This document shows, piece by piece, positions 1-64,000 of a stretch of 64,000 nucleotides of DNA. The stretch spans positions 3,756,001-3,820,000 of the forward strand of contig NZ_CP035088.1 in assembly GCF_004786035.1 (NCBI RefSeq), written 5' to 3'. This DNA is from Pseudomonas viciae. Lineage in GTDB: Bacteria; Pseudomonadota; Gammaproteobacteria; Pseudomonadales; Pseudomonadaceae. A program made the position numbers and the translations under genes. The notes beneath the pieces were generated by a model, which saw only the letters and a program-made list of their open reading frames with translations, was not told the DNA's origin and made no database searches. Numbering within the stretch: the first letter of the stretch is position 1; each line of letters opens with the position of its first letter.

Positions 1-83
1 ACAGCAGAAGAGCCTGCAAAGGTTGCCCCACCGGGCCCGACCTGTCTGTCACGGGAATCCGGTACAGCAGGCCGCGCCGGGCA

Positions 84-1454
84 TTACAGCGGCTCGACCT
101 GGGGGGTGTCGGCCAACCGTACGACGGCCGCCTGCGTGGGTGTCTCGTCCAATCGGCGCATCGGCCCGTAGAGCAGAACGCTCAAGGGCAGGAGCGCAAA
201 CAGCCCCCCGGCCACGACGAACAGCAACCCGACGCCACGTCCCGGCCCTACGCCCAGCCAGCGCCCAATCGACTCGGCATAGAGACCACCCGGCATCAGC
301 GCCGGCTGGAACCAGTGATCCACCAGGAAGCCACCGACGATCACCGCCAGGCTGGTGGTGGCAATGGTCAACATGCTGATCAGCGCAAAGACACTGGCAC
401 GGCTGCCGGCGGGGATCCTGCGCATCCAGAGCGAGTTCACGCTGGCATCGGCGATACTCGCCATGGTGATCGCGACAAAGGCCAGCGCGCAGTACGCAAC
501 GGCCTGCGACACCATCCCCAGGGCAACGACACAGGCCGCCAGCAACAGATCGGCCACCGCCACCAGCGCCATCAAGCGCCGCGGGTTGCCCATGGAAATC
601 AACAGCCCCGCACCGGCCAGGCCACCCAGGGCCGCCCAGGTGTAGGCCATGCCCAGCGTCTGGCTACCCAGGGTCGACAGCAACAACGGCGTCATCATCA
701 AGGTGGCCAGCGACAACAATGCGGTACGCATCATGGTGTAGACCAGCAGCCCGGCCATCAGCCGTTCGGCCATGAAAAACTTCAGTGCCGCCGCAACGTT
801 GCTCACCGCGCCCCCGAACACCGAGCCTTTGCTAGTACGCTCATGACGGTCCGACGCACCGCGCACATGGGAGAACGCCTTGATCACCAGCAAGGTGCCC
901 GAGCAGAAGGTAATCAGGTCCACCGCCAGGATCGTCACCAGCCCGGCACTGGCCATGATCGCCCCGGCCAGCAGCGGCGCCACCAGGGCCGAAGCGTTCT
1001 TGCTGATGCTGATCAACCCCGAGGCCCGGGTGAATTTGTCGGGGGCGACAATGGTACTCACGGCGGCCTGATAGGCCGGTTTGCGAAAGGCTCCGACAAT
1101 GGACGCCAGGCAATTGAAAATGTACAGGTGCAGCGGTTCCAGGCGTTCGAACCAGAGCAGCGCCATCACCCCCAGAAGCAGTATCGCCAGGCTCACATCG
1201 CAACAGACAATGATCACCCGGTGGCTGATCCGATCGGCCAGCCCGCCCGCCAGTGGCAGAAACAGCACCGCCGGCAAGGTCGCCGCCAGCACGACATTGG
1301 CGAAGGCCACCGCCGAACCGGTATGGGTATACACCCAGACGCCCAGGGCGAACTCCATCAACGCGGTGCCGACCACCGCCAGCGACTCACCACACCAGAG
1401 GAAATAGAAACCTCGCCCCAGATCAAAGCCCCGGCGACCACTGCCCAAGCTCAT
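84..1454 (-). CDS. MFS exporter next to the NRPS cluster
   Basis: This 456-residue protein is a major facilitator superfamily transporter of the drug-efflux (DHA3/MefA-like) kind, with about twelve hydrophobic segments split by a basic central loop near residues 195-215 (HVRGASDRHERTSKGS). An early segment carries the GGLADR-type loop 2-3 motif (residues about 70-75) typical of proton-driven drug exporters. Its ATG overlaps the stop codon of the upstream cupin gene by 4 bp (ATGA), so the two are translationally coupled. They diverge from the giant NRPS gene, so I infer that it exports the NRPS product or protects the producer. The substrate cannot be read from sequence. A general drug pump that happens to sit here is the alternative. 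Confidence 0.85.
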   Translation of the reverse strand: MSLGSGRRGFDLGRGFYFLWCGESLAVVGTALMEFALGVWVYTHTGSAVAFANVVLAATLPAVLFLPLAGGLADRISHRVIIVCCDVSLAILLLGVMALLWFERLEPLHLYIFNCLASIVGAFRKPAYQAAVSTIVAPDKFTRASGLISISKNASALVAPLLAGAIMASAGLVTILAVDLITFCSGTLLVIKAFSHVRGASDRHERTSKGSVFGGAVSNVAAALKFFMAERLMAGLLVYTMMRTALLSLATLMMTPLLLSTLGSQTLGMAYTWAALGGLAGAGLLISMGNPRRLMALVAVADLLLAACVVALGMVSQAVAYCALAFVAITMASIADASVNSLWMRRIPAGSRASVFALISMLTIATTSLAVIVGGFLVDHWFQPALMPGGLYAESIGRWLGVGPGRGVGLLFVVAGGLFALLPLSVLLYGPMRRLDETPTQAAVVRLADTPQVEPL

Positions 1455-2455
1455 GGGCGCACATCGCGAGGCATGGCGACATCGATTAACTTGCTCAACA
1501 ACCGATAACCCAGGGAATAGGCCACCGCACCCAATACCACCGGCGCATAACGGGAAAACAGATAGGTGCGCAACACCCGCCTGGCGATAGGCGAACTGAT
1601 GTCGCCGCTGACATGCAAGGGCGTCGGGAAGGTCGCGGCGACGGTGGCGCCGAATTCATCGTCCATCGATTGCACCGCATGCCACCAATAGACCGGGATG
1701 TACAACGCATCTCCCGGCTCCACCACCGTGCGCAGCGCTCGCAGTTGCCGAGTACCTGGAAAACGCCCGGTGTCGATGTCGTACAGGTAGCCCGCCTGTT
1801 CGATCACTGGCTGCAACGCCCGCCAACTGGTTTCGTCCGGCGGCAACAGCAGCACCTCCTTGGCACCGACCACCTGGGCCATGAACGTTTCATCGACGAC
1901 ATGGAAATGCCAATCGGTGTAGGAGTTGCGGTACAGGAAACTGCGATGGGGCGGGTAATGCCGGGACTTGCCCAACTGCGGCATGAACGGTAACCCACCG
2001 ACGTCCTCTTTCATCTGCTCGATGGCCGAGCCTTCGGAAAACCGGCAACTGTCGGCCACCCAAGGCCCATCACCCTCACCCAGGCCGTCGAGGAATTCGT
2101 GGAACGGCATTTCCCGGTAGACGCTGTTCGCATACTCGGTCAACTCGGCCTTGACCTTGGGACTGGACCAACCGATGACCTCGGAGACGATCTGCGAACG
2201 CACCACCACCGCGCTGTTGCGTGAATGGGCCTTGAGGTAATCCAGGCGCTTCCATTTCTGAAAAGCCGGCCAATGTCGCACTGCATTCTTGACCAGGCAG
2301 GGGCGGTTGCGATTGACGTACCGACGGGTGAAGTCCTCTTTGGAGATCGACAGCGCATCGATCACTTCGACCGGGCCTGCCTGGGGGTGGTTGGGAAAAC
2401 GGGACAGGCTCCAGAACTTCGATACCGGGCGGTCCGGTTCGGCAATTAGTGGCAT
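1451..2455 (-). CDS. Cupin_8/JmjC-fold oxygenase-like protein with an HxHx3E motif
   Basis: The 334-residue product has the JmjC/cupin_8 fold of Fe(II)/2-oxoglutarate hydroxylases. The signature GDALYIPVYWWHAV contains the distal metal His259, and AQVVGAKEVLLLPP follows the proximal motif. The proximal motif reads HFHVVDE (His183, His185, Glu189), which is HxHx3E rather than the HxD of FIH-type enzymes, so the metal centre may differ. The C-terminus (about residues 296-325) is hydrophobic. I chose the ATG at 2455 because GAGGG lies 6-7 nt upstream; a GTG seven codons earlier lacks such a site. It forms an operon with the MFS gene and diverges from NRPS1. The likely role is tailoring hydroxylation of the peptide or of a carrier-bound residue, which is inferred from context only. 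Confidence 0.75.
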   Translation of the reverse strand: MPLIAEPDRPVSKFWSLSRFPNHPQAGPVEVIDALSISKEDFTRRYVNRNRPCLVKNAVRHWPAFQKWKRLDYLKAHSRNSAVVVRSQIVSEVIGWSSPKVKAELTEYANSVYREMPFHEFLDGLGEGDGPWVADSCRFSEGSAIEQMKEDVGGLPFMPQLGKSRHYPPHRSFLYRNSYTDWHFHVVDETFMAQVVGAKEVLLLPPDETSWRALQPVIEQAGYLYDIDTGRFPGTRQLRALRTVVEPGDALYIPVYWWHAVQSMDDEFGATVAATFPTPLHVSGDISSPIARRVLRTYLFSRYAPVVLGAVAYSLGYRLLSKLIDVAMPRDVRP

Positions 2456-2544
2456 TTTCGACCCTCGCAAGCACACTCAGGGTCGTTGGTATAACAGACT
2501 CACGCGACCACGCCCAAGCACCGCCAAGCCCCGTTCCTCGCCGT

Positions 2545-2564
2545 TGTCCCTGCTTCCCATGACA
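2545..2564 (+). promoter_or_regulatory. TGTCCC/ACA regulatory box, copy 1 (NRPS1/cupin promoter)
   Basis: The sequence TGTCCCTGCTTCCCATGACA has TGTC/GACA inverted ends and is followed by GAC. The same 20-bp element occurs at 32626-32645 and 43082-43101. Across the three copies 17 of 23 columns (box plus GAC) are invariant. A possible -10 (CTAATT, about 2585-2590) lies 17-18 nt after ACAGAC. It resembles the syr-syp box bound by SyrF/SalA LuxR-type activators of lipopeptide genes. It lies between the divergent cupin and NRPS1 genes and could serve both. Confidence 0.7.
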
Positions 2565-2599
2565 GACAGTCCCCACCGGATGCTCTAATTTTTTCTCAC

Positions 2600-2620
2600 T
2601 TTGTGAAGGGACTCCAGGCG
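2600..2620 (+). promoter_or_regulatory. Leader segment related to the braA/luxR hairpins
   Basis: GTGAAGGGACTCCA matches GTGGATGGACTCCA of the braA leader at 12 of 14 positions and keeps an ANGGA core (AGGGA), but the flanking arms no longer pair. It lies 37 nt after the box, against 51-52 nt in the other two leaders. It could be a weaker Rsm site or a remnant. Confidence 0.4.
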
Positions 2621-2752
2621 CCCGCGCGCCACCGCCAAGGTCCTTACTCACGGCTATTGATCCGCCGACTGGCAGTCGCCCAGGCCTCCACACATCGCTG
2701 CCTTTCGAACGGAGACAAAACCTCAATTGATTCTGCAAGCAGGTGCTCCGAT

Positions 2753-5700
2753 ATGGATTCGTCGACCGATATGTCGCTCTCGCAAGATTGCGTGTCCCAT
2801 GAGCTGGCCTCAGTCCAGCAGGGCATCTGGCTGGACCAGATCGCGCACCCTGACCTGCCCTACTACAACATCGGCATGTCCCTGGAGATCAGGGGTGAGA
2901 TCAACATCCCATTGTTCGAGAAAGCCATCGAGCTGGTCGCCAACCGTCACGATGCCCTGCGCCTGAGCTTCAGTCATGAGGGTGGCATCGGGCGCCAGCG
3001 AGTCCTGCCCGAGGTCAAGGTGAACCTGCAAGTGGTGGAGTTCTCCGAGGAGCAGGCTGCCGCCGGCCTGGCCATGGACTACCTGCGCGACGCTTTCCGC
3101 CAACCGTTCGAATCGCTGACCGGCCAGCTCTGGGAGGCGCGCATGGTCCGTTGTGGCCCGAACCTCCATTACTGGCTCAACCGCTACCACCACCTGGTCA
3201 CCGACGGCATTGGCGTGGCGCTGATCGGCCACGCCGTGGGCGCGGCCTACAACGGCCTGCTGGCCGGCAATGACGAAGTCGCCCAAGGGCATTCCTACCT
3301 GTCGTTCCTGGAAGATGACCGGGCTTACCTCGCATCGTCCCGCTACGAGCGCGACCGCCAGTTCTGGCAGGAAACCTACGCGCAAATGCCGCCATCGCTC
3401 TTGCAACGCCGCGCTGACTTCAAGACCGGCCAGGCCAATGCGCTGGCGCCCAGCGCCCAGGTGCAGGCGATGCTTCCCCGGGCGCTGTACGACGCCCTGA
3501 CGCAATTCGCCAGCGAGCGCAGCCTGTCGGTCGCCCATGTGCTGATCAGCGTGGTGGCCACCTATTTCTGCCGCACCGTGGGGGTCGATGAAATCGTCAT
3601 CGGCATGCCCGTGCACAACCGCACCACCGCCCGTACCAAAGAAACCGCGGGCATGTTTTCCTCGGTCAGCCCGATCCGCCTGCCTGTCGACTTCGACGCC
3701 TCACTGCTGGACCTGATGCATACCGCCGGTGGACAACTGCGCCGCTGCTACCGCCATCAGCGCTTCCCCATCGCCGAGCTCAACCGCAGCCTGCGCCTGG
3801 CACAGAGCGGACGTCGGCAACTGTTCGACATCTCCTTGTCGTTCGAAAGCCTGGACGGCGACGATCAGTTCGGCGGCACCTCGTCCACCGTCATCACCAT
3901 GGATAACGGCTACGAACAGACGCCCATGGCGATCTTCGTGCGCGACTACCATCCGTTCGAAGACGTCCATCTGGACTTCAACTTCAACACCGCCTATTTC
4001 AGCCTGGAAGAAGCCCGACTCCTGCAACAACGCATGCTCTCGATGCTCGAAGCGGTGCTGGAGCACCATGACACCGCCGTGGGCCATTACCCGCTCATGA
4101 GCCAGGCCGAGCGGCTACGCCTGCAAGTCGAATTCAATGCCACCGCCCGCGACTATCCGCAGGACGTGCTGATCCATCAGTTGTTCGAACAGCAAGCCGA
4201 GCAGCGCCCGGCTGCCTGCGCCGTGCGCGACGACACCGGTCCTTTGCTCAGTTACGGCCAACTCAATCGCCAGGCCAACCGGCTCGCCCATCGCCTGATC
4301 GAACTGGGGGTGAAGCCGGATGACCGGGTGGCCGTGAGCCTCAGACGCGGGCCGGAAATGGTCGTCGCCCTGCTGGGCATACTCAAGGCTGGCGGCGCCT
4401 ACGTGCCTATCGACCCGGACCTGCCGAGCGCCCGCCAGGCGTTCATGCTTGCCGACAGTGCCCCGCGAGCCGTGCTGACCAGCCAGGCACTGCTGGCCCA
4501 GCTGCCGCCGTTGGATGTTCCGCTGCTGGCACTCGATGGCGACGAAGATCACGCGCAACTGGCCACGCAGCCCGAGCATGACCCGGCGCCACACGCCCTG
4601 GGGCTGACACCCCGGCACCTGGCCTACGTGCTCTACACCTCAGGTTCCACCGGCAACCCCAAAGGGGTGATGAATGAACACCTCGGGGTGGTCAACCGCC
4701 TGCTGTGGGCCAGGGACCAATACGGCGTCGATGCCAGCGACCGGGTGCTGCAAAAGACCCCGTTCGGATTTGACGTGTCGGTCTGGGAGTTTTTCCTGCC
4801 GTTGCTGGCCGGCGCCGAGCTGGTCATGGCCCGTCCGGGCGGCCACCAGGAGCCGGATTACCTGGCCCGACTGATGCGCCAGGCCGGCGTCACGCTGCTG
4901 CACTTCGTACCGTCGATGCTCGACCTGTTCCTCGAACACCACGACAGACAGGACTTCCCTGCCCTGCGTCGGGTGCTGTGCAGCGGCGAAGCCCTGCCTC
5001 GCGGCCTGCAACGGCGCTTCGAACAACAACTGGCGGGGGTCGAGCTGCACAATCTCTATGGTCCGACCGAAGCGGCCATCGACGTCACCGCCTGGCAGTG
5101 CCGCCCCAGTGATCCCGGCGAAAGCGTGCCCATCGGCAAGCCGATCGCCAACATCCAGATGCATGTCCTCGACGCCCGGGGCGAACCCCAACCGTTGGGC
5201 GTCGCCGGGGAGCTGCACATCGGCGGCATCGGCGTCGCCCGAGGCTACTTGAACCAAGCGGAACTGAGCGCCGAACGGTTCATCGCCGACCCGTTCAGCA
5301 CTGAACCGAATGCACGCCTGTACAAGACTGGCGACCTTGGCCGGTGGCTGGCCAACGGTGCATTGGAGTACCTGGGGCGCAACGACTTCCAGGTTAAAAT
5401 CCGCGGCCTGCGCATCGAGATCGGCGAAGTCGAAGCGGCCCTGGCCCTGTGCCCCGGCGTTCGCGAAGTGGTGGTCATTGCCCGGGAAGACCATCCTGGG
5501 CAAGCGGACAGCAAACGCCTGGTTGCCTACGTCTGCGGCGAGCCGGTGCCGGCCGAGCAACTGCGTAGCACCCTGCTCAAGCACCTGCCCGAATACATGG
5601 TGCCCAGCGCCTTCGTGCACCTCGATGCCCTGCCCCTCACCGCCAACGGCAAGCTCGACCGCCGCGCCCTGCCTGCGCCGGGCCTGGAATCCCTGGCGAG

Positions 5701-8700
5701 CAAAACCTACGAAGCGCCCCAGGGCGACACTGAACTCGCCATCGCCGAAATCTGGAAACACCTGCTTGGCCTGGATCAGGTCGGCCGTCACGACGGTTTC
5801 CTCGAACTCGGCGGTCACTCGCTGCTGACCGTGCAACTGCAAGCGCGTCTGCACCAGGACCTCGGTGTCGAGATCGACCTGCGCACCCTCTTCGCCCAGA
5901 CCTCGTTGAGTGAACTGGCCCAACGGGTGGAACAGGCCGGCCAGTCCCAGGTCCAGCCGATTGCCGTGGTGTCCCGCGAGCAAGCATTGCCGCTGTCCCT
6001 GGCCCAACAACGCCTGTGGTTCCTCGATCAACTGGACCACGCCGCCAGCGTCGCCTATCACATGCCCGCTGCCCTGCACCTGCGCGGCCAGCTGGATCGC
6101 CACGCCTTGCAACGCGCCCTGGACCGCATCGTCGCCCGCCACGAAAGCCTGCGCACCACCTTCGAACGCCATGACGGCGAGGTCCGCCAGCGCTTCGCCG
6201 CCGCCGACATCGGCTTCGCCTTGCAGGAACACGACCTGCAAGCCCTCGACACCGAGGCCCGGCAGGCGGCCGTCGAGCAATTGACCCAGGCCGAAGCCCG
6301 GGACGCTTTCGATCTGAGCCAGGGACCGCTGATTCGTGGCCGCCTGCTGCGCCTGGACGCCGACGAACATATTCTGCTGGTGACCCAGCACCACATCGTC
6401 TCCGACGGTTGGTCGGTGGCGGTGTTGATCGGTGAATTCAACGCGCTCTATGCCGCCTTCAGCCAGGATCTCGACGATCCACTGCCGCCCCTGGCCCTGC
6501 AATACGCCGACTATGCCGCCTGGCAACAGCAGCACCTGCAAGGTGAACGCCTGCAAGCCCAGGTCGGCTTCTGGAAGGAACACCTCAGCGGCGCCCCGGC
6601 GCTGCTGGAACTGCCCAGCGACCATAACCGCCCGCAAGTGCAAAGCTACCAGGGTGCCGCGCTGGCCCTGCAACTGCCCGCAGCACTCAGCACTCGCCTG
6701 CGCCGCTTCAGCCAGCAACAGGGCCTGACGCCGTTCATGACCCTGCTCGGCGCCTGGTCGATCCTGCTTTCGCGCCTGAGCAACCAACCGCAAGTGGTGG
6801 TCGGCACCCCGGTGGCCAACCGTCCACGCCAGGAAACCGAGGCGCTGATCGGCTTCTTCGTCAACACCCTGGCCCTGCGCATCGACGTCCAGGCCCACAG
6901 CCGTGTCGACCAGTTGCTGGCGCAGATCAAGGCCACCACCCTTGACGCCTACAGCCATCAGGACCTGCCGTTCGAGCAGGTAGTCGAAGTCCTGCAACCG
7001 GAGCGCAGCCTCGGCCACAGCCCGCTGTTCCAGGCCATGCTGGTGCTGGGCAATACCCCGCGCGACCAGGCGTTGGAATTGCCAGGGCTGAGCCTGACCC
7101 CACTGCCCCAGCCCACCGGCACCACCCAATTCGACGTGAGTTTGTCGCTCAACGACGATGGCGAAACCATCAGTGGCCAGTTCGAGTACGCCACCGACCT
7201 GTTCGACGAGAGCACCATCGCCCGTTGGGGCCAGCATTTGCTGCATCTGCTCGACGCGATGCTCGACGATGCCCACCAAGCGCTGGCGACCCTGCCGTTG
7301 CTGGACAACCAGCAACGCCGGCAACTGCTCGGTGGCTTCAATCAGACCCATGCCCCGTTTCCCGAAGGCAGGCTGGTGCATGAGTGGTTCGAACAACAGG
7401 TGCAGGATCGCCCCCGCGCCATCGCTGTCCAGGCTGAAAACAGCCGCCTCAGCTATGGCGAACTCAATGCCCGTGCCAACCGTATCGCTCACCGCTTGAT
7501 CGCCGCCGGCCTGCGCCCGGATGAACGCGTGACGCTGCTGGTGGAACGCAGCCCCGAGATGATCATTGGTATCCTGGCCATCCTCAAGGCCGGCGGCGCC
7601 TATGTGCCGCTGGACCCGAACTATCCGCAGGATCGCCTGCAGCACATGCTCAGCGACAGCTCGCCGCGAGTACTGCTGACCCAAGGCAACCTGGCCGGAC
7701 AACTGCCACCGCTGCCGATCGCGCAGCTGTCGCTGGACGATCCAGCCGCTGGCGATGAACGCAACCCACGGGTCGAAGGCCTGACCTCCCGGCACCTGGC
7801 CTACGTCATGTACACCTCGGGCTCCACCGGTAAGCCGAAGGGGGTGATGCTCGAACACCGTTCGGTGTGCAACCAGATCGGCGCCCTGCAAGAGCGTTAT
7901 GGCCTCAACCCCAAGGACCGCATCCTGCAATTCGCCACCATGACCTTCGACATGTCGGTGGAAGAGATTTTCGGGGCATTACTGTCCGGTGCCACCCTGG
8001 TTCTGCGCAGCGATGCCTGGATTGCCGGGACTGCGGCCTTCGCCGCCCTGTGCGAACAACATGCGATCACCGTCGCCAACCTGCCGACCGTGTTCTGGCA
8101 GCAGGTCAGCCGCGACCTGCATGTAGCGCTGCCCTCCTCGCTGCGTCAGTTCATGATCGGTGGCGAAGCGGTGGGTAAACAGGCCGTGACCCAGTGGTTC
8201 GCCCGGGCCGGTCATCGCCCGGCGCTGTTCAACGCCTACGGCCCGACCGAAGCCACCGTGAACGCCTCGATCCGCCTGATGGAAAGCGATCACGACGACT
8301 TCCGCTCGATCGGCAAACCGGTACGCAACACCCAGCTGCACGTGCTCGATGCCAGCGGCAACCTTGTCCCACTGGGGGTCGCCGGAGAAATTCACATTGG
8401 CGGTGTCGGTGTCGCGCGCGGTTACCTCAATCGCCAGGAGCTGACCGCCGAACGCTTCATTGCCGACCCTTTCAGCACCGACCCGGACGCGCGCCTGTAC
8501 AAGACCGGCGACCTCGGTCGCTGGCTGGCCGATGGCACTCTCCAGTACCTGGGACGCAACGACGATCAGGTGAAGATCCGCGGTTTCCGTGTGGAGCTGG
8601 GCGAGATCGAAGCCATCCTCGCCGGCTGCGCCGGTGTGCGTGAAGCGGTGGTGGTCGCCCAGGAGAGCAAACCGGGTCAATCGGACAGCAAGCGCTTGAT

Positions 8701-11700
8701 CGCCTATCTGTGTGGTGAATCGGTCCCCGTTGAACAGTTGCGCACCGCGTTGCTCGCGGCACTGCCCGAATACATGGTGCCCAGCGCCTTTGTGCACCTC
8801 GAAGCCCTGCCATTGACCCCCAACGGCAAACTCGACCGCCGCGCCCTGCCCGCACCGGGTCAGGAAGCGTTCGCCAGCCGTGCCTACGAGGCACCGCGGG
8901 GCGAGGTCGAGCAGATCGTCGCGACCGTCTGGCAGGATCTGCTGGGCATCGAGAAGGTCGGCCGGCATGACCGCTTCTTCGAACTCGGCGGGCATTCGTT
9001 GCTGGCTGTCAGCCTGATCGACCGTTTGCGCCAGCACGGCCTCAGCGCCACGGTGCGCACCGTGTTCACCGCCCCCAGCGTACGGGAGATGGCCCAAGCC
9101 CTGAGCCGCAGCGAGGAAGTCTTGTTCCTGGCCCCGGCCAACCGGATTCCGGCCGATTGCACGGCGTTGACGCCGGACATGCTGCCCCTGGTGGAACTGA
9201 CCCCGAGCCAGCTCGAACGTATCGTCAGCGCCGTGCCCGGCGGTGCCGCGAACATCCAGGACATCTACCCCCTGGCCCCATTGCAGCAAGGCATTCTGTT
9301 CCATCATTTGCTCGGGCATGAAGGCGACGCCTATCTGGTGCGCTCGATGATCGAGTTCGACGACCGCCAGCGCCTCGATGCCTTTGTCACGGCCCTGCAA
9401 CAGGTCATTGACCGCCACGACATCCTGCGCAGCGCCGTGCATTGGGTCGGCCAGCCGCAAGCGGTGCAGGTGGTGCAACGTCGGGCCGTGTTGCCGGTCC
9501 AGCCCATCACCCTGGCGGCCGATGAGGATCCGCGCGCGCAACTGGAGCGTTTGAGCGATCCACGACACCTGCGCCTGGATTTGCAACAGGCACCGCTGAT
9601 GCGTGCCTGCATCGCCCAGGACCCGCATTCCCAACGCTGGTGGCTGGCATTGCTGGACCACCACATGATCAGCGACCACGTGTCCCTGGGCATCGTGCTC
9701 GAGGAAATCCAGACCCTGATGCAGGGTCAGGGGGCCGACCTGCCGACACCCATGCCGTATCGGGAGTTCGTCGCGCAGATTCTCGCCACCCCGCCCCAGG
9801 CCCACGAAGCCTATTTCGCTGGGCGCCTGGCCAGTGTCGATGAGCCGACGGCCCCATTCGGTGTGCTGGATGTCCAGGGCGACGGTGCCCAGGTGGTGGA
9901 AACCAGTGTGCGTCTCGACCCGGCCCTGAGCCTGCGGATCCGCGCGCAATCGCGTACGGCCGGGGTGACGCCGGCGGTACTGTTTCATCTGGCCTGGGCC
10001 CAGGTGCTCGGGCGGTGCACGGGGCGTGACGACGTAGTGTTCGGCACCGTGGTCACCGGACGCCTGCAAGGTTCACTGGGTGCCGACCGGGCCCTTGGCG
10101 TGTTCATCAACACCCTACCAGTACGGGTGCAATTGGCCGGGCTCAGTGTCAGCACGCTGGTGGACGAAACCTATCGCGACCTCAGCGAACTGCTCGCCCA
10201 CGAACAGGCCTCCCTGGCCCTGGCCCAACGCTGCAGCGGGGTTACCGCGGGCCTGCCGCTGTTCACCACCCTGCTCAACTACCGCCATCAGACCGACGGC
10301 GGCTCGTTGGCCAACACAGATCAGGTCCTGGCCTGGGACGGTGTGCGCTTCCTGAGCAATGAAGCCCGTACCAACTATCCGATCGAAGTGGCTGTGGCGG
10401 ATGAAGGCGACGACTTCTCCCTGACCGCCCAAGCCATCACTGGCATCGACCCGCAACGCATCGCCGCCTACCTCGGCCAAGCCGTGGCCGCCCTGGTGGA
10501 AGCCCTTGAACAGGCCCCCGAACGCCTCGCCAGCGATCTGGAAGTGCTGCCCGAAACCGAGCGGCAATTGCTGCTGGCGGACTTCAACCGCACCGCCAGC
10601 GACTTCGGGCCTGCCCAGCCAATCCACACCCTGTTCGAAACCCAGGTCCAGGCCAATCCCGAGGCCGTGGCCCTGGTTTGCGAGAACCAGCAACTGAGCT
10701 ACCGCCAGCTCAACCGCCGCGCCAACCACCTGGCCCGACAGTTGCTCGAACTCGGTATCCAACCCGATCAACGCGTGGCGATCTGTGCCGAGCGCAGCCT
10801 GGACATGATCGTCGGCCTGCTGGGGGTGCTCAAGGCCGGCGCCGCCTACGTGCCGATCGACCCGGCCCACCCTGCCGAGCGCATGGCGTTCATGGTGCAG
10901 GACAGCCAGCCACGGGCGTTGTTGAGCCAAGCGGCCCTCAACTTGCCGGCAGGCGAGCTGCCGCTGTTGTTGCTCGACACGGTTGATTCGTTGCAGGCTG
11001 CGAGCAATCCGGCCTTTGATGCCAATCCGCAAGTGCCAGGCCTGACAGCCGAGCACCTGGCCTATGTGATCTACACCTCCGGCTCCACCGGCCAATCCAA
11101 GGGCGTGATGGTCGAGCACCGTTCGGTGTTCAACTTCTGGCAGGTGCTGACCCGCAGCACCCACCGGCACTGCCCGACACCGGCCACCGTGGCGCTGAAT
11201 GCCGGGTTCTTCTTCGACATGTCGATCAAGGGCATCTCGCAGCTATTCTCCGGCCACCGTTTGGTGATCATCCCGCAACTGATCCGCGCCAGCGGCCACG
11301 AGCTGCTGGATTTCCTCGAACAGCATCAGGTGCATGCCTTCGATTCCACGCCGTCGCAGCTCGACACTCTGCTCGCCGCCGGCCTGCTGGAGCGCCAGAG
11401 CTATCAGCCGGTGAGCGTGCTGCTCGGTGGCGAGGCGATCAACGCCGCGACCTGGGAGAAACTGCGCAACTGCCCGAACATTCGTTTCTACAACATGTAC
11501 GGCCCGACCGAATGCACGGTAGACGCCACCATCGACCTGATCCGCGACCTCGGCGAACGGCCGAGCATTGGCCGGCCGATCGCCAACGTCCAGGTGCACG
11601 TGCTCGACGCCCGGGGGCAACCGACGCCGCTGGGCGTGGCCGGCGAGCTGCACATCGGCGGGGCCGGTGTGGCCCGCGGTTACCTGAACCGTCCGGAGCT

Positions 11701-14700
11701 GAGCGCCGAACGTTTTATCGCCGACCGGTTCAGCACTGACCCGAACGCACGCCTGTACAAGACCGGCGACCTCGGTCGTTGGCTGGCCGATGGCACGCTA
11801 GAGTACCTGGGGCGTAATGACTTCCAGGTGAAAATCCGTGGTTTCCGCATCGAATTGGGTGAGATTGAGAATGCCCTGGTGGCCTACCCGGGTATCCGCG
11901 AGGCCGTGGTCATCGCCCGGGAAGACAATCGCCTGGTGGCGTATCTGTGCGGCGAATCGGTCAGTGCCGAACAACTGCGTAGCACCCTGCTCAAGCACCT
12001 GCCCGAATACATGGTGCCCAGCGCCTTCGTGCACCTGGACACCCTGCCCCTCACCGCCAACGGCAAACTCGACCGCCGCGCCCTGCCTGCGCCGGGCCTG
12101 GAATCCCTGGCGAGCAAAACCTACGAAGCGCCCCAGGGCGACACTGAAATCGCCATCGCCGAAATCTGGAAACACCTGCTTGGCCTGGATCAGGTCGGCC
12201 GTCACGACGGTTTTCTCGAACTCGGCGGTCACTCGCTGCTGACCGTGCAACTGCAAGCGCGTCTGCACCAGGACCTCGGTGTCGAGATCGACCTGCGAAC
12301 CCTCTTCGCCCAGACCTCGTTGAGTGAACTGGCCCAACGGGTGGAACAGGCCGGCCAGTCCCAGGTCCAGCCGATTGCCGTGGTGTCCCGCGAGCAAGCA
12401 TTGCCGCTGTCCCTGGCCCAACAACGCCTGTGGTTCCTCGATCAACTGGACCACGCCGCCAGCGTCGCCTATCACATGCCCGCTGCCCTGCACCTGCGCG
12501 GCCAGCTGGATCGCCACGCCTTGCAACGCGCCCTGGACCGCATCGTCGCCCGCCACGAAAGCCTGCGCACCACCTTCGAACGCCATGACGGCGAGGTCCG
12601 CCAGCGCTTCGCCGCCGCCGACATCGGCTTCGCCTTGCAGGAACACGACCTGCAAGCCCTCGACACCGAGGCCCGGCAGGCGGCCGTCGAGCAATTGACC
12701 CAGGCCGAAGCGCGGGACGCTTTCGATCTGAGCCAGGGACCGCTGATTCGTGGCCGCCTGCTGCGCCTGGACGCCGACGAACATATTCTGCTGGTAACCC
12801 AGCACCACATCGTTTCCGACGGTTGGTCGGTGGCGGTGTTGATCGGTGAATTCAACGCGCTCTATGCCGCCTTCAGCCAGGATCTCGACGATCCACTGCC
12901 GCCCCTGGCCCTGCAATACGCCGACTACGCCGCCTGGCAACAGCAGCACCTGCAAGGTGAACGCCTGCAAGCCCAGGTCGGCTTCTGGAAGGAACACCTC
13001 AGCGGCGCCCCGGCGCTGCTGGAACTGCCCAGCGACCATAACCGCCCGCAAGTGCAAAGCTACCAGGGTGCCGCGCTGGCCCTGCAACTGCCCGCAGCAC
13101 TCAGCACTCGCCTGCGCCGCTTCAGCCAGCAACAGGGCCTGACCCCGTTCATGACCCTGCTCGGCGCCTGGTCGATCCTGCTTTCGCGCCTGAGCAACCA
13201 ACCGCAAGTGGTGGTCGGCACCCCGGTGGCCAACCGTCCACGCCAGGAAACCGAGGCGCTGATCGGCTTCTTCGTCAACACCCTGGCCCTGCGCATCGAC
13301 GTCCAGGCCCACAGCCGTGTCGACCAGTTGCTGGCGCAGATCAAGGCCACCACCCTCGACGCCTACAGCCATCAAGACCTGCCGTTCGAGCAGGTGGTCG
13401 AAGTCCTGCAACCGGAGCGCAGCCTCGGCCACAGCCCGCTGTTCCAGGCCATGCTGGTGCTGGGCAATACCCCGCGCGACCAGGCGTTGGAATTGCCAGG
13501 GCTGAGCCTGACCCCACTGCCCCAGCCCACCGGCACCACCCAATTCGACGTGAGTTTGTCGCTCAACGACGATGGCGAAACCATCAGTGGCCAGTTCGAG
13601 TACGCCACCGACCTGTTCGACGAGAGCACCATCGCCCGTTGGGGCCAGCATTTGCTGCATCTGCTCGACGCGATGCTCGACGATGCCCACCAAGCGCTGG
13701 CGACCCTGCCGTTGCTGGATGACTCGCAGCGTCAACAACTGCTGGAAACCTTCAACCCGGCCAACATCGCTTTGGACGAAAGCCCAAGCCGTTTCCCGCA
13801 CGTGGCGTTCGAAGCACAGGCGAGCCGCACCCCGGACGCCGTGGCGCTGGTCTGCGCCGGGCAAAGCCTGAGCTACGCCGAACTCAATACCCAGGCCAAC
13901 CGCATCGCCCACGCGCTGATCGCCCTGGGCGTGCAACCCGACGACACCGTCGGCCTCTGCGCCCGGCGCAGTGCGCAAATGGTCATTGGCCTGCTGGGCA
14001 TCCTCAAGGCCGGCGCGGCCTATGTACCGCTCGATCCGCAGTACCCGGCGCAACGTCTGGCCCATATGCTGGCCGACAGCAAGCCACGAGCCCTGGTTCG
14101 CCAGCAAGGCCTGGACGAGTTGCCGCTGCCCCAAGGCCTGGCCACGCTGGAGCTGGGCAGCGCGGCGCTGCTGCAAGTCCCCGAGCACAATCCTTCAGTG
14201 ACAGCGCTGGGCTTCGGCCACCTGGCCTACGTGATCTACACCTCCGGCTCCACCGGCTTGCCCAAGGGCGTGATGGTCGAACATCGCGGCCTGCGCAACC
14301 TGCTGGACTGGTACCTCGAAGACCTGGCGTTCGATGCTGGCGATGCCGTGCTGCTGGCGTCCTCCTACAACTTCGACCTGACCCAGAAAAATATCCTCGC
14401 GCCACTGCTGGTCGGCGCCACGCTGCACCTGGCCGAAGAACCCTTCAACCCCGGCGCCATCGTCGCGCAGATCGCCGACGCCGGCATCACGCACCTCAAC
14501 ATGTCGCCCAGCGCCTTCCACGCGCTGGTGGACGCCGATCATCAGCAAGCCCTTGCCTGTCTGAAACGGGTGGTGTTGGGCGGTGAGCCGATCCAGCTCG
14601 CCATGCTGGAAAAACTCCCTCTGCCACGGCCAACGGTGATCAACAGCTACGGGCCGACCGAGTGCAGTGACGTGGTCGCCTGGTACACCGCTGATAGCGA

Positions 14701-17700
14701 TCTCGAGACCTACCGGCACCAGTCGATCCCGATTGGCCGACCGATCCGCAACATGCAGTTGCATGTACTGGACAGCCACGGGCAGTTGCTGCCGGTGGGC
14801 GTACCCGGTGAGATCCACATCGGCGGTATCGGTGTGGCCCGCGGCTACCTCAACCTGCCGCAGCTCAGCGCCGAGCGCTTTATCGCCGACCCGTTCTACG
14901 GCAAGGCCGACGCCCGGCTGTACAAGACCGGTGACATCGGTCGCTGGTTGCCCGACGGCACGTTGCAGTACCTGGGGCGTAATGACGATCAGGTGAAGAT
15001 TCGCGGCCTGCGTGTCGAACTGGGGGAAATCGAAGCCGCCCTCGCCGCCCTCGCAGGTGTTCGCGAAGCGGCGGTCGTTGCCCACGATCACCAGTCCGGC
15101 AAACGCCTGGTGGCCTACCTGTGCGGCGAACCGGCCGCTGCCGGACAATTGCGCGCCGAACTGCTCAGTCGCCTGCCCGAACACATGGTGCCCAGCGCCT
15201 TCGTGGTGCTGGACGCATTGCCGCTCACCCCCAACGGCAAGCTCGACCGCCGCGCCCTGCCCGAACCGGACCAGGATGCCTACGCCAGCCGCGCCTACGA
15301 GGCACCTGAAGGGCGTGTGGAACAGATCCTCGCCGAAATCTGGCAAGCCTTGCTGGGGATCGAGCGCATCGGTCGTCACGACGGCTTCTTTGAACTGGGC
15401 GGCCACTCGCTGATGGCCGTCAGCCTGATCGAACGCCTGCGCGAACAAGGCCTGAACGCCAACGTGCGCATGGTTTTCAGCGCCCCGAGCCTGCGAGAAC
15501 TGGCCCTGGCCCTGACGACCAGCACAAATCCGGTTTTCCAGGCGCCGGCCAATCGTATTCCGGACGCTTGCCTGGCACTGACACCGCAGATGTTGCCGCT
15601 GGTGGACCTGACCTCAGCCCAGCTCAAACACATCGTCGCTGCCGTGCCTGGGGGCGCGCAGAATATCCAGGACATCTACCCCCTGGCGCCACTGCAACAA
15701 GGCATCCTGTTCCATCATTTGCTCGGGCATGAAGGCGACGCCTATCTGGTGCGCTCGATGCTTGAGTTCGACAACCGCCAGCGCCTCGACGCCTTCATCG
15801 CCGCCTTGCAACAGGTGATCGACCGCCACGACATCCTGCGCACCTGCGTACATTGGGACGGTCTGCCCCAGCCAGTACAGGTCGTACAGCGCCAGGCGCG
15901 TTTGCCGGTGCACAGTGTTTCCCTCGACGGCCACAAGGACCCGCGCAGCCAGCTCGAAGCCTTGAGCGACCCACGGCAACTGCGCCTGGATCTGCGCCAG
16001 GCGCCGCTGATGCGTGCCTGCATCGCCCAGGATCCGCACTCCGAACGCTGGCTGCTGGCGCTGCTCAACCACCACATGGCCAGCGACCATGTGACCCTGG
16101 AAATCGTCCTGGAAGAAATCCACGCGATCCTTCATGGACAAAGCGAGAGCCTGGCGGCACCCCAGCCCTATCGCGACTTCATTGCCCAGGCCCAAGCCAT
16201 CCCGGCCGACGTTCACGAAGCCTACTTCACCCGCCGGTTGGCGGATATCGATGCCCCCACCGCGCCCTTCGATCTGTTGGAAGTGCAAGGCGACGGCAGC
16301 CATATCGAAGAAGCCAGTGTGCCGTTGGGCGTCGAGCTCAACCTGCGCATCCGCGCCCAGGCCCGGGAGCGAGGCATCACCCCGGCGACGCTGTTCCACG
16401 TTGCCTGGGCCCAGGTCCTGGCCCGCTGCACCGGCCGCGACGATGTGGTATTCGGTACGGTGGTCGCCGGGCGCCTGCAAGGCTCGGCCGGGGCGGAACG
16501 CGCCTTGGGCGTGTTCATCAACACCCTGCCGGTGCGCCTGCAACTGAGCGCCGGGGCCAATGAACAGGTCCTGGCCACCCACCGCGACCTGATCGAGCTG
16601 CTGGACCACGAACAGGCCTCCCTGGCCCTGGCACAGCGTTGCAGTGGCGTACCCAACGCCTTGCCGCTGTTCACCACGCTGCTCAACTATCGCCACCAGC
16701 GCGACGACAGCCAACTGCACTGGCCGGGCATGCGTATCCTCGACAGTGCCGAGCGGACCAATTACCCACTGACCCTGTCGGTCAACGACTATGGCGATGC
16801 CCTGGGCCTGACCGTGCAAAGTGTGCAGGGGGTTGACCCGCAGCGCATCTGCGCCTTGATGCAACGGGCGCTGGAGCAACTGACCCAGGCCTTGATGTAC
16901 ACGCCACAGATCCCACTCACGCAACTGGACGTGCTGCCTGCCCAGGAGCGCACCCTACTGCTGGAAACCTTTAACCAGACCAAGGTGGACTACCCGACGC
17001 ACCTGTGCATTCAACAGTTGTTCGAAGAGCAGGCGCGCCGCACACCGCACGCCTGTGCACTGCTCGACAGCCGGCAATCGCTCAGTTATGCCGAGCTCAA
17101 TGCCCAGGCCAACGGTCTGGCGCACCAGTTGATCGCAGCAGGGGTCCAACCGGGGGATCTGGTCGCCATCTGTGTCGAACGCAGCGTGGCGATGATCACT
17201 GCCCTGCTGGGGATTCTCAAGGCCGGTGGTGCCTACGTGCCGCTGGATCCGACCTACCCGGCCGAGCGCCTGGCCTCGATCATCGAGGACGCCAGGCCAC
17301 GCCTGTTGCTGGCCGATCCGGTCGGTCGCACGGCCGTGGGCACACTGCAGGAGGGCACTCGCTACCTGGCCATCGAACGGGCGCTGGCAGTGCGCTCGAG
17401 CAGCCAGGACCCACAACGGGATGCCCAGGGCCTGATCCCGGCGCACCTGGCCTATGTGATCTACACCTCTGGCTCCACCGGTAAACCCAAGGGGGTGATG
17501 ATCGAACATCGTAACCTGGTGGCCTCGACGCTGGCCCGTGGCACGGTGTATGGGCCGGCAACCGGCAAGCGCTTCCTGCTGTTGTCGTCGATTGCCTTCG
17601 ACAGCTCCGTGGCCGGGGTCTTCGGGACCCTGGTCGGTGGCGGCACCTTGTGCATCCCGGATGCCGAGACCGCCCGGGATCCCGATGCCATCGCCCGGTT

Positions 17701-18877
17701 CATTGGTGAACAGGCCATCACCTCACTGCTGTGCGTGCCGTCCCTGGGACGCCTGGTGCTGGCAAGCCTCGCCAGCGGCCACGGTCATGGCAGCCTGCAA
17801 GAAATGATCGTCGCCGGCGAAGCCTGTCCCGCGCAGTTGGTGCAGGAATGTGCTGGGCTGGAACCTGAGATCACCTTGTACAACGAGTACGGCCCCACCG
17901 AAGCCACCGTATGGGCTTCGGTGCATCGCTGCACCGCCCAGGACCGGGGCACGGTGCCCATCGGGCGGGCGATCCCCAACAGTCGCCTGTACGTGCTCGA
18001 CGAACAGCGCGAGCCGGTGCCACTCGGCGTGCCGGGCGAATTGTACGTAGGCGGCGCGGGGGTGGCGCGAGGTTACCTGGACCGGGCGTCACTGAACGCC
18101 GAGCACTTCCTCAGCGACCCATTCGGCCCGGGCGACACGCCACGGATGTACCGCACCGGCGATCTGGTGCGCATGCGCGCCGATGGGGTGATCGAGTTCC
18201 TTGGGCGCAACGACCAACAGGTCAAGATCCGTGGTTTCCGTATCGAACCCGGTGAAATCGAAGCCCTGATGCTGACCCTGCCGGGGGTGCGTGAGGCAGC
18301 CGTCATCGCCCGCGAAGACACACCGGGAGCCACGCGTCTGGTGGCGTACCTGAGCGTCGAGCCGCACCTGACCGGGCGTAACGCCAGCAGCACGCTACGG
18401 CCCTACCTGACCTCGCAGTTACCAGACTACATGGTCCCGGCGGCATTCGTGGTGGTCGAGCAGTTGCCCTTGAGCCCCAACGGCAAGCTCGATCGCAACG
18501 CCCTGCCGGCGCCTGCCAGCGAAGACTTCGCGTACCGCCAGTACGAAGCGCCAAGCGGCGAGACCGAAGCGTTGCTGTCGGCCATCTGGTCCGACCTGCT
18601 GGGGCTGGAGCGGATTGGCCGTCACGACAATTTCTTCGAGCTCGGCGGCCACTCGCTGCTGGCGGTGCAAGTCACGCTCCGGGCACGAGAAACCTTCGGC
18701 GTCGAAGTGCCGCTCAGAGGGCTGTTCGAACACCCCTCGCTGCTGGCCCTGGCCGACCTGATCAACACCCTGCAACTGGCGCAGTACGAGTCGGATGAAC
18801 TGCTCGACCTGCAACAAGAAATGGCTTCGCTGTCTGAAAGCGAACTGCTCGCTATCGTCTCCAAGGATGCTGAATAA
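2753..18877 (+). CDS. Five-module lipopeptide NRPS (NRPS1)
   Basis: The 5374-residue synthetase has the order C1-A1-T1 C2-A2-T2 C3-A3-T3 C4-A4-T4 C5-A5-T5. C1 (about 2790-4130, HHLVTDG) is a starter-type domain expected to attach a fatty acyl chain. Specificity codes read by alignment to GrsA are: A1 DVWHLSLID (Ser, exact); A2 DMENMGAVN (near the Orn/OH-Orn code DMENLGLIN); A3 DMKDLGMVD (Glu/Gln-like); A4 DLKNVGSDV and A5 DSALIAEVW (no match known to me). C3 and C5 carry HHLLGHEGD, the HH[IL]x4GD signature of dual condensation/epimerisation domains, so residues 2 and 4 should be D. There is no TE. The start at 2753 has AGGTG 7 nt upstream; the frame is open further upstream, but no better site precedes it. 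It overlaps NRPS2 by 11 bp. Confidence 0.95.
5558..7305 (+). repeat. NRPS internal duplication R1, copy 1 (end of A1, T1, C2)
   Basis: About 1748 bp is nearly identical to 11972-13719 (constant offset 6414, only scattered third-position changes). It covers the end of A1, carrier T1 and the whole of C2. Identity stops abruptly at both ends (before CAACTGCGTAGC and after GTTGCTGGA), which indicates duplication or gene conversion between modules. Confidence 0.95.
10415..11927 (+). repeat. NRPS duplication R2, copy 1 (A3 adenylation domain)
   Basis: About 1513 bp, covering the end of C3 and most of A3, is nearly identical to 28011-29523 in NRPS2 (offset 17596). The shared segment contains every Stachelhaus position up to 331, so A3 and A8 should load the same amino acid. 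Confidence 0.95.
11972..13719 (+). repeat. NRPS internal duplication R1, copy 2 (end of A3, T3, C4)
   Basis: This is the partner of 5558-7305, covering the end of A3, carrier T3 and all of C4. C2 and C4 are therefore essentially the same condensation domain used twice. Both lack the dual C/E signature and keep HHIVSDGWS. Confidence 0.95.
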
Positions 18878-21800
18878 ATTGAACGAACATAACGATAGTC
18901 TCGACCAGTTGAAACGTGCCGCGCTCCTGCGCCTGCTCAAGCAACGCGGTGCGACACGGGTCATCGAAAGTGCTCCTGACGACATGACCGGCGTCGACCG
19001 CGACGCTCCGCTGGCGCTATCGTTCGCCCAGCAGCGGCTGTGGTTCCTCGACCAGTTGGACCCCACCGCCAGCGCCGCCTATCACATGCCTGCCGCCTTG
19101 GTGCTGCGCGGCGCCCTCGACCAGGCGGCGCTCAAGGAAGCCCTGAATCGTCTGGTGGCGCGGCATGAAAGCCTGCGCACCACCTTCCGCCGTGAAGGCG
19201 AACACCCGGTGCAAATCATCGCCCCGGCCGATTGCGGCTTCAGCCTGGTGGAGCATGACCTGCGCCATCTATCCCGGGACGAAGCCGCGGCCCAGGTCGC
19301 GCGCCTGAGCGAAGAGGCAGCCAAACAACCGTTCGATCTGCTGCACGGGCCGCTGATTCGCGGCAGCCTGCTACGCCTGGCCGACGACGAGCACCGGCTG
19401 CTGATCACCCAGCACCACATCATCTCCGACGGTTGGTCCATCGGCATCCTGGTCAAGGAATTCGCCACCTTGTACCAGGCATTCAGCGCCGGGCAGCCCG
19501 ACCCACTGCCACCCCTGCCCCGGCAATACGCCGACTACGCGGCCTGGCAGCGCCAGCACCTGGAAGGCGCACGCCTGGACCAGCAAGTGGAGTTCTGGCG
19601 CACTCACCTGGCCGGCGCCCCGCCCCTGCTTTCATTGCCCACCGACCGCCCACGCCCAGCAGTGCAGAGCTACCGCGGCGAAACCCTGGGCTTCGATCTG
19701 CCCGCGTCGCTGTCCGGTGCCATCGCCCGGTTCGCCCAGTCCCGCGCCGCCACGCCGTTCATGACCTTGATGGCCGCCTGGGCAGTCCTGCTGGCTCGGA
19801 TCAGTGGCCAGCAAGACCTGGTGATCGGCACCGTCGCCGCCAACCGCGACCGCCAGGATGTGCAGTCGCTGATCGGTTTCTTCGTTAACACCCTGGCCCT
19901 GCGCGTACGCCTGGAAGCCAACCCGACCCTCGATCAGGTGCTGCAACAGGTCAAGCACCTGATGCTGGAATCCTCGCCTCACCAGGACACGCCCTTCGAG
20001 CTGGTGGTCGAAGCCCTCAAGCCACCACGCAGCGCCAGCTACAGCCCGGTGTTCCAGACCATGCTCTACACCAATGCCGGGGGCGCAGGTGGCCAGCTGC
20101 AGTTGCCGGGGCTGAACCTGGAGTTTTTACCGTCGCCCAAGGACAACACCCAGCACGACCTGTCCCTGCACATCGACGAAGGGGGTCCAAGCCTGTCCTG
20201 CAGCCTGTCGTATTCCACCGCGTTGTTCGACGCCTCCACCATCGAGCGACTGGCGGGGCGTTTCGAACGTCTGCTGCACTGCTTCACCGAAGCCCCGGAC
20301 ACCCGGATCGCTGCGCTGGAGCTGGACCCGGCCCTGGCCTTGCCTGAGGTCAAGGCCCTTGTGCCTGTACCGGAGCGACTGCCGCTGTCCTTTCACCAGG
20401 AGCGGATGTGGTTCGTCGACACCTTCGAAACCGGCTACCTGTACAACGCCAACCCGGTCTATCACAACATTGCGCTGCTGCTGGAACTGAGCGGCGAGGT
20501 CAATCAACCGGCCCTGCAAACCGCCCTCGACGGACTGCTGGCCCGCCACGCCATCCTGCGCTGCCGGGTGCTCAGCGACGGCAGCAGCGCCTGGCAGCAA
20601 TTCGACGGGCCGGCGACCCTGGCGCTCGAACTGATCCAGGGCAACCCTCACGACCTGGCGGCCCAGGCCCTGGCCGAAACCCGCCGCCCCTTGACCATGG
20701 ACGGCGGCAGCCTGGTGCGCGCCAGCCTGGTACGAGCGGACGAGCGCCGCGCCATCCTGGCCATCGCCGTGCACCACTTGCTGGCCGACCGCAGCGCCAT
20801 GCAGTTGCTCAAGCGCGACCTGCTGGCGCTCTATGAAGCCGCCTGCGCCGACCGCCGCGCCGAGCTACCGGCCTTGTCGTTAGGCTACGGCGACTTCGCC
20901 GCCTGGCAACGCAACCTGCCGGCCACGGTGCTGGAAAACCTGCGGGCCTACTGGGCCTATCAACTGCGCGGCAAACTGCAAGCCCTGGAGCTGCCACTGA
21001 ATCGACCGCGGGCGGCGGTGCATGTGTTTGCCGAAGCCAGCCACAGTTTCACCCTCGAACCGGCGCTGGTACGGCGCCTTGAGGCCCTGGCCCGGGAAGT
21101 CGGCGTGAGCTGCGATAGCCTGGCCCTGAGCGCTTTCACGGCGCTGCTGCGCCGCTACGCCGGCCACGATGAGCTGGTGGTCGGCACCACGGCCGCCTGT
21201 CGTGAGCCGGCCTTGCGCGATGTCGTCGGACCGCTGGACAACCTGCTGGTGATGCGTGGCCAGTGTGACAGCGAGACCACCCTGCAACAGCTGTGGGAAC
21301 AGACCGCGAGCAACCTGGCCCAGGGCCTGCGGCACCGGCACATGCAGTTCGACCAATTGGTACTGGCCCTCAATCCGGCCAAGGACATGAGCCGCACCGC
21401 GTTGTTCGATGTGCTCTTCAACTTCCAGCACACCACCGACGCCAGTGCGCTGGTCGCGGGCCTGGCGGTCAATACCCTGGAAACCAACCTCGGCTACGGC
21501 AAGAACGACCTGCACCTGCTGATCACGGCCGGTGAGCCCCAATGGGCCGGGCACCTGGTGTACAACGCGGAGTTCTTCGACGCCGAATTCATCCAACAGC
21601 TGATGCGCCATTACGTGCGCTTGCTGGAGGCCTTCGTCGCAGATTCGCAGCAGCGGGTCGACGACGTCCCATTGTTAGATAGCGCCGAACGCCGGCGGCA
21701 GATTCTCGACTTCAACGACAGCGAAGCCGCCTGGCCCGACACCCTGACCCTGCATCAGATTTTCGAGGAGCAGGCCCGCCAACACCCGGAACGCACCGCC

Positions 21801-24800
21801 GTCAACCTGGGCCCGGAGCACTTGAGCTATCGACAGCTCAACGAACAGGCCAACCGCCTCGCCCACCGTTTGCGCTCGGCCGGCGTGCAGCCGCAAGAAC
21901 TGGTGGCCATCGCCCTGGATCGCTCGGTGCAAATGATCGTCGCCACCCTGGCGGTGCTCAAGGCCGGCGGCGCCTACGTGCCGATCGACCCGAGCTCGCC
22001 CCAGGAGCGCATCGCCTATGTGTTGCGTGACAGCGGCGCACGCAAGGCCATCGCTCGCCAGGACATGAGCCCGGCGTTACAGGATCTTGGCATCGAAGTC
22101 TTCGATGCCACCCCGGCCAATGGCAGCAGCGCCGCCGACCTGCCGAACCTCACCGCAGCGAACCACCTCTGCTATGTGATCTACACCTCGGGTTCCACTG
22201 GCGAACCCAAGGGTGCGTTGCTCGAACATCGCAACGTTGTGCGATTGCTGCACAACAATCGCCTGGATTTTCAGTTCAATGCCGACGATGTCTGGTCGTT
22301 GTTCCACTCCAACGCCTTCGATTTCTCGGTCTGGGAAATCTTCGGCGCCCTGCTCTACGGCGCGCGCCTGAGCCTGGTACCCGAAGCCCTGCGTCGTGAT
22401 CCGGTGGAGCTATTGGGTTTCCTTGAACGCGAACAGGTGACGGTGCTGAACCAGACGCCCTCGGCGTTCCATCAGCTCAGCGCCGCGGCCCTGACGACGC
22501 CGGATGTGCGTCTGGAGCACTTGCGTTATGTGATTTTCGGTGGGGAAAGCCTGGAGTTGGGCAGGCTCGACGCCTTCCATCGGGCCTTCGGACATGTGGC
22601 GCTGGTGAACATGTACGGCATCACCGAAACCTGCGTGCACGTGACCTACAAGGCCATTGGCGCAGCGGACATCGCCGCCGGCGTCTCCAATGTCGGGCGG
22701 CCGATCCCGACCACCGTGGCCTATGTGCTCGATGCCCGTCAGCGGTTGTTGCCGGTGGGGGTGGCCGGTGAGATCTGCGTCGGTGGGCTGGGGGTCGGTC
22801 GCGGTTACCTGAACCGTCCGGCCCTGAGTGCCGAGCGTTTCATTGCCGACCCATTCCGTCCCGGGGAACGGCTGTACCGCTCCGGAGACCTGGGCAAGTT
22901 GCTGGACAACGGCGAGATCGTTCACCTGGGGCGGATGGACGCCCAGGTGAAGATCCGCGGTTTCCGGATCGAACTGGGGGAGATCGAAGCGAAGCTGCTG
23001 GCCTGCGCCGGTGTGCGTGAAGCCCGGGTACTGGCGCGCGAGGACATGAGCCAGGGCAAGCGCCTGATCGCCTACCTGATCCCCCTGCGGGGAACCACGC
23101 TGGAAGTGGCCGCATTGCGCAAGCAATTGGGCGCTACCCTGCCCGACTACATGATCCCCAGCGCCTTTGTCAGCCTGCACGCCTACCCACTCACGGCCAA
23201 CGGCAAGCTGGACCAGGATGCGCTGCCGGCGCCGGACCTGGATGCCATGTCCGAACGTGGCTATGTCGCCCCCGAAGGCGCCACCGAAACCGCCCTGGCG
23301 CGGATTTTCCAGGAGCTGCTCGGCCTGGAACGGGTCGGTCGTAGCGACAGTTTCTTTGAATTGGGTGGGCATTCCCTGCTCGCCGCGCAACTGGTCTCCC
23401 GAGTGCGGCAACAACTGGGCGGCGACCTGATGCTGCGCGAGTTGTTCAGCCATCCGACCGTGGAGGAACTGGCGCGGGTAGTGGGCGACCGGCAAACAGC
23501 ACACACCGAGACCATCGGTCTGGTAGACCGCGACAAACCCCTGGCGCTGTCCTTTGCCCAGCAACGCCTGTGGTTCCTCGACCAGCTCGATGCCGACGCG
23601 GGCAGCGCATATCACATGCCCGCGGCGCTGCTGCTGCGCGGCAATCTCGACCGTGCCGCGCTCAAGGCAGCCTTGGACCGCTTGGTGGCGCGGCATGAAA
23701 GCCTGCGCACCACCTTCGTACGCCGTGGCGAGCAACCGGTACAGGTCATTGCCCCGGCACACTGTGGCTTTGCTCTCAGCGAACAGGACCTGCGCTCGCT
23801 GCCGTATGAGCAGGCCAGCCTCAGTGCGGCCCGCATCGGCAATAGCGAAGCCCTGGCGCCGTTCGACCTGGCTCAGGGACCGTTGATTCGCGGTCGCCTG
23901 CTGCAGTTGGCCGACGACGAGCACATCCTGCTGATCACCCAGCACCACATCATCTCCGACGGTTGGTCGGTGGGTGTATTGGTCAAGGAATTCGCGGCCC
24001 TCTACCGGGCCTTCAGCCAGGGGCAGGTCGATCCGTTGCCGGCGCTGCCGATCCAATACGCCGACTACGCGGCCTGGCAACACCAGGCCCTGAACGGCGA
24101 GCGCCTGAGCCGCCAGGCCGACTTCTGGCGTGAGCACCTGGGCGGTGCGCCGGCGTTGCTGTCCTTGCCCACCGATCGTCCGCGTCCGGCGACGCAAAGC
24201 TATCGGGGTGGCGACGTCCCGGTGGAGATCGCGCCGGCATTGCGCGAACGCTTGGAACGTTTCGGCCAACGACACAACGTCACCCTGTTCATGACCTTGC
24301 TCAGCGCCTGGTCGGTGCTTATGGCACGCCTGGGTAACGAGCGCGACGTGGTCATTGGCGTGCCGACCGCGAACCGCGGTCGCACCGAAACGGAAAACCT
24401 GATCGGTTTCTTCGTCAACACCCTGGCCCTGCGCGTGAACCTGACAGAAAACCCGAGCGTGGTGCAGTTGCTGGAACAGATCAAGCACACCACGCTGGCG
24501 GCCCACGAACACCAGGACATTCCCTTCGAGCAGGTCATCGAAGCCTTGCAACCACCGCGCTCGTTGAGCCACAACCCGCTGTGCCAGGTTGCCCTGTCGC
24601 TGGATAACACCCCCGGTGGCGGCGAATTGAGCCTGCCCGGCCTGACCTTGACCCCCGTGGCCCAAGCCCATGAAACCTCGCAGTTCGACCTGATGCTGAC
24701 GCTGGGCAATGACGGCGGCAGCCTGGCCGGGGTGATCGAATACGCCAGTGACCTGTTCGACCGTTCCACCGTGGAACGCTTTGCCCAGCACTTTCAAACG

Positions 24801-27800
24801 TTGCTGGAAGCCCTGGTGGAAGATATCGAACAACCGGTGTTCGCCCTACCGCTGCTCAGCCCGGCACAGCGCCAGGCCTCGCCGGCAACCCTGCCTCCTA
24901 AAGCCGCGTTCCCTACGCAACTGCTGATTCATCAGCGCTTCGAACAGATCGCCGCCGCACAACCCAGCGCCACCGCCCTGGTCCTGGGCGAACTCGAACT
25001 GAGCTATCAGGCCCTCAATCGCCGCGCCAACCGCATCGCCCGTGAACTGCTCGCCCAAGGTATACGCCCCGATGACCGGGTGGCGATCCTGGCTCGGCGC
25101 GGGGTGGAAATGGTCTGCGCGGTGCTGGCCGTGCTCAAGGCCGGTGCCGCCTATGTACCGCTGGATCCGGCGTACCCCAGCGAGCGCCTCGGCTATCTGC
25201 TGGCCGACAGTACTCCGGTGGCCTTGCTGGCCCAGCCGGACTGCCTCGACGTGCTGCCCGAACATACCGTGCCGGTGGTGAACCTCAAGGATTACGTCGC
25301 GGCAGACGACCTGGCGGACGTGTCCCTGGACTACAACCTTGAGGCCAAGGCGCTGGGCCTGACGCCACGGCACCTGGCCTACGTCATATACACCTCGGGG
25401 TCCACTGGGTTGCCCAAGGGTGTGTTGGTGGAACATGGCAATGTCGCTCGGCTGTTCGATGCCACCGCCGGGTTGTTCGACTTCGACCAGAACGACGTGT
25501 GGACGCTGTTCCACTCTTTTGCCTTCGATTTCTCGGTCTGGGAAATCTGGGGTGCGTTGAGTTATGGCGGCAAGCTGGTGATCGTCCCGAGTGACGTGGC
25601 CCGCTCCCCCGATGACTTCTATGCGCTGGTCTGTCAACAGCACGTCACGGTCCTGAACCAGACGCCGAGTGCCTTCCGTCAGTTCATCGAGGCCCGTGAA
25701 CGCAGCGACCGGGAACATGCCCTGCGCGAAGTGATCTTCGGCGGCGAGGCCTTGGATTTCCGTAGCCTGCGCCCTTGGACCGTACGCACCGCGCTGTCGC
25801 GCACACGCCTGGTGAACATGTACGGAATCACCGAAATCACCGTGCACGCGACTTTCTATCCGATCAGCCAAGTGGAAATCGACACAGGCGCACCAAGCCT
25901 GATCGGTCCGCCATTGCCGGACCTGTGCCTGCGCATTCTCGACGAGTACCAGCAACCGGTGCCGGTGGGGGTCAATGGGGAAATCTACATCGGCGGCGCG
26001 GGCGTGGCCCGGCATTACCTGAACCGCCCCGAACTCAATGCCGAGCGGTTCATCCGCGACCCGTACGCCGTGGAACCCGCGGCGCGGTTGTATCGCACTG
26101 GCGATATCGCCCGCTACCGCGCCGACAGCGGTGTGGTCTACGTGGGCCGCAACGATTCGCAGATCAAGATCCGTGGCTTTCGCATCGAGCTGGGGGAAAT
26201 CGAAGCCCAGTTGCTGGCCCTGGCCGATGTGCGCGAAGCCTTGGTGATCGTGCGCGAGGACCAGCCCGGCGACAAACGCCTGGTGGCGTACTTGATCGCC
26301 CATGACGGAGTTGTGCTGGAGTCTTCGGTCTTGCGCAGCCAACTGGCCGGCGTGCTGGCCGAACATATGTTGCCCGGGGCCTTCGTGACCCTGCAAGCCT
26401 GGCCGCTGACCACCAATGGCAAGCTCGACCGCAATGCGTTGCCGGCACCGGATTTGTCTGCCGCCGCGAGCAAGCATTACGAAGCCCCCTTGGGCGAAAT
26501 CGAACGCACCCTGGCCAGCGCCTGGCAGGAGTTGCTTGGGGTTGAGCGGGTGGGTCGCCAGGACCACTTCTTCGAACTGGGCGGCCACTCGTTCCTGGTC
26601 ATCAGCCTGATCGAACGCCTGCGTCAGGCCGACCTGCAACTGGATGTGCGCACGGTATTTTCCGCGCCAACGCTCAAGGCCATGGCGGCGGTCCTGGCCG
26701 GTGGTAACAACGTCCAGCAGTTCGTGCCGGCCAACCTGATCCCGGCCGACTGCATGGCCATCGAACCGCAGATGCTGCCGCTGGTGAGCCTCAGCCAGGG
26801 CGAAATCGAGCAGATCGTCGCCGATGTCCCCGGCGGGGCCAGTAACGTGCAGGACATCTATCCCCTGTCGTCATTGCAGGAAGGCATTCTGTTCCACCAC
26901 TTGCTGCAGGCCGAAGGCGACGCGTATCTGATGCGTACTGTGGTGACGTTCAATCGTCGCCAGTTGCTCGATGACTTCCTGGCTGCCGTACAGGTGGTGA
27001 TCGACCGGCACGATATCCTGCGCACCGCGCTGCGCTGGCATGGGTTGCCGCAGCCGGTGCAGGTGGTGCATCGCCAGGCGCAGTTGCCGGTGGTCACCTT
27101 GGACTGCGCCCCCGGTGAAGACGCCTTGCAGATTTTGCGCGACCACACCGATACCCACCATCTGCGACTGGATCTGCAGCGGGCGCCGCTGATCGCCGCG
27201 TACATCATCTACGACGCGCCGAATGAGCAGTGGCTGCTGGCGTTGCTCGACCACCATTTGGTCAGCGATAACGTGACGCTGCGTCTGATCATGCTGGAGA
27301 TCCAGGCCGTCCTGGCCGGACAGACCGACAGCCTGCCGCCGTCCCAGCCTTACCGAAACTTCATCGCCCAGGCCGCCAACGTGTCCCAGGCCGACCACGA
27401 AGCTTACTTCCGTCGCCTGCTGGCCGATGTCGACTCCACCACCGCGCCTTACGGGGTGCTGGATGTGCGCGGCAATGGCGCCGGGATCAAGCGCGCGGTC
27501 GAGCACTTGAGCGAGGCACTCAGTGCCCGGGTGCATCGCATGGCACGCCAGCAAGGGGTGCCGACCTCCGTGCTGTTCCATGCCGCCTGGGGTCTGGTGG
27601 TAGCGGCGACCAGCGGACGCGACGACGGGATTTTCGGTACGGTGCTGTCGGGACGTTCCCAAGGCACCGCCGGTGCCGACCATGCCCTGGGCATGTTCAT
27701 CAACACCTTGCCAATGCGCATTCGCTTGCAGCAGAACACCGTCAGCGACATCGTCCGCGACGCCTACCAGCAGCTCAGTGAATTGCTGACCCACGAACAG

Positions 27801-30800
27801 GCGTCCCTGGCCCTGGCCCAGCGTTGCAGTGCCGTGGATGCCTCGCTGCCGCTGTTCACGGTGATCCTCAACTGCCGCCATGGCGACCTGGTCAATGCCG
27901 CCGGGGAAAACGTCGAGGACATGGGCGATCACGAAGGCATGCACTTCATCGCCTCGGAAACCCGCACCAATTACCCTATCGAAATCGCCGTGGCGAATGT
28001 GGGCAAAGGGTTCTCCCTGACCGCCCAATCCATCACCGGCATCGACCCGCAACGCATCGCCGCCTACCTCGGCCAAGCCGTGGCCGCCTTGGTGGAAGCC
28101 CTTGAACAGGCCCCCGAACGCCTCGCCAGCGATCTTGAAGTGCTGCCCGAAACCGAGCGGCAATTGCTGCTGGCGGACTTCAACCGCACCGCCAGCGACT
28201 TCGGGCCTGCCCAGCCAATCCACACCCTGTTCGAAACCCAGGTCCAGGCCAATCCCGAGGCCGTGGCCCTGGTTTGCGAGAACCAGCAACTGAGCTACCG
28301 CCAGCTCAACCGCCGCGCCAACCACCTGGCCCGACAGTTGCTCGAACTCGGTATCCAACCCGATCAACGCGTGGCGATCTGTGCCGAGCGCAGCCTGGAC
28401 ATGATCGTCGGCCTGCTGGGGGTGCTCAAGGCCGGCGCCGCCTACGTGCCGATCGACCCGGCCCATCCTGCCGAGCGCATGGCGTTCATGGTGCAGGACA
28501 GCCAGCCACGGGCGTTGTTGAGCCAAGCGGCCCTCAGCTTTCCGGCAGGCGAGATGCCGCTGTTGTTGCTCGACACGGTTGATTCGTTGCAGGCTGCGAG
28601 CAATCCGGCCTTTGATGCCAATCCGCAAGTGCCAGGCCTGACAGCCGAGCACCTAGCCTATGTGATCTACACCTCCGGCTCCACCGGCCAATCCAAGGGC
28701 GTGATGGTCGAGCACCGTTCGGTGTTCAACTTCTGGCAGGTGCTGACCCGCAGCACCCACCGGCATTGCCCAACACCGGCCACCGTGGCGCTGAATGCCG
28801 GGTTCTTCTTCGACATGTCGATCAAGGGCATCTCGCAGCTGTTCTCCGGCCACCGTTTGGTGATCATCCCGCAACTGATCCGCGCCAGCGGCCACGAGCT
28901 GCTGGACTTCCTCGAACAGCATCAGGTGCACGCCTTCGATTCCACGCCGTCGCAGCTCGACACCCTGCTCGCCGCCGGCCTGCTGGAGCGCCAGAGCTAT
29001 CAGCCGGTGAGCGTGCTGCTCGGTGGCGAGGCGATCAACGCCGCGACCTGGGAGAAACTGCGCAACTGCCCGAACATTCGTTTCTACAACATGTACGGCC
29101 CGACCGAATGCACGGTAGACGCCACCATCGACCTGATCCGCGACCTCGGCGAGCGGCCGAGCATTGGCCGGCCGATCGCCAACGTCCAGGTGCACGTGCT
29201 CGACGCCCGGGGCGAACCGACACCGCTGTGCGTGGCCGGCGAGCTGCACATCGGCGGGGCCGGTGTGGCCCGCGGTTACCTGAACCGCCCGGAGCTGAGC
29301 GCCGAACGGTTCATCGCCGATCCGTTCAGCACTGAACCAAACGCACGCCTGTACAAGACCGGTGACCTTGGCCGCTGGTTGGCCGATGGCACGCTGGAGT
29401 ACCTGGGGCGTAATGACTTCCAGGTGAAGATCCGTGGCTTCCGCATTGAATTGGGTGAAATTGAGAACGCCCTGGTGGCCTACCCGGGTATCCGCGAGGC
29501 CGTGGTCATCGCCCGGGAAGACAGCCAAGGCGATTCGGACAACAAGCGTCTGGTCGCCTATGTCTGCGGCGAACCCGTCCCGGCCGAACACCTGCGCAGC
29601 GCGTTGTTGAGCGGCCTGCCGGAGTACATGGTGCCCAGCGCCTTCGTGCACCTCGATGCCCTGCCCCTCACCGCCAATGGCAAGCTCGACCGCCGCGCCC
29701 TGCCAGCACCTGGTCAGGAATCGTTGGCGAGCAAAACCTATGAAGCGCCCCAGGGCGACACTGAACTCGCCATTGCCGAAATCTGGAAAGGTTTGCTGCA
29801 TCTGGATCAAGTCGGTCGTCATGACGGCTTCCTCGAACTCGGCGGCCATTCGCTGCTCGCCGTGCAGCTGCTCTCGCGACTGCGGCGCAAGCTGGGCGCA
29901 CGGATCACCCTGCGCGAACTGTTCGACGCGCCGACCGTGCGTGGCCTCGCCGCCCTGGTGCATGCCGCGTCGCCCACCGAATCGGCGTCGATTCCATTGG
30001 CCAACCGCTCGGGGCGACTGCCGTTATCCTTCGCCCAGCAACGGCTGTGGTTCCTCGACCACCTGGACCATGCGGCGGGCGCCGCTTATCACCTGCCCCT
30101 GGCCTTGCGCTTGAAGGGTTCGCTGGACAAATCGGCGCTGCAGGCCACCCTCGACCGCCTGGTGGCACGTCACGAAACCTTGCGTACCCGGTTCGAACTG
30201 GTGGACGGCGAGCCAGTGCAAAAAATCGCACCGACCGATCACGGTTTCCAATTGGACCAGCAGGACCTGCGCACGCTAGCGCTCGATGAACGCAAGACCA
30301 GGCTGGAGCACCTCGGCCAGATCAACGCTACGCAATTGTTCGACCTGAGCCATGGACCACTGATGCGCGGCCATCTGGTGCAACTGGAGGACGAGGAACA
30401 TGTGCTGTTCATCACCCTGCACCACATCGTTTCCGATGGCTGGTCCAACAGTGTGCTGGCGCGGGAGGTCAGTGTGCTCTACAGCGCGTTTACCCAGGGC
30501 CAGAAAGATCCGTTGCCGCCCCTGGCGTTGCAATACGTGGACTATGCCGCCTGGCAACGGCAGTCCCTTGAAGGCCCGGCACTGCAAGCGCAGATCGACT
30601 TCTGGCGGCAACATCTGGAAGGTGCGCCCGCGCTGTTGAACCTGCCACTGGATCGTCCGCGCCCGGCAATACAAAGTTATGCCGGCGGTATCCTCGAATG
30701 CAGCTTTTCGCCGGCCCTGAGTGCTGATCTGCGGGCTTTCAGCCAGGCCCAGGGCACCACGCTGTTCATGGTGCTGCTGGCCGGCTGGTCGGTGTTGATG

Positions 30801-32465
30801 AGCCACCTGAGCGGCCAGGCAGATGTGGTGGTCGGCACCCCAGTGGCCAATCGTCAACGGCCGGAGCTGGAGGCGTTGATCGGTTTCTTTGCCAATACCC
30901 TGGCCTTGAGAGTCAGCACAGAACGCGATACCCGTGTCGAAGAACTGCTGGCGCGGATCAAGAACCTGACCCTGAGCGCCTACAATCATCAGGACCTGCC
31001 TTTCGAGCAGGTGGTGAGCGCATTGCAACCGACCCGCAGCATGAGCCACAGCCCGTTGTTCCAGGTCATGTTGAGCCTGGACAACACGCCACCGGCACCG
31101 CTGCAGTTGCCTGGGCTTGAGGTGAAAACCCTGGAAAGCCCCCATAACACCACGCAGTTCGACCTCTCGCTGTCCCTCATTGACAACGGCGAGCGCATCG
31201 GCGGCAGCCTGCAATACGCCAATGACCTGTTCGACAGGCCGACGGTACAGAACATTGCCGAGCTCTTCGCCAAGCTCCTGGAAAACCTGGTGACCGACGG
31301 GCAGCAATCCATCGGCCAACTGCTGGAGAGCACACCGCCGTTGGTGCGCTCGGTCAATGCCATCGCCCAGTCGGGCTTTGGCGATGACAGCCCTGCCCCG
31401 GCCTTGCCTTACGAGGCGCCCAAGGGCGACACCGAGATCGCCATCGCGGCCCTCTGGCAAGAATTGCTCAAACTGGAACGGGTCAGCCGCCATGATGATT
31501 TCTTCAGCCTCGGCGGGATTTCGTTGATGGCGGTGCAGATGGCCTCGCGTCTGCGCAAGGTCCTCGGTAAGCCGATTGCCGTGCGCGACCTGTTTGTCGA
31601 GCCGACCATTGCCGGCTTCGCCAGGACCCTCGACGGCCAGGCCCGGCCGGGCGGCCACAGCAATCTGGTGCCGATCCGGCGCACCGGCTCCCAGCGGCCG
31701 CTGTATCTGGTCCATCCGCTGGGCGGTGAGGTGCAATATGCACGGGACCTGGCGCCGATGCTCGATCCCCAGGTCCCCGTCTACGGCTTGGCGGCCAGTG
31801 GCCTGGTGGCGGGTGAGGCGCCGCTGGCCGATGTGCCGACCATCGCGGCGCGTTACCTGACGGCCATCCGACAAACCCAGCCGCAAGGTCCGTATCGGAT
31901 CGCTGGTTGGTCGGCCGGTGGCCTGATCGCCTATGAAATGGCTCGTCAGTTGCAGACCGGTGGCGAGGTCGTGGAATTCCTCGGCATCATTGATGCATCG
32001 GCACGCCCCGATCCGGTACCGACGCAATCGATCAGCGAAGCACAGTTCCTGATGGCCTGGCTGCCGGAGCAGATCGATCCCGGGCTGATGCGGCAACTGA
32101 CGACACTGGCGGAACACTCGGACATCGACGCGATGCTGGCGCTGTGCATCACCCAGCGCCTGCTACCGGAGGAACTGCCCCACGACATCGATGCCGCCCT
32201 GCTGCGTACTCACCTGGAAGTCGCCTATCGGATGCGGCAGGCCATCGGCGCCTACGTCAGCCCACCCAGCCCGCTCAAGGTGTCGCTGTTCACCGCGAGC
32301 GAACAGCAACGCAGCGACCCCACCCTGGGCTGGCGTGCGCTGCTGGCGGATCAGGTCAACGTGACACCACTGCCCGGCACCCATAACACGCTGGTCAAGG
32401 CACCTCATGTGGCCAAGCTGGGCGCGGCGATTTCGCAGGCGTTGAAAACCGCCGCGGTGTCGTAA
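18867..32465 (+). CDS. NRPS2: tandem-C start, three A modules, terminal C-T-TE
   Basis: The 4532-residue synthetase has the order C6a-C6b-A6-T6 C7-A7-T7 C8-A8-T8 C9-T9-TE. A6 and A7 read DFWNIGMVH (Thr, exact); A8 reads DMKDLGMVD (as A3, Glu/Gln-like). C8 carries HHLLQAEGD, a dual C/E signature, so the second Thr should become D (or be processed further). C6b keeps HHLLADR in place of HHxxxDG. The last module has no adenylation domain; its carrier motif is LGGISL and the single TE has GWSAGG. Single-TE, A-less ends are known in SyrE of syringomycin, where residue 9 is loaded in trans. The ATG at 18867 lies inside the end of NRPS1; a TTG at 18879, with AAGGA 11 nt upstream, is an alternative start. 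Confidence 0.95.
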   Translation: MLNKLNEHNDSLDQLKRAALLRLLKQRGATRVIESAPDDMTGVDRDAPLALSFAQQRLWFLDQLDPTASAAYHMPAALVLRGALDQAALKEALNRLVARHESLRTTFRREGEHPVQIIAPADCGFSLVEHDLRHLSRDEAAAQVARLSEEAAKQPFDLLHGPLIRGSLLRLADDEHRLLITQHHIISDGWSIGILVKEFATLYQAFSAGQPDPLPPLPRQYADYAAWQRQHLEGARLDQQVEFWRTHLAGAPPLLSLPTDRPRPAVQSYRGETLGFDLPASLSGAIARFAQSRAATPFMTLMAAWAVLLARISGQQDLVIGTVAANRDRQDVQSLIGFFVNTLALRVRLEANPTLDQVLQQVKHLMLESSPHQDTPFELVVEALKPPRSASYSPVFQTMLYTNAGGAGGQLQLPGLNLEFLPSPKDNTQHDLSLHIDEGGPSLSCSLSYSTALFDASTIERLAGRFERLLHCFTEAPDTRIAALELDPALALPEVKALVPVPERLPLSFHQERMWFVDTFETGYLYNANPVYHNIALLLELSGEVNQPALQTALDGLLARHAILRCRVLSDGSSAWQQFDGPATLALELIQGNPHDLAAQALAETRRPLTMDGGSLVRASLVRADERRAILAIAVHHLLADRSAMQLLKRDLLALYEAACADRRAELPALSLGYGDFAAWQRNLPATVLENLRAYWAYQLRGKLQALELPLNRPRAAVHVFAEASHSFTLEPALVRRLEALAREVGVSCDSLALSAFTALLRRYAGHDELVVGTTAACREPALRDVVGPLDNLLVMRGQCDSETTLQQLWEQTASNLAQGLRHRHMQFDQLVLALNPAKDMSRTALFDVLFNFQHTTDASALVAGLAVNTLETNLGYGKNDLHLLITAGEPQWAGHLVYNAEFFDAEFIQQLMRHYVRLLEAFVADSQQRVDDVPLLDSAERRRQILDFNDSEAAWPDTLTLHQIFEEQARQHPERTAVNLGPEHLSYRQLNEQANRLAHRLRSAGVQPQELVAIALDRSVQMIVATLAVLKAGGAYVPIDPSSPQERIAYVLRDSGARKAIARQDMSPALQDLGIEVFDATPANGSSAADLPNLTAANHLCYVIYTSGSTGEPKGALLEHRNVVRLLHNNRLDFQFNADDVWSLFHSNAFDFSVWEIFGALLYGARLSLVPEALRRDPVELLGFLEREQVTVLNQTPSAFHQLSAAALTTPDVRLEHLRYVIFGGESLELGRLDAFHRAFGHVALVNMYGITETCVHVTYKAIGAADIAAGVSNVGRPIPTTVAYVLDARQRLLPVGVAGEICVGGLGVGRGYLNRPALSAERFIADPFRPGERLYRSGDLGKLLDNGEIVHLGRMDAQVKIRGFRIELGEIEAKLLACAGVREARVLAREDMSQGKRLIAYLIPLRGTTLEVAALRKQLGATLPDYMIPSAFVSLHAYPLTANGKLDQDALPAPDLDAMSERGYVAPEGATETALARIFQELLGLERVGRSDSFFELGGHSLLAAQLVSRVRQQLGGDLMLRELFSHPTVEELARVVGDRQTAHTETIGLVDRDKPLALSFAQQRLWFLDQLDADAGSAYHMPAALLLRGNLDRAALKAALDRLVARHESLRTTFVRRGEQPVQVIAPAHCGFALSEQDLRSLPYEQASLSAARIGNSEALAPFDLAQGPLIRGRLLQLADDEHILLITQHHIISDGWSVGVLVKEFAALYRAFSQGQVDPLPALPIQYADYAAWQHQALNGERLSRQADFWREHLGGAPALLSLPTDRPRPATQSYRGGDVPVEIAPALRERLERFGQRHNVTLFMTLLSAWSVLMARLGNERDVVIGVPTANRGRTETENLIGFFVNTLALRVNLTENPSVVQLLEQIKHTTLAAHEHQDIPFEQVIEALQPPRSLSHNPLCQVALSLDNTPGGGELSLPGLTLTPVAQAHETSQFDLMLTLGNDGGSLAGVIEYASDLFDRSTVERFAQHFQTLLEALVEDIEQPVFALPLLSPAQRQASPATLPPKAAFPTQLLIHQRFEQIAAAQPSATALVLGELELSYQALNRRANRIARELLAQGIRPDDRVAILARRGVEMVCAVLAVLKAGAAYVPLDPAYPSERLGYLLADSTPVALLAQPDCLDVLPEHTVPVVNLKDYVAADDLADVSLDYNLEAKALGLTPRHLAYVIYTSGSTGLPKGVLVEHGNVARLFDATAGLFDFDQNDVWTLFHSFAFDFSVWEIWGALSYGGKLVIVPSDVARSPDDFYALVCQQHVTVLNQTPSAFRQFIEARERSDREHALREVIFGGEALDFRSLRPWTVRTALSRTRLVNMYGITEITVHATFYPISQVEIDTGAPSLIGPPLPDLCLRILDEYQQPVPVGVNGEIYIGGAGVARHYLNRPELNAERFIRDPYAVEPAARLYRTGDIARYRADSGVVYVGRNDSQIKIRGFRIELGEIEAQLLALADVREALVIVREDQPGDKRLVAYLIAHDGVVLESSVLRSQLAGVLAEHMLPGAFVTLQAWPLTTNGKLDRNALPAPDLSAAASKHYEAPLGEIERTLASAWQELLGVERVGRQDHFFELGGHSFLVISLIERLRQADLQLDVRTVFSAPTLKAMAAVLAGGNNVQQFVPANLIPADCMAIEPQMLPLVSLSQGEIEQIVADVPGGASNVQDIYPLSSLQEGILFHHLLQAEGDAYLMRTVVTFNRRQLLDDFLAAVQVVIDRHDILRTALRWHGLPQPVQVVHRQAQLPVVTLDCAPGEDALQILRDHTDTHHLRLDLQRAPLIAAYIIYDAPNEQWLLALLDHHLVSDNVTLRLIMLEIQAVLAGQTDSLPPSQPYRNFIAQAANVSQADHEAYFRRLLADVDSTTAPYGVLDVRGNGAGIKRAVEHLSEALSARVHRMARQQGVPTSVLFHAAWGLVVAATSGRDDGIFGTVLSGRSQGTAGADHALGMFINTLPMRIRLQQNTVSDIVRDAYQQLSELLTHEQASLALAQRCSAVDASLPLFTVILNCRHGDLVNAAGENVEDMGDHEGMHFIASETRTNYPIEIAVANVGKGFSLTAQSITGIDPQRIAAYLGQAVAALVEALEQAPERLASDLEVLPETERQLLLADFNRTASDFGPAQPIHTLFETQVQANPEAVALVCENQQLSYRQLNRRANHLARQLLELGIQPDQRVAICAERSLDMIVGLLGVLKAGAAYVPIDPAHPAERMAFMVQDSQPRALLSQAALSFPAGEMPLLLLDTVDSLQAASNPAFDANPQVPGLTAEHLAYVIYTSGSTGQSKGVMVEHRSVFNFWQVLTRSTHRHCPTPATVALNAGFFFDMSIKGISQLFSGHRLVIIPQLIRASGHELLDFLEQHQVHAFDSTPSQLDTLLAAGLLERQSYQPVSVLLGGEAINAATWEKLRNCPNIRFYNMYGPTECTVDATIDLIRDLGERPSIGRPIANVQVHVLDARGEPTPLCVAGELHIGGAGVARGYLNRPELSAERFIADPFSTEPNARLYKTGDLGRWLADGTLEYLGRNDFQVKIRGFRIELGEIENALVAYPGIREAVVIAREDSQGDSDNKRLVAYVCGEPVPAEHLRSALLSGLPEYMVPSAFVHLDALPLTANGKLDRRALPAPGQESLASKTYEAPQGDTELAIAEIWKGLLHLDQVGRHDGFLELGGHSLLAVQLLSRLRRKLGARITLRELFDAPTVRGLAALVHAASPTESASIPLANRSGRLPLSFAQQRLWFLDHLDHAAGAAYHLPLALRLKGSLDKSALQATLDRLVARHETLRTRFELVDGEPVQKIAPTDHGFQLDQQDLRTLALDERKTRLEHLGQINATQLFDLSHGPLMRGHLVQLEDEEHVLFITLHHIVSDGWSNSVLAREVSVLYSAFTQGQKDPLPPLALQYVDYAAWQRQSLEGPALQAQIDFWRQHLEGAPALLNLPLDRPRPAIQSYAGGILECSFSPALSADLRAFSQAQGTTLFMVLLAGWSVLMSHLSGQADVVVGTPVANRQRPELEALIGFFANTLALRVSTERDTRVEELLARIKNLTLSAYNHQDLPFEQVVSALQPTRSMSHSPLFQVMLSLDNTPPAPLQLPGLEVKTLESPHNTTQFDLSLSLIDNGERIGGSLQYANDLFDRPTVQNIAELFAKLLENLVTDGQQSIGQLLESTPPLVRSVNAIAQSGFGDDSPAPALPYEAPKGDTEIAIAALWQELLKLERVSRHDDFFSLGGISLMAVQMASRLRKVLGKPIAVRDLFVEPTIAGFARTLDGQARPGGHSNLVPIRRTGSQRPLYLVHPLGGEVQYARDLAPMLDPQVPVYGLAASGLVAGEAPLADVPTIAARYLTAIRQTQPQGPYRIAGWSAGGLIAYEMARQLQTGGEVVEFLGIIDASARPDPVPTQSISEAQFLMAWLPEQIDPGLMRQLTTLAEHSDIDAMLALCITQRLLPEELPHDIDAALLRTHLEVAYRMRQAIGAYVSPPSPLKVSLFTASEQQRSDPTLGWRALLADQVNVTPLPGTHNTLVKAPHVAKLGAAISQALKTAAVS
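20370..21700 (+). other. Second, atypical condensation domain (C6b)
   Basis: This is a full-length condensation-superfamily domain directly after C6a, with no A or T between them. It begins RLPLSFHQERMWFVDTFE and has HHLLADRSA where C6a has HHIISDGWS. The catalytic His pair and Asp remain, but the usual Gly is Arg. Extra domains of this superfamily are known to recruit oxygenases (X and interface domains) or to modify the tethered residue (modAA type). Which role applies here is not decidable from sequence alone. Confidence 0.8.
28011..29523 (+). repeat. NRPS duplication R2, copy 2 (A8 adenylation domain)
   Basis: This is the partner of 10415-11927. One change is notable: TPLGVAGEL of A3 is TPLCVAGEL in A8 (GGC to TGC), in the conserved turn just before the GELxIGG motif. 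The boundaries fall within domains rather than at linkers. Confidence 0.95.
29990..32462 (+). other. Terminal module C9-T9-TE lacking an adenylation domain
   Basis: C9 (HHIVSDGWS) ends near 31330 and is followed by a linker of about 25 residues, a carrier domain (about 31400-31630, LGGISL) and a thioesterase with GWSAGG. No A-domain motif (YTSGSTG, GELxIGG, GRxDxQVKIRG) lies between C9 and T9. Something must load T9 in trans, or the module is skipped. Confidence 0.9.
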
Positions 32466-32470
32466 AGGCG

Positions 32471-32509
32471 CCTGGGGTGTCCGGTGAGCAATGCACCGGG
32501 TACCCCAGG
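32471..32509 (+). terminator. Strong hairpin just after NRPS2
   Basis: CCTGGGGT pairs with ACCCCAGG and, inside it, CCGGTG pairs with CACCGG around a 7-nt loop. The hairpin starts 6 nt after the NRPS2 stop. No T-tract follows, so it may act as a transcript 3' end stabiliser or a Rho-assisted stop rather than a classic intrinsic terminator. Confidence 0.6.
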
Positions 32510-32524
32510 ATTCGACACATACTC

Positions 32525-32596
32525 CGTGGGAACGTGCGTGCTCGCGATAGCGGTGGTTCCGTGCCGCTGTCATCGCGAGCAAGCTCGCTCCCGCAG
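32525..32596. repeat. REP pair between NRPS2 and braA
   Basis: GTGGGAACGTGCGTGCTCGCGA and the opposed TCGCGAGCAAGCTCGCTCCC form a divergent REP pair typical of fluorescent pseudomonads. The left arm is slightly degenerate. It separates the NRPS1/2 unit from the braABC unit. Confidence 0.8.
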
Positions 32597-32625
32597 GGTC
32601 AACAGCCCTGATCCGCACGCCAGGA

Positions 32626-32645
32626 TGTCCCCGTTTTCCGCTACA
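32626..32645 (+). promoter_or_regulatory. TGTCCC/ACA regulatory box, copy 2 (braA promoter)
   Basis: TGTCCCCGTTTTCCGCTACA followed by GAC. A possible -10 (TTAAAT) lies 19 nt after ACAGAC, so the box would overlap or abut the -35 region, as expected for an activator site. The following ~90 bp also align with the luxR upstream region. Confidence 0.75.
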
Positions 32646-32696
32646 GACGCTGCCTACCTGCAACCGCTTAAATACGCCCCTCAAGCTGAATCGTTT

Positions 32697-32715
32697 CTGT
32701 GGATGGACTCCACAG
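32697..32715 (+). promoter_or_regulatory. Leader hairpin with ANGGA loop, braA
   Basis: CTGTGGA-TGGAC-TCCACAG is a perfect 7-bp stem with loop TGGAC. The closing A and loop give A-N-GGA-N-U, the RsmA/CsrA consensus arrangement. The luxR leader has the same hairpin with both arms changed (GGA/TCC to GAA/TTC). The braA ribosome-binding site (AGAGGGAG) contains a second ANGGA. Confidence 0.6.
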
Positions 32716-32780
32716 GCGATGCCTGGTCGCCCGTCGATCAGACCTGTCACCCACCGCACGATCACTCTAGAGGGAGCCTT

Positions 32781-34043
32781 ATGCACGTGATCATTACGGC
32801 CATCGGTTCAGCCGGTGACGTCCACCCGTTTGTCGGGATCGGTCGTACGCTCGCAGCACGCGGGCATCGGATAACGTTTTGCGCCAGCGCGGTGTTCGCC
32901 CCGGTGATCGAGCGCTGCGGCTTCAAGTTCCTGCCATTGGGTACCCGCGAGGAATATCAAGCGGTCATGGCTGACCCGGCGCTGTGGCACCCGCGCACGT
33001 CACTGCCCACCCTCTGGAAAACCGTCGGCGGCACCTTGCGCGAACAGTACCGGCTACTGGAGCAAGCGTGTGACGACGACACCGTCATGCTCGGTTCGTT
33101 ATGGGCGTTTTCCGCCCGCCTGCTGCAAGAAAAGCACGGCATCCCGCTGGTCACCGGGCAGGTCACACCGTTCGCCATCTGGTCGCCCCTCGCACGCCCT
33201 ACCCATCCACCGGGAGCGAACCTGCCGGCCTTTGTCCCGTATCCCTTGAGACGCCTGCTGCTGGGGGTCATCGAGCACGCCTTCCTCGATCGGCTCATGA
33301 AACCGGAACTCAACGGTTTTCGCCGCGAATTGGGCCTGCCCCCGGTCAAGCGCATCATCAGCCAGTGGATCTCCTCGCCCGATCGGGTCTTGGGCCTGTT
33401 CCCGGACTGGTTCGCCCGAATCCAACAGGACTGGCCTGCCCAGACGGTACTGACCGGATTCCCGTTATTCGATGAATCCGGCTTCGAGGAACCTGACGCC
33501 GAACTGGAAGATTTCTTGAGCGTGGCCCCACCGGTGGTGTTCACCCCGGGTTCGACCACAGTCAATGCCGAGCAATATTTCGCCGCCGCGGCTCAAGCGC
33601 TGAAGTTGATCGACCGCCGCGGAGTGTTCCTGACCAGTCAGCCGGTAGACCCGGCGCTGTCCAGCGACGGCAGGATCCTGGTCAGGCGCTACGTCCCCAT
33701 GAGCCGCATCCTCCCTCACACCTCGGCCCTGGTGCATCACGGAGGCGTCGGGACCACGGCCCTGGCGATCGCCGCTGGGGTGCCACAGATCATCACGCCA
33801 TTTGCGCACGACCATTTCGACAATGCCGCACGAATGCAAAGCCTGGGGTGCGGCCTGCGGATTTTCTCGCCTGCTTCTGCCGAGTCACTGGCCACGGCCC
33901 TGGACAAGGTGCTGAACAGTCATGACGTGCGCGCCAGTTGTGACCGCTACAGCAAGCTGATGCCCAGTGGTGAAAGCGCCCGCGAAGCGGCAGCGCTGCA
34001 AGTCGAGGCACTCGCTCGCACGGCCACGTATCGCGTCGCGTAA
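32781..34043 (+). CDS. braA: Glycosyltransferase BraA (brabantamide rhamnosylation)
   Basis: The 420-residue GT1-family enzyme has an N-terminal GSAGDVHPF acceptor-side motif and the C-terminal nucleotide-sugar site HHGGVGTT...GVPQIITPFAHDHFDNA, as in RhlB and macrolide/glycopeptide glycosyltransferases. Brabantamides carry rhamnose, and the known locus has the order glycosyltransferase, NRPS, FAD monooxygenase, as here. The start at 32781 is preceded by GGGAG (spacing 4-5 nt); the frame is open further upstream, but the box, hairpin and REP pair lie there. braB starts 107 bp downstream. The sugar identity is inferred from the product, not from the sequence. Confidence 0.88.
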   Translation: MHVIITAIGSAGDVHPFVGIGRTLAARGHRITFCASAVFAPVIERCGFKFLPLGTREEYQAVMADPALWHPRTSLPTLWKTVGGTLREQYRLLEQACDDDTVMLGSLWAFSARLLQEKHGIPLVTGQVTPFAIWSPLARPTHPPGANLPAFVPYPLRRLLLGVIEHAFLDRLMKPELNGFRRELGLPPVKRIISQWISSPDRVLGLFPDWFARIQQDWPAQTVLTGFPLFDESGFEEPDAELEDFLSVAPPVVFTPGSTTVNAEQYFAAAAQALKLIDRRGVFLTSQPVDPALSSDGRILVRRYVPMSRILPHTSALVHHGGVGTTALAIAAGVPQIITPFAHDHFDNAARMQSLGCGLRIFSPASAESLATALDKVLNSHDVRASCDRYSKLMPSGESAREAAALQVEALARTATYRVA

Positions 34044-34150
34044 TCACGGATTGATCGGCGTTTGACTCTGCGCTGCCAATGGCCCGGCCTGAAGGCATCA
34101 CTCTTTTCATTCGTTTCATCGGGCCAGCGGATCGGCCCACGGAGAACCTC

Positions 34151-37100
34151 ATGACTCAGACCATGCCCGCTTCGAGCGCAGAGCAGGTGCTTTATCCCCT
34201 CACCGCTCCGCAACTGGATATCTGGCTGGACCAGGTGCTGCACGGTGACAGTCCGTTGTACAACATCGGCGGCTATGCACGCATCAACGGCGCGGTCGAT
34301 GCATCACTGATGCAAACGGCCATCGATCAAGTAGTCAACCGCCACGACGCGCTGCGGATCCAGCTGGTACCCGGCTCAAGCGAACATCCTCTGCCACGGC
34401 AACGGTTCCTGGGGGCTGTCAGCGTTCCGATGACGGTACATGACGTATCGGGCCATGACGATCCGCAGGCCAGCGCACTGGCGTTGCTGCAGGAAAACCT
34501 GCAGACCCCGTTTTCCTTTGACCGCGGACTGCTGTTGCGCGCCGACCTGATCAAGATTCGGGAAAACCTCTACTACTTTTTCGTCAACTGCCATCACCTG
34601 ATCGTCGATGGCTGGTCCTTCGCCATGATCGGCCGTGCTGTCAGCCAGGCCTATACCGCCCTGCACGAGCAGACGCACAACCCAGTCACGGCGCCGAGCT
34701 ATCAAGCATTTATCGAGCAGCAAGTCACCCACAAGGATTCGGCCGCGTTCCAGCGCCAACGCCAATACTGGTTGGACAAGTACCGTACCCTGCCCGAGCC
34801 CCTGCTCGCCCCCCGCTATCAGAGTCGCTTCGGCCAGCACCTGGCACCCAGTCAGAACCATGCCTGGCGCCTGCCACGGGCGCTTTACAATCGCCTCGCC
34901 GAACAGGCGAAAGACTCGGGCCAGGGGACTGTCTTCCACGTCATGCTGGCCGCGCTGTACAGCTACTTTGCACGCATCGAGCAGCGCGATGAGCTCGTGA
35001 TCGGCCTGCCCATCCTCAACCGCGCCAATGCCGCGCACAAGGCCACGCTCGGTCTGTTCGTCGGCATGAGCCCGGTACGCCTGGACCTGGGCACCGACCT
35101 GAGTTTTGCCGAGCTGGTCGGCAAGATTGCCCTGACGCTCAAGCAGGACTATCGCTATCAACGCTTTCCGTTGAGTGAACTGAACCGTGAACTCGGGCTG
35201 CAGAACCTCGGCCGGCGACAGTTGTTCGACGTGGTGGTGTCCTACGAACAGGACCAGGACACCTGGTACGGGCCGGCACTGGCGCAACCGGTCAAGCTCA
35301 GCAATGGCTACGAACAGTTGCCACTGGCGATGCACATTCGCGAGGCAGCGCCAGAGGACGATGTGTGGATGCATTTCATCTACAACGAAGCCTATTTCGA
35401 AGCCGCGCAGATCGAGACACTGCAACAGCGCTTCATGCACATCGTGCAGGTCGTGGCGGATAACTTCGACGTACCGGTCAACACCCTCGATCTGATGCCG
35501 GCGCATGAACGCCAGGTGCTGCATGAATGCAATTGCACTGACGTCGACTACCCCAGGGATGTGCTGCTCCATCAATTGATCGAGGCCCAGGTCACGGCTC
35601 GCCCCGAAGCCCTCGCAGTACGGTTCGCGGAGCAAGCGCTGACCTACGACCAACTGAACCGACAGGCCAACCGGCTGGCCCACGCCCTGCTGGAAACCGG
35701 CCTTGGCCCGGACGCCCGAGTCGCCATCTGCGTGGAGCGCAGCCTGGAGATGGTGGTAGGCCTGCTGGGCATTCTCAAAGCGGGCGCCGCCTACGTGCCC
35801 CTGGATCCGGGTTATCCGGCCGACCGCTTGAGCCACATGCTGAGCGACAGTGCACCCAGCGCGCTGATAACCACCCGAGGGTTATTGGCGAGCCTGCCCG
35901 CCGCGACGATGCCGGTACTGTGCCTGGATACCGACCAGGAACGCTTGTCCCGGCAGCCGGAGCACAACCCGGACGCCGCTGCGCTCGGGCTGACGCCCCA
36001 ACATTTGGCCTACGTGATCTACACCTCCGGCTCCACGGGCCTGCCCAAAGGCGTCATGAACCAACATGACGGGGTGGTGAATCGACTGCTCTGGGCCCGC
36101 GATGCCTATGGCGTCGATGAGCACAGCCGCGCGCTGCAGAAGACTCCGTTCAGTTTCGACGTGTCCGTCTGGGAATTTTTCCTGCCGTTGCTCAGTGGCG
36201 CGCAACTGGTCGTCGCTGCTCCCGACGGGCACAAGGATCCAGGCTATTTGATGGACATCATGGCGAGCGCCGGCATCACGCTGTTGCATTTCGTGCCGTC
36301 GATGTTGCAAATCTTCCTCGATCAGGTCGAACCACAGCGTTTGCCGGCGCTCGAGCAGGTACTGTGCAGTGGCGAAGCCTTGCCCCATGCCTTGCAGAAG
36401 CGTTTTTTTGAACGCTTGCCCAACGTGCAGCTGCACAACCTCTATGGCCCCACCGAAGCAGCCATTGATGTCACGGCCTGGCATTGCCGGGCCGACATGC
36501 ACGAAGGCATCGTGCCGATCGGCCAGCCGATCGCGAACATTCAAATGCATGTCCTGGATGCGAACCTGCAACTGCTGCCACCTGGTGTGGCTGGCGAGCT
36601 TCATATTGGTGGGCTGGGTGTCGCCCGAGGTTACCTGAACCGTCCCGAGCTGACGGCCGAACGCTTCATCCAGGACCCATTCCGGGATGACCCGCAGGCC
36701 CGCCTGTACAAGACCGGCGACCTGGGGCGTTGGCTGCCCGATGGCAGCCTCGAATACCTGGGGCGCAATGATTTCCAGGTGAAGATCCGCGGCCTGCGCA
36801 TTGAACTCGGCGAGATCGAAGCGCACCTGCTCGCCTGCGAGGGCGTCAAGGACGTGGTGGTGATCGCTCGCCAGGAAACCGAAGGTGATGCGTACTTGTG
36901 CGCCTATCTGGTGAGCGAACCCGGATGCAAGCTGTCACCGCAAGCGCTGCAAGATGATTTGCGCCAGCAGGTACCCGACTACATGGTGCCCAGGCACCTG
37001 ATCGAGCTTGAACAATTGCCGTTGAATGTAAATGGCAAGCTGGACCGCAAGGCCTTGCCCGAGCCTGCCGACACCCTGGGCACCGATACCACAGCGCCGC

Positions 37101-40100
37101 GCACGGCATTGGAGCAGGCGCTGGCCGACCTCTGGCAGGAAAACCTCAAACGCACGACGCTGGGCATCCACGACAACTATTTCATGCTTGGCGGCGATTC
37201 CTTGAAGGTCATTCACTTGCAGATCCATGCACGTGAACAAGGCATAGCGCTGACCCTGGCGCAAATTTACCAGCACCCCACTATCGCGCAACTGGCCCAG
37301 TCGCTACAGACGCAAGACCTGTCATCCACCCCGCTGCTGCCTTTGAAGCACGTGGCACCTTTTGCCCAGGTGCCGGCAGAGATCCGCGTGACCAGCGCGG
37401 GTCTGTACGATGATGTGTTTGCGGCTTCGCAGCTGCAAGTCGGGATGATCTATCACTCGATGATGCATCCGGAGTCGGCGATCTATCACGACATCTTCCG
37501 CTATCGCCTGCGTCTGCGTTGGGATGCAACGGCTTGGGATCGTGCCTGCGAGACATTGATCCGGCGCCACCCGGCCCTGCGCATGTCATTCGACATCGGC
37601 CACGCCGAAGTGCCCATGGCCCGGGTGCATTCGACGGTCGAATCGCCGGTGCAAGTCATCGATGTCGTTGCACTGAGCCCGGACGCACGTGCCCAGGTCA
37701 TTGCCACCTACGTGGAGGAACGCAAGGGTTACCGCGAAGACTGGCAGCGGGCGCCGCTGTATCAGTTCTGCGTGTTCGTCGCGGAGGCTGAAATCGACCT
37801 GGTCTTGAGCTTCCATCATGCGATCCTCGATGGCTGGAGCGTTGCCACCTTGATGCGCGACTTGATCACGCTCTACACCTCGGCGCCTGGAACCGACGCC
37901 CTGCCAGCCCTGACCACCACGCCGGCCGACTTCATTGCCCAGGAGCAGGCCGCCATGGCAAGCGATGTTCACCGCCGGTTCTGGGGCGAATACCTGCGCG
38001 ATGCGCCTGCCGCCGCCATGACCAGCTGGATCCACGCGGTCGCTCCGGATCCGACGCCGCATCGCTCGGCCTATCGGGAATTGCCTGCAGCGGAGCTGGC
38101 CCGCCTCGAAGCGTTCTGTCGGGCCCACGACCTGCCGTTGCGGGCGGTCTTGCTGACGGCCCACGGTTTCGCCCAAGCCATCATGTCCAATCAAAAGGAA
38201 GTGCTGTGCGGCGTCATCAGCCATGGGCGGCCAGAGTTCGAGGATGCCGCCTCGGTCCTGGGGCTGTTCCTCAACACCCTGCCGGTGCGCTTCAACACCC
38301 AGGGCCAGAATTGGCTTGAAGTCATCCGGGCCTTGATTGCCCAGGAACAACAGGTGTTCGCTCACCGGCGCTATCCGTTTGCTCTGATTCATCGCGAAAC
38401 CGATGTCGCTCTGAACGTGGTGTTCAATTACGTCGATTTTTATGTGCTCAAAGACATGCTGGCCCAGGGCCAAGAAGTCCTCACCGAGTGGGAAACCACC
38501 GAAGCCAGCAACTATGACTTGCTGACCACGCTGGGCCGCCACCCTGGCAACGGTTCGCTGATGCTGAAAATGGACTACTGCACAACGCGTGTCGCCACGA
38601 GCCAGGTCGAGGCCTACGCCGAATACTTGCTGCGCACACTGGAACTGATGATCGCCGCCCCCGATGCCAAGCCCAGCATCCCGGCCTGGCTGCCGCGCCT
38701 CGAACGACCCACGCCACAGGCAGCCGCGACAGTTGCCCCTGACAATCTGTCGGCCCTGCTACTGGACAGCTTCGCCCGCCACGAGCAGCAGACCGCCGTC
38801 AGTTTTGGCCAGGCCCGCCTGTCTTATCGCCAGTTGGGAGATACCTGCGCACAACTGGCGAGTTGGCTGCACCAGCAGGGTATCGGCCAGGGCGACCGGG
38901 TCGCGATCATGATGCCGCGCTCGCCTGACCTGATCATTGCCTTGCTCGGCGTCCTACAGGCTGGTGCCGCGTATGTACCGATTGACCTGAGTTATCCGAA
39001 TGAGCGCATCCAGCTGATTCTCGAAGACTCGCAACCGGGACTGGTGCTCTTCACCGATGCATCTGCGCATCTGGCGATGACCCTGGCCGGCCAGGCCGAC
39101 ACCCGGCACTGGGACAGTGTGGTCGCCGGCTTCGACACCAACCTGGCGCGCAGCCACGCACGGGTTGCCTCCATTGCCACCGACATCGTGGCTGACGATA
39201 ACGCCTACTTACTCTATACATCCGGCTCGACGGGCCGTCCCAAGGGCGTGGCGATGCCGCACCGGGCGTTGACCAATATGATCCTCTGGCAGAACCGCCA
39301 GCCGCCGACCGGACCACTGAAGACGCTGCAATACTCGCCGATCTCGTTCGACGTTTCGTTCCAGGAGATTCTCTCGACGCTGTCTAGCGGCGAAGAACTG
39401 GTGATGATTGATGAGGGGCTGCGCTATGACTTCATCCGGCTGTTGAAATTCATCTGCGCGCAACAGGTCAATCGCCTGTTCCTGCCCTACGTCGCCTTCC
39501 AGGGGTTGGCCGAAGTCGCCATGCAGCTCGGCATCCGACCGGTATCGCTGCGCCAGATCAACGTGGCCGGCGAACAATTGAAAATCACCGCCGAAATCCG
39601 TGAACTGATCGATGGCATCGGCGATTGCCGGGTCGAAAACCACTATGGCCCGACCGAGGCCCATGTGGTCACCCGCCTGACGCTTGAAGGCGCCACGGCG
39701 AGCTGGCCGAGCATGCCGTCGATTGGCACGCCCATCGACGGGGTGCGCATGCATGTCCTGGATGGGGCGGGCAACCCCTGCCCGGTTGGAGTCATGGGCG
39801 ACCTGTTCATCGAAGGAGAATGCCTGGCCAACGGCTACTGGAACCGACCTGACCTGACCGACGAACGTTTTATCTATCGCCAGTTGGCAGGCCAGACCCG
39901 GCGCTTGTATGAAACCGGCGACATCGGTTTCTACCTGCCCGGAGGCGATCTGGTCTACCAAGGCCGCAGCGACGCACAAGTCAAGATCCGTGGCTATCGC
40001 GTCGAGCTGGGCGAGATCGAAGTGGCCATGCTCGGCTCCGCCCGGTTCAGGGCCGACATCCAGCAGGTGGCGGTCATCGACAAGCCCGCGCCCGATGGCA

Positions 40101-41437
40101 GTCGGTATCTGGTGGGCTTCGTCCAGCCCCTGCCGGGCCGCGAGCCGGACCTGGACCAACTCAAGGCTGAAATGCGCCTGGCGCTGCCCGACTACATGGT
40201 GCCGAACACCCTGGTCAGCATCGCCAAGCTACCCCTCGGGCCTACCGGCAAGATCGACCGGCTGCGGTTGCAGAAGGTAGAAGTCCACAGCACGCTGCAG
40301 CGTCCCTTCATCGCACCGAGAAATGCCATGGAGGACCTGCTGCAAGCCTACTGGCAAGAAACCCTGGGCCTGGAAGACATCAGCGTTTACGACAACTTCT
40401 TCGAACTGGGGGGCAACTCGCTCAAGGCCGTGCAACTGGTTGCCATGCTCGCCAGGCATCAGGGCCTGGAGCCGTCGCTGTCGGACTTCATCCAGGCCCC
40501 GACCATCGCCGAATTCGCCCAGGTGCTGCAACACACCGAAACCGGGCACCCTGAGACCGGTGCGCTGGTGGACTTCAAGAACGCCACGCGCAAGCCACCG
40601 TTGTTCCTGGTGCACCCCATCGGTGGACATGTGCTGTGTTATGCGGCACTGGCACGGGTGCTCAAGGACCAGGTCCACCTGTACGCACTGCAAGCACCAG
40701 GTACATGGGATGCCCGTGCCCCTTTGCAATCGGTACAGGCCCAGGCGCTGTACTACGCGGATGCCATTGAACAGGTCGCGCCTGAAGGGCCACTGAACAT
40801 TGGCGGCTGGTCCTATGGCGGCGTCGTGGCGTATGAGCTGGCGAGCGAGTTGCAGCGGCGCGGGCGGCGTCTGCATAACGTGTTTCTGCTCGACACCATC
40901 GTGCGCGTCAGACAGGGCGAGGTGCAGATAGAACGCACCGAGTTCATGAATTGGTTCATGTGGGAACTGCTCAGCGGCGATGGGCAAAAGGAATACGCCT
41001 ACCACGCCCTGGACTTCACCTCCATGGGCGACTCCCAGGCCTTCGCGGCGATCAGGCAGCACGGCATCGACCAGGGCATTTTCGACCAGACCATCACCCT
41101 GGCGACACTGGATCAGCTGTTCCGGGTATTTCACGCAAACTGGCAAGGTTTGCTGGACTATCGCTTCCCGCCCCTGGACTTGCCGATCACGTTGTTCGCG
41201 GCGGATGTCGAACTGCCCGATGTGCTGCAAGCGCCCCATGAACTGGTGGGTACGGCCTTTCGCGACCCCTACCGTGGCTGGCGCTCGATTGCGCCCCAGG
41301 TGCAGCGAGTCGCCGTAGAGGGCGACCATTTGACCATGATGCGCGAACCTCATATCGAGCGAGTGGGCCAATTCATCGAGTCACGAATGGACGCGGCCCG
41401 GGCCAGGAATGCCGGAGCCATGCCGGCATTCGCATAA
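34151..41437 (+). CDS. braB: Dimodular NRPS BraB (Ser-Pro, brabantamide)
   Basis: The 2428-residue synthetase is C1-A1-T1-C2-A2-T2-TE. C1 (HHLIVDGWS) is a starter domain for acylation by a hydroxy fatty acid. A1 reads DVWHLSLID (Ser). A2 reads DVQFNAHVV, which is close to proline codes (DVQ.IAHVV) but has Asn at position 299. T1 has LGGDSL and T2 has LGGNSL; the TE has GGWSYGG. This is the published architecture of BraB, which makes an acyl-Ser-Pro intermediate that is cyclised before oxidative rearrangement. The ATG at 34151 follows GGAG with 6 nt spacing. It lies in one transcription direction with braA and braC. Confidence 0.9.
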   Translation: MTQTMPASSAEQVLYPLTAPQLDIWLDQVLHGDSPLYNIGGYARINGAVDASLMQTAIDQVVNRHDALRIQLVPGSSEHPLPRQRFLGAVSVPMTVHDVSGHDDPQASALALLQENLQTPFSFDRGLLLRADLIKIRENLYYFFVNCHHLIVDGWSFAMIGRAVSQAYTALHEQTHNPVTAPSYQAFIEQQVTHKDSAAFQRQRQYWLDKYRTLPEPLLAPRYQSRFGQHLAPSQNHAWRLPRALYNRLAEQAKDSGQGTVFHVMLAALYSYFARIEQRDELVIGLPILNRANAAHKATLGLFVGMSPVRLDLGTDLSFAELVGKIALTLKQDYRYQRFPLSELNRELGLQNLGRRQLFDVVVSYEQDQDTWYGPALAQPVKLSNGYEQLPLAMHIREAAPEDDVWMHFIYNEAYFEAAQIETLQQRFMHIVQVVADNFDVPVNTLDLMPAHERQVLHECNCTDVDYPRDVLLHQLIEAQVTARPEALAVRFAEQALTYDQLNRQANRLAHALLETGLGPDARVAICVERSLEMVVGLLGILKAGAAYVPLDPGYPADRLSHMLSDSAPSALITTRGLLASLPAATMPVLCLDTDQERLSRQPEHNPDAAALGLTPQHLAYVIYTSGSTGLPKGVMNQHDGVVNRLLWARDAYGVDEHSRALQKTPFSFDVSVWEFFLPLLSGAQLVVAAPDGHKDPGYLMDIMASAGITLLHFVPSMLQIFLDQVEPQRLPALEQVLCSGEALPHALQKRFFERLPNVQLHNLYGPTEAAIDVTAWHCRADMHEGIVPIGQPIANIQMHVLDANLQLLPPGVAGELHIGGLGVARGYLNRPELTAERFIQDPFRDDPQARLYKTGDLGRWLPDGSLEYLGRNDFQVKIRGLRIELGEIEAHLLACEGVKDVVVIARQETEGDAYLCAYLVSEPGCKLSPQALQDDLRQQVPDYMVPRHLIELEQLPLNVNGKLDRKALPEPADTLGTDTTAPRTALEQALADLWQENLKRTTLGIHDNYFMLGGDSLKVIHLQIHAREQGIALTLAQIYQHPTIAQLAQSLQTQDLSSTPLLPLKHVAPFAQVPAEIRVTSAGLYDDVFAASQLQVGMIYHSMMHPESAIYHDIFRYRLRLRWDATAWDRACETLIRRHPALRMSFDIGHAEVPMARVHSTVESPVQVIDVVALSPDARAQVIATYVEERKGYREDWQRAPLYQFCVFVAEAEIDLVLSFHHAILDGWSVATLMRDLITLYTSAPGTDALPALTTTPADFIAQEQAAMASDVHRRFWGEYLRDAPAAAMTSWIHAVAPDPTPHRSAYRELPAAELARLEAFCRAHDLPLRAVLLTAHGFAQAIMSNQKEVLCGVISHGRPEFEDAASVLGLFLNTLPVRFNTQGQNWLEVIRALIAQEQQVFAHRRYPFALIHRETDVALNVVFNYVDFYVLKDMLAQGQEVLTEWETTEASNYDLLTTLGRHPGNGSLMLKMDYCTTRVATSQVEAYAEYLLRTLELMIAAPDAKPSIPAWLPRLERPTPQAAATVAPDNLSALLLDSFARHEQQTAVSFGQARLSYRQLGDTCAQLASWLHQQGIGQGDRVAIMMPRSPDLIIALLGVLQAGAAYVPIDLSYPNERIQLILEDSQPGLVLFTDASAHLAMTLAGQADTRHWDSVVAGFDTNLARSHARVASIATDIVADDNAYLLYTSGSTGRPKGVAMPHRALTNMILWQNRQPPTGPLKTLQYSPISFDVSFQEILSTLSSGEELVMIDEGLRYDFIRLLKFICAQQVNRLFLPYVAFQGLAEVAMQLGIRPVSLRQINVAGEQLKITAEIRELIDGIGDCRVENHYGPTEAHVVTRLTLEGATASWPSMPSIGTPIDGVRMHVLDGAGNPCPVGVMGDLFIEGECLANGYWNRPDLTDERFIYRQLAGQTRRLYETGDIGFYLPGGDLVYQGRSDAQVKIRGYRVELGEIEVAMLGSARFRADIQQVAVIDKPAPDGSRYLVGFVQPLPGREPDLDQLKAEMRLALPDYMVPNTLVSIAKLPLGPTGKIDRLRLQKVEVHSTLQRPFIAPRNAMEDLLQAYWQETLGLEDISVYDNFFELGGNSLKAVQLVAMLARHQGLEPSLSDFIQAPTIAEFAQVLQHTETGHPETGALVDFKNATRKPPLFLVHPIGGHVLCYAALARVLKDQVHLYALQAPGTWDARAPLQSVQAQALYYADAIEQVAPEGPLNIGGWSYGGVVAYELASELQRRGRRLHNVFLLDTIVRVRQGEVQIERTEFMNWFMWELLSGDGQKEYAYHALDFTSMGDSQAFAAIRQHGIDQGIFDQTITLATLDQLFRVFHANWQGLLDYRFPPLDLPITLFAADVELPDVLQAPHELVGTAFRDPYRGWRSIAPQVQRVAVEGDHLTMMREPHIERVGQFIESRMDAARARNAGAMPAFA

Positions 41438-41524
41438 CCGTTACCGACTGGTCACGGGGCAGGATTGGCTGCCCCGCCAGACTCATATGCCCGGTCGTTC
41501 CGGGCCAGAAACAGGTGAAACAAC

Positions 41525-42685
41525 ATGACAGAACCCAGAAAAGCCATTGTGGCTGGCGCCGGGATCGGCGGCCTGACCGCCGCCATCGCGCTGCAGCGAG
41601 CAGGCTGGCAGGTCAAGGTCTTCGAAGCGGCCCAGACGCTGCGTACCGGCGGCACCGGCTTGTCGATCATGGCCAATGCCATGGCGGCGCTGCATTCGAT
41701 CGACGCCCATGTTCCGGTGGAGCAGGCAGGCCAGGTGATCCGCCAGTTTTTCTTCAAGAAACAAAACGGCGATCCCATCACCAGCATGCCTATCCACGAG
41801 ATCGGCGAACAGTTGGGCTACCCCAACGTGAATATCCAGCGTCCCCTGCTGCTGCGTGCCCTGGCGCAGCAACTCACGCCCGACACCCTGACGACCGGAT
41901 TGCGTTGCGTGGGTTATATCCATCGCCCGGATGGCGTGGTGGTGCAGTTCGAAGATGGCAGCAGCCAGGAGGCTGACCTGCTGATCGGCGCCGATGGCCT
42001 GAACTCGGTGATCCGCCAGCAGATGCTCGGTGAAACGCCCACCCGCCCATCGGGTTATGTCGCCTGGCTGGCGGTGACGCCCTTCAGCCATCCAGTCATG
42101 ACCGACGGCTATGTCGCGCACTATTGGGGGCGTGGCAAGCGTTTCGGGCTCTGCGATGTGGGGGACGGCCAGGCGTATTGGTGGGGAACCTGCAACCACG
42201 CGAACGCGGCGGATGCAGCCTTGAACATCAGCAAGCAGGAAGTGCTCAGTGCCTACAGCGGCTGGGCGCCGGAAGTCATGGCGGCCATCGAGGCGACACC
42301 CGAGAGTGTCATATTGAAAATGCACGCCCGGGATCGCCATCCCGTGGAGCAATTCTGTGACGGCCATGTGGTGCTGTTGGGTGATGCGGCTCATCCCATG
42401 CTGCCCAGCCTCGGCCAGGGCGCGGCGCAGGCGATCGAGGATGCGGTGGTGCTGGGCAATCGCCTGGCGCACACCCAGGACCTGCGCACCGCACTGGCAG
42501 ACTACCAGGCGTATCGCCACCCCCGGGCCAATGGGATCGTCAATGCCGCTCGCTTCATGAGCGGCATCGAACAGGCCGAGTCGACACTCGCCTGCTGGCT
42601 TCGGGAATGGTATTTCCGCCTGACCCCGCAAAGCAGCCTGCGTAAAAAGAACATCGACATCCTGTCGTTCAAGCCTTGCGCATAA
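41525..42685 (+). CDS. braC: FAD monooxygenase BraC (Baeyer-Villiger-like tailoring)
   Basis: The 386-residue group A flavoprotein monooxygenase has the GAGIGG Rossmann motif near residue 12, the DG motif LIGADGLNSVIR and the GD motif GHVVLLGDAAHPMLP, all in the expected order and at family length. In the brabantamide pathway the homologous enzyme catalyses the unusual oxidative rearrangement that makes the bicyclic carbamate. The gene starts 87 bp after braB with AGGTG about 9 nt upstream. Without its neighbours it could only be called a PHBH-type hydroxylase. Confidence 0.88.
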   Translation: MTEPRKAIVAGAGIGGLTAAIALQRAGWQVKVFEAAQTLRTGGTGLSIMANAMAALHSIDAHVPVEQAGQVIRQFFFKKQNGDPITSMPIHEIGEQLGYPNVNIQRPLLLRALAQQLTPDTLTTGLRCVGYIHRPDGVVVQFEDGSSQEADLLIGADGLNSVIRQQMLGETPTRPSGYVAWLAVTPFSHPVMTDGYVAHYWGRGKRFGLCDVGDGQAYWWGTCNHANAADAALNISKQEVLSAYSGWAPEVMAAIEATPESVILKMHARDRHPVEQFCDGHVVLLGDAAHPMLPSLGQGAAQAIEDAVVLGNRLAHTQDLRTALADYQAYRHPRANGIVNAARFMSGIEQAESTLACWLREWYFRLTPQSSLRKKNIDILSFKPCA

Positions 42686-43077
42686 GCCGTCAAGGGCAAC
42701 CGGTCTGGCCATGACGCGCCAGCGTGTCTTGGCCGGGCGAACTCCGGATGAGTCAATGACGAAAAGCGACTCCTACACAGACAGAAAACGACACTTTCAT
42801 GGAGGAGAATCGAGAAATCAGAATAATTCGCCATAATCGGAATCTGAATTTCTGACATTTCTACCAGAGAATTCCCACACGCAAGATCGTCAAAAAACAG
42901 ATAACGAATGCCCTCAAAGGAGCACAAACAGAACCCAAGCCACTGATTTAAATAAATATTTTACAAAAAACAGCTTAAGGCCCGTCCTTCGTCGCAATCA
43001 CTGCCCGAAGAAAAGCCTTTCTCCAAATGTGTACTTTTTGCCAGGAGCCTAACGAAACGGCGCCACCCTACTGTCCA
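42686..43077. other. AT-rich intergenic region between braC and luxR
   Basis: About 390 bp with no convincing gene. From roughly 42770 to 43010 it is clearly richer in A and T than its surroundings (for example TTTAAATAAATATTTTACAAAAAAC near 42950), as is the start of luxR. A weak inverted repeat (CTGGC/GCCAG) shortly after the braC stop could end the bra transcript. Confidence 0.6.
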
Positions 43078-43081
43078 GGAA

Positions 43082-43101
43082 TGTCCCTGTTTTCCCTTAC
43101 A
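43082..43101 (+). promoter_or_regulatory. TGTCCC/ACA regulatory box, copy 3 (luxR promoter)
   Basis: TGTCCCTGTTTTCCCTTACA followed by GAC. A possible -10 (TTAATA) is 19 nt after ACAGAC. Its presence in front of the regulator gene suggests autoregulation. Confidence 0.75.
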
Positions 43102-43152
43102 GACTTTTCCTACGCTGGAACGCTTAATAGCCCTACCCGCTGAACCGTTGTT

Positions 43153-43168
43153 TGTGAATGGATTCACA
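43153..43168 (+). promoter_or_regulatory. Leader hairpin with ANGGA loop, luxR
   Basis: TGTGAA-TGGA-TTCACA is a perfect 6-bp stem. Relative to the braA hairpin one base pair has changed from G-C to A-T on both arms, so pairing is conserved. It lies 51 nt after the box, almost the same spacing as in braA. Confidence 0.6.
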
Positions 43169-43292
43169 GGTGATATTTGACCCCAGGTATCAAATCCAGA
43201 AGAGGCTTCAGCATTTTGAGAAGCGGTCGGATTTTCTTCCGTCAACGATCACTGAGATGCAGAGCTTTTTCGCAGTATGCAGGATAAGCATA

Positions 43293-44120
43293 ATGAATCG
43301 ACATGCGTATATTGAGGGCGCGGAGAAATCGCACCTCTACGTAGAGCTAGGAAAGCTGATTTCAAGTGTCGGGCACGAGAGTTTCTTGACCAACATGCAC
43401 CAGATGATCGAAACATCGGTGTCTGTCAGTCGACTCGAATTGAGTGAATGGACAGTCGACGATACCCAATCGAACGTCCTCGATGTCCAGCTGTTAGGGC
43501 ATGTGGGTTTAGAGAAATACGCGCAAATGCAATCCGCCTGCCCTACCAGCGCGGTACAGCGCAACGATCACCCTTTGGTGAAAAGAGTGCTGGAGGTGGA
43601 TGACGCCCTGCTGATTCATCTGAACGCCCGGATGAAGGACGAAAAAGGCAACACCTGCCTCGGCACATCCCATCAATGCAATCTGATTTCCCGCAAGGCC
43701 AATCGTCGTTGTGTGATCTCGTTGCATCGCCCTCAGGTACAACGCGACTTTTCCCTCCGGGAACTGTCCTTTTTGAAATACCTTTCCGAGACACTGCTGC
43801 CTCTGGCGGAGCGCCATGCGCACCTCAATCGGCAGTCTTGCTTCAAAACCCCTGGCAACGCCACGAGCCAGTTACTCAATGCCGTTGACCAGACTCAGTT
43901 GCAGCGCGATTTCCATGAGCGGCTGAGCCCGTGCGACGTGACCCTTTCGGTGCGGGAAAAAGAAGTGTGCCTGGGGTTGCTGGCCGGAGGCACCGTACCG
44001 GAGATCGCAGAAAAGCTCAGGGTCAAGAACAGCTCCATCGAAACCTATCTCAAACGTGCCGCCGCCAAGCTGGGCGTCAGCGGGCGACATGGGCTGGCGA
44101 AATGGATGATCGGATCATGA
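43293..44120 (+). CDS. LuxR-type regulator of the lipopeptide/brabantamide region
   Basis: The 275-residue protein ends in a LuxR helix-turn-helix (about residues 210-270: LSVREKEVCLGLLAGGTVPEIAEKLRVKNSSIETYLKRAAAKLGV). Its N-terminal half has no autoinducer or receiver signature, like the SyrF/SyrG/SalA group that drives Pseudomonas lipopeptide genes. I chose the ATG at 43293 because AGGA lies 8 nt upstream; an in-frame ATG at 43158 lies inside the leader hairpin and has no such site. Box copy 3 is 190 bp upstream. It is inferred to activate NRPS1/2, braABC and itself. The first third of the gene is less GC-rich than its neighbours. Confidence 0.88.
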   Translation: MNRHAYIEGAEKSHLYVELGKLISSVGHESFLTNMHQMIETSVSVSRLELSEWTVDDTQSNVLDVQLLGHVGLEKYAQMQSACPTSAVQRNDHPLVKRVLEVDDALLIHLNARMKDEKGNTCLGTSHQCNLISRKANRRCVISLHRPQVQRDFSLRELSFLKYLSETLLPLAERHAHLNRQSCFKTPGNATSQLLNAVDQTQLQRDFHERLSPCDVTLSVREKEVCLGLLAGGTVPEIAEKLRVKNSSIETYLKRAAAKLGVSGRHGLAKWMIGS

Positions 44121-44207
44121 CGACGCGCGGCGGGTGAGCGCGGACCCAACAGAACCCGCCTGCCCGCGCCTGCGGGACCTGAACGGGTACCACGATGAGG
44201 CAGGTCA

Positions 44208-45632
44208 ATGCGTAGACTCTTGAGCCCCCTGGCGGCCGCGGCATTCATGCTCGGTGGTTGTTCGCTTATCCCGGACTACCAACGCCCCGTTGCACCGATA
44301 GCTGGACAATACCCACAGACGTCTGCCTATGCCCCAGCCCTGTCAGGTCCTATCGCGGCCGAGCAGGGTTGGCGCGACTTGTTCCAGGATCCAGTGCTGC
44401 AGCAACTTATCGAAGGTGCACTGCTCAACAACCGCGATTTGCGGGTGGCGGCCCTGAACGTCGAGGCTTACCAGGCGCAATATCGGATTCAGCGAGCGGA
44501 CCTTTTCCCGGCGGTCAGTGCCAATGGCACTGGTACGCGCCAGCGACTGCCGGCCGACCTGACGGGAACCGGCGCCCCCGGCATTAGCCGCTCGTATTCG
44601 GCAACATTGGGAATCAGTGCCTATGAGCTGGACTTGTTCGGGCGAATACGCAGCCTCAGCGACGAGGCCTCGCTGGTCTACCTGTCCAGCGAAGAAGCCC
44701 GTCGCAGCACCCAATTGAGTCTGGTGGCCAGCGTGGCCAGCGCCTACCTGACCTGGCGTGCCGATCAGGAACTGTTGGCGCTGACCCACGACACCCTACA
44801 GTCCTACGAGCAAAGCCTGCGCCTGACCGAGCGCAGTAATCAGGTCGGCACCGCCTCGGCGCTGGACTTGAGCCAATCGCGCACTTCGGTGGAAAGCGCC
44901 AAGGCCAGCTTGGCCAAATTCCAGCGCCAGGTCGCCCAGGACCTCAACAACCTGACGTTGCTGGTGGGCACGTCGGTCGCCGATGAGCTGCCCGGCCGCC
45001 CACTGGCGTCCGACTTGCTCAGCGAAGTGCCCGCAGGCTTGCCTTCGGACTTGTTGCAACGGCGGCCGGACATTCTTGAGGCCGAGTACCTGCTGCAATC
45101 GGCCAATGCCAACATCGGTGCGGCCCGTGCCGCATTCTTTCCGAGCATCAGCCTGACCGCCAATGCCGGCAGTTCGAGCAGCGAACTGTCCGGGTTGTTC
45201 AAGGGTGGTTCGGGCAGTTGGACGTTCCAACCGCAGATCAACCTGCCGATTTTCAATGCCGGCAGCCTTCGGGCGAGCCTCAATTATTCGAAGATCCAGA
45301 AAGACATCCGCGTGTCGCAATACGAGAAAGCCATCCAGACCGCCTTCCAGGAAGTGTCCGATGGCTTGGCGGCGCGCAAGACCTATAAAGACCAATTGAT
45401 CGCCCAACGCGATCTGGTCCAGGCCAACCAGGACTACTACCGCTTGGCGGAACGACGCTATCGCATTGGCGTGGATAGCAGCCTGACGTTCCTGGATGCC
45501 CAACGCTCGCTGTTCAGCGCCCGACAAACCCTGATCGTCGACCGGCTGTCGCAGTTGCTGGCCGAGGTCAACCTGTACAAGGCCCTGGGCGGAGGTTGGG
45601 TAGAACGCACAAACAAAGTGACTGTGAGGTGA
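44208..45632 (+). CDS. OprM/NodT-type outer-membrane efflux lipoprotein
   Basis: The 474-residue protein is an RND-type outer-membrane factor. It has a lipoprotein signal ending LGGC (Cys18) and two OEP repeats, with conserved [12 protein letters not shown] and [18 protein letters not shown] near residues 283-312. AGG precedes the ATG. No membrane-fusion or RND pump gene sits beside it, so it must pair with an inner-membrane pump encoded elsewhere. NodT-type genes next to a luxR regulator are a known arrangement at Pseudomonas lipopeptide loci, so export of the local peptides is likely. No TGTCCC/ACA box is found in its 87-bp upstream gap. Confidence 0.9.
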
Positions 45633-45638
45633 CTGCAG

Positions 45639-45845
45639 ATGGGCACATTCGAACCAGGGGCACTTGTACGCCTACGCTCGGGAGGTAAAACAATGGTGGT
45701 CAAACACTCTTCGTCGATCTCCCAGTTGCCCGATACCTTGCTGCTGCTGTGCGAGTACCGGGCCAAGAAGCGCCTGGTACAAGGCTTCTATGCGATCCGC
45801 GACTTGATCCCGATCTCTGGAACCCCGGGCAGCGAAAGATCCTAG
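45639..45845 (+). CDS. Small DUF2158/YodC-like protein
   Basis: The 68-residue protein begins MGTFEPGALVRLRSGGKTMVV, matching the short YodC/DUF2158 pattern (FxxGDxVxLKSGGxxMTV). The family's function is unknown. It starts 6 bp after the outer-membrane lipoprotein stop with AGGTGA upstream, so it is probably co-transcribed and coupled. The C-terminal third does not follow the family closely. Confidence 0.55.
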   Translation: MGTFEPGALVRLRSGGKTMVVKHSSSISQLPDTLLLLCEYRAKKRLVQGFYAIRDLIPISGTPGSERS

Positions 45846-45924
45846 CGAACCTGGGAATCGGGACGAACACCAGCCCTTGTGACGAGGGCAGCCCGATGCC
45901 CCCTGCTCTTTCTTACCTGCGTCG

Positions 45925-47313
45925 TCAGACCGTACGTGAATACTGGACCGTCTTGTCGACCTCCAGATACGCGTCAAAAGCCATGGCGACGCTGCGCATC
46001 ATCAATTGCCCTTGGGGCAGCAGCACCAGCGCTTGATCGGTGATGTCCAGCAGGCCGTCGCGAACCTGCTCGCGGAGCCGCTCCAGCGCATCGGCGAAAT
46101 ACTCGGTAAAACGAATGCCGTGCTCGGCCTCGATCTGGCCGAACTCTACCCGTCCATGGCACATCAGCTCGCTGATGACCTCGCGCCGCAAGCGGTCATC
46201 GTCGCTCAGGCGATAGCCGCGCTGCACCGGTAGCAAGCCTTGATCCAGACGGGCGTAATACTGGGATAGCTCCTTGACGTTCTGGTTGTAGCTATCGCCG
46301 ACCTTGCCGATCGAGGACACGCCCAGGCCAATCAAATCGCAGTCGGCGTGAGTGGAATAGCCCTGGAAGTTACGCTGCAACGTGCCCTGGGCGCGGGCGC
46401 GCACCAGCTCATCGTCCGGCAAGGCGAAATGGTCCATGCCAATGTAGACATAACCGGCTTCGGTGAGGCGATTGATGGTCAGCTCGAGCAGCTCCAGCTT
46501 GCGTTCCGGCGGCGGCATGTCTTCGGGGCGGATCATCCGCTGCGCCCTCACCCGTTGTGGCAGATGCGCATAGCTGTAGGCGGCAATGCGGTCGGGTCGC
46601 AGTGCGATGATCTTGCTCAAGGTGACATCGAAACTGGCGATGGTTTGCAGTGGCAAGCCATAAATCAGGTCCACACTGACAGACTTGAAGCGCGCCAGGC
46701 GGGCCGCCGTCACCAGCTCGGCCACCTGTGCTTCGCTTTGTACTCGATTGACCGCCACCTGCACCTGGGCGTCGAAATCCTGGACGCCGAAACTCAGGCG
46801 GTTGAACCCCAACTGGCGCAGGCCTTGGATCTGTTGCCCATCGATGGTCCGAGGATCGACCTCGATGGAAAACTCATGCTCGTCGCTGTCGTCCATGTCG
46901 AACGATTGGTGCAGGCAGTCCATCAGATCAGCCAATTGTTCATGGGTCAGGTAAGTCGGTGTACCTCCTCCCAAGTGCAGTTGGGTCAGTTTGCGCGAGC
47001 GGTCGAACAAGGTGGCCTGCTGGGCAATCTCGCGCTTGAGGTACGTCAGGTATTCGGCGGCGCGATGGGTCTTGCGCGTGATGATTTTATTGCACGCGCA
47101 GTAATAGCAGAGGCTCTGGCAGAACGGGATATGGATGTACACCGATAACGGCTTGGGCACTGCCGCCTGGTTGCTGCGCTGGGCAGCGTGGCGGTATTCG
47201 TCCATGGCAAACGCCTGGTGAAACTGCGGGGCCGTGGGATAAGAGGTGTAGCGCGGCCCCGGGCGGTCGTATTTTTCCACCAGGGCACGATTGAAACCGG
47301 ATACAGCATTCAT
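45925..47313 (-). CDS. hemN: Oxygen-independent coproporphyrinogen III oxidase
   Basis: The 462-residue radical-SAM enzyme decarboxylates coproporphyrinogen III to protoporphyrinogen IX without oxygen. The cluster motif CX3CX2C is intact (Cys65, Cys69, Cys72, in FCQSLCYYCACN), followed by GGGTPTYL. The N-terminal YDRPGPRYTSYPTAPQF is the family hallmark and fixes the start. Its ATG overlaps the stop of the upstream HemN-like gene by 4 bp. An ANR/DNR box precedes that gene, so both should be induced at low oxygen. Confidence 0.95.
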   Translation of the reverse strand: MNAVSGFNRALVEKYDRPGPRYTSYPTAPQFHQAFAMDEYRHAAQRSNQAAVPKPLSVYIHIPFCQSLCYYCACNKIITRKTHRAAEYLTYLKREIAQQATLFDRSRKLTQLHLGGGTPTYLTHEQLADLMDCLHQSFDMDDSDEHEFSIEVDPRTIDGQQIQGLRQLGFNRLSFGVQDFDAQVQVAVNRVQSEAQVAELVTAARLARFKSVSVDLIYGLPLQTIASFDVTLSKIIALRPDRIAAYSYAHLPQRVRAQRMIRPEDMPPPERKLELLELTINRLTEAGYVYIGMDHFALPDDELVRARAQGTLQRNFQGYSTHADCDLIGLGVSSIGKVGDSYNQNVKELSQYYARLDQGLLPVQRGYRLSDDDRLRREVISELMCHGRVEFGQIEAEHGIRFTEYFADALERLREQVRDGLLDITDQALVLLPQGQLMMRSVAMAFDAYLEVDKTVQYSRTV

Positions 47314-48683
47314 GAAGGATTCAACTTTTCAAAAGTATGTGGGCCTGCGTCATCCAACGTGGGATCGAACAGATTGCAGATCGCGTCCACAGTCAGGCGC
47401 CCAGCGGGCAGGATGCCGATGAAACGGCTCGACAGTTCAATCAAGCCCTTGTCGTGCAACATCTCCAGCAACGGCCAGATCGACGCGAAGTGTTCGCGAA
47501 ACTGCAAGCCAAAACGCGCCTCGATGGCCGGGATATCCAGCTCCAGGTCGCAGGAAAGCTGTTCGATCACGGTCGCACTGACCTGATCCTGCGCCTCGCA
47601 GCGCCAGCCACGACACACCGGCAACTGCCCGGCGTCCAGCTGCTGACAGTACTGCAGCAGATCGTCAGTGTTCTGCACGTACAAATGTTCGATCTGGGTG
47701 ACGGCCGACAAGCCAAACCCCACGTGATCGCAGCAACCGTGGCGGGTAAAACCCTGGCAATTGCGATGCAGGCGACCGTGCTCCTGGGCAACCGCCAGGT
47801 CATCGTCGGCCCTGACGAACTGCCCCAGGCCGATGTAGTGATAACCCGCGCCGAGCAGTTGCTCGCAGCAAATCCGCCGCATGGCCTCCTTGTCGGCCTG
47901 GCTGCAAAAAGCGCCGGCCACCCCAGCGTTTTTCGAGCGGTAACGATAAGGCGCGCGGGCATAGTCGAAAACGTACAGCCGATCGGGCTCCAGCTCGATC
48001 AGCGTGGCCAGCTTCAGGGCGAAACTGTGGGGCGTCTGCCAGGCATGGCCGTAGCCAAGGTCAATGTTGATCGAGCGAAAACCAAAGGTCCGCGCCGCAT
48101 CGATCAGCGAATGAATCGGGGCCGGGTTCTGATAGCAATCGACCGACAAATCACTGTCAGCGCCGATGTCCGGCACACCAATGCTGACATGGGTGAAACC
48201 CTGGTCCCGAATCAGACCCATGGTCGACCAGTCGGTGTGGTGCAGATCCACTTCGATGCTGTGATCGCCGCTGTCGTATTCGCAGAAGTCGAAGCGTTTG
48301 CGCAGATCACTCATCAGCTTCTGCAAATGAGCGATCACTGGGGTGCCACCGGTCAGGCAAAACTGTTCGACCCGCCGCCCCGGCCCCAGATGGCAGCCGA
48401 CCAGGCCCATCTCATACGTCAGGCGTTGCAGATAGCCCTCGATTTCCCCGCACCGACAAACGCTGGCCAATGGCGAACACGACGCCAGTCTCAAACGCGA
48501 AGGCAGATGCACCGAAAGGGACAGAGGGCGCCGCGTCTGGCGGCTGTCACGCAATCCGCGCAGCAGGTCGAGCGAGCCGATACCACCATGGAATTTTCGC
48601 GTGCCGACCGGGCAATCGGCATCAGCCACCGCCGGGGCACTTCCCGCAGGTCGCTCTCCGAGGGTTTGAAACAGGTCGAACAT
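47310..48683 (-). CDS. HemN paralogue without the radical-SAM cysteine triad
   Basis: The 457-residue protein aligns with HemN along its whole length (GGTPVIAHLQKLMSDL, EVDLHHTDW, YHYIGLGQFVRADDDLAVA). At the site where HemN has HIPFCQSLCYYC it reads HLPSRLRLASCSPLASVCRC, so CX3CX2C is missing (cysteines at 69, 76 and 78 only). It is either a non-catalytic partner, a heme/porphyrin-binding relative like other degenerate HemN proteins, or a decaying copy; the long intact frame argues against decay. It is translationally coupled to hemN. An ANR/DNR box is centred about 63 bp upstream of the ATG. Confidence 0.8.
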   Translation of the reverse strand: MFDLFQTLGERPAGSAPAVADADCPVGTRKFHGGIGSLDLLRGLRDSRQTRRPLSLSVHLPSRLRLASCSPLASVCRCGEIEGYLQRLTYEMGLVGCHLGPGRRVEQFCLTGGTPVIAHLQKLMSDLRKRFDFCEYDSGDHSIEVDLHHTDWSTMGLIRDQGFTHVSIGVPDIGADSDLSVDCYQNPAPIHSLIDAARTFGFRSINIDLGYGHAWQTPHSFALKLATLIELEPDRLYVFDYARAPYRYRSKNAGVAGAFCSQADKEAMRRICCEQLLGAGYHYIGLGQFVRADDDLAVAQEHGRLHRNCQGFTRHGCCDHVGFGLSAVTQIEHLYVQNTDDLLQYCQQLDAGQLPVCRGWRCEAQDQVSATVIEQLSCDLELDIPAIEARFGLQFREHFASIWPLLEMLHDKGLIELSSRFIGILPAGRLTVDAICNLFDPTLDDAGPHTFEKLNPS

Positions 48684-48739
48684 GACAATCTCCGAGTGGC
48701 AGCACGGCGACAGTGTCCGACGTTATCCGCCGGGGCTCC

Positions 48740-48753
48740 TTGACCTGTATCAA
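48740..48753 (-). promoter_or_regulatory. ANR/DNR box upstream of the hemN-like/hemN operon
   Basis: TTGACCTGTATCAA matches the FNR/ANR/DNR consensus TTGAT-N4-ATCAA at 9 of 10 fixed positions and lies 57 bp before the HemN-like start at 48683, in the gap between that gene and the CopD-like gene. Confidence 0.75.
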
Positions 48754-48779
48754 GCGCCTTGGAACCACGCCGCTATCGC

Positions 48780-49223
48780 TCACCACGTGACGTAGAACAT
48801 GCCCTTGGCCAGCAACACAATCGCCACCATATGGAGAAACACACTGGTATGGATGATGTGCACGTAACGGGCGTTCATGCGGGCGCTTCTGAACAACCAC
48901 ATGGCCCAGAGAAAATGTCCCAGCACACTGCCCGCCAGCAGGATCTTCAGCCCCAGCAGCAAACCGAAGGATGATTGCAATGGCGACGACAGCAACGGCC
49001 AATAGCGCAGCCAGACCATGGCGCCACCGGCGCCGAACAGCACCAGCAGCACCCACGGCATCAACTGGCGCGCGCGTTGGCTGATGCCTTGCTCCAGCAG
49101 CACCATGACCTTGGCGGGCAGTTGTTTACGGATGCTCTCGAGGAACAGCACCTCGAAAAACACCGTGCCGATGAACACCAGTGCGGCGAACAGGTGCAAT
49201 GTCAGAAACAGCGGATAGCTCAT
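48780..49223 (-). CDS. Small CopD-like membrane protein
   Basis: The 147-residue protein has four hydrophobic segments (about residues 5-25, 50-70, 80-100 and 122-145). Histidines in LTLHLFAALVF near the start and HIIHTSVFLHM in the last segment suggest a small heme- or copper-linked membrane protein of the CopD/DUF2269 kind. The ATG at 49223 has GAGGAG 5 nt upstream; the frame stays open 90 codons further, but that extension has no protein-like character. A perfect ANR/DNR box lies 73 bp upstream, so it belongs with hemN in the anaerobic response. The precise role is unknown. Confidence 0.75.
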   Translation of the reverse strand: MSYPLFLTLHLFAALVFIGTVFFEVLFLESIRKQLPAKVMVLLEQGISQRARQLMPWVLLVLFGAGGAMVWLRYWPLLSSPLQSSFGLLLGLKILLAGSVLGHFLWAMWLFRSARMNARYVHIIHTSVFLHMVAIVLLAKGMFYVTW

Positions 49224-49295
49224 GGGACTCCTCGGCCACCCGGCTTGACCGGGCGGCGGTTTATTCGAGGTTATCGCGCGGGCGGTACGAGGGGG

Positions 49296-49309
49296 TTGAT
49301 GCCAATCAA
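49296..49309 (-). promoter_or_regulatory. Perfect ANR/DNR box upstream of the CopD-like gene
   Basis: TTGATGCCAATCAA is a perfect TTGAT-N4-ATCAA palindrome 73-86 bp before the ATG at 49223. The IS110 element begins about 28 bp further upstream, so the insertion spared this promoter. Confidence 0.85.
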
Positions 49310-49339
49310 GGAAAGCATGTGTCCGGTATAAGCTCGCTT

Positions 49340-49510
49340 GTATGTTTAGACTTGAAGGGGTGGGCGGGACTAAAAGCTCGATTCCGACTCTAGCCAGTAC
49401 GGACCGTGGGAGACTTCTCGTTCCGCCCTTTCTACCTAAAGCGCCGATAAGGAATTCATCGGTAAAACCGACGATAGAGGCAAGCCAGCGCAAAGGTAGA
49501 CCCCGACAAG
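49340..49510 (+). ncRNA. IS110 bridge RNA with readable target guides
   Basis: Two hairpins precede the recombinase gene. Hairpin 1: GGGCGGGA (49362-49369) pairs with TTCCGCCC (49421-49428). Its internal loop holds AAGCTCG (49374-49380), identical to the left flank, and GTGGGAG (49406-49412), the reverse complement of CT-CCCAC at the right flank. Hairpin 2: TCTACCT (49431-49437) pairs with AGGTAGA (49494-49500), then GCGC with GCGC. This is the candidate donor loop, with weaker matches to the element ends (GAAT; CAAG against CTTG). The RNA ends are not defined by sequence. Confidence 0.8.
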
Positions 49511-49539
49511 CACCTAAACCCTAGCTCCGAGGATTCGTC

Positions 49540-50502
49540 ATGACAATCCTTAACTCACCAACGGTTATTGGTATCGATGTAGCGAAGGCCGAAATCGTCG
49601 TTTACCGCGAAGACCTGAAAATCACTCAAGCCATCGACAACAATCGAGACGCTCTTGGCCGGTGGCTCAAAACACTACCAGCCCAAAGCTCGATTGCGCT
49701 GGAAGCCACCAGTTTTTATCACCTGGACACAGCTGAGCTGGCCCATGGAATGGGGTTTCATGTTTACGTTGTGGATCCTTATCGGGTGGCTCATTACCGT
49801 GAAAGTATTGGTCTGCGGGCTAAAACTGATCCTTGTGATGCGCGTTTGCTGGCTCGTTATCTAACGAACGAACAAGCAAGGCTGCGTATCTGGAGCCCAC
49901 CTCCAGAAGCCTACAAAGTGTTAAAAAGCCTGCTTAGAAAACGTGCGGCACTCATCAAGGCCCGCGTCAGCATCGTGCTGAGCTTTTCGAACGAACCGCG
50001 TCTGAAGGACATCTTGGCCCGGCAGTTGGAGGTCTTCAAAGAGTCCGATCAGGCCATTCAGAAACTAATGCGTGAGGCCAGCCAAGCGGCAGGGATCACT
50101 GAAAACATCAACCGCTGCAAAGCCATTGAAGGGATTGGTGAACTGACGGCCATTGGCTTGGCGACCGCATTCATGCGCGGTCACTTCGTCAGTGGCGATG
50201 CATTCATTGCTTTCTTGGGGATGGATTTGCGTCCAAAAGATTCAGGGAAGAAGCACAGTCCTCGTCACTTGAGCAAAAAAGGGGACGGGGAGCTACGACG
50301 CTTGGCGCACAACGCCGCGATGGCGGCCTGTCGGTCTCCTGCCTGGAAACCTTACTATGAGGCCTTCTTGGCACGAGGCCTGGCCAGAACTCAGGCCTTG
50401 GTTATCCTCGCTCGCAAGTTGTGTCGGGTAGCATTCGCCCTGATGAAAAATCAGAGCGAATACCAACCAAATTCAGGGTTGCAGGGTTCCCCTGCAACAT
50501 AG
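49540..50502 (+). CDS. IS110-family DEDD recombinase
   Basis: The 320-residue recombinase has the RuvC-like N-terminal domain with GIDVAK (Asp13), the Glu in ALEAT (about residue 53) and KTDPCDARLLARY (about residues 96-108), giving the DEDD set. A C-terminal Transposase_20 domain starts at IEGIGELTAIGLA, with the serine-containing KHSPRHLSKKGDGELRR near residues 237-253. It is the full family length and looks intact. The structured non-coding RNA lies 5' of the gene, as in the IS110 (not IS1111) subgroup. Codon use is more AT-rich than the neighbouring genes. Confidence 0.95.
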   Translation: MTILNSPTVIGIDVAKAEIVVYREDLKITQAIDNNRDALGRWLKTLPAQSSIALEATSFYHLDTAELAHGMGFHVYVVDPYRVAHYRESIGLRAKTDPCDARLLARYLTNEQARLRIWSPPPEAYKVLKSLLRKRAALIKARVSIVLSFSNEPRLKDILARQLEVFKESDQAIQKLMREASQAAGITENINRCKAIEGIGELTAIGLATAFMRGHFVSGDAFIAFLGMDLRPKDSGKKHSPRHLSKKGDGELRRLAHNAAMAACRSPAWKPYYEAFLARGLARTQALVILARKLCRVAFALMKNQSEYQPNSGLQGSPAT

Positions 50503-50602
50503 AATCTCCCACAGGATTACGCCGCTGAAACCGTCAACATAACGTTACTTTTTTGAAACACCTCACAACCGTTGATCAGTTACTCCGTTTTTTTGACACT
50601 TC

Positions 50603-50615
50603 ACCGATATTCGGT
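50603..50615. promoter_or_regulatory. Inverted repeat in the psmE upstream region
   Basis: ACCGA-TAT-TCGGT is a perfect 5-bp inverted repeat 94 bp before the epimerase start, shortly after TTGACA at 50593-50598. It could be an operator. The evidence is only symmetry and position. Confidence 0.3.
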
Positions 50616-50708
50616 CACAACTTTTGCGCTCCGCTGGGTCATAACACGGTGGCTGCCGATGGAATATTGGCATCTAGCGCGGTTCTAGCCAGATACGGAG
50701 ATAAGCTC

Positions 50709-53700
50709 ATGATTTTCAACGTACAATATTTTGGCGCCAAAGGAGATGGCATCACCGATGACACGGCGGCGATACAAAGTGCGATTGATGCGGCGGCCGC
50801 GGCAGGTGGAGGTCAGGTGTACATGCCGACCGGAACTTATATCGTTTCGGCAGGCGAGGAACCCTCCGACGGCTGTTTGATGCTTAAAAGCAACGTCTAC
50901 CTGTACGGCGACGGCATGGGCGAAACCACGGTCAAGGTGGCGGACGGCTCCGACACCAAAATCACCGGGATCATCCGCTCCGCCTATGGCGAGGAAACCC
51001 ACGACTTCGGAGTCAGCAACCTCACCATCGACGGCAACCGTGACAACACCACAGGCAAGATCGACGGCTGGTTCAACGGCTATATCCCTGGCGAAGAGGG
51101 CTACGACTCCAACGTCACCCTCGACAGCGTCGAGATCAAGGACTGCTCCGGGTACGGTTTCGACCCCCATGAGCAAACCGTCAACATGGTCATCAAGAAC
51201 AGCGTGGCCCACGGCAACGGCCTGGATGGCTTCGTTGCCGACTTCCTCAGTGACAGCACCTTCGAAAACAACATCGCCTACGACAACGACCGTCACGGTT
51301 TCAACGTCGTCACCAGCACCCACGATTTCACCATGACCAATAACGTCGCCTACGACAATGGCGGCAATGGCATCGTGGTGCAGCGTGGCAGCGAGGACAT
51401 TCCCTCGCCCAGCAACATCACCATCACCGGTGGCGAGGTGTACGGCAACGGCGCCGAAGGGGTGCTGATCAAGCTGTCCAGCGAAGTGACCGTCAGCGGC
51501 GTCGACATTCACGACAACACCAGCGCCGGGATCCGCATCTACGGCAGTAACCACGTCGAGATCATCGATAACACACTCAACAACAATTCCCTGGGCGCAC
51601 CGGTACCGGAAATCATCATCCAGTCCTACGATGACACCCTGGGGGTGTCCGGCAAGTACTTCAACGGCAGCGATAACACGATCCAGGGCAACGTCATCAG
51701 CGGCAGCGACCTGTCGACCTACGGTGTCGCCGAACGCAACGAAGACGGCACTGATCGCAACGCGATCATTGCCAACACCATCAGCCACACCAGCAAGGGC
51801 GCCACGCTGGTCTATGGCGACGGCAGCTATGTCAGCGCCACCGTGCCGATGACCACCGTGCAAGGCACGGCGGGCAACGACACCCTGCTGGGCAGCGCCG
51901 CCAGCGAGATTTTCTACGGCGGCGCCGGCAACGACACCATCAATGGCGGAGCCGGTGTCGATATTCTGGTGGGTGGTGCAGGCCTCGACAAACTCACTGG
52001 CGGCACGGGCGCCGATACGTTCCGGTTCGTCGCTCAATCCGACAGTTACCGGAACGCCACCTCAAGTTTCGATGACACCATCACCGACTTCGATGTCACC
52101 CAGGACAAGATCGACCTCGCCGGCCTCGGTTTCACCGGCCTGGGCAATGGCCGTGGCGGCACCCTGCAAGTCAGCTACAACGCCAGCAGCAACCGCACCT
52201 ACATCAAGGACTACGACGCCGATGCCAGCGGCAATCGCTTCGAACTGATCCTTTCGGGCAACCTGGCCAGCACCCTGACCGCCAGCAACTTCATCTTCAA
52301 TCGTGTGATCACCGGCACCAGCGCCAGCGACTCGCTGTCGGGTAGCGATGCCGCTGACACCCTGCTCGGCCTGGCGGGCAACGACAGCCTCAGTGGCGGC
52401 GCGGGCGACGACAAACTCGACGGCGGCGCCGGCATGGATACCCTTACCGGTGGCACCGGGGCGGACACCTTTGTGTTTTCCAACCGCCTGGACAGTTACC
52501 GCAACTACAACACCGGCGGCGCCAATCTTGGCGACGTGATCACCGACTTCAATATCTCCGCCGACAAAATCGACCTTTCAGCCATGGGCTTCACTGGCCT
52601 GGGGGATGGCAGGAACAACACCGTGTACCTGGTACTCAACAGTGCCGGCACCAAGACCTACATCAAGTCCCTGGACGCCGACGCCAATGGCAACCGCTTC
52701 GAAGTGGCATTGGACGGCAACTACCTCAACACGCTGACCAACGCCAATTTTGTCTTCGCCACCTCCTCGCCAACCAACCAGGCACCGGTACTGGCCACGC
52801 CGTTGCTGGACCAGAACGCGACCGAAAACACCCCGTTCAGCTACGTGGTGCCGGCCACCAGCTTTACCGACCCGGATAACGACAGCCTCAGCTACACCGC
52901 CAAGCTGGCCAATGGCAGCGCCCTGCCCAGTTGGCTGGTTTTCGATGCGGCCACCCGTACGTTCAGCGGCACCCCCAGCGACACTGCGTCGGGTACTTAC
53001 TCCATACAGGTCACCGCGACCGACGGCAGCAACGCCACCGTCAGCGACAGCTTTACCCTCGCGGTGCAGGACGTGCCCACCGCCCCCACCGTGATCAACG
53101 GCACACCAAACAACGACACGCTGACCGGCACCGCGGCCAACGAGCAGCTGTTTGGCGGCGCCGGTAACGACACCCTCAATGGCGCCGCCGGCAACGACAT
53201 CCTGGTGGGGGGTACTGGCGTGGACAAACTCACCGGCGGTGCGGGTGCCGATGTGTTTCGCTACGCCTCCAAGCTCGACAGCTACCGCACCAGCTCCACC
53301 AGCGCCAGTGACCAGATCCTCGATTTCGATGTGGCCGCCGACAAAATCGACGTCTCGGCGCTCGGCTACACCGGCCTGGGCAATGGCCTGAACGGCACAC
53401 TGCAAGTGACCTACAGCGCCTCCACCAACCGCACCTACCTCAAGGACCTCACGGTGGACGCCAACGGCAACCGCTTCGAGGTATCGCTGGCGGGCAACCT
53501 GGTGAGCAGCCTGACGGCCAGTCATTTTGTCTTCGCCGACCAGAACACGCCCAGCAATGTGGCACCGGTCGTGGCCATCCCGCTCCTCGACCAGAATGCC
53601 ACCGAAAGCACGCCGTTCAGCTACACCGTGACCCACGACAGCTTCACCGATGCCAACCAGGATGTACTGACCTACACCGCAACCCTGGCCGATGGCAGCG

Positions 53701-56324
53701 CCCTGCCCGCCTGGCTGAGCTTCAATGCCAGCAACCTGACCTTCACCGGTACCCCCACCAGCACCGCGTCCGGCAACTACAACGTCCTGGTCAAGGCCAC
53801 CGATCCTTCAGGCGCTTCGGTCAGCGACAGCTTCGCCCTGACCGTGGCCGATGCGCCCGCCAACACCATCACCGGCACTAACAACGCCGAAACCCTCAAC
53901 GGCACGGCCGGCGCGGACCTGATCCTCGGCCTCGCTGGCAACGACACGATCAAGGCCGGCACCGGCACGGACATCGTCGACGGCGGCGCCGGACGCGACT
54001 CGCTGTACGGCGGCGACGGTGCCGACACCTTCCGCTACACCAACGTCCTCGACAGCTATCGCGACTACGACACGGGTGGCGTGACGGCCACCGACACGAT
54101 CTATGACTTCACCGCAGGCGTCGACAAAATCGACGTTTCAGGACTGGGTTTTCTCGGCCTTGGCGATGGCAGCAATGGCACGCTGTACATGACCCTGAAC
54201 GCGGCTGGCGACAAGACCTACATCAAATCCGCCGAGGCCGACGCCGAGGGCAATCGTTTTGAAATCGCCCTCAGCGGCAACTACCTCAACACCCTGACCG
54301 CCAGTGATTTCGTGTTTGGCGAACGTGCCCAGCAAGACATCCTCTACATGCCGACCCTTGGCCAATCCAATGCGCGCCTGCTGCGCATGACCGAAGATGA
54401 CGACCAGTCCGGCACCTCCATGCTGGTCAATGACCTGGACCGGTACACCACCTATGACGTGCGCAGCCAGTTCACCGATGCCGACGGCAATGGCATCGAC
54501 ATCGCGGTGGGCGGCAGCACGGTCAACGGCCTGTCCACCCTGGGACCCGATGAGCTCAAATTGTGCTGGTGGTTGACCGACACCAACCAACCGGGACCTG
54601 CGCTGTTGCGGGCCGTGACGCTGTTGCGCGAACAACTCACCGAGCTGCAATCGATCGATAACGTCACCATGGGCATCATTTGGGGCCAGGGCGAGGAAGC
54701 CGCCCAGGAGATCGCCCGGTCCACGGACAAAGTGGCGGCGGCAGCGGCCTACAAGGCCGCGACCCTGAAGGTGTTTGATTACCTGCACGCCCAGTTCGGC
54801 AATTTCAGCGTGTACCTGATGGAAACCGGTCACTACGAGGAGGATGCCGCCCGTGCCCGGGGCTATTCGGAGGAGAAAATCGCCTCCATCGTCGAGGGTG
54901 TCGGCTACGTCCGCGCCGCCCAGGAGGCCATGGCCGCCGAACGCGCCGACGTCAAACTGGCGGTGGACTACACCGACCTGCCCTTGCGCTACGAAGTCGA
55001 TCCGCTGGTGTACCCCGATGACGTCTGGCACTTGCACGAGGAATCGGCGGAAATCGTCGGCCAGCGCCTGGCCGACTACATCGCCGATGATCTTGGCTTC
55101 CAGGGCAACCCCAACGACAACAACAGCGTGCAGGACATTTTCGACAACGCGCAGAACCAAGGTGGAATGATTGCCGGCACCGACCAGGACGATACCCTGG
55201 TCGGCAGCTCGGGTAACGACACCCTGGATGGCGACCTGGGTGCCGACACCCTGACCGGTGGCGATGGCAACGATATCTATGTGGTCGACAACGCGTTCGA
55301 CAGCGTGGTGGAAAGCAACACCTCGACCGCTCAGGTCGATACGGTGCAAGCGTCGGTCAGTTGGACCCTGGGCGCCAATCTCGAAAACCTGGTGCTCACC
55401 GGGGTGTCGGAGATCGACGGCACTGGCAATGAGCGGCGCAACTTCATCACCGGCAACGCCGCCAATAACGTGATCGATGGCGCCGCCGGGGTCGACAGCA
55501 TGAGCGGTGGCGATGGCAACGACACTTACTATGTCGACAACGCCGACGACGCCGTGATCGAGACCAACAGCAACACGGTGCCTGGCGGCATCGACAGTGT
55601 CCACAGCAGCTTGGCGGCCTATACCCTGGGCAACAACGTCGAGAATTTGTATATCGACAGCACGGGCGCCGCCAATGGCACGGGCAACGCCCTGGACAAC
55701 ACGCTGTTCGCCGGCGCCGGCAACAACGTGCTGGATGGGCGCGACGGCAATGACACGGTCTCGTTTGAACGGGCCCTGGCCGGCGTTACCGTGAACCTCT
55801 CGACCTCTGCGCAACAGAACACCGTGGAGTCCGGGCTCGACACCCTGAAATTCATCGAGAACCTCACGGGAGGCGCCTACGCCGACACGCTGTCGGGAAA
55901 TAGCGCGGCGAACGTTCTGAACGGTGGCGCGGGCAACGATACGCTGGTGGGTGGTTCGGGCGATGATCGACTGATTGGCGGCGCAGGCACCGACAACCTC
56001 ACCGGTGGCACGGGCGCCGACACCTATGCGTTCGGCGCGTTGTCGGACATGGGCGTCGGTGCTTTGCGCGATGTGATCAACGGCTTCAAGACCACCGAGG
56101 GCGATCACCTTGATCTCACCGGCCTGGACGCCAACCCGCTGACCGCCACGGTCGACGCCTTCACGTTCATCGGCAGCAACGCCTTCGACCCCACCAACGC
56201 CACCGGCCAACTGCGCTTTGTCGATGGCATCGTCTACGGCAGCACCAACGCCGACGCCACCCCCGAGTTCGAATTCGAACTGGTGGGCGTCAAGGAGCTG
56301 CATGCCAGCGACTTCACCGCCTGA
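50709..56324 (+). CDS. psmE: Secreted PsmE-like mannuronan C-5-epimerase / acetylesterase
   Basis: The 1871-residue modular protein opens with an AlgE-type right-handed beta-helix epimerase (residues 1 to about 380; catalytic YGFDPHEQT). RTX calcium-binding blocks (GGAGNDTL type) follow at about 51855-52760, 53085-53540 and 53865-54320, separated by two cadherin-like domains ([10 protein letters not shown] and [10 protein letters not shown] starts). An SGNH esterase domain follows (about 54325-55110: [21 protein letters not shown]), then a last long RTX region ending in DFTA. It should convert mannuronate to guluronate in alginate and remove acetyl groups outside the cell. The architecture matches PsmE of P. 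syringae. The ATG at 50709 has GGAG 8 nt upstream; an extra 52 open codons upstream are not protein-like. It lacks a Sec signal, as type I substrates do. Confidence 0.88.
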
Positions 56325-56365
56325 TCTGATGGGGCGAGTCATTCAGCATGGATGCTGAGCGACCC

Positions 56366-56400
56366 ACCGCTATCGCGAGCAGGCTCGCTCCCACAGGGGA
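56366..56400. repeat. Single REP element between psmE and the secretion operon
   Basis: CCGCTATCGCGAGCAGGCTCGCTCCCACAG-type REP arm between two convergent genes. It has one base different (AGG for AAG) from the arm that the IS110 guide matches. Confidence 0.85.
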
Positions 56401-56478
56401 TTGGCTGTGCCTCAAAACTCGAAGTTCACCACAGGCAGTAGGCTGAGATCTTAAGCTTTGGTGGGCATCCCGGGTTGT

Positions 56479-57834
56479 TCAAAACAGGCTTTGCACCCGC
56501 TCCAGGACCGCGCGGTTCATCTGGCCGGTGTGGGTGTGCAGGCTCACATAGCTTTGCAGCATGTCGAGTTTGGTGTTGAGCAGGTCTCGACGGGCCTGGA
56601 ATAGCCGTTGCTGCGCATCAAGAATATCCACCGTGGAGCGCACGCCGCCCTGGAAGCCTTTTTCCGTGGAGGTCAGTGCCCGCTGATTGGACTCCACCGC
56701 ACGCTGCATCGCCTTGCTCTTGGTGAACCCGGCCACCACCCCCAGGTAATCGGCTTCGATATCCTCGGCCAATTGTTGCCGCTGCACGTCATAGTCGGAC
56801 TGGGCACCGGCCAGTTGCGCTTCGGCCTTGGCCACGGAAGCGCGTACCGCGCCGCCACGGTACAACGGAATATCCAACTGAACCCCCACGTAGTAGGTGT
56901 CCTGGCGCGGGTCGAGCTCCTGGTACTGGCGGGTTTCCCGGCGGGTCAGTTGCGTGGTCAGCGACAGGGTCGGGTAATGCCCGGCGCGCTGGCTGTCGGC
57001 CTGCGCCTCGGCGACTCTCACCGCCGCCAGCCGCGCCGCCAGTTCCGGGCTAGCCTCACGGGCGATCGCCGTCCAGTAGGGCAAATCCTGCTCCGGTGGG
57101 ATCGGACTGCCGGCGGCAATCTCCTCGCGCATCGGCTGGATATCATCGATGGGCACACTCGCCCGACCGGACAACGCTCGCAGCGCAGCCACTCGACGGG
57201 CCTGGGCTTCGGCCTCCTGGGCCTCCACCAGATCGAGTCGCGCCTGGGCTTCGTCGATATCGGTGATCGCGCCCTGGCCTCCCTGATAGAGTTTTTTGCT
57301 CTGGGTGACCAACCCGTTGATGACGGCTTTCTGCTGGGTGATCAACTTGATTTCGTTCTCGGCCCGGGCGACGTCGAAATACCCTTTGGCCACCCGGTCG
57401 TACAGGGTCTGGCCGGCAACGTCGAATAACTGATTGCCCAATTGCCCCCTGGCCTTGCCCTCTTGATACGCCGCCCAGCGCCCCTTGTCGTAGAGCGGTT
57501 GCTGCGCAGCCAGGGTGACGTTGTTCGCCTGGTAATCGTTACTGTTGACGTAGCCACTGTCGTCACCGCCGTCGGTACGCCCACCGTAGCCGTAGCGCGA
57601 GGACAGCGACACTTGCGGGTAGAGGCCGCCGCGACCGATGTCCTCCTCATGCCGCGAAGCCTCAAAGGCGTGGGCGGCCGATTGCACAGTCGGATCGTTG
57701 AGGCGTGAGGCGTCGTAGGCAGCGGTCAGGCTCAGCCCCTCCTCAGCGGCCCATACAGGAATGATTGCTGCCCAACTGGTACACAGGCCTAGCAGTACAC
57801 GAGAGCGATAGCGGCAACGGTCGGTCATGCTCAT
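56479..57834 (-). CDS. TolC-family outer-membrane channel of type I secretion
   Basis: The 451-residue TolC/AprF-type protein has a signal peptide ending near PVWAAEE (residue about 30). OEP repeats follow, including GRGGLYPQVSLSSRYGYGG and the later PTLSLTTQLTR and DILDAQQRLFQARRDLL segments. It is the last gene of the ABC-HlyD-TolC operon; its ATG overlaps the HlyD stop by 4 bp. It forms the exit duct for the RTX substrate. It lacks a lipobox, unlike the efflux lipoprotein at 44208. Confidence 0.92.
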   Translation of the reverse strand: MSMTDRCRYRSRVLLGLCTSWAAIIPVWAAEEGLSLTAAYDASRLNDPTVQSAAHAFEASRHEEDIGRGGLYPQVSLSSRYGYGGRTDGGDDSGYVNSNDYQANNVTLAAQQPLYDKGRWAAYQEGKARGQLGNQLFDVAGQTLYDRVAKGYFDVARAENEIKLITQQKAVINGLVTQSKKLYQGGQGAITDIDEAQARLDLVEAQEAEAQARRVAALRALSGRASVPIDDIQPMREEIAAGSPIPPEQDLPYWTAIAREASPELAARLAAVRVAEAQADSQRAGHYPTLSLTTQLTRRETRQYQELDPRQDTYYVGVQLDIPLYRGGAVRASVAKAEAQLAGAQSDYDVQRQQLAEDIEADYLGVVAGFTKSKAMQRAVESNQRALTSTEKGFQGGVRSTVDILDAQQRLFQARRDLLNTKLDMLQSYVSLHTHTGQMNRAVLERVQSLF

Positions 57835-59201
57835 TCCTCTTTGAAAGCCGCAAGCAAGCGTTCGCGCAGGGGTTTCATCAGGTAATTCATCAAGGTGCGT
57901 TCCCCCGTCACCACCGTGACATCGGCGAGCATGCCGGGGCGCACCAGCAGCCCGGCGCCCTGCAACGAAGCAACGGTCTGGGCAGGAATCTCGACCTTGG
58001 CGGAGAAGTACGGTTGGTGCGTCTGTTCATCGATCAATTGGTCCGCCGATACCGTGGTCACCGTACCGGTGACGGTCGGCGTATCCACCCGCTGCAGCGC
58101 GGTGAAATGCACATGCACCGGCAACCCGGGGCGCAATTTGTTGGCCATCAGCGGCTCGAAACGCGCAGTAATCGCCATCGGCGCATCCAGTGGCACCACC
58201 TGCATCAAAGTTTGCCCGGCCTGCGCGACGCCTCCGACCGTATGAATGCTCAGGTCCATGACCTGCCCGGCCACGGGTGCACGGATCGCGCCGTTGTCGA
58301 CTTCAAACTGCAAGGCACGAATCTGATCGGCATAACCCGACGCCTCGGCAGAGACCTCGCTCAGCTGGGTTTCGGCATCGCGGCGGAACTCCTGCTGCGC
58401 CTGCAAGGCCTTGAGCCGGCTTTCGTTGATCGCCTGGCGAGTCCTGCCGACATCACCCACACCAGACGCAATCTGCCCGGCCAATTGAGCCGCATTGCGC
58501 TCGGCCTCGAAGAGCTTGTTGCGCGGAACGTAGCCTTCGCGGGCCAGATCACGCAGGCCTTCGAGTTCCTGTTGCTGGAAGCGCATCTGTGCGTCGTAGT
58601 TACGCTTGACGCCTTCATAGCCGAGCAACTGCTGCTGCAACGCCGCCGCTTCGTGTTCGATGATCTGCAAGCGGCTGCCCAGCTCCGCGCGACGGGTCAG
58701 AAACAACTGGCTCTGCAAAGCCATGGCCGCCTTGACCCGCGGCTCATCGGCGCGCTCCAGCAGCTCGGCTGGCCACTGGATCTCGGCGCTGCCCAGGCGC
58801 TCGGCGATCAACCGCGCCTCGACACTGCGATCGTTGAGCAACTTGCCCAGGGTCACGTCCAGTTGCGACTGCGCCTGCACGGTATTGAGCTGCACCAGCA
58901 ACTGGCCCTGAGTGACGCGGTCGCCATCACTGACCAGCAGCTTTTCCACGACCCCGCCGACCAATGACTGCACAGCCTTGCGCTCGCCCGCCACCACCAC
59001 GGTGCCGCTGCCCACGACGCCCTGGTCGAGCGGCGCGAGGAACGCCCAGAGCAGAAAACCGCCCAACGTCAGGACCAGGAAGCCCATGCCATAACGGGCG
59101 GCGCCGCCGGCATCGGTACTGGCGCTGGGCAAGGTATTGGCGCTGATCACTCGCATCGCCTGTTCGCTGTGCGTTTGCGCACCTGGAGTCAGATCACGCA
59201 T
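57831..59201 (-). CDS. HlyD/AprE-type membrane fusion protein
   Basis: The 456-residue protein has a short cytoplasmic tail and one membrane segment (about residues 35-55, LVLTLGGFLLWAFLAPL). Next come a lipoyl half-motif (GVVGSGTVVVAGERKAVQSL), a long coiled coil (about residues 105-290) and the C-terminal beta-barrel with PVAGQVMDLSIHTVGGVAQAG. It links the ABC transporter to TolC. It overlaps the ABC gene by 8 bp and the TolC gene by 4 bp, so the three are one transcript. Confidence 0.93.
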   Translation of the reverse strand: MRDLTPGAQTHSEQAMRVISANTLPSASTDAGGAARYGMGFLVLTLGGFLLWAFLAPLDQGVVGSGTVVVAGERKAVQSLVGGVVEKLLVSDGDRVTQGQLLVQLNTVQAQSQLDVTLGKLLNDRSVEARLIAERLGSAEIQWPAELLERADEPRVKAAMALQSQLFLTRRAELGSRLQIIEHEAAALQQQLLGYEGVKRNYDAQMRFQQQELEGLRDLAREGYVPRNKLFEAERNAAQLAGQIASGVGDVGRTRQAINESRLKALQAQQEFRRDAETQLSEVSAEASGYADQIRALQFEVDNGAIRAPVAGQVMDLSIHTVGGVAQAGQTLMQVVPLDAPMAITARFEPLMANKLRPGLPVHVHFTALQRVDTPTVTGTVTTVSADQLIDEQTHQPYFSAKVEIPAQTVASLQGAGLLVRPGMLADVTVVTGERTLMNYLMKPLRERLLAAFKEE

Positions 59202-60915
59202 CTTCGCCAGCCTCCCGTACCGTGGCCGATCTCGGTGCGGGCATCAACGCCTTGAGCACCCGGTCCCGAGGGCCGAATGCCTGTTGGGTACCGTCCTTGA
59301 GCACCAGGATGTGATCGACGATCGCCAGTACGCTGGGCCGATGGGTAATCAGCACCACAGTGCTGCCGGCGGCTTTGAGCACGTTGATGGCCTGCACCAG
59401 CGCCGCCTCGCCAGCGTCATCAAGATTGGAATTGGGCTCGTCGAGGACGATCAGCGTCGGGTGCCCATACAGCGCGCGGGCCAGGCCCAGACGCTGTTTC
59501 TGCCCACCGGACAAACCAAGCCCGCCGGGCCCCAACGGCGTGTCGTAACCCTTGGGAAACCGCAGGATCATCTCGTGAATACCGGCGTGACGGCTGGCGG
59601 CGATGATCTTGTCGGCGTCCTGCTCACCGAAGCGGGCAATGTTGTCGGCCACGCTGCCGTCGAACAGCTCGATATCCTGCGGCAAGTAGCCGAGGTGCGG
59701 GCCCAAGGCGTCGTGGGACCACTGGCTGATCTCAGCGTCGTCCAGGCGCACCGACCCGCCCATGGCCGGCCATACCCCGACCAGCGCCCTGGCCAGGGTC
59801 GACTTGCCACTGGCACTGGCGCCAACAACGGCAAGCACATCCCCTTTGGCCAGGCTGAAATTAATGCCCCGCAGGATCGGCTGCGAGGCGCCGGGCGGGC
59901 CGACATACAGCTGCTCCAGGCGCACCGCGCCGGTGGGCGGTGGCAACGGCATGCGCAGGCGATCGCGTGGGTGCTGGGTCAGGAGCTGGCTCAGGCGCTG
60001 ATAGCTCTGGCGCCCGGCGTTAAATTGCTTCCACGAGCCGATGGCGATTTCCACGGGGGCCAGGGCACGCCCCAGCAGCAGCGACATCGCAATCATCATG
60101 CCCGCCGACAGTTGGCCTTCGAGCACCAGCAATGCCCCGAGGCCCAGGGCCAGCGACTGCCCGGAGATGCGCACGAAACGGGTTGTCGAGGTGATACGGG
60201 CACTGCGGTCGCTGGCGTGGGCCTGGGCGGCAATGATGCGCTGTTGCAGCAAACTCCAGCGCTGGCGCAACGGCCCGAGCATGCCCAGCGCCTGGATGAC
60301 TTCGGCATTGTGCAGCGTGCTGTTCACATAGATCGACGACTGCACACCGAGCCGATTGGCCTCCCCCAGGCGCGCCCGGGTCGCCAGCTCGCCCCACAGC
60401 GCCAGGCCGACCAGCACCAGGGCGAGCACCAGCGTCAGCACCCCGAACCACGGATGAAAGATGAACGCCACCAGCAGGAAGATCGGCAACCACGGCGCAT
60501 CGAGCAAGGCGATCAGGCCCTGCCCGGTGATCAACTGCCGCAGCGTCGCCAGGTCACTGAGTACCTGGGCCGGGTTGGCGTTGTGCTCGCGCAGGCTGCG
60601 GGCGAAAGCGGCGTCGAAAATCCGCTCGCCCAGGGCATCGTCCAGCCCCGCGCTCATGCGAATCATCACCTGGCCGCGCACCCACTCGATCAGGGCACTG
60701 AACATGAACAGGCCCAGGGCGATCAAGGTGAGCATGAACAAGGTGGTTTCGTTACGGCTGGTGAGGACTCGGTCGTACACCTGCATCATGTAGAGCGACG
60801 GCACCAAAACCAGCAGATTGATCACGCCACTGAACAGCGCCAAGGACCAGAAAACCCGGCGATAGCTGAGCAAGGCAGCATCAATGTCATGACGCGGATC
60901 GAGTAGAAAGCGCAT
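59194..60915 (-). CDS. Type I secretion ABC transporter (AprD/PrtD-type)
   Basis: The 573-residue fused permease-ATPase has an N-terminal six-helix domain (about residues 20-310). The ATPase has Walker A GASASGKST (about residue 361), signature LSGGQKQRLGLARAL and Walker B LIVLDEPNSNLDD. It lacks the C39 peptidase-like domain of HlyB transporters, placing it with the protease/lipase/epimerase exporters whose substrates have C-terminal RTX signals. The convergent psmE next door is the obvious substrate. The upstream 446-bp region carries its promoter, not recognisable by eye. Confidence 0.93.
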   Translation of the reverse strand: MRFLLDPRHDIDAALLSYRRVFWSLALFSGVINLLVLVPSLYMMQVYDRVLTSRNETTLFMLTLIALGLFMFSALIEWVRGQVMIRMSAGLDDALGERIFDAAFARSLREHNANPAQVLSDLATLRQLITGQGLIALLDAPWLPIFLLVAFIFHPWFGVLTLVLALVLVGLALWGELATRARLGEANRLGVQSSIYVNSTLHNAEVIQALGMLGPLRQRWSLLQQRIIAAQAHASDRSARITSTTRFVRISGQSLALGLGALLVLEGQLSAGMMIAMSLLLGRALAPVEIAIGSWKQFNAGRQSYQRLSQLLTQHPRDRLRMPLPPPTGAVRLEQLYVGPPGASQPILRGINFSLAKGDVLAVVGASASGKSTLARALVGVWPAMGGSVRLDDAEISQWSHDALGPHLGYLPQDIELFDGSVADNIARFGEQDADKIIAASRHAGIHEMILRFPKGYDTPLGPGGLGLSGGQKQRLGLARALYGHPTLIVLDEPNSNLDDAGEAALVQAINVLKAAGSTVVLITHRPSVLAIVDHILVLKDGTQQAFGPRDRVLKALMPAPRSATVREAGEDA

Positions 60916-61223
60916 AGAGAATCAACCCGCAAAAGGAATAGTCGGTCCCAGCGCAATCCATCGCGAGTTATTTGCCCGAAGGCGTCAAAAAAAAGTGCGT
61001 CATGTTGCTGACGTGCGGCTATCTGAGCCGATCGTCGGCGCTACAGACGCCAAATACTGACAACGTAACCTTGGGTTAGTGCCGGGCACACAGTGAGCGT
61101 TTTCACATCAATGACCAGTGGAACGCTGCCCTTGAAAAAGGACACTGTCGAAATAACTGCTTTAAAAATTTTACTCAGTTAAGTATTTTGCTTGAGTACA
61201 CAGGTGTAGGCCATGCCACAAAC
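60916..61223. other. Intergenic region upstream of the secretion operon
   Basis: About 300 bp with no gene that I can support. It includes an AT-rich patch at about 61148-61195 (CTTTAAAAATTTTACTCAG), suitable for a promoter of the divergent ABC operon or of the TetR gene. I see no clear operator palindrome. Confidence 0.5.
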
Positions 61224-61316
61224 CTGTGGGAGCGAGCTTGCTCGCGATGGCGTCATGTCAGCCACATCAATGTCAACTGGTCGACCGCTATCGCGAGCAA
61301 GCTCGCTCCCACAGGA
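61224..61316. repeat. Inverted REP pair upstream of tetR
   Basis: CTGTGGGAGCGAGCTTGCTC and the opposed GAGCAAGCTCGCTCCCACAG, each with the GCGA extension, are 40-50 bp apart. Both arms contain AAGCTCGCTCCCAC, the exact 14-mer specified by the IS110 target guides. Confidence 0.9.
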
Positions 61317-61361
61317 TTACCGCATTGCGCCGCCCTCCTCTTTCTATGACAAGGACCTCCC

Positions 61362-61973
61362 GTGAGCGGACTGCGTGAACGTCAAAAAGCCGAACGACGC
61401 CAAGCCATCAGCAAGGCAGCGGTGGAATTGTTCGAGCGCCAGGGTTTCCAGAACACCACCATCGAACAAATCGCCAGCCAGGCCGGAGTATCGGCACCCA
61501 CCGTGTTCAAGTACTTCGGCAACAAACAGGAGATCATCCTCGAGATCCTGCACGACGCCGACCAGCGTGCGCTCACGGACACCCGCAGCCAGATCCCGGA
61601 AATGGAAGATCCGGTCGAAGCGCTGTGTTACCTGGAGCGGCTGCTTACCGGCTACGCCCTGGAAGTCATGCACCCCAGTCTCTGGCGCGAACTGCTGCCG
61701 CTGATTCTGTTTGGTGGCGACAACGGCCTGCCCGAAGGCTATCGCGCCATGAACGATGCGCTCAGGGCTGAAATCAGCGGTTTGATCAGAGAATTGCAGC
61801 AGGCCGGCAAGCTGCGCGCCGACCTCGACGTTGAGCTGGCCGCCTTCCTGCTGAACGACTACTCACACTTGCAGCTGTTCAGGCTGGTCAATCAGGAACA
61901 GCCGGATATCGAGGCACATTCCACACAGGTGCGGCGTATCACCGAGCTGCTGTTTCAGGGCATGCGCGCCTGA
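61362..61973 (+). CDS. TetR-family regulator
   Basis: The 203-residue protein has an N-terminal TetR helix-turn-helix (residues about 15-60: AAVELFERQGFQNTTIEQIASQAGVSAPTVFKYFGNK). An all-helical ligand domain follows. It starts with GTG, fixed by AAGGA 6 nt upstream. It is divergent from the type I secretion operon (446 bp between them, with a REP pair) and converges on the polyamine-binding protein gene. It may control the secretion operon, but no operator is visible and the ligand is unknown. Confidence 0.88.
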   Translation: MSGLRERQKAERRQAISKAAVELFERQGFQNTTIEQIASQAGVSAPTVFKYFGNKQEIILEILHDADQRALTDTRSQIPEMEDPVEALCYLERLLTGYALEVMHPSLWRELLPLILFGGDNGLPEGYRAMNDALRAEISGLIRELQQAGKLRADLDVELAAFLLNDYSHLQLFRLVNQEQPDIEAHSTQVRRITELLFQGMRA

Positions 61974-62022
61974 GTACACCCAGCCAGTAAACGCCCGACG
62001 CCGCGACGCCGGGCCACGCTGA

Positions 62023-63126
62023 TCAGCGATGGGTCTTGATGGCGGTCCAGGTGCGGGTGCGGATCCGTTCCACGGCGGCCGGCACCGGTTCCAGCGCGAA
62101 CAGGGTCTTGCGGGCTTCATCCGGCACATACATGGCGGGGTTGTTGCGGATATCGGCGTTCACCAACGCAGTGGCGTCCTTGTTCGGGTTGGGGTAACCG
62201 ATCTTGTTGCTGATCCGGGCAATCACATCCGGACGCAGGATGTAGTTGATGAACGCGTAAGCCTCTGTGGCATGAGGGGCGTTGGTGGGCACCATCATCA
62301 CGTCTGACCACATCGGCGCACCCTCCTTGGGCAGCGCCATCTCCACCTTGACGCCCTTGCCAGCATCTTCGGCCAACCGCTTGGCCAAAGCCACGCCGCC
62401 AGACCAGCCCACCCCTACGCAGATCTCACCGTTGGCCAGGTCCATGCCGTAGCGCGACGAATTGAAATAGGTGATGTAGGGACGAACCCTGGCCATTGCC
62501 TTCTGCGCCTGCTGGTAGTCTTCGCGCTTCTGGCTATTGGGGTCCAGGCCCTCGTAGTGCAAGGCGATGGGTACGATCTCATTGGCCGCATCAAGCAAAC
62601 CGACACCGCAACTGGCCAGCTTGGCCATATTCTCTTCCTTGAACAGGATGTCCCAGGTATTCATCTGCACGTCGGCCCCAAGCACCTGGCGAACCTTGTC
62701 GACGTTGTAGCCGATCAGCGTGGTGCCCCAGAGGTACGGCGCTGCATAGCGATTGCCTTCGTCACCGACGGCCTCCAGGGACTTCATGAACTCGGGGTCC
62801 AGATGCTGCCAGTTGGGCAGTTGGCTGCGGTCCAGGGGTTGCACTGCGCCGGCAGCGATCAGGTGACTGACGTTGGAGCTGCTCGGGTACACCACGTCAT
62901 ACCCGGAGTTGCCGGTCAGCAGTTTGGATTCCAGCGTCTCGACACTGTCGAAGACGTCATAGATCGGGCGGATGCCGGTTTCCTCCTGGAAGCTCTTCAG
63001 GATTTCCGGCGGCAGGTACTCGATCCAGTTGTAGATCCGCACCGTCCGCTCTTCGGCCAGGCTCGCGCCACTGACCAGCATCGAAACAGCAGTACCCAAC
63101 AAGGTGTTACGCAAAAGCCTGTTCAT
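62023..63126 (-). CDS. PotF/SpuD-type polyamine-binding periplasmic protein
   Basis: The 367-residue solute-binding protein has a signal peptide (MNRLLRNTLLGTAVSMLVSG... cleaved near ASLA-EE). The family pattern follows: VRIYNWIEYLPPEIL, YDVVYPSSSNVSHLIAAGAVQPLD, YAAPYLWGTTLIGYNVDKV and GVGWSGG. It should bind putrescine, spermidine or a related amine. The ATG at 63126 has GGAG 9 nt upstream; a longer open frame to 63165 lacks a signal-peptide start. No permease or ATPase gene lies beside it in the window. It follows a barrel protein gene by 39 bp, probably in one operon. Confidence 0.9.
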   Translation of the reverse strand: MNRLLRNTLLGTAVSMLVSGASLAEERTVRIYNWIEYLPPEILKSFQEETGIRPIYDVFDSVETLESKLLTGNSGYDVVYPSSSNVSHLIAAGAVQPLDRSQLPNWQHLDPEFMKSLEAVGDEGNRYAAPYLWGTTLIGYNVDKVRQVLGADVQMNTWDILFKEENMAKLASCGVGLLDAANEIVPIALHYEGLDPNSQKREDYQQAQKAMARVRPYITYFNSSRYGMDLANGEICVGVGWSGGVALAKRLAEDAGKGVKVEMALPKEGAPMWSDVMMVPTNAPHATEAYAFINYILRPDVIARISNKIGYPNPNKDATALVNADIRNNPAMYVPDEARKTLFALEPVPAAVERIRTRTWTAIKTHR

Positions 63127-63165
63127 GATCAAACACTCCAGCGCGGCCGCGAAGGCTCGCGGCAC

Positions 63166-64000
63166 TTAATAGCGGTAGGTGAAATAGAGTTCCAGCGCGC
63201 TGAATTTTTTATCGTCGCCGAACACCTGCTTGGCCGCGGCCATCGGCTTGACCCAGTTGTAGGACAGCGAGGTGCTCAGCGACTTCGAAGCAGCCCAGTC
63301 GAGGAAGACTACGCTCTCGTCGGCAAATCGGCGGTCACTGACGGCTGCGCCCATGTAGTTTTTCTCATCCAGCCAGAACTGGTAGTGAATCGCGCCGAGG
63401 GTCAGGCCTTCGTTGAGGTGAGTCTTGAGTGAAAACTGCTGGACGTTTTCGTTGCTGTTGAACAGCAGGTAGTTGCCAACAACATCGCCGATCAACCAGG
63501 TGCTCCAGTCGACGAACCCCTTGCTCAGGGACTCCCACGCCTCCTGGCGGTTGTCTGTGAGATTGCCGTCGCCGGAAAAGCTCGCGTAGCGGTAACCAAT
63601 GATCGGGGTCAGCGGCAACGTGTTGAAGGCGTAATCCGCCTGGCCATACCAAGCCTTGGCATCGTAATCCACGCCTTCTCCACTGCCTCGCTCCAGGGCA
63701 TATTCAGCATTCAGGGTCAGGTCAGGGATGCCCGGGACCTTGGCATTCAACGCCCTCACGTTGTACACCAGCATGCCATCGCGATGTCGCGGCGATGCCC
63801 GGCTTATGGGGCCCATGGCCTTGACCTTCATGGCCGTAGCCCCCAGCGTTACCTGATCGTCGAGGTTGTAATCCAGGTTCGCGCCACTCATGCGAAAGTC
63901 GCCAAGGTCGCTGTCGGTCCCCAGGCTGAACGCTTGAGCCTTCAAGGCGCCATGGTCCCAGGCAATCACTGCGGAATCCTTGAACGCTGTACGCGGGGCG
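63166..64000 (-). CDS. Outer-membrane beta-barrel protein (partial, 5' end outside window)
   Basis: The frame runs open to the window edge and has no start inside it. About 278 residues are visible. Alternating hydrophobic/polar strands (AWYGQADYAFNTLPLTPIIGYRYASFSGDG, LTLGAIHYQFWLD) and a terminal aromatic strand ELYFTYRY are typical of an outer-membrane porin or alginate-export-like barrel. It lies 39 bp upstream of the polyamine-binding protein gene. It may be the outer-membrane entry route for the same substrate, but the specific family is not clear to me. Confidence 0.75.
   Translation of the reverse strand, partial: APRTAFKDSAVIAWDHGALKAQAFSLGTDSDLGDFRMSGANLDYNLDDQVTLGATAMKVKAMGPISRASPRHRDGMLVYNVRALNAKVPGIPDLTLNAEYALERGSGEGVDYDAKAWYGQADYAFNTLPLTPIIGYRYASFSGDGNLTDNRQEAWESLSKGFVDWSTWLIGDVVGNYLLFNSNENVQQFSLKTHLNEGLTLGAIHYQFWLDEKNYMGAAVSDRRFADESVVFLDWAASKSLSTSLSYNWVKPMAAAKQVFGDDKKFSALELYFTYRY

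What the first reader, a model, noticed from the sequence alone, without database searches (positions are those of the whole stretch)
2545..43101. One 20-bp box in front of NRPS1, braA and luxR links an unknown lipopeptide to brabantamide
TGTCCC-N11-ACA, always followed by GAC, occurs at 2545-2564, 32626-32645 and 43082-43101, once per transcription unit. Seventeen of 23 columns are invariant, and a plausible -10 lies 17-19 nt after ACAGAC each time. I found no copy in front of the other genes of the window. It resembles the syr-syp box of SyrF/SalA regulators, but the internal spacer and sequence differ. The natural reading is that the LuxR protein at 43293 controls both pathways and itself.
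Basis: partly seen in the sequence, partly recalled or inferred. Interest (0 to 1): 0.82.

Follow-up and report, generated by a model that had tools for sequence, protein, structure and literature searches.

The report
Shared switch site for antifungal lipopeptides
A 20-letter DNA switch stands before the genes for three antimicrobial lipopeptides and before their controller gene; it is the known syr-syp box of Pseudomonas, here also reaching the brabantamide genes and the controller itself.

Summary
The three boxes are real and far from chance. In the 6.7-Mb genome the exact 23-mer (TGTCCC-N11-ACAGAC) occurs five times, all within 94 kb. A matrix adds three near copies and nothing else in 164 kb. 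The eight sites front an exporter, a peptin NRPS, syrP-syrD, syrB1, an Asp-hydroxylase (candidate only), NRPS1, braA and luxR. NRPS1 is no unknown pathway but a mycin-type NRPS of an LPQ island. The LuxR protein falls in the SyrF clade (99/97). Orthologous promoters of P. congelans and KUIN-1 carry boxes of the same length and layout, so this is the syr-syp box. Beyond the papers I could read: (i) the box precedes the LuxR gene itself in 21 of 21 relatives and in 23 of 23 examined single-box genomes, although one paper reports none at syrF; (ii) braA shares its promoter and leader with luxR (z 10.8), including a GGA-loop hairpin that may be an RsmA/E site; (iii) single-box genomes carry a second, different operator at an NRPS gene. 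Whether ThaF/BraD or RfiA occupies the luxR box is unresolved.

The parts
2545..2567 (+). syr-syp-type box of the mycin NRPS1 promoter (identical 23-mer to the peptin NRPS box at G000:C1:3705014)
   Evidence: boxes of the same class in 18 other distinct rows
2585..2590 (+). putative -10 (CTAATT), 17 nt after ACAGAC
   Evidence: sequence
2603..18877 (+). NRPS1, first mycin-type synthetase; the GTG at 2603 is only the longest ORF, the true start is probably further in (several orthologue alignments begin near residue 35-42)
18795..32465 (+). NRPS2 with terminal thioesterase, second mycin-type synthetase
32626..32648 (+). syr-syp-type box of the brabantamide operon (braA) promoter
   Evidence: 11 distinct braA boxes including this one
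32667..32672 (+). putative -10 (CTTAAA), 18 nt after ACAGAC
   Evidence: sequence
32697..32715 (+). leader hairpin CTGTGGA-TGGAC-TCCACAG with GGA in the loop, candidate RsmA/RsmE site
32781..34043 (+). braA, glycosyltransferase
   Evidence: Glyco_transf_28, EryCIII-like_C
34079..41437 (+). braB, two-module NRPS with thioesterase
   Evidence: 2 Condensation, 2 AMP-binding, Thioesterase
41525..42685 (+). braC, FAD-dependent monooxygenase
   Evidence: FAD_binding_3
43082..43104 (+). syr-syp-type box of the luxR (syrF/thaF/braD orthologue) promoter
   Evidence: 21 of 21 relatives
43123..43128 (+). putative -10 (CTTAAT), 18 nt after ACAGAC
   Evidence: sequence
43151..43168 (+). leader element TTTGTGAA-TGGA-TTCACA, homologous to the braA hairpin; also an exact TGTGA-N6-TCACA dyad
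   Evidence: not the minimum-energy fold
43276..43292 (+). ribosome-binding region TATGCAGGATAAGCATA: AGGA in the loop of a 5-bp hairpin just before the start codon
43293..44120 (+). LuxR-type activator, SyrF/NunF/ThaF(BraD) orthologue; start taken at 43293 because upstream spacing in relatives changes by non-multiples of three
44208..45632 (+). pleC-type outer membrane efflux protein; a homologue follows luxR in 21 of 21 relatives
44..66 (-). candidate eighth box (TGTACCGGATTCCCGTGACAGAC, one mismatch) facing an Asp/Asn hydroxylase gene outside the window (G000:C1:3755317-3755928 -)

Best explanation
The 20-bp element is the syr-syp box, the operator of the SyrF-type LuxR activators, repeated across an LPQ-type lipopeptide island (exporter, last of three peptin NRPS genes, syrP-syrD, syrB1-B2, mycin NRPS1, braA, luxR; possibly an Asp-hydroxylase). 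A dimer of the SyrF orthologue encoded at 43293 binds it next to -35 and recruits RNA polymerase, so mycin, peptin and brabantamide genes are switched on together. The box in front of luxR is the point where the regulator is switched on, by itself and/or by the clade II regulator RfiA encoded at the far end of the island. Shown here: sequence, position, genome specificity, conservation, orthology of protein and promoters. Inferred from relatives: that SyrF-type protein binds. Inferred only: direction (activation), autoregulation, and an additional RsmA/E brake on the braA and luxR leaders.
For: 5 of 5 exact genome hits lie in one 94-kb stretch; a matrix (trained on exact matches, these five included) finds 8 sites and no other score of 10 or more in 164 kb. 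In G000 plus 21 relatives, 102 of 106 distinct exact boxes precede genes of these classes. Boxes sit at the syrB1, syrP/syrD, NRPS and exporter promoters of P. congelans and KUIN-1; for P. [quoted passage not shown] The LuxR protein is in the SyrF clade, 99/97, with a near-identical recognition helix. 4 of 5 brabantamide genes are differentially expressed in pcoR and rfiA mutants of P. [quoted passage not shown]
Against: No binding or expression data for this strain. Wang et al. 2006, which defined the syr-syp box, is not held, so its consensus is recalled, not read. [quoted passage not shown] In P. protegens the protein that binds the luxR1 promoter is LuxR2; LuxR1 binding to its own promoter is not mentioned in the section I read (PMC13187841). 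[quoted passage not shown]
Confidence: 0.78

Rival explanations
1. The box is primarily the operator of the clade II regulator (RfiA/SalA/LuxR2 type); RfiA activates luxR, braA and the NRPS genes, and the SyrF orthologue acts elsewhere or only helps.
For: In P. protegens LuxR2 binds the luxR1 promoter while LuxR1 binds the NRPS promoter (PMC13187841, section 28 read). In single-box genomes the box is on the luxR1 side while the NRPS has a different operator. A second, RfiA-like LuxR gene occurs in 38 of 39 box-bearing genomes searched (assigned by best match, only 12 such rows were put in a tree). 4 of 5 brabantamide genes are differentially expressed in pcoR/rfiA mutants of P. corrugata (PMC5890197, passages).
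Against: SyrF is the reported ligand of the syr-syp box, and PMC4783005 (passages) concludes that the SalA site is dissimilar from it. One box-bearing genome has no RfiA-like match (G072; 9% contamination), and one genome with RfiA and the NRPS operator shows no box (G165). SyrF/ThaF has nearly the same recognition helix as the single-box LuxR1 proteins and the NRPS-type operator is absent from G000, so ThaF would have no site.
Confidence: 0.25
2. Both regulators share the box: RfiA starts luxR transcription and ThaF then takes over at all boxes, including its own (feed-forward plus positive feedback). This is a detailed form of the main reading, not exclusive of it.
For: The two clades have related recognition helices (NSSIETYLKRA vs VNTVESYLKRA). 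SalA is said to bind the syrF promoter in P. syringae (PMC4783005, passages), and the promoter of the syrF orthologue carries the box in P. congelans and KUIN-1.
Against: No competition or footprint data; purely inferred.
Confidence: 0.4
3. Sequence similarity reflects recent duplication of promoters with no shared control.
For: The braA and luxR leaders, and the NRPS1 and peptin NRPS leaders, are homologous beyond the box (z 10.8 and 6.3).
Against: The box is kept across promoters whose other sequence is unrelated (of the 28 pairs only these two exceed z 3), across 43 genomes with zero control hits, and at a near-fixed distance from -10.
Confidence: 0.04
4. The GGA hairpin in the luxR and braA leaders is a DNA dyad for the CRP homologue Vfr (TGTGA-N6-TCACA) and not an Rsm site.
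For: The luxR version of the window is an exact TGTGA-N6-TCACA dyad; in this leader the GGA hairpin is not the minimum-energy fold.
Against: GGA is kept in 17 of 18 rows at each of its three columns while the rest of the loop varies, and the braA version has one more loop base and TGTGG/CCACA arms, which fits an RNA loop better than a CRP site. The CRP/Vfr consensus is recalled, not from a call.
Confidence: 0.25

Closest known systems
syr-syp box of Pseudomonas syringae pv. syringae (Wang et al. 2006, not held; described in passages of PMC4783005, PMC3597554, PMC10928948)
   Same: 20 bp, around -35, partial dyad, in front of syr/syp biosynthesis and export genes; same sequence at orthologous promoters of P. 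congelans and KUIN-1
   Different: Here it also precedes braA and the syrF orthologue; in the luxR and braA classes the right half is reduced to ACA followed by GAC
SyrF / NunF / CorF / ThaF (BraD) LuxR-type activators
   Same: Clade with the P. congelans and KUIN-1 orthologues at 99/97, HTH without autoinducer domain, pleC downstream, island context
   Different: No biochemical work on this protein; its own promoter carries the box
LuxR2 -> luxR1 -> ofaABC cascade with RsmA/E control of both luxR genes (P. protegens Pf-5, PMC13187841)
   Same: Clade II and clade III LuxR pair; GGA motif in the luxR leader; hierarchical activation
   Different: In the orfamide system the biosynthetic operon has no GGA element; here the braA leader carries a relative of the luxR leader with its GGA hairpin
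PcoR/RfiA regulon of P. corrugata (PMC5890197, passages)
   Same: Includes corpeptin genes and 4 of 5 brabantamide genes; pcoR-, pcoI- and rfiA-like genes are in this island too
   Different: No operator was named for it in the passages I saw

Membership tests
syr-syp box | 20-bp conserved element near -35 of syr/syp biosynthesis and export genes | tested here: met
   Same length and similar -10 spacing at orthologous promoters of G017/G018 and of G000; start sites not mapped
syr-syp box | dyad symmetry | tested here: inconclusive
   Near-perfect in TGTCCCGGAATGCGGGGACA (L058/L077) and visible in the syrP/syrD class; weak in the luxR and braA classes
syr-syp box | bound by SyrF dimers | not testable with these tools
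   Reported in PMC10928948 and PMC4783005 (passages) for P. syringae; not tested for this protein
syr-syp box | published consensus | not tested
   Original paper not held; consensus only recalled
SyrF-type LuxR regulator (fourth LuxR subfamily) | C-terminal GerE HTH, no autoinducer or receiver domain | tested here: met
SyrF-type LuxR regulator (fourth LuxR subfamily) | clade with orthologues of P. congelans and KUIN-1, next to pleC | tested here: met
   (99/97; pleC in 21 of 21); characterised SyrF itself was not in the tree
LPQ island (mycin, brabantamide, peptin plus quorum sensing genes) | mycin NRPS, bra genes, peptin NRPSs, pcoI/pcoR/rfiA together | tested here: met
RsmA/RsmE binding site | GGA in a hairpin loop of the 5' leader | tested here: inconclusive
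   Conserved in braA and SyrF-type luxR leaders but not the minimum-energy fold of the luxR leader
RsmA/RsmE binding site | binding by RsmA/E | not testable with these tools
   Three CsrA-family genes exist in the genome

The most novel reading that the evidence does not exclude
Brabantamide was wired into the lipopeptide network by a copy of the regulator's own promoter and leader, operator and RNA element together, so the operon is switched on by the SyrF/RfiA box and held back by RsmA/E at the same time as its activator. In the genus the box is first of all the control site of the LuxR1/SyrF regulator gene; single-box strains use a distinct second operator at the NRPS, whereas island strains have put the regulator-type box in front of the biosynthetic and export units.
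Probability: 0.35. Interest if true: 0.62.

Novelty: new member of a known kind. Interest (0 to 1): 0.45.

Why it matters
It gives brabantamide a concrete operator and ties it to mycin and peptin control. In the review I read in passages, the related island of P. nunensis In5 was given only an unproven lux box for a NupR1-NupR2 complex. It also yields a low-background matrix that marks SyrF/LuxR1-type regulator genes, and a simple test of who activates whom.

Tried and rejected
Rfam scan of window 32500-33000 (braA leader) found no RNA family (one chance miRNA match below its cut-off); the luxR leader was not scanned. Deciding between ThaF and RfiA as binder from co-occurrence failed: an RfiA-like gene is in 38 of 39 box genomes searched, with one exception each way, and most of those 38 were assigned by best match, not by tree. 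Recognition helices do not separate single-box LuxR1 from SyrF. A first hairpin search with a fixed hexaloop missed braA, whose loop differs by one base; it was replaced by loops of 4-7. Under that wider rule other leaders also show GGA hairpins of at least 5 bp (peptin NRPS 13 of 18, orf359 4 of 9, pseA 1 of 2, other luxR 2 of 11, syrB1 2 of 17, NRPS1 0 of 19, single-box luxR1 0 of 23, against a background of 8.2%), so the hairpin alone is weak evidence; its conserved position and paired changes carry the argument. MAFFT put the loop gap in the stem, so pairs were counted with the gap placed in the loop by hand, which favours the structure. The NRPS1 leader has at most a remnant of the hairpin. 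The ORF reading of luxR from 43158 was rejected because box-to-start spacing in relatives shifts by non-multiples of three. Rows dropped: one search parsed 29 of 30 loci (L124 lost to my position filter); one search merged boxes with identical first 120 bp, so its counts are distinct rows, not genomes; one search used 18 distinct hairpin rows and left out L030, L031 and the non-SyrF luxR rows, which lack the element, and two braA rows without it (L051, L056); the window's own luxR row is represented there by an identical core (L026). The 149-genome draw shares some genomes with the 21 (equal coordinates, e.g. G100 and G009), so the two sets are not independent; the second-operator pattern was likewise drawn from loci that its search then found again. 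The Markov controls were only four, and their best scores were not printed.
Full report
Observation. The 23-mers at 2545, 32626 and 43082 exist as described, with 17 of 23 invariant columns and a -10-like hexamer 17-19 nt downstream. In the 6,704,877-bp genome the exact pattern occurs five times, at C1:3705014(-), 3750780(+) and the three window sites, all within 94 kb. With one mismatch allowed it occurs 21 times in all against 14 for the reversed pattern; 13 of the 21 are outside the island. I tiled the 164 kb of C1:3656001-3820000 and scanned it with a class-balanced matrix trained on exact matches. Eight sites score 24.8 or more and no other reaches 10, while each of four Markov controls gave 1-3 hits of 10 or more. 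The three extra sites, not in the training set, are 3669100(-), 3750705(-) and 3756044(-); the last is window 44-66(-).

What lies behind the boxes. They face an OEP/RND exporter operon; a 10,311-aa NRPS, the last of three large NRPS genes on that strand (N-terminal parts scanned); a TauD-family gene (SyrP-like) followed by a cyclic-peptide ABC exporter (SyrD-like); an adenylation protein followed by a chlorinating enzyme (SyrB1/SyrB2-like); an Asp/Asn hydroxylase; NRPS1; braA; and luxR. NRPS1 and NRPS2 were scanned in two pieces each. They give 5 and 4 adenylation stretches, so about nine modules, and a terminal thioesterase (a domain cut at the join could be counted twice). braB is a two-module NRPS with thioesterase. 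At the far end are an autoinducer-binding LuxR, an autoinducer synthase and a second HTH-only LuxR, as pcoR, pcoI and rfiA. This is the LPQ layout described in the review PMC10928948 (passages read), with thaF/braD after the mycin and brabantamide genes and then pleC. The 'unknown lipopeptide' is therefore a mycin-family product by genetics; its structure was not worked out here.

Conservation. A genome-contig search gave 21 LuxR loci. All 21 have the 20-mer TGTCCC-N11-ACA, starting 142-249 nt upstream of the matched start, and 20 of 21 continue with GAC. In these 21 genomes the exact 23-mer occurs 107 times against 12 control matches (my sums of the table). After fetching flanks there were 106 distinct boxes including G000. 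By tblastn 102 precede relatives of NRPS1 (19), braA (11), luxR (26), peptin NRPS (18), the SyrP-like gene (9), syrB1 (17) and the exporter (2). Four were unassigned; two of those lie beside a boxed luxR gene. In a draw of 149 Pseudomonas genomes, which overlaps the 21, a tightened pattern has 94 matches in 43 genomes, 30 of which have one copy, and no control match at all (counts mine). Of 30 loci returned, 29 were parsed. All 23 single-copy boxes among them sit upstream of a LuxR1/SyrF-family gene; the other 7 single-copy genomes were not examined at that step.

Family. The window's LuxR falls with the orthologues of P. congelans and KUIN-1 and 16 others in one clade (99/97), apart from RfiA (100/100), and pleC follows in 21 of 21 (that P. 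congelans and KUIN-1 belong to the syringae group is recalled). The tree warned of some long branches, none of them this row. Its recognition helix (KNSSIETYLKRAAAKLG) is essentially that of the SyrF-type and single-box LuxR1 proteins; RfiA types read KVNTVESYLKRAAIK. The published account is that SyrF binds the syr-syp box (PMC10928948, PMC4783005, passages) and that NunF is needed for NRPS transcription (PMC5727362, passages). [quoted passage not shown] In P. congelans and KUIN-1 I find TGTCCCGGTATCC(C/A)GTGACAGAC starting 203 nt upstream of the matched start of the syrF orthologue, and boxes upstream of a further luxR gene that I take to be syrG-like by position. I did not examine B728a itself.

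Second operator. In 14 of 15 fetched single-box loci the box lies between luxR1 and an NRPS gene pointing the other way (in L154 the NRPS match is 2.6 kb off); the fifteenth (L156) has an RfiA-like gene upstream and no NRPS match. I call these strains mono-producers by inference only. On the NRPS side a different 23-mer, TGTCCGGGTTTNNNGNGNCATNC, recurs. A relaxed form has 26 matches in 149 genomes, no control match and none in G000. Of these, 22 precede an NRPS gene, 20 with luxR1 on the opposite side, and 4 have neither. In P. protegens LuxR2 binds the luxR1 promoter and LuxR1 the NRPS promoter (PMC13187841, section 28). This suggests, but does not prove, a two-tier code; co-occurrence does not settle which protein owns which operator.

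Leaders. Excluding the box, the 110 nt after it are homologous between braA and luxR (z 10.8, 0 of 300 shuffles as high) and between NRPS1 and peptin NRPS (z 6.3, 0 of 300); no other of the 28 pairs among the eight exceeds z 3. The braA and luxR leaders share a small stem with GGA in the loop at about the same distance from the box. By the script, a stem of at least 6 bp with a GGA loop is found in 11 of 16 SyrF-type luxR rows and a stem of at least 5 bp in 9 of 11 braA rows, against 3.5% and 8.2% of random windows; three of the nine braA rows have their best-scoring stem elsewhere, but the element itself can be read in them. Over 18 distinct rows three inner pairs change on both sides and GGA is kept in 17 of 18 at each column. 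The fold of the braA leader shows the hairpin, the luxR leader prefers another fold, and neither z-score is strong (-1.17, -1.58). A second GGA lies in a short hairpin at the luxR ribosome-binding site; the form TATGCAGGAT(A/C)AGCAT is read in 15 of 19 SyrF-type rows including G000 (counted by eye), and the fold of that piece is not better than shuffles (z -0.16). RsmA/E binding to GGA in luxR leaders is shown in P. protegens, where the biosynthetic operon lacks it (PMC13187841, passages), and predicted elsewhere (PMC4353343, PMC5635164, passages). Three CsrA-family genes are present here. An alternative is a CRP/Vfr dyad.

Mechanism and limits. Most likely the SyrF orthologue binds the box beside -35 and activates all boxed units, with RfiA feeding luxR; Rsm would set the threshold. 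Binding, direction and autoregulation are not shown. I found no paper that places the box at braA or lists it as a SyrF-family self-promoter element in the listings of searches and in the passages read; the library lacks most subscription papers.

Noticed in passing
L151-L165; e.g. L153:10341-10363 (+): A second, distinct operator TGTCCGGGTTTNNNGNGNCATNC in front of NRPS genes of single-box strains, opposite the luxR1 box; absent from the window's genome.
   Followed up: partly
L030 and L031, box starting 203 nt upstream of luxR: The syr-syp-type box is present upstream of the syrF orthologue in P. congelans and KUIN-1, at odds with a published statement for syrF.
   Followed up: partly
L058 and L077: Two boxes close together, one a near-perfect dyad (TGTCCCGGAATGCGGGGACA), beside a luxR gene that may be syrG.
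   Followed up: no
window 50553-56324 (+) and 56479-60915 (-): Large protein with pectate-lyase-like, Ig-like and RTX repeats next to an OEP, HlyD and ABC transporter set, and a weak alginate-export match at 63166-63969; resembles a secreted alginate epimerase system (recalled).
   Followed up: partly
window 45925-48683 (-): Two adjacent HemN-type genes with overlapping ends; the second (47310-48683) has only the C-terminal HemN domain match and no radical-SAM match.
   Followed up: no
window 49540-50502 (+): IS110-family transposase to the right of the lipopeptide genes.
   Followed up: no
G165:C7 / L182: A cluster with the NRPS-side operator and an RfiA-like gene elsewhere in the genome but no luxR1-side box within the 3-kb locus.
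   Followed up: partly
L040: One exact box in KUIN-1 (TGTCCCAGAAATCAGTGACAGAC) not assigned to any lipopeptide gene.
   Followed up: no
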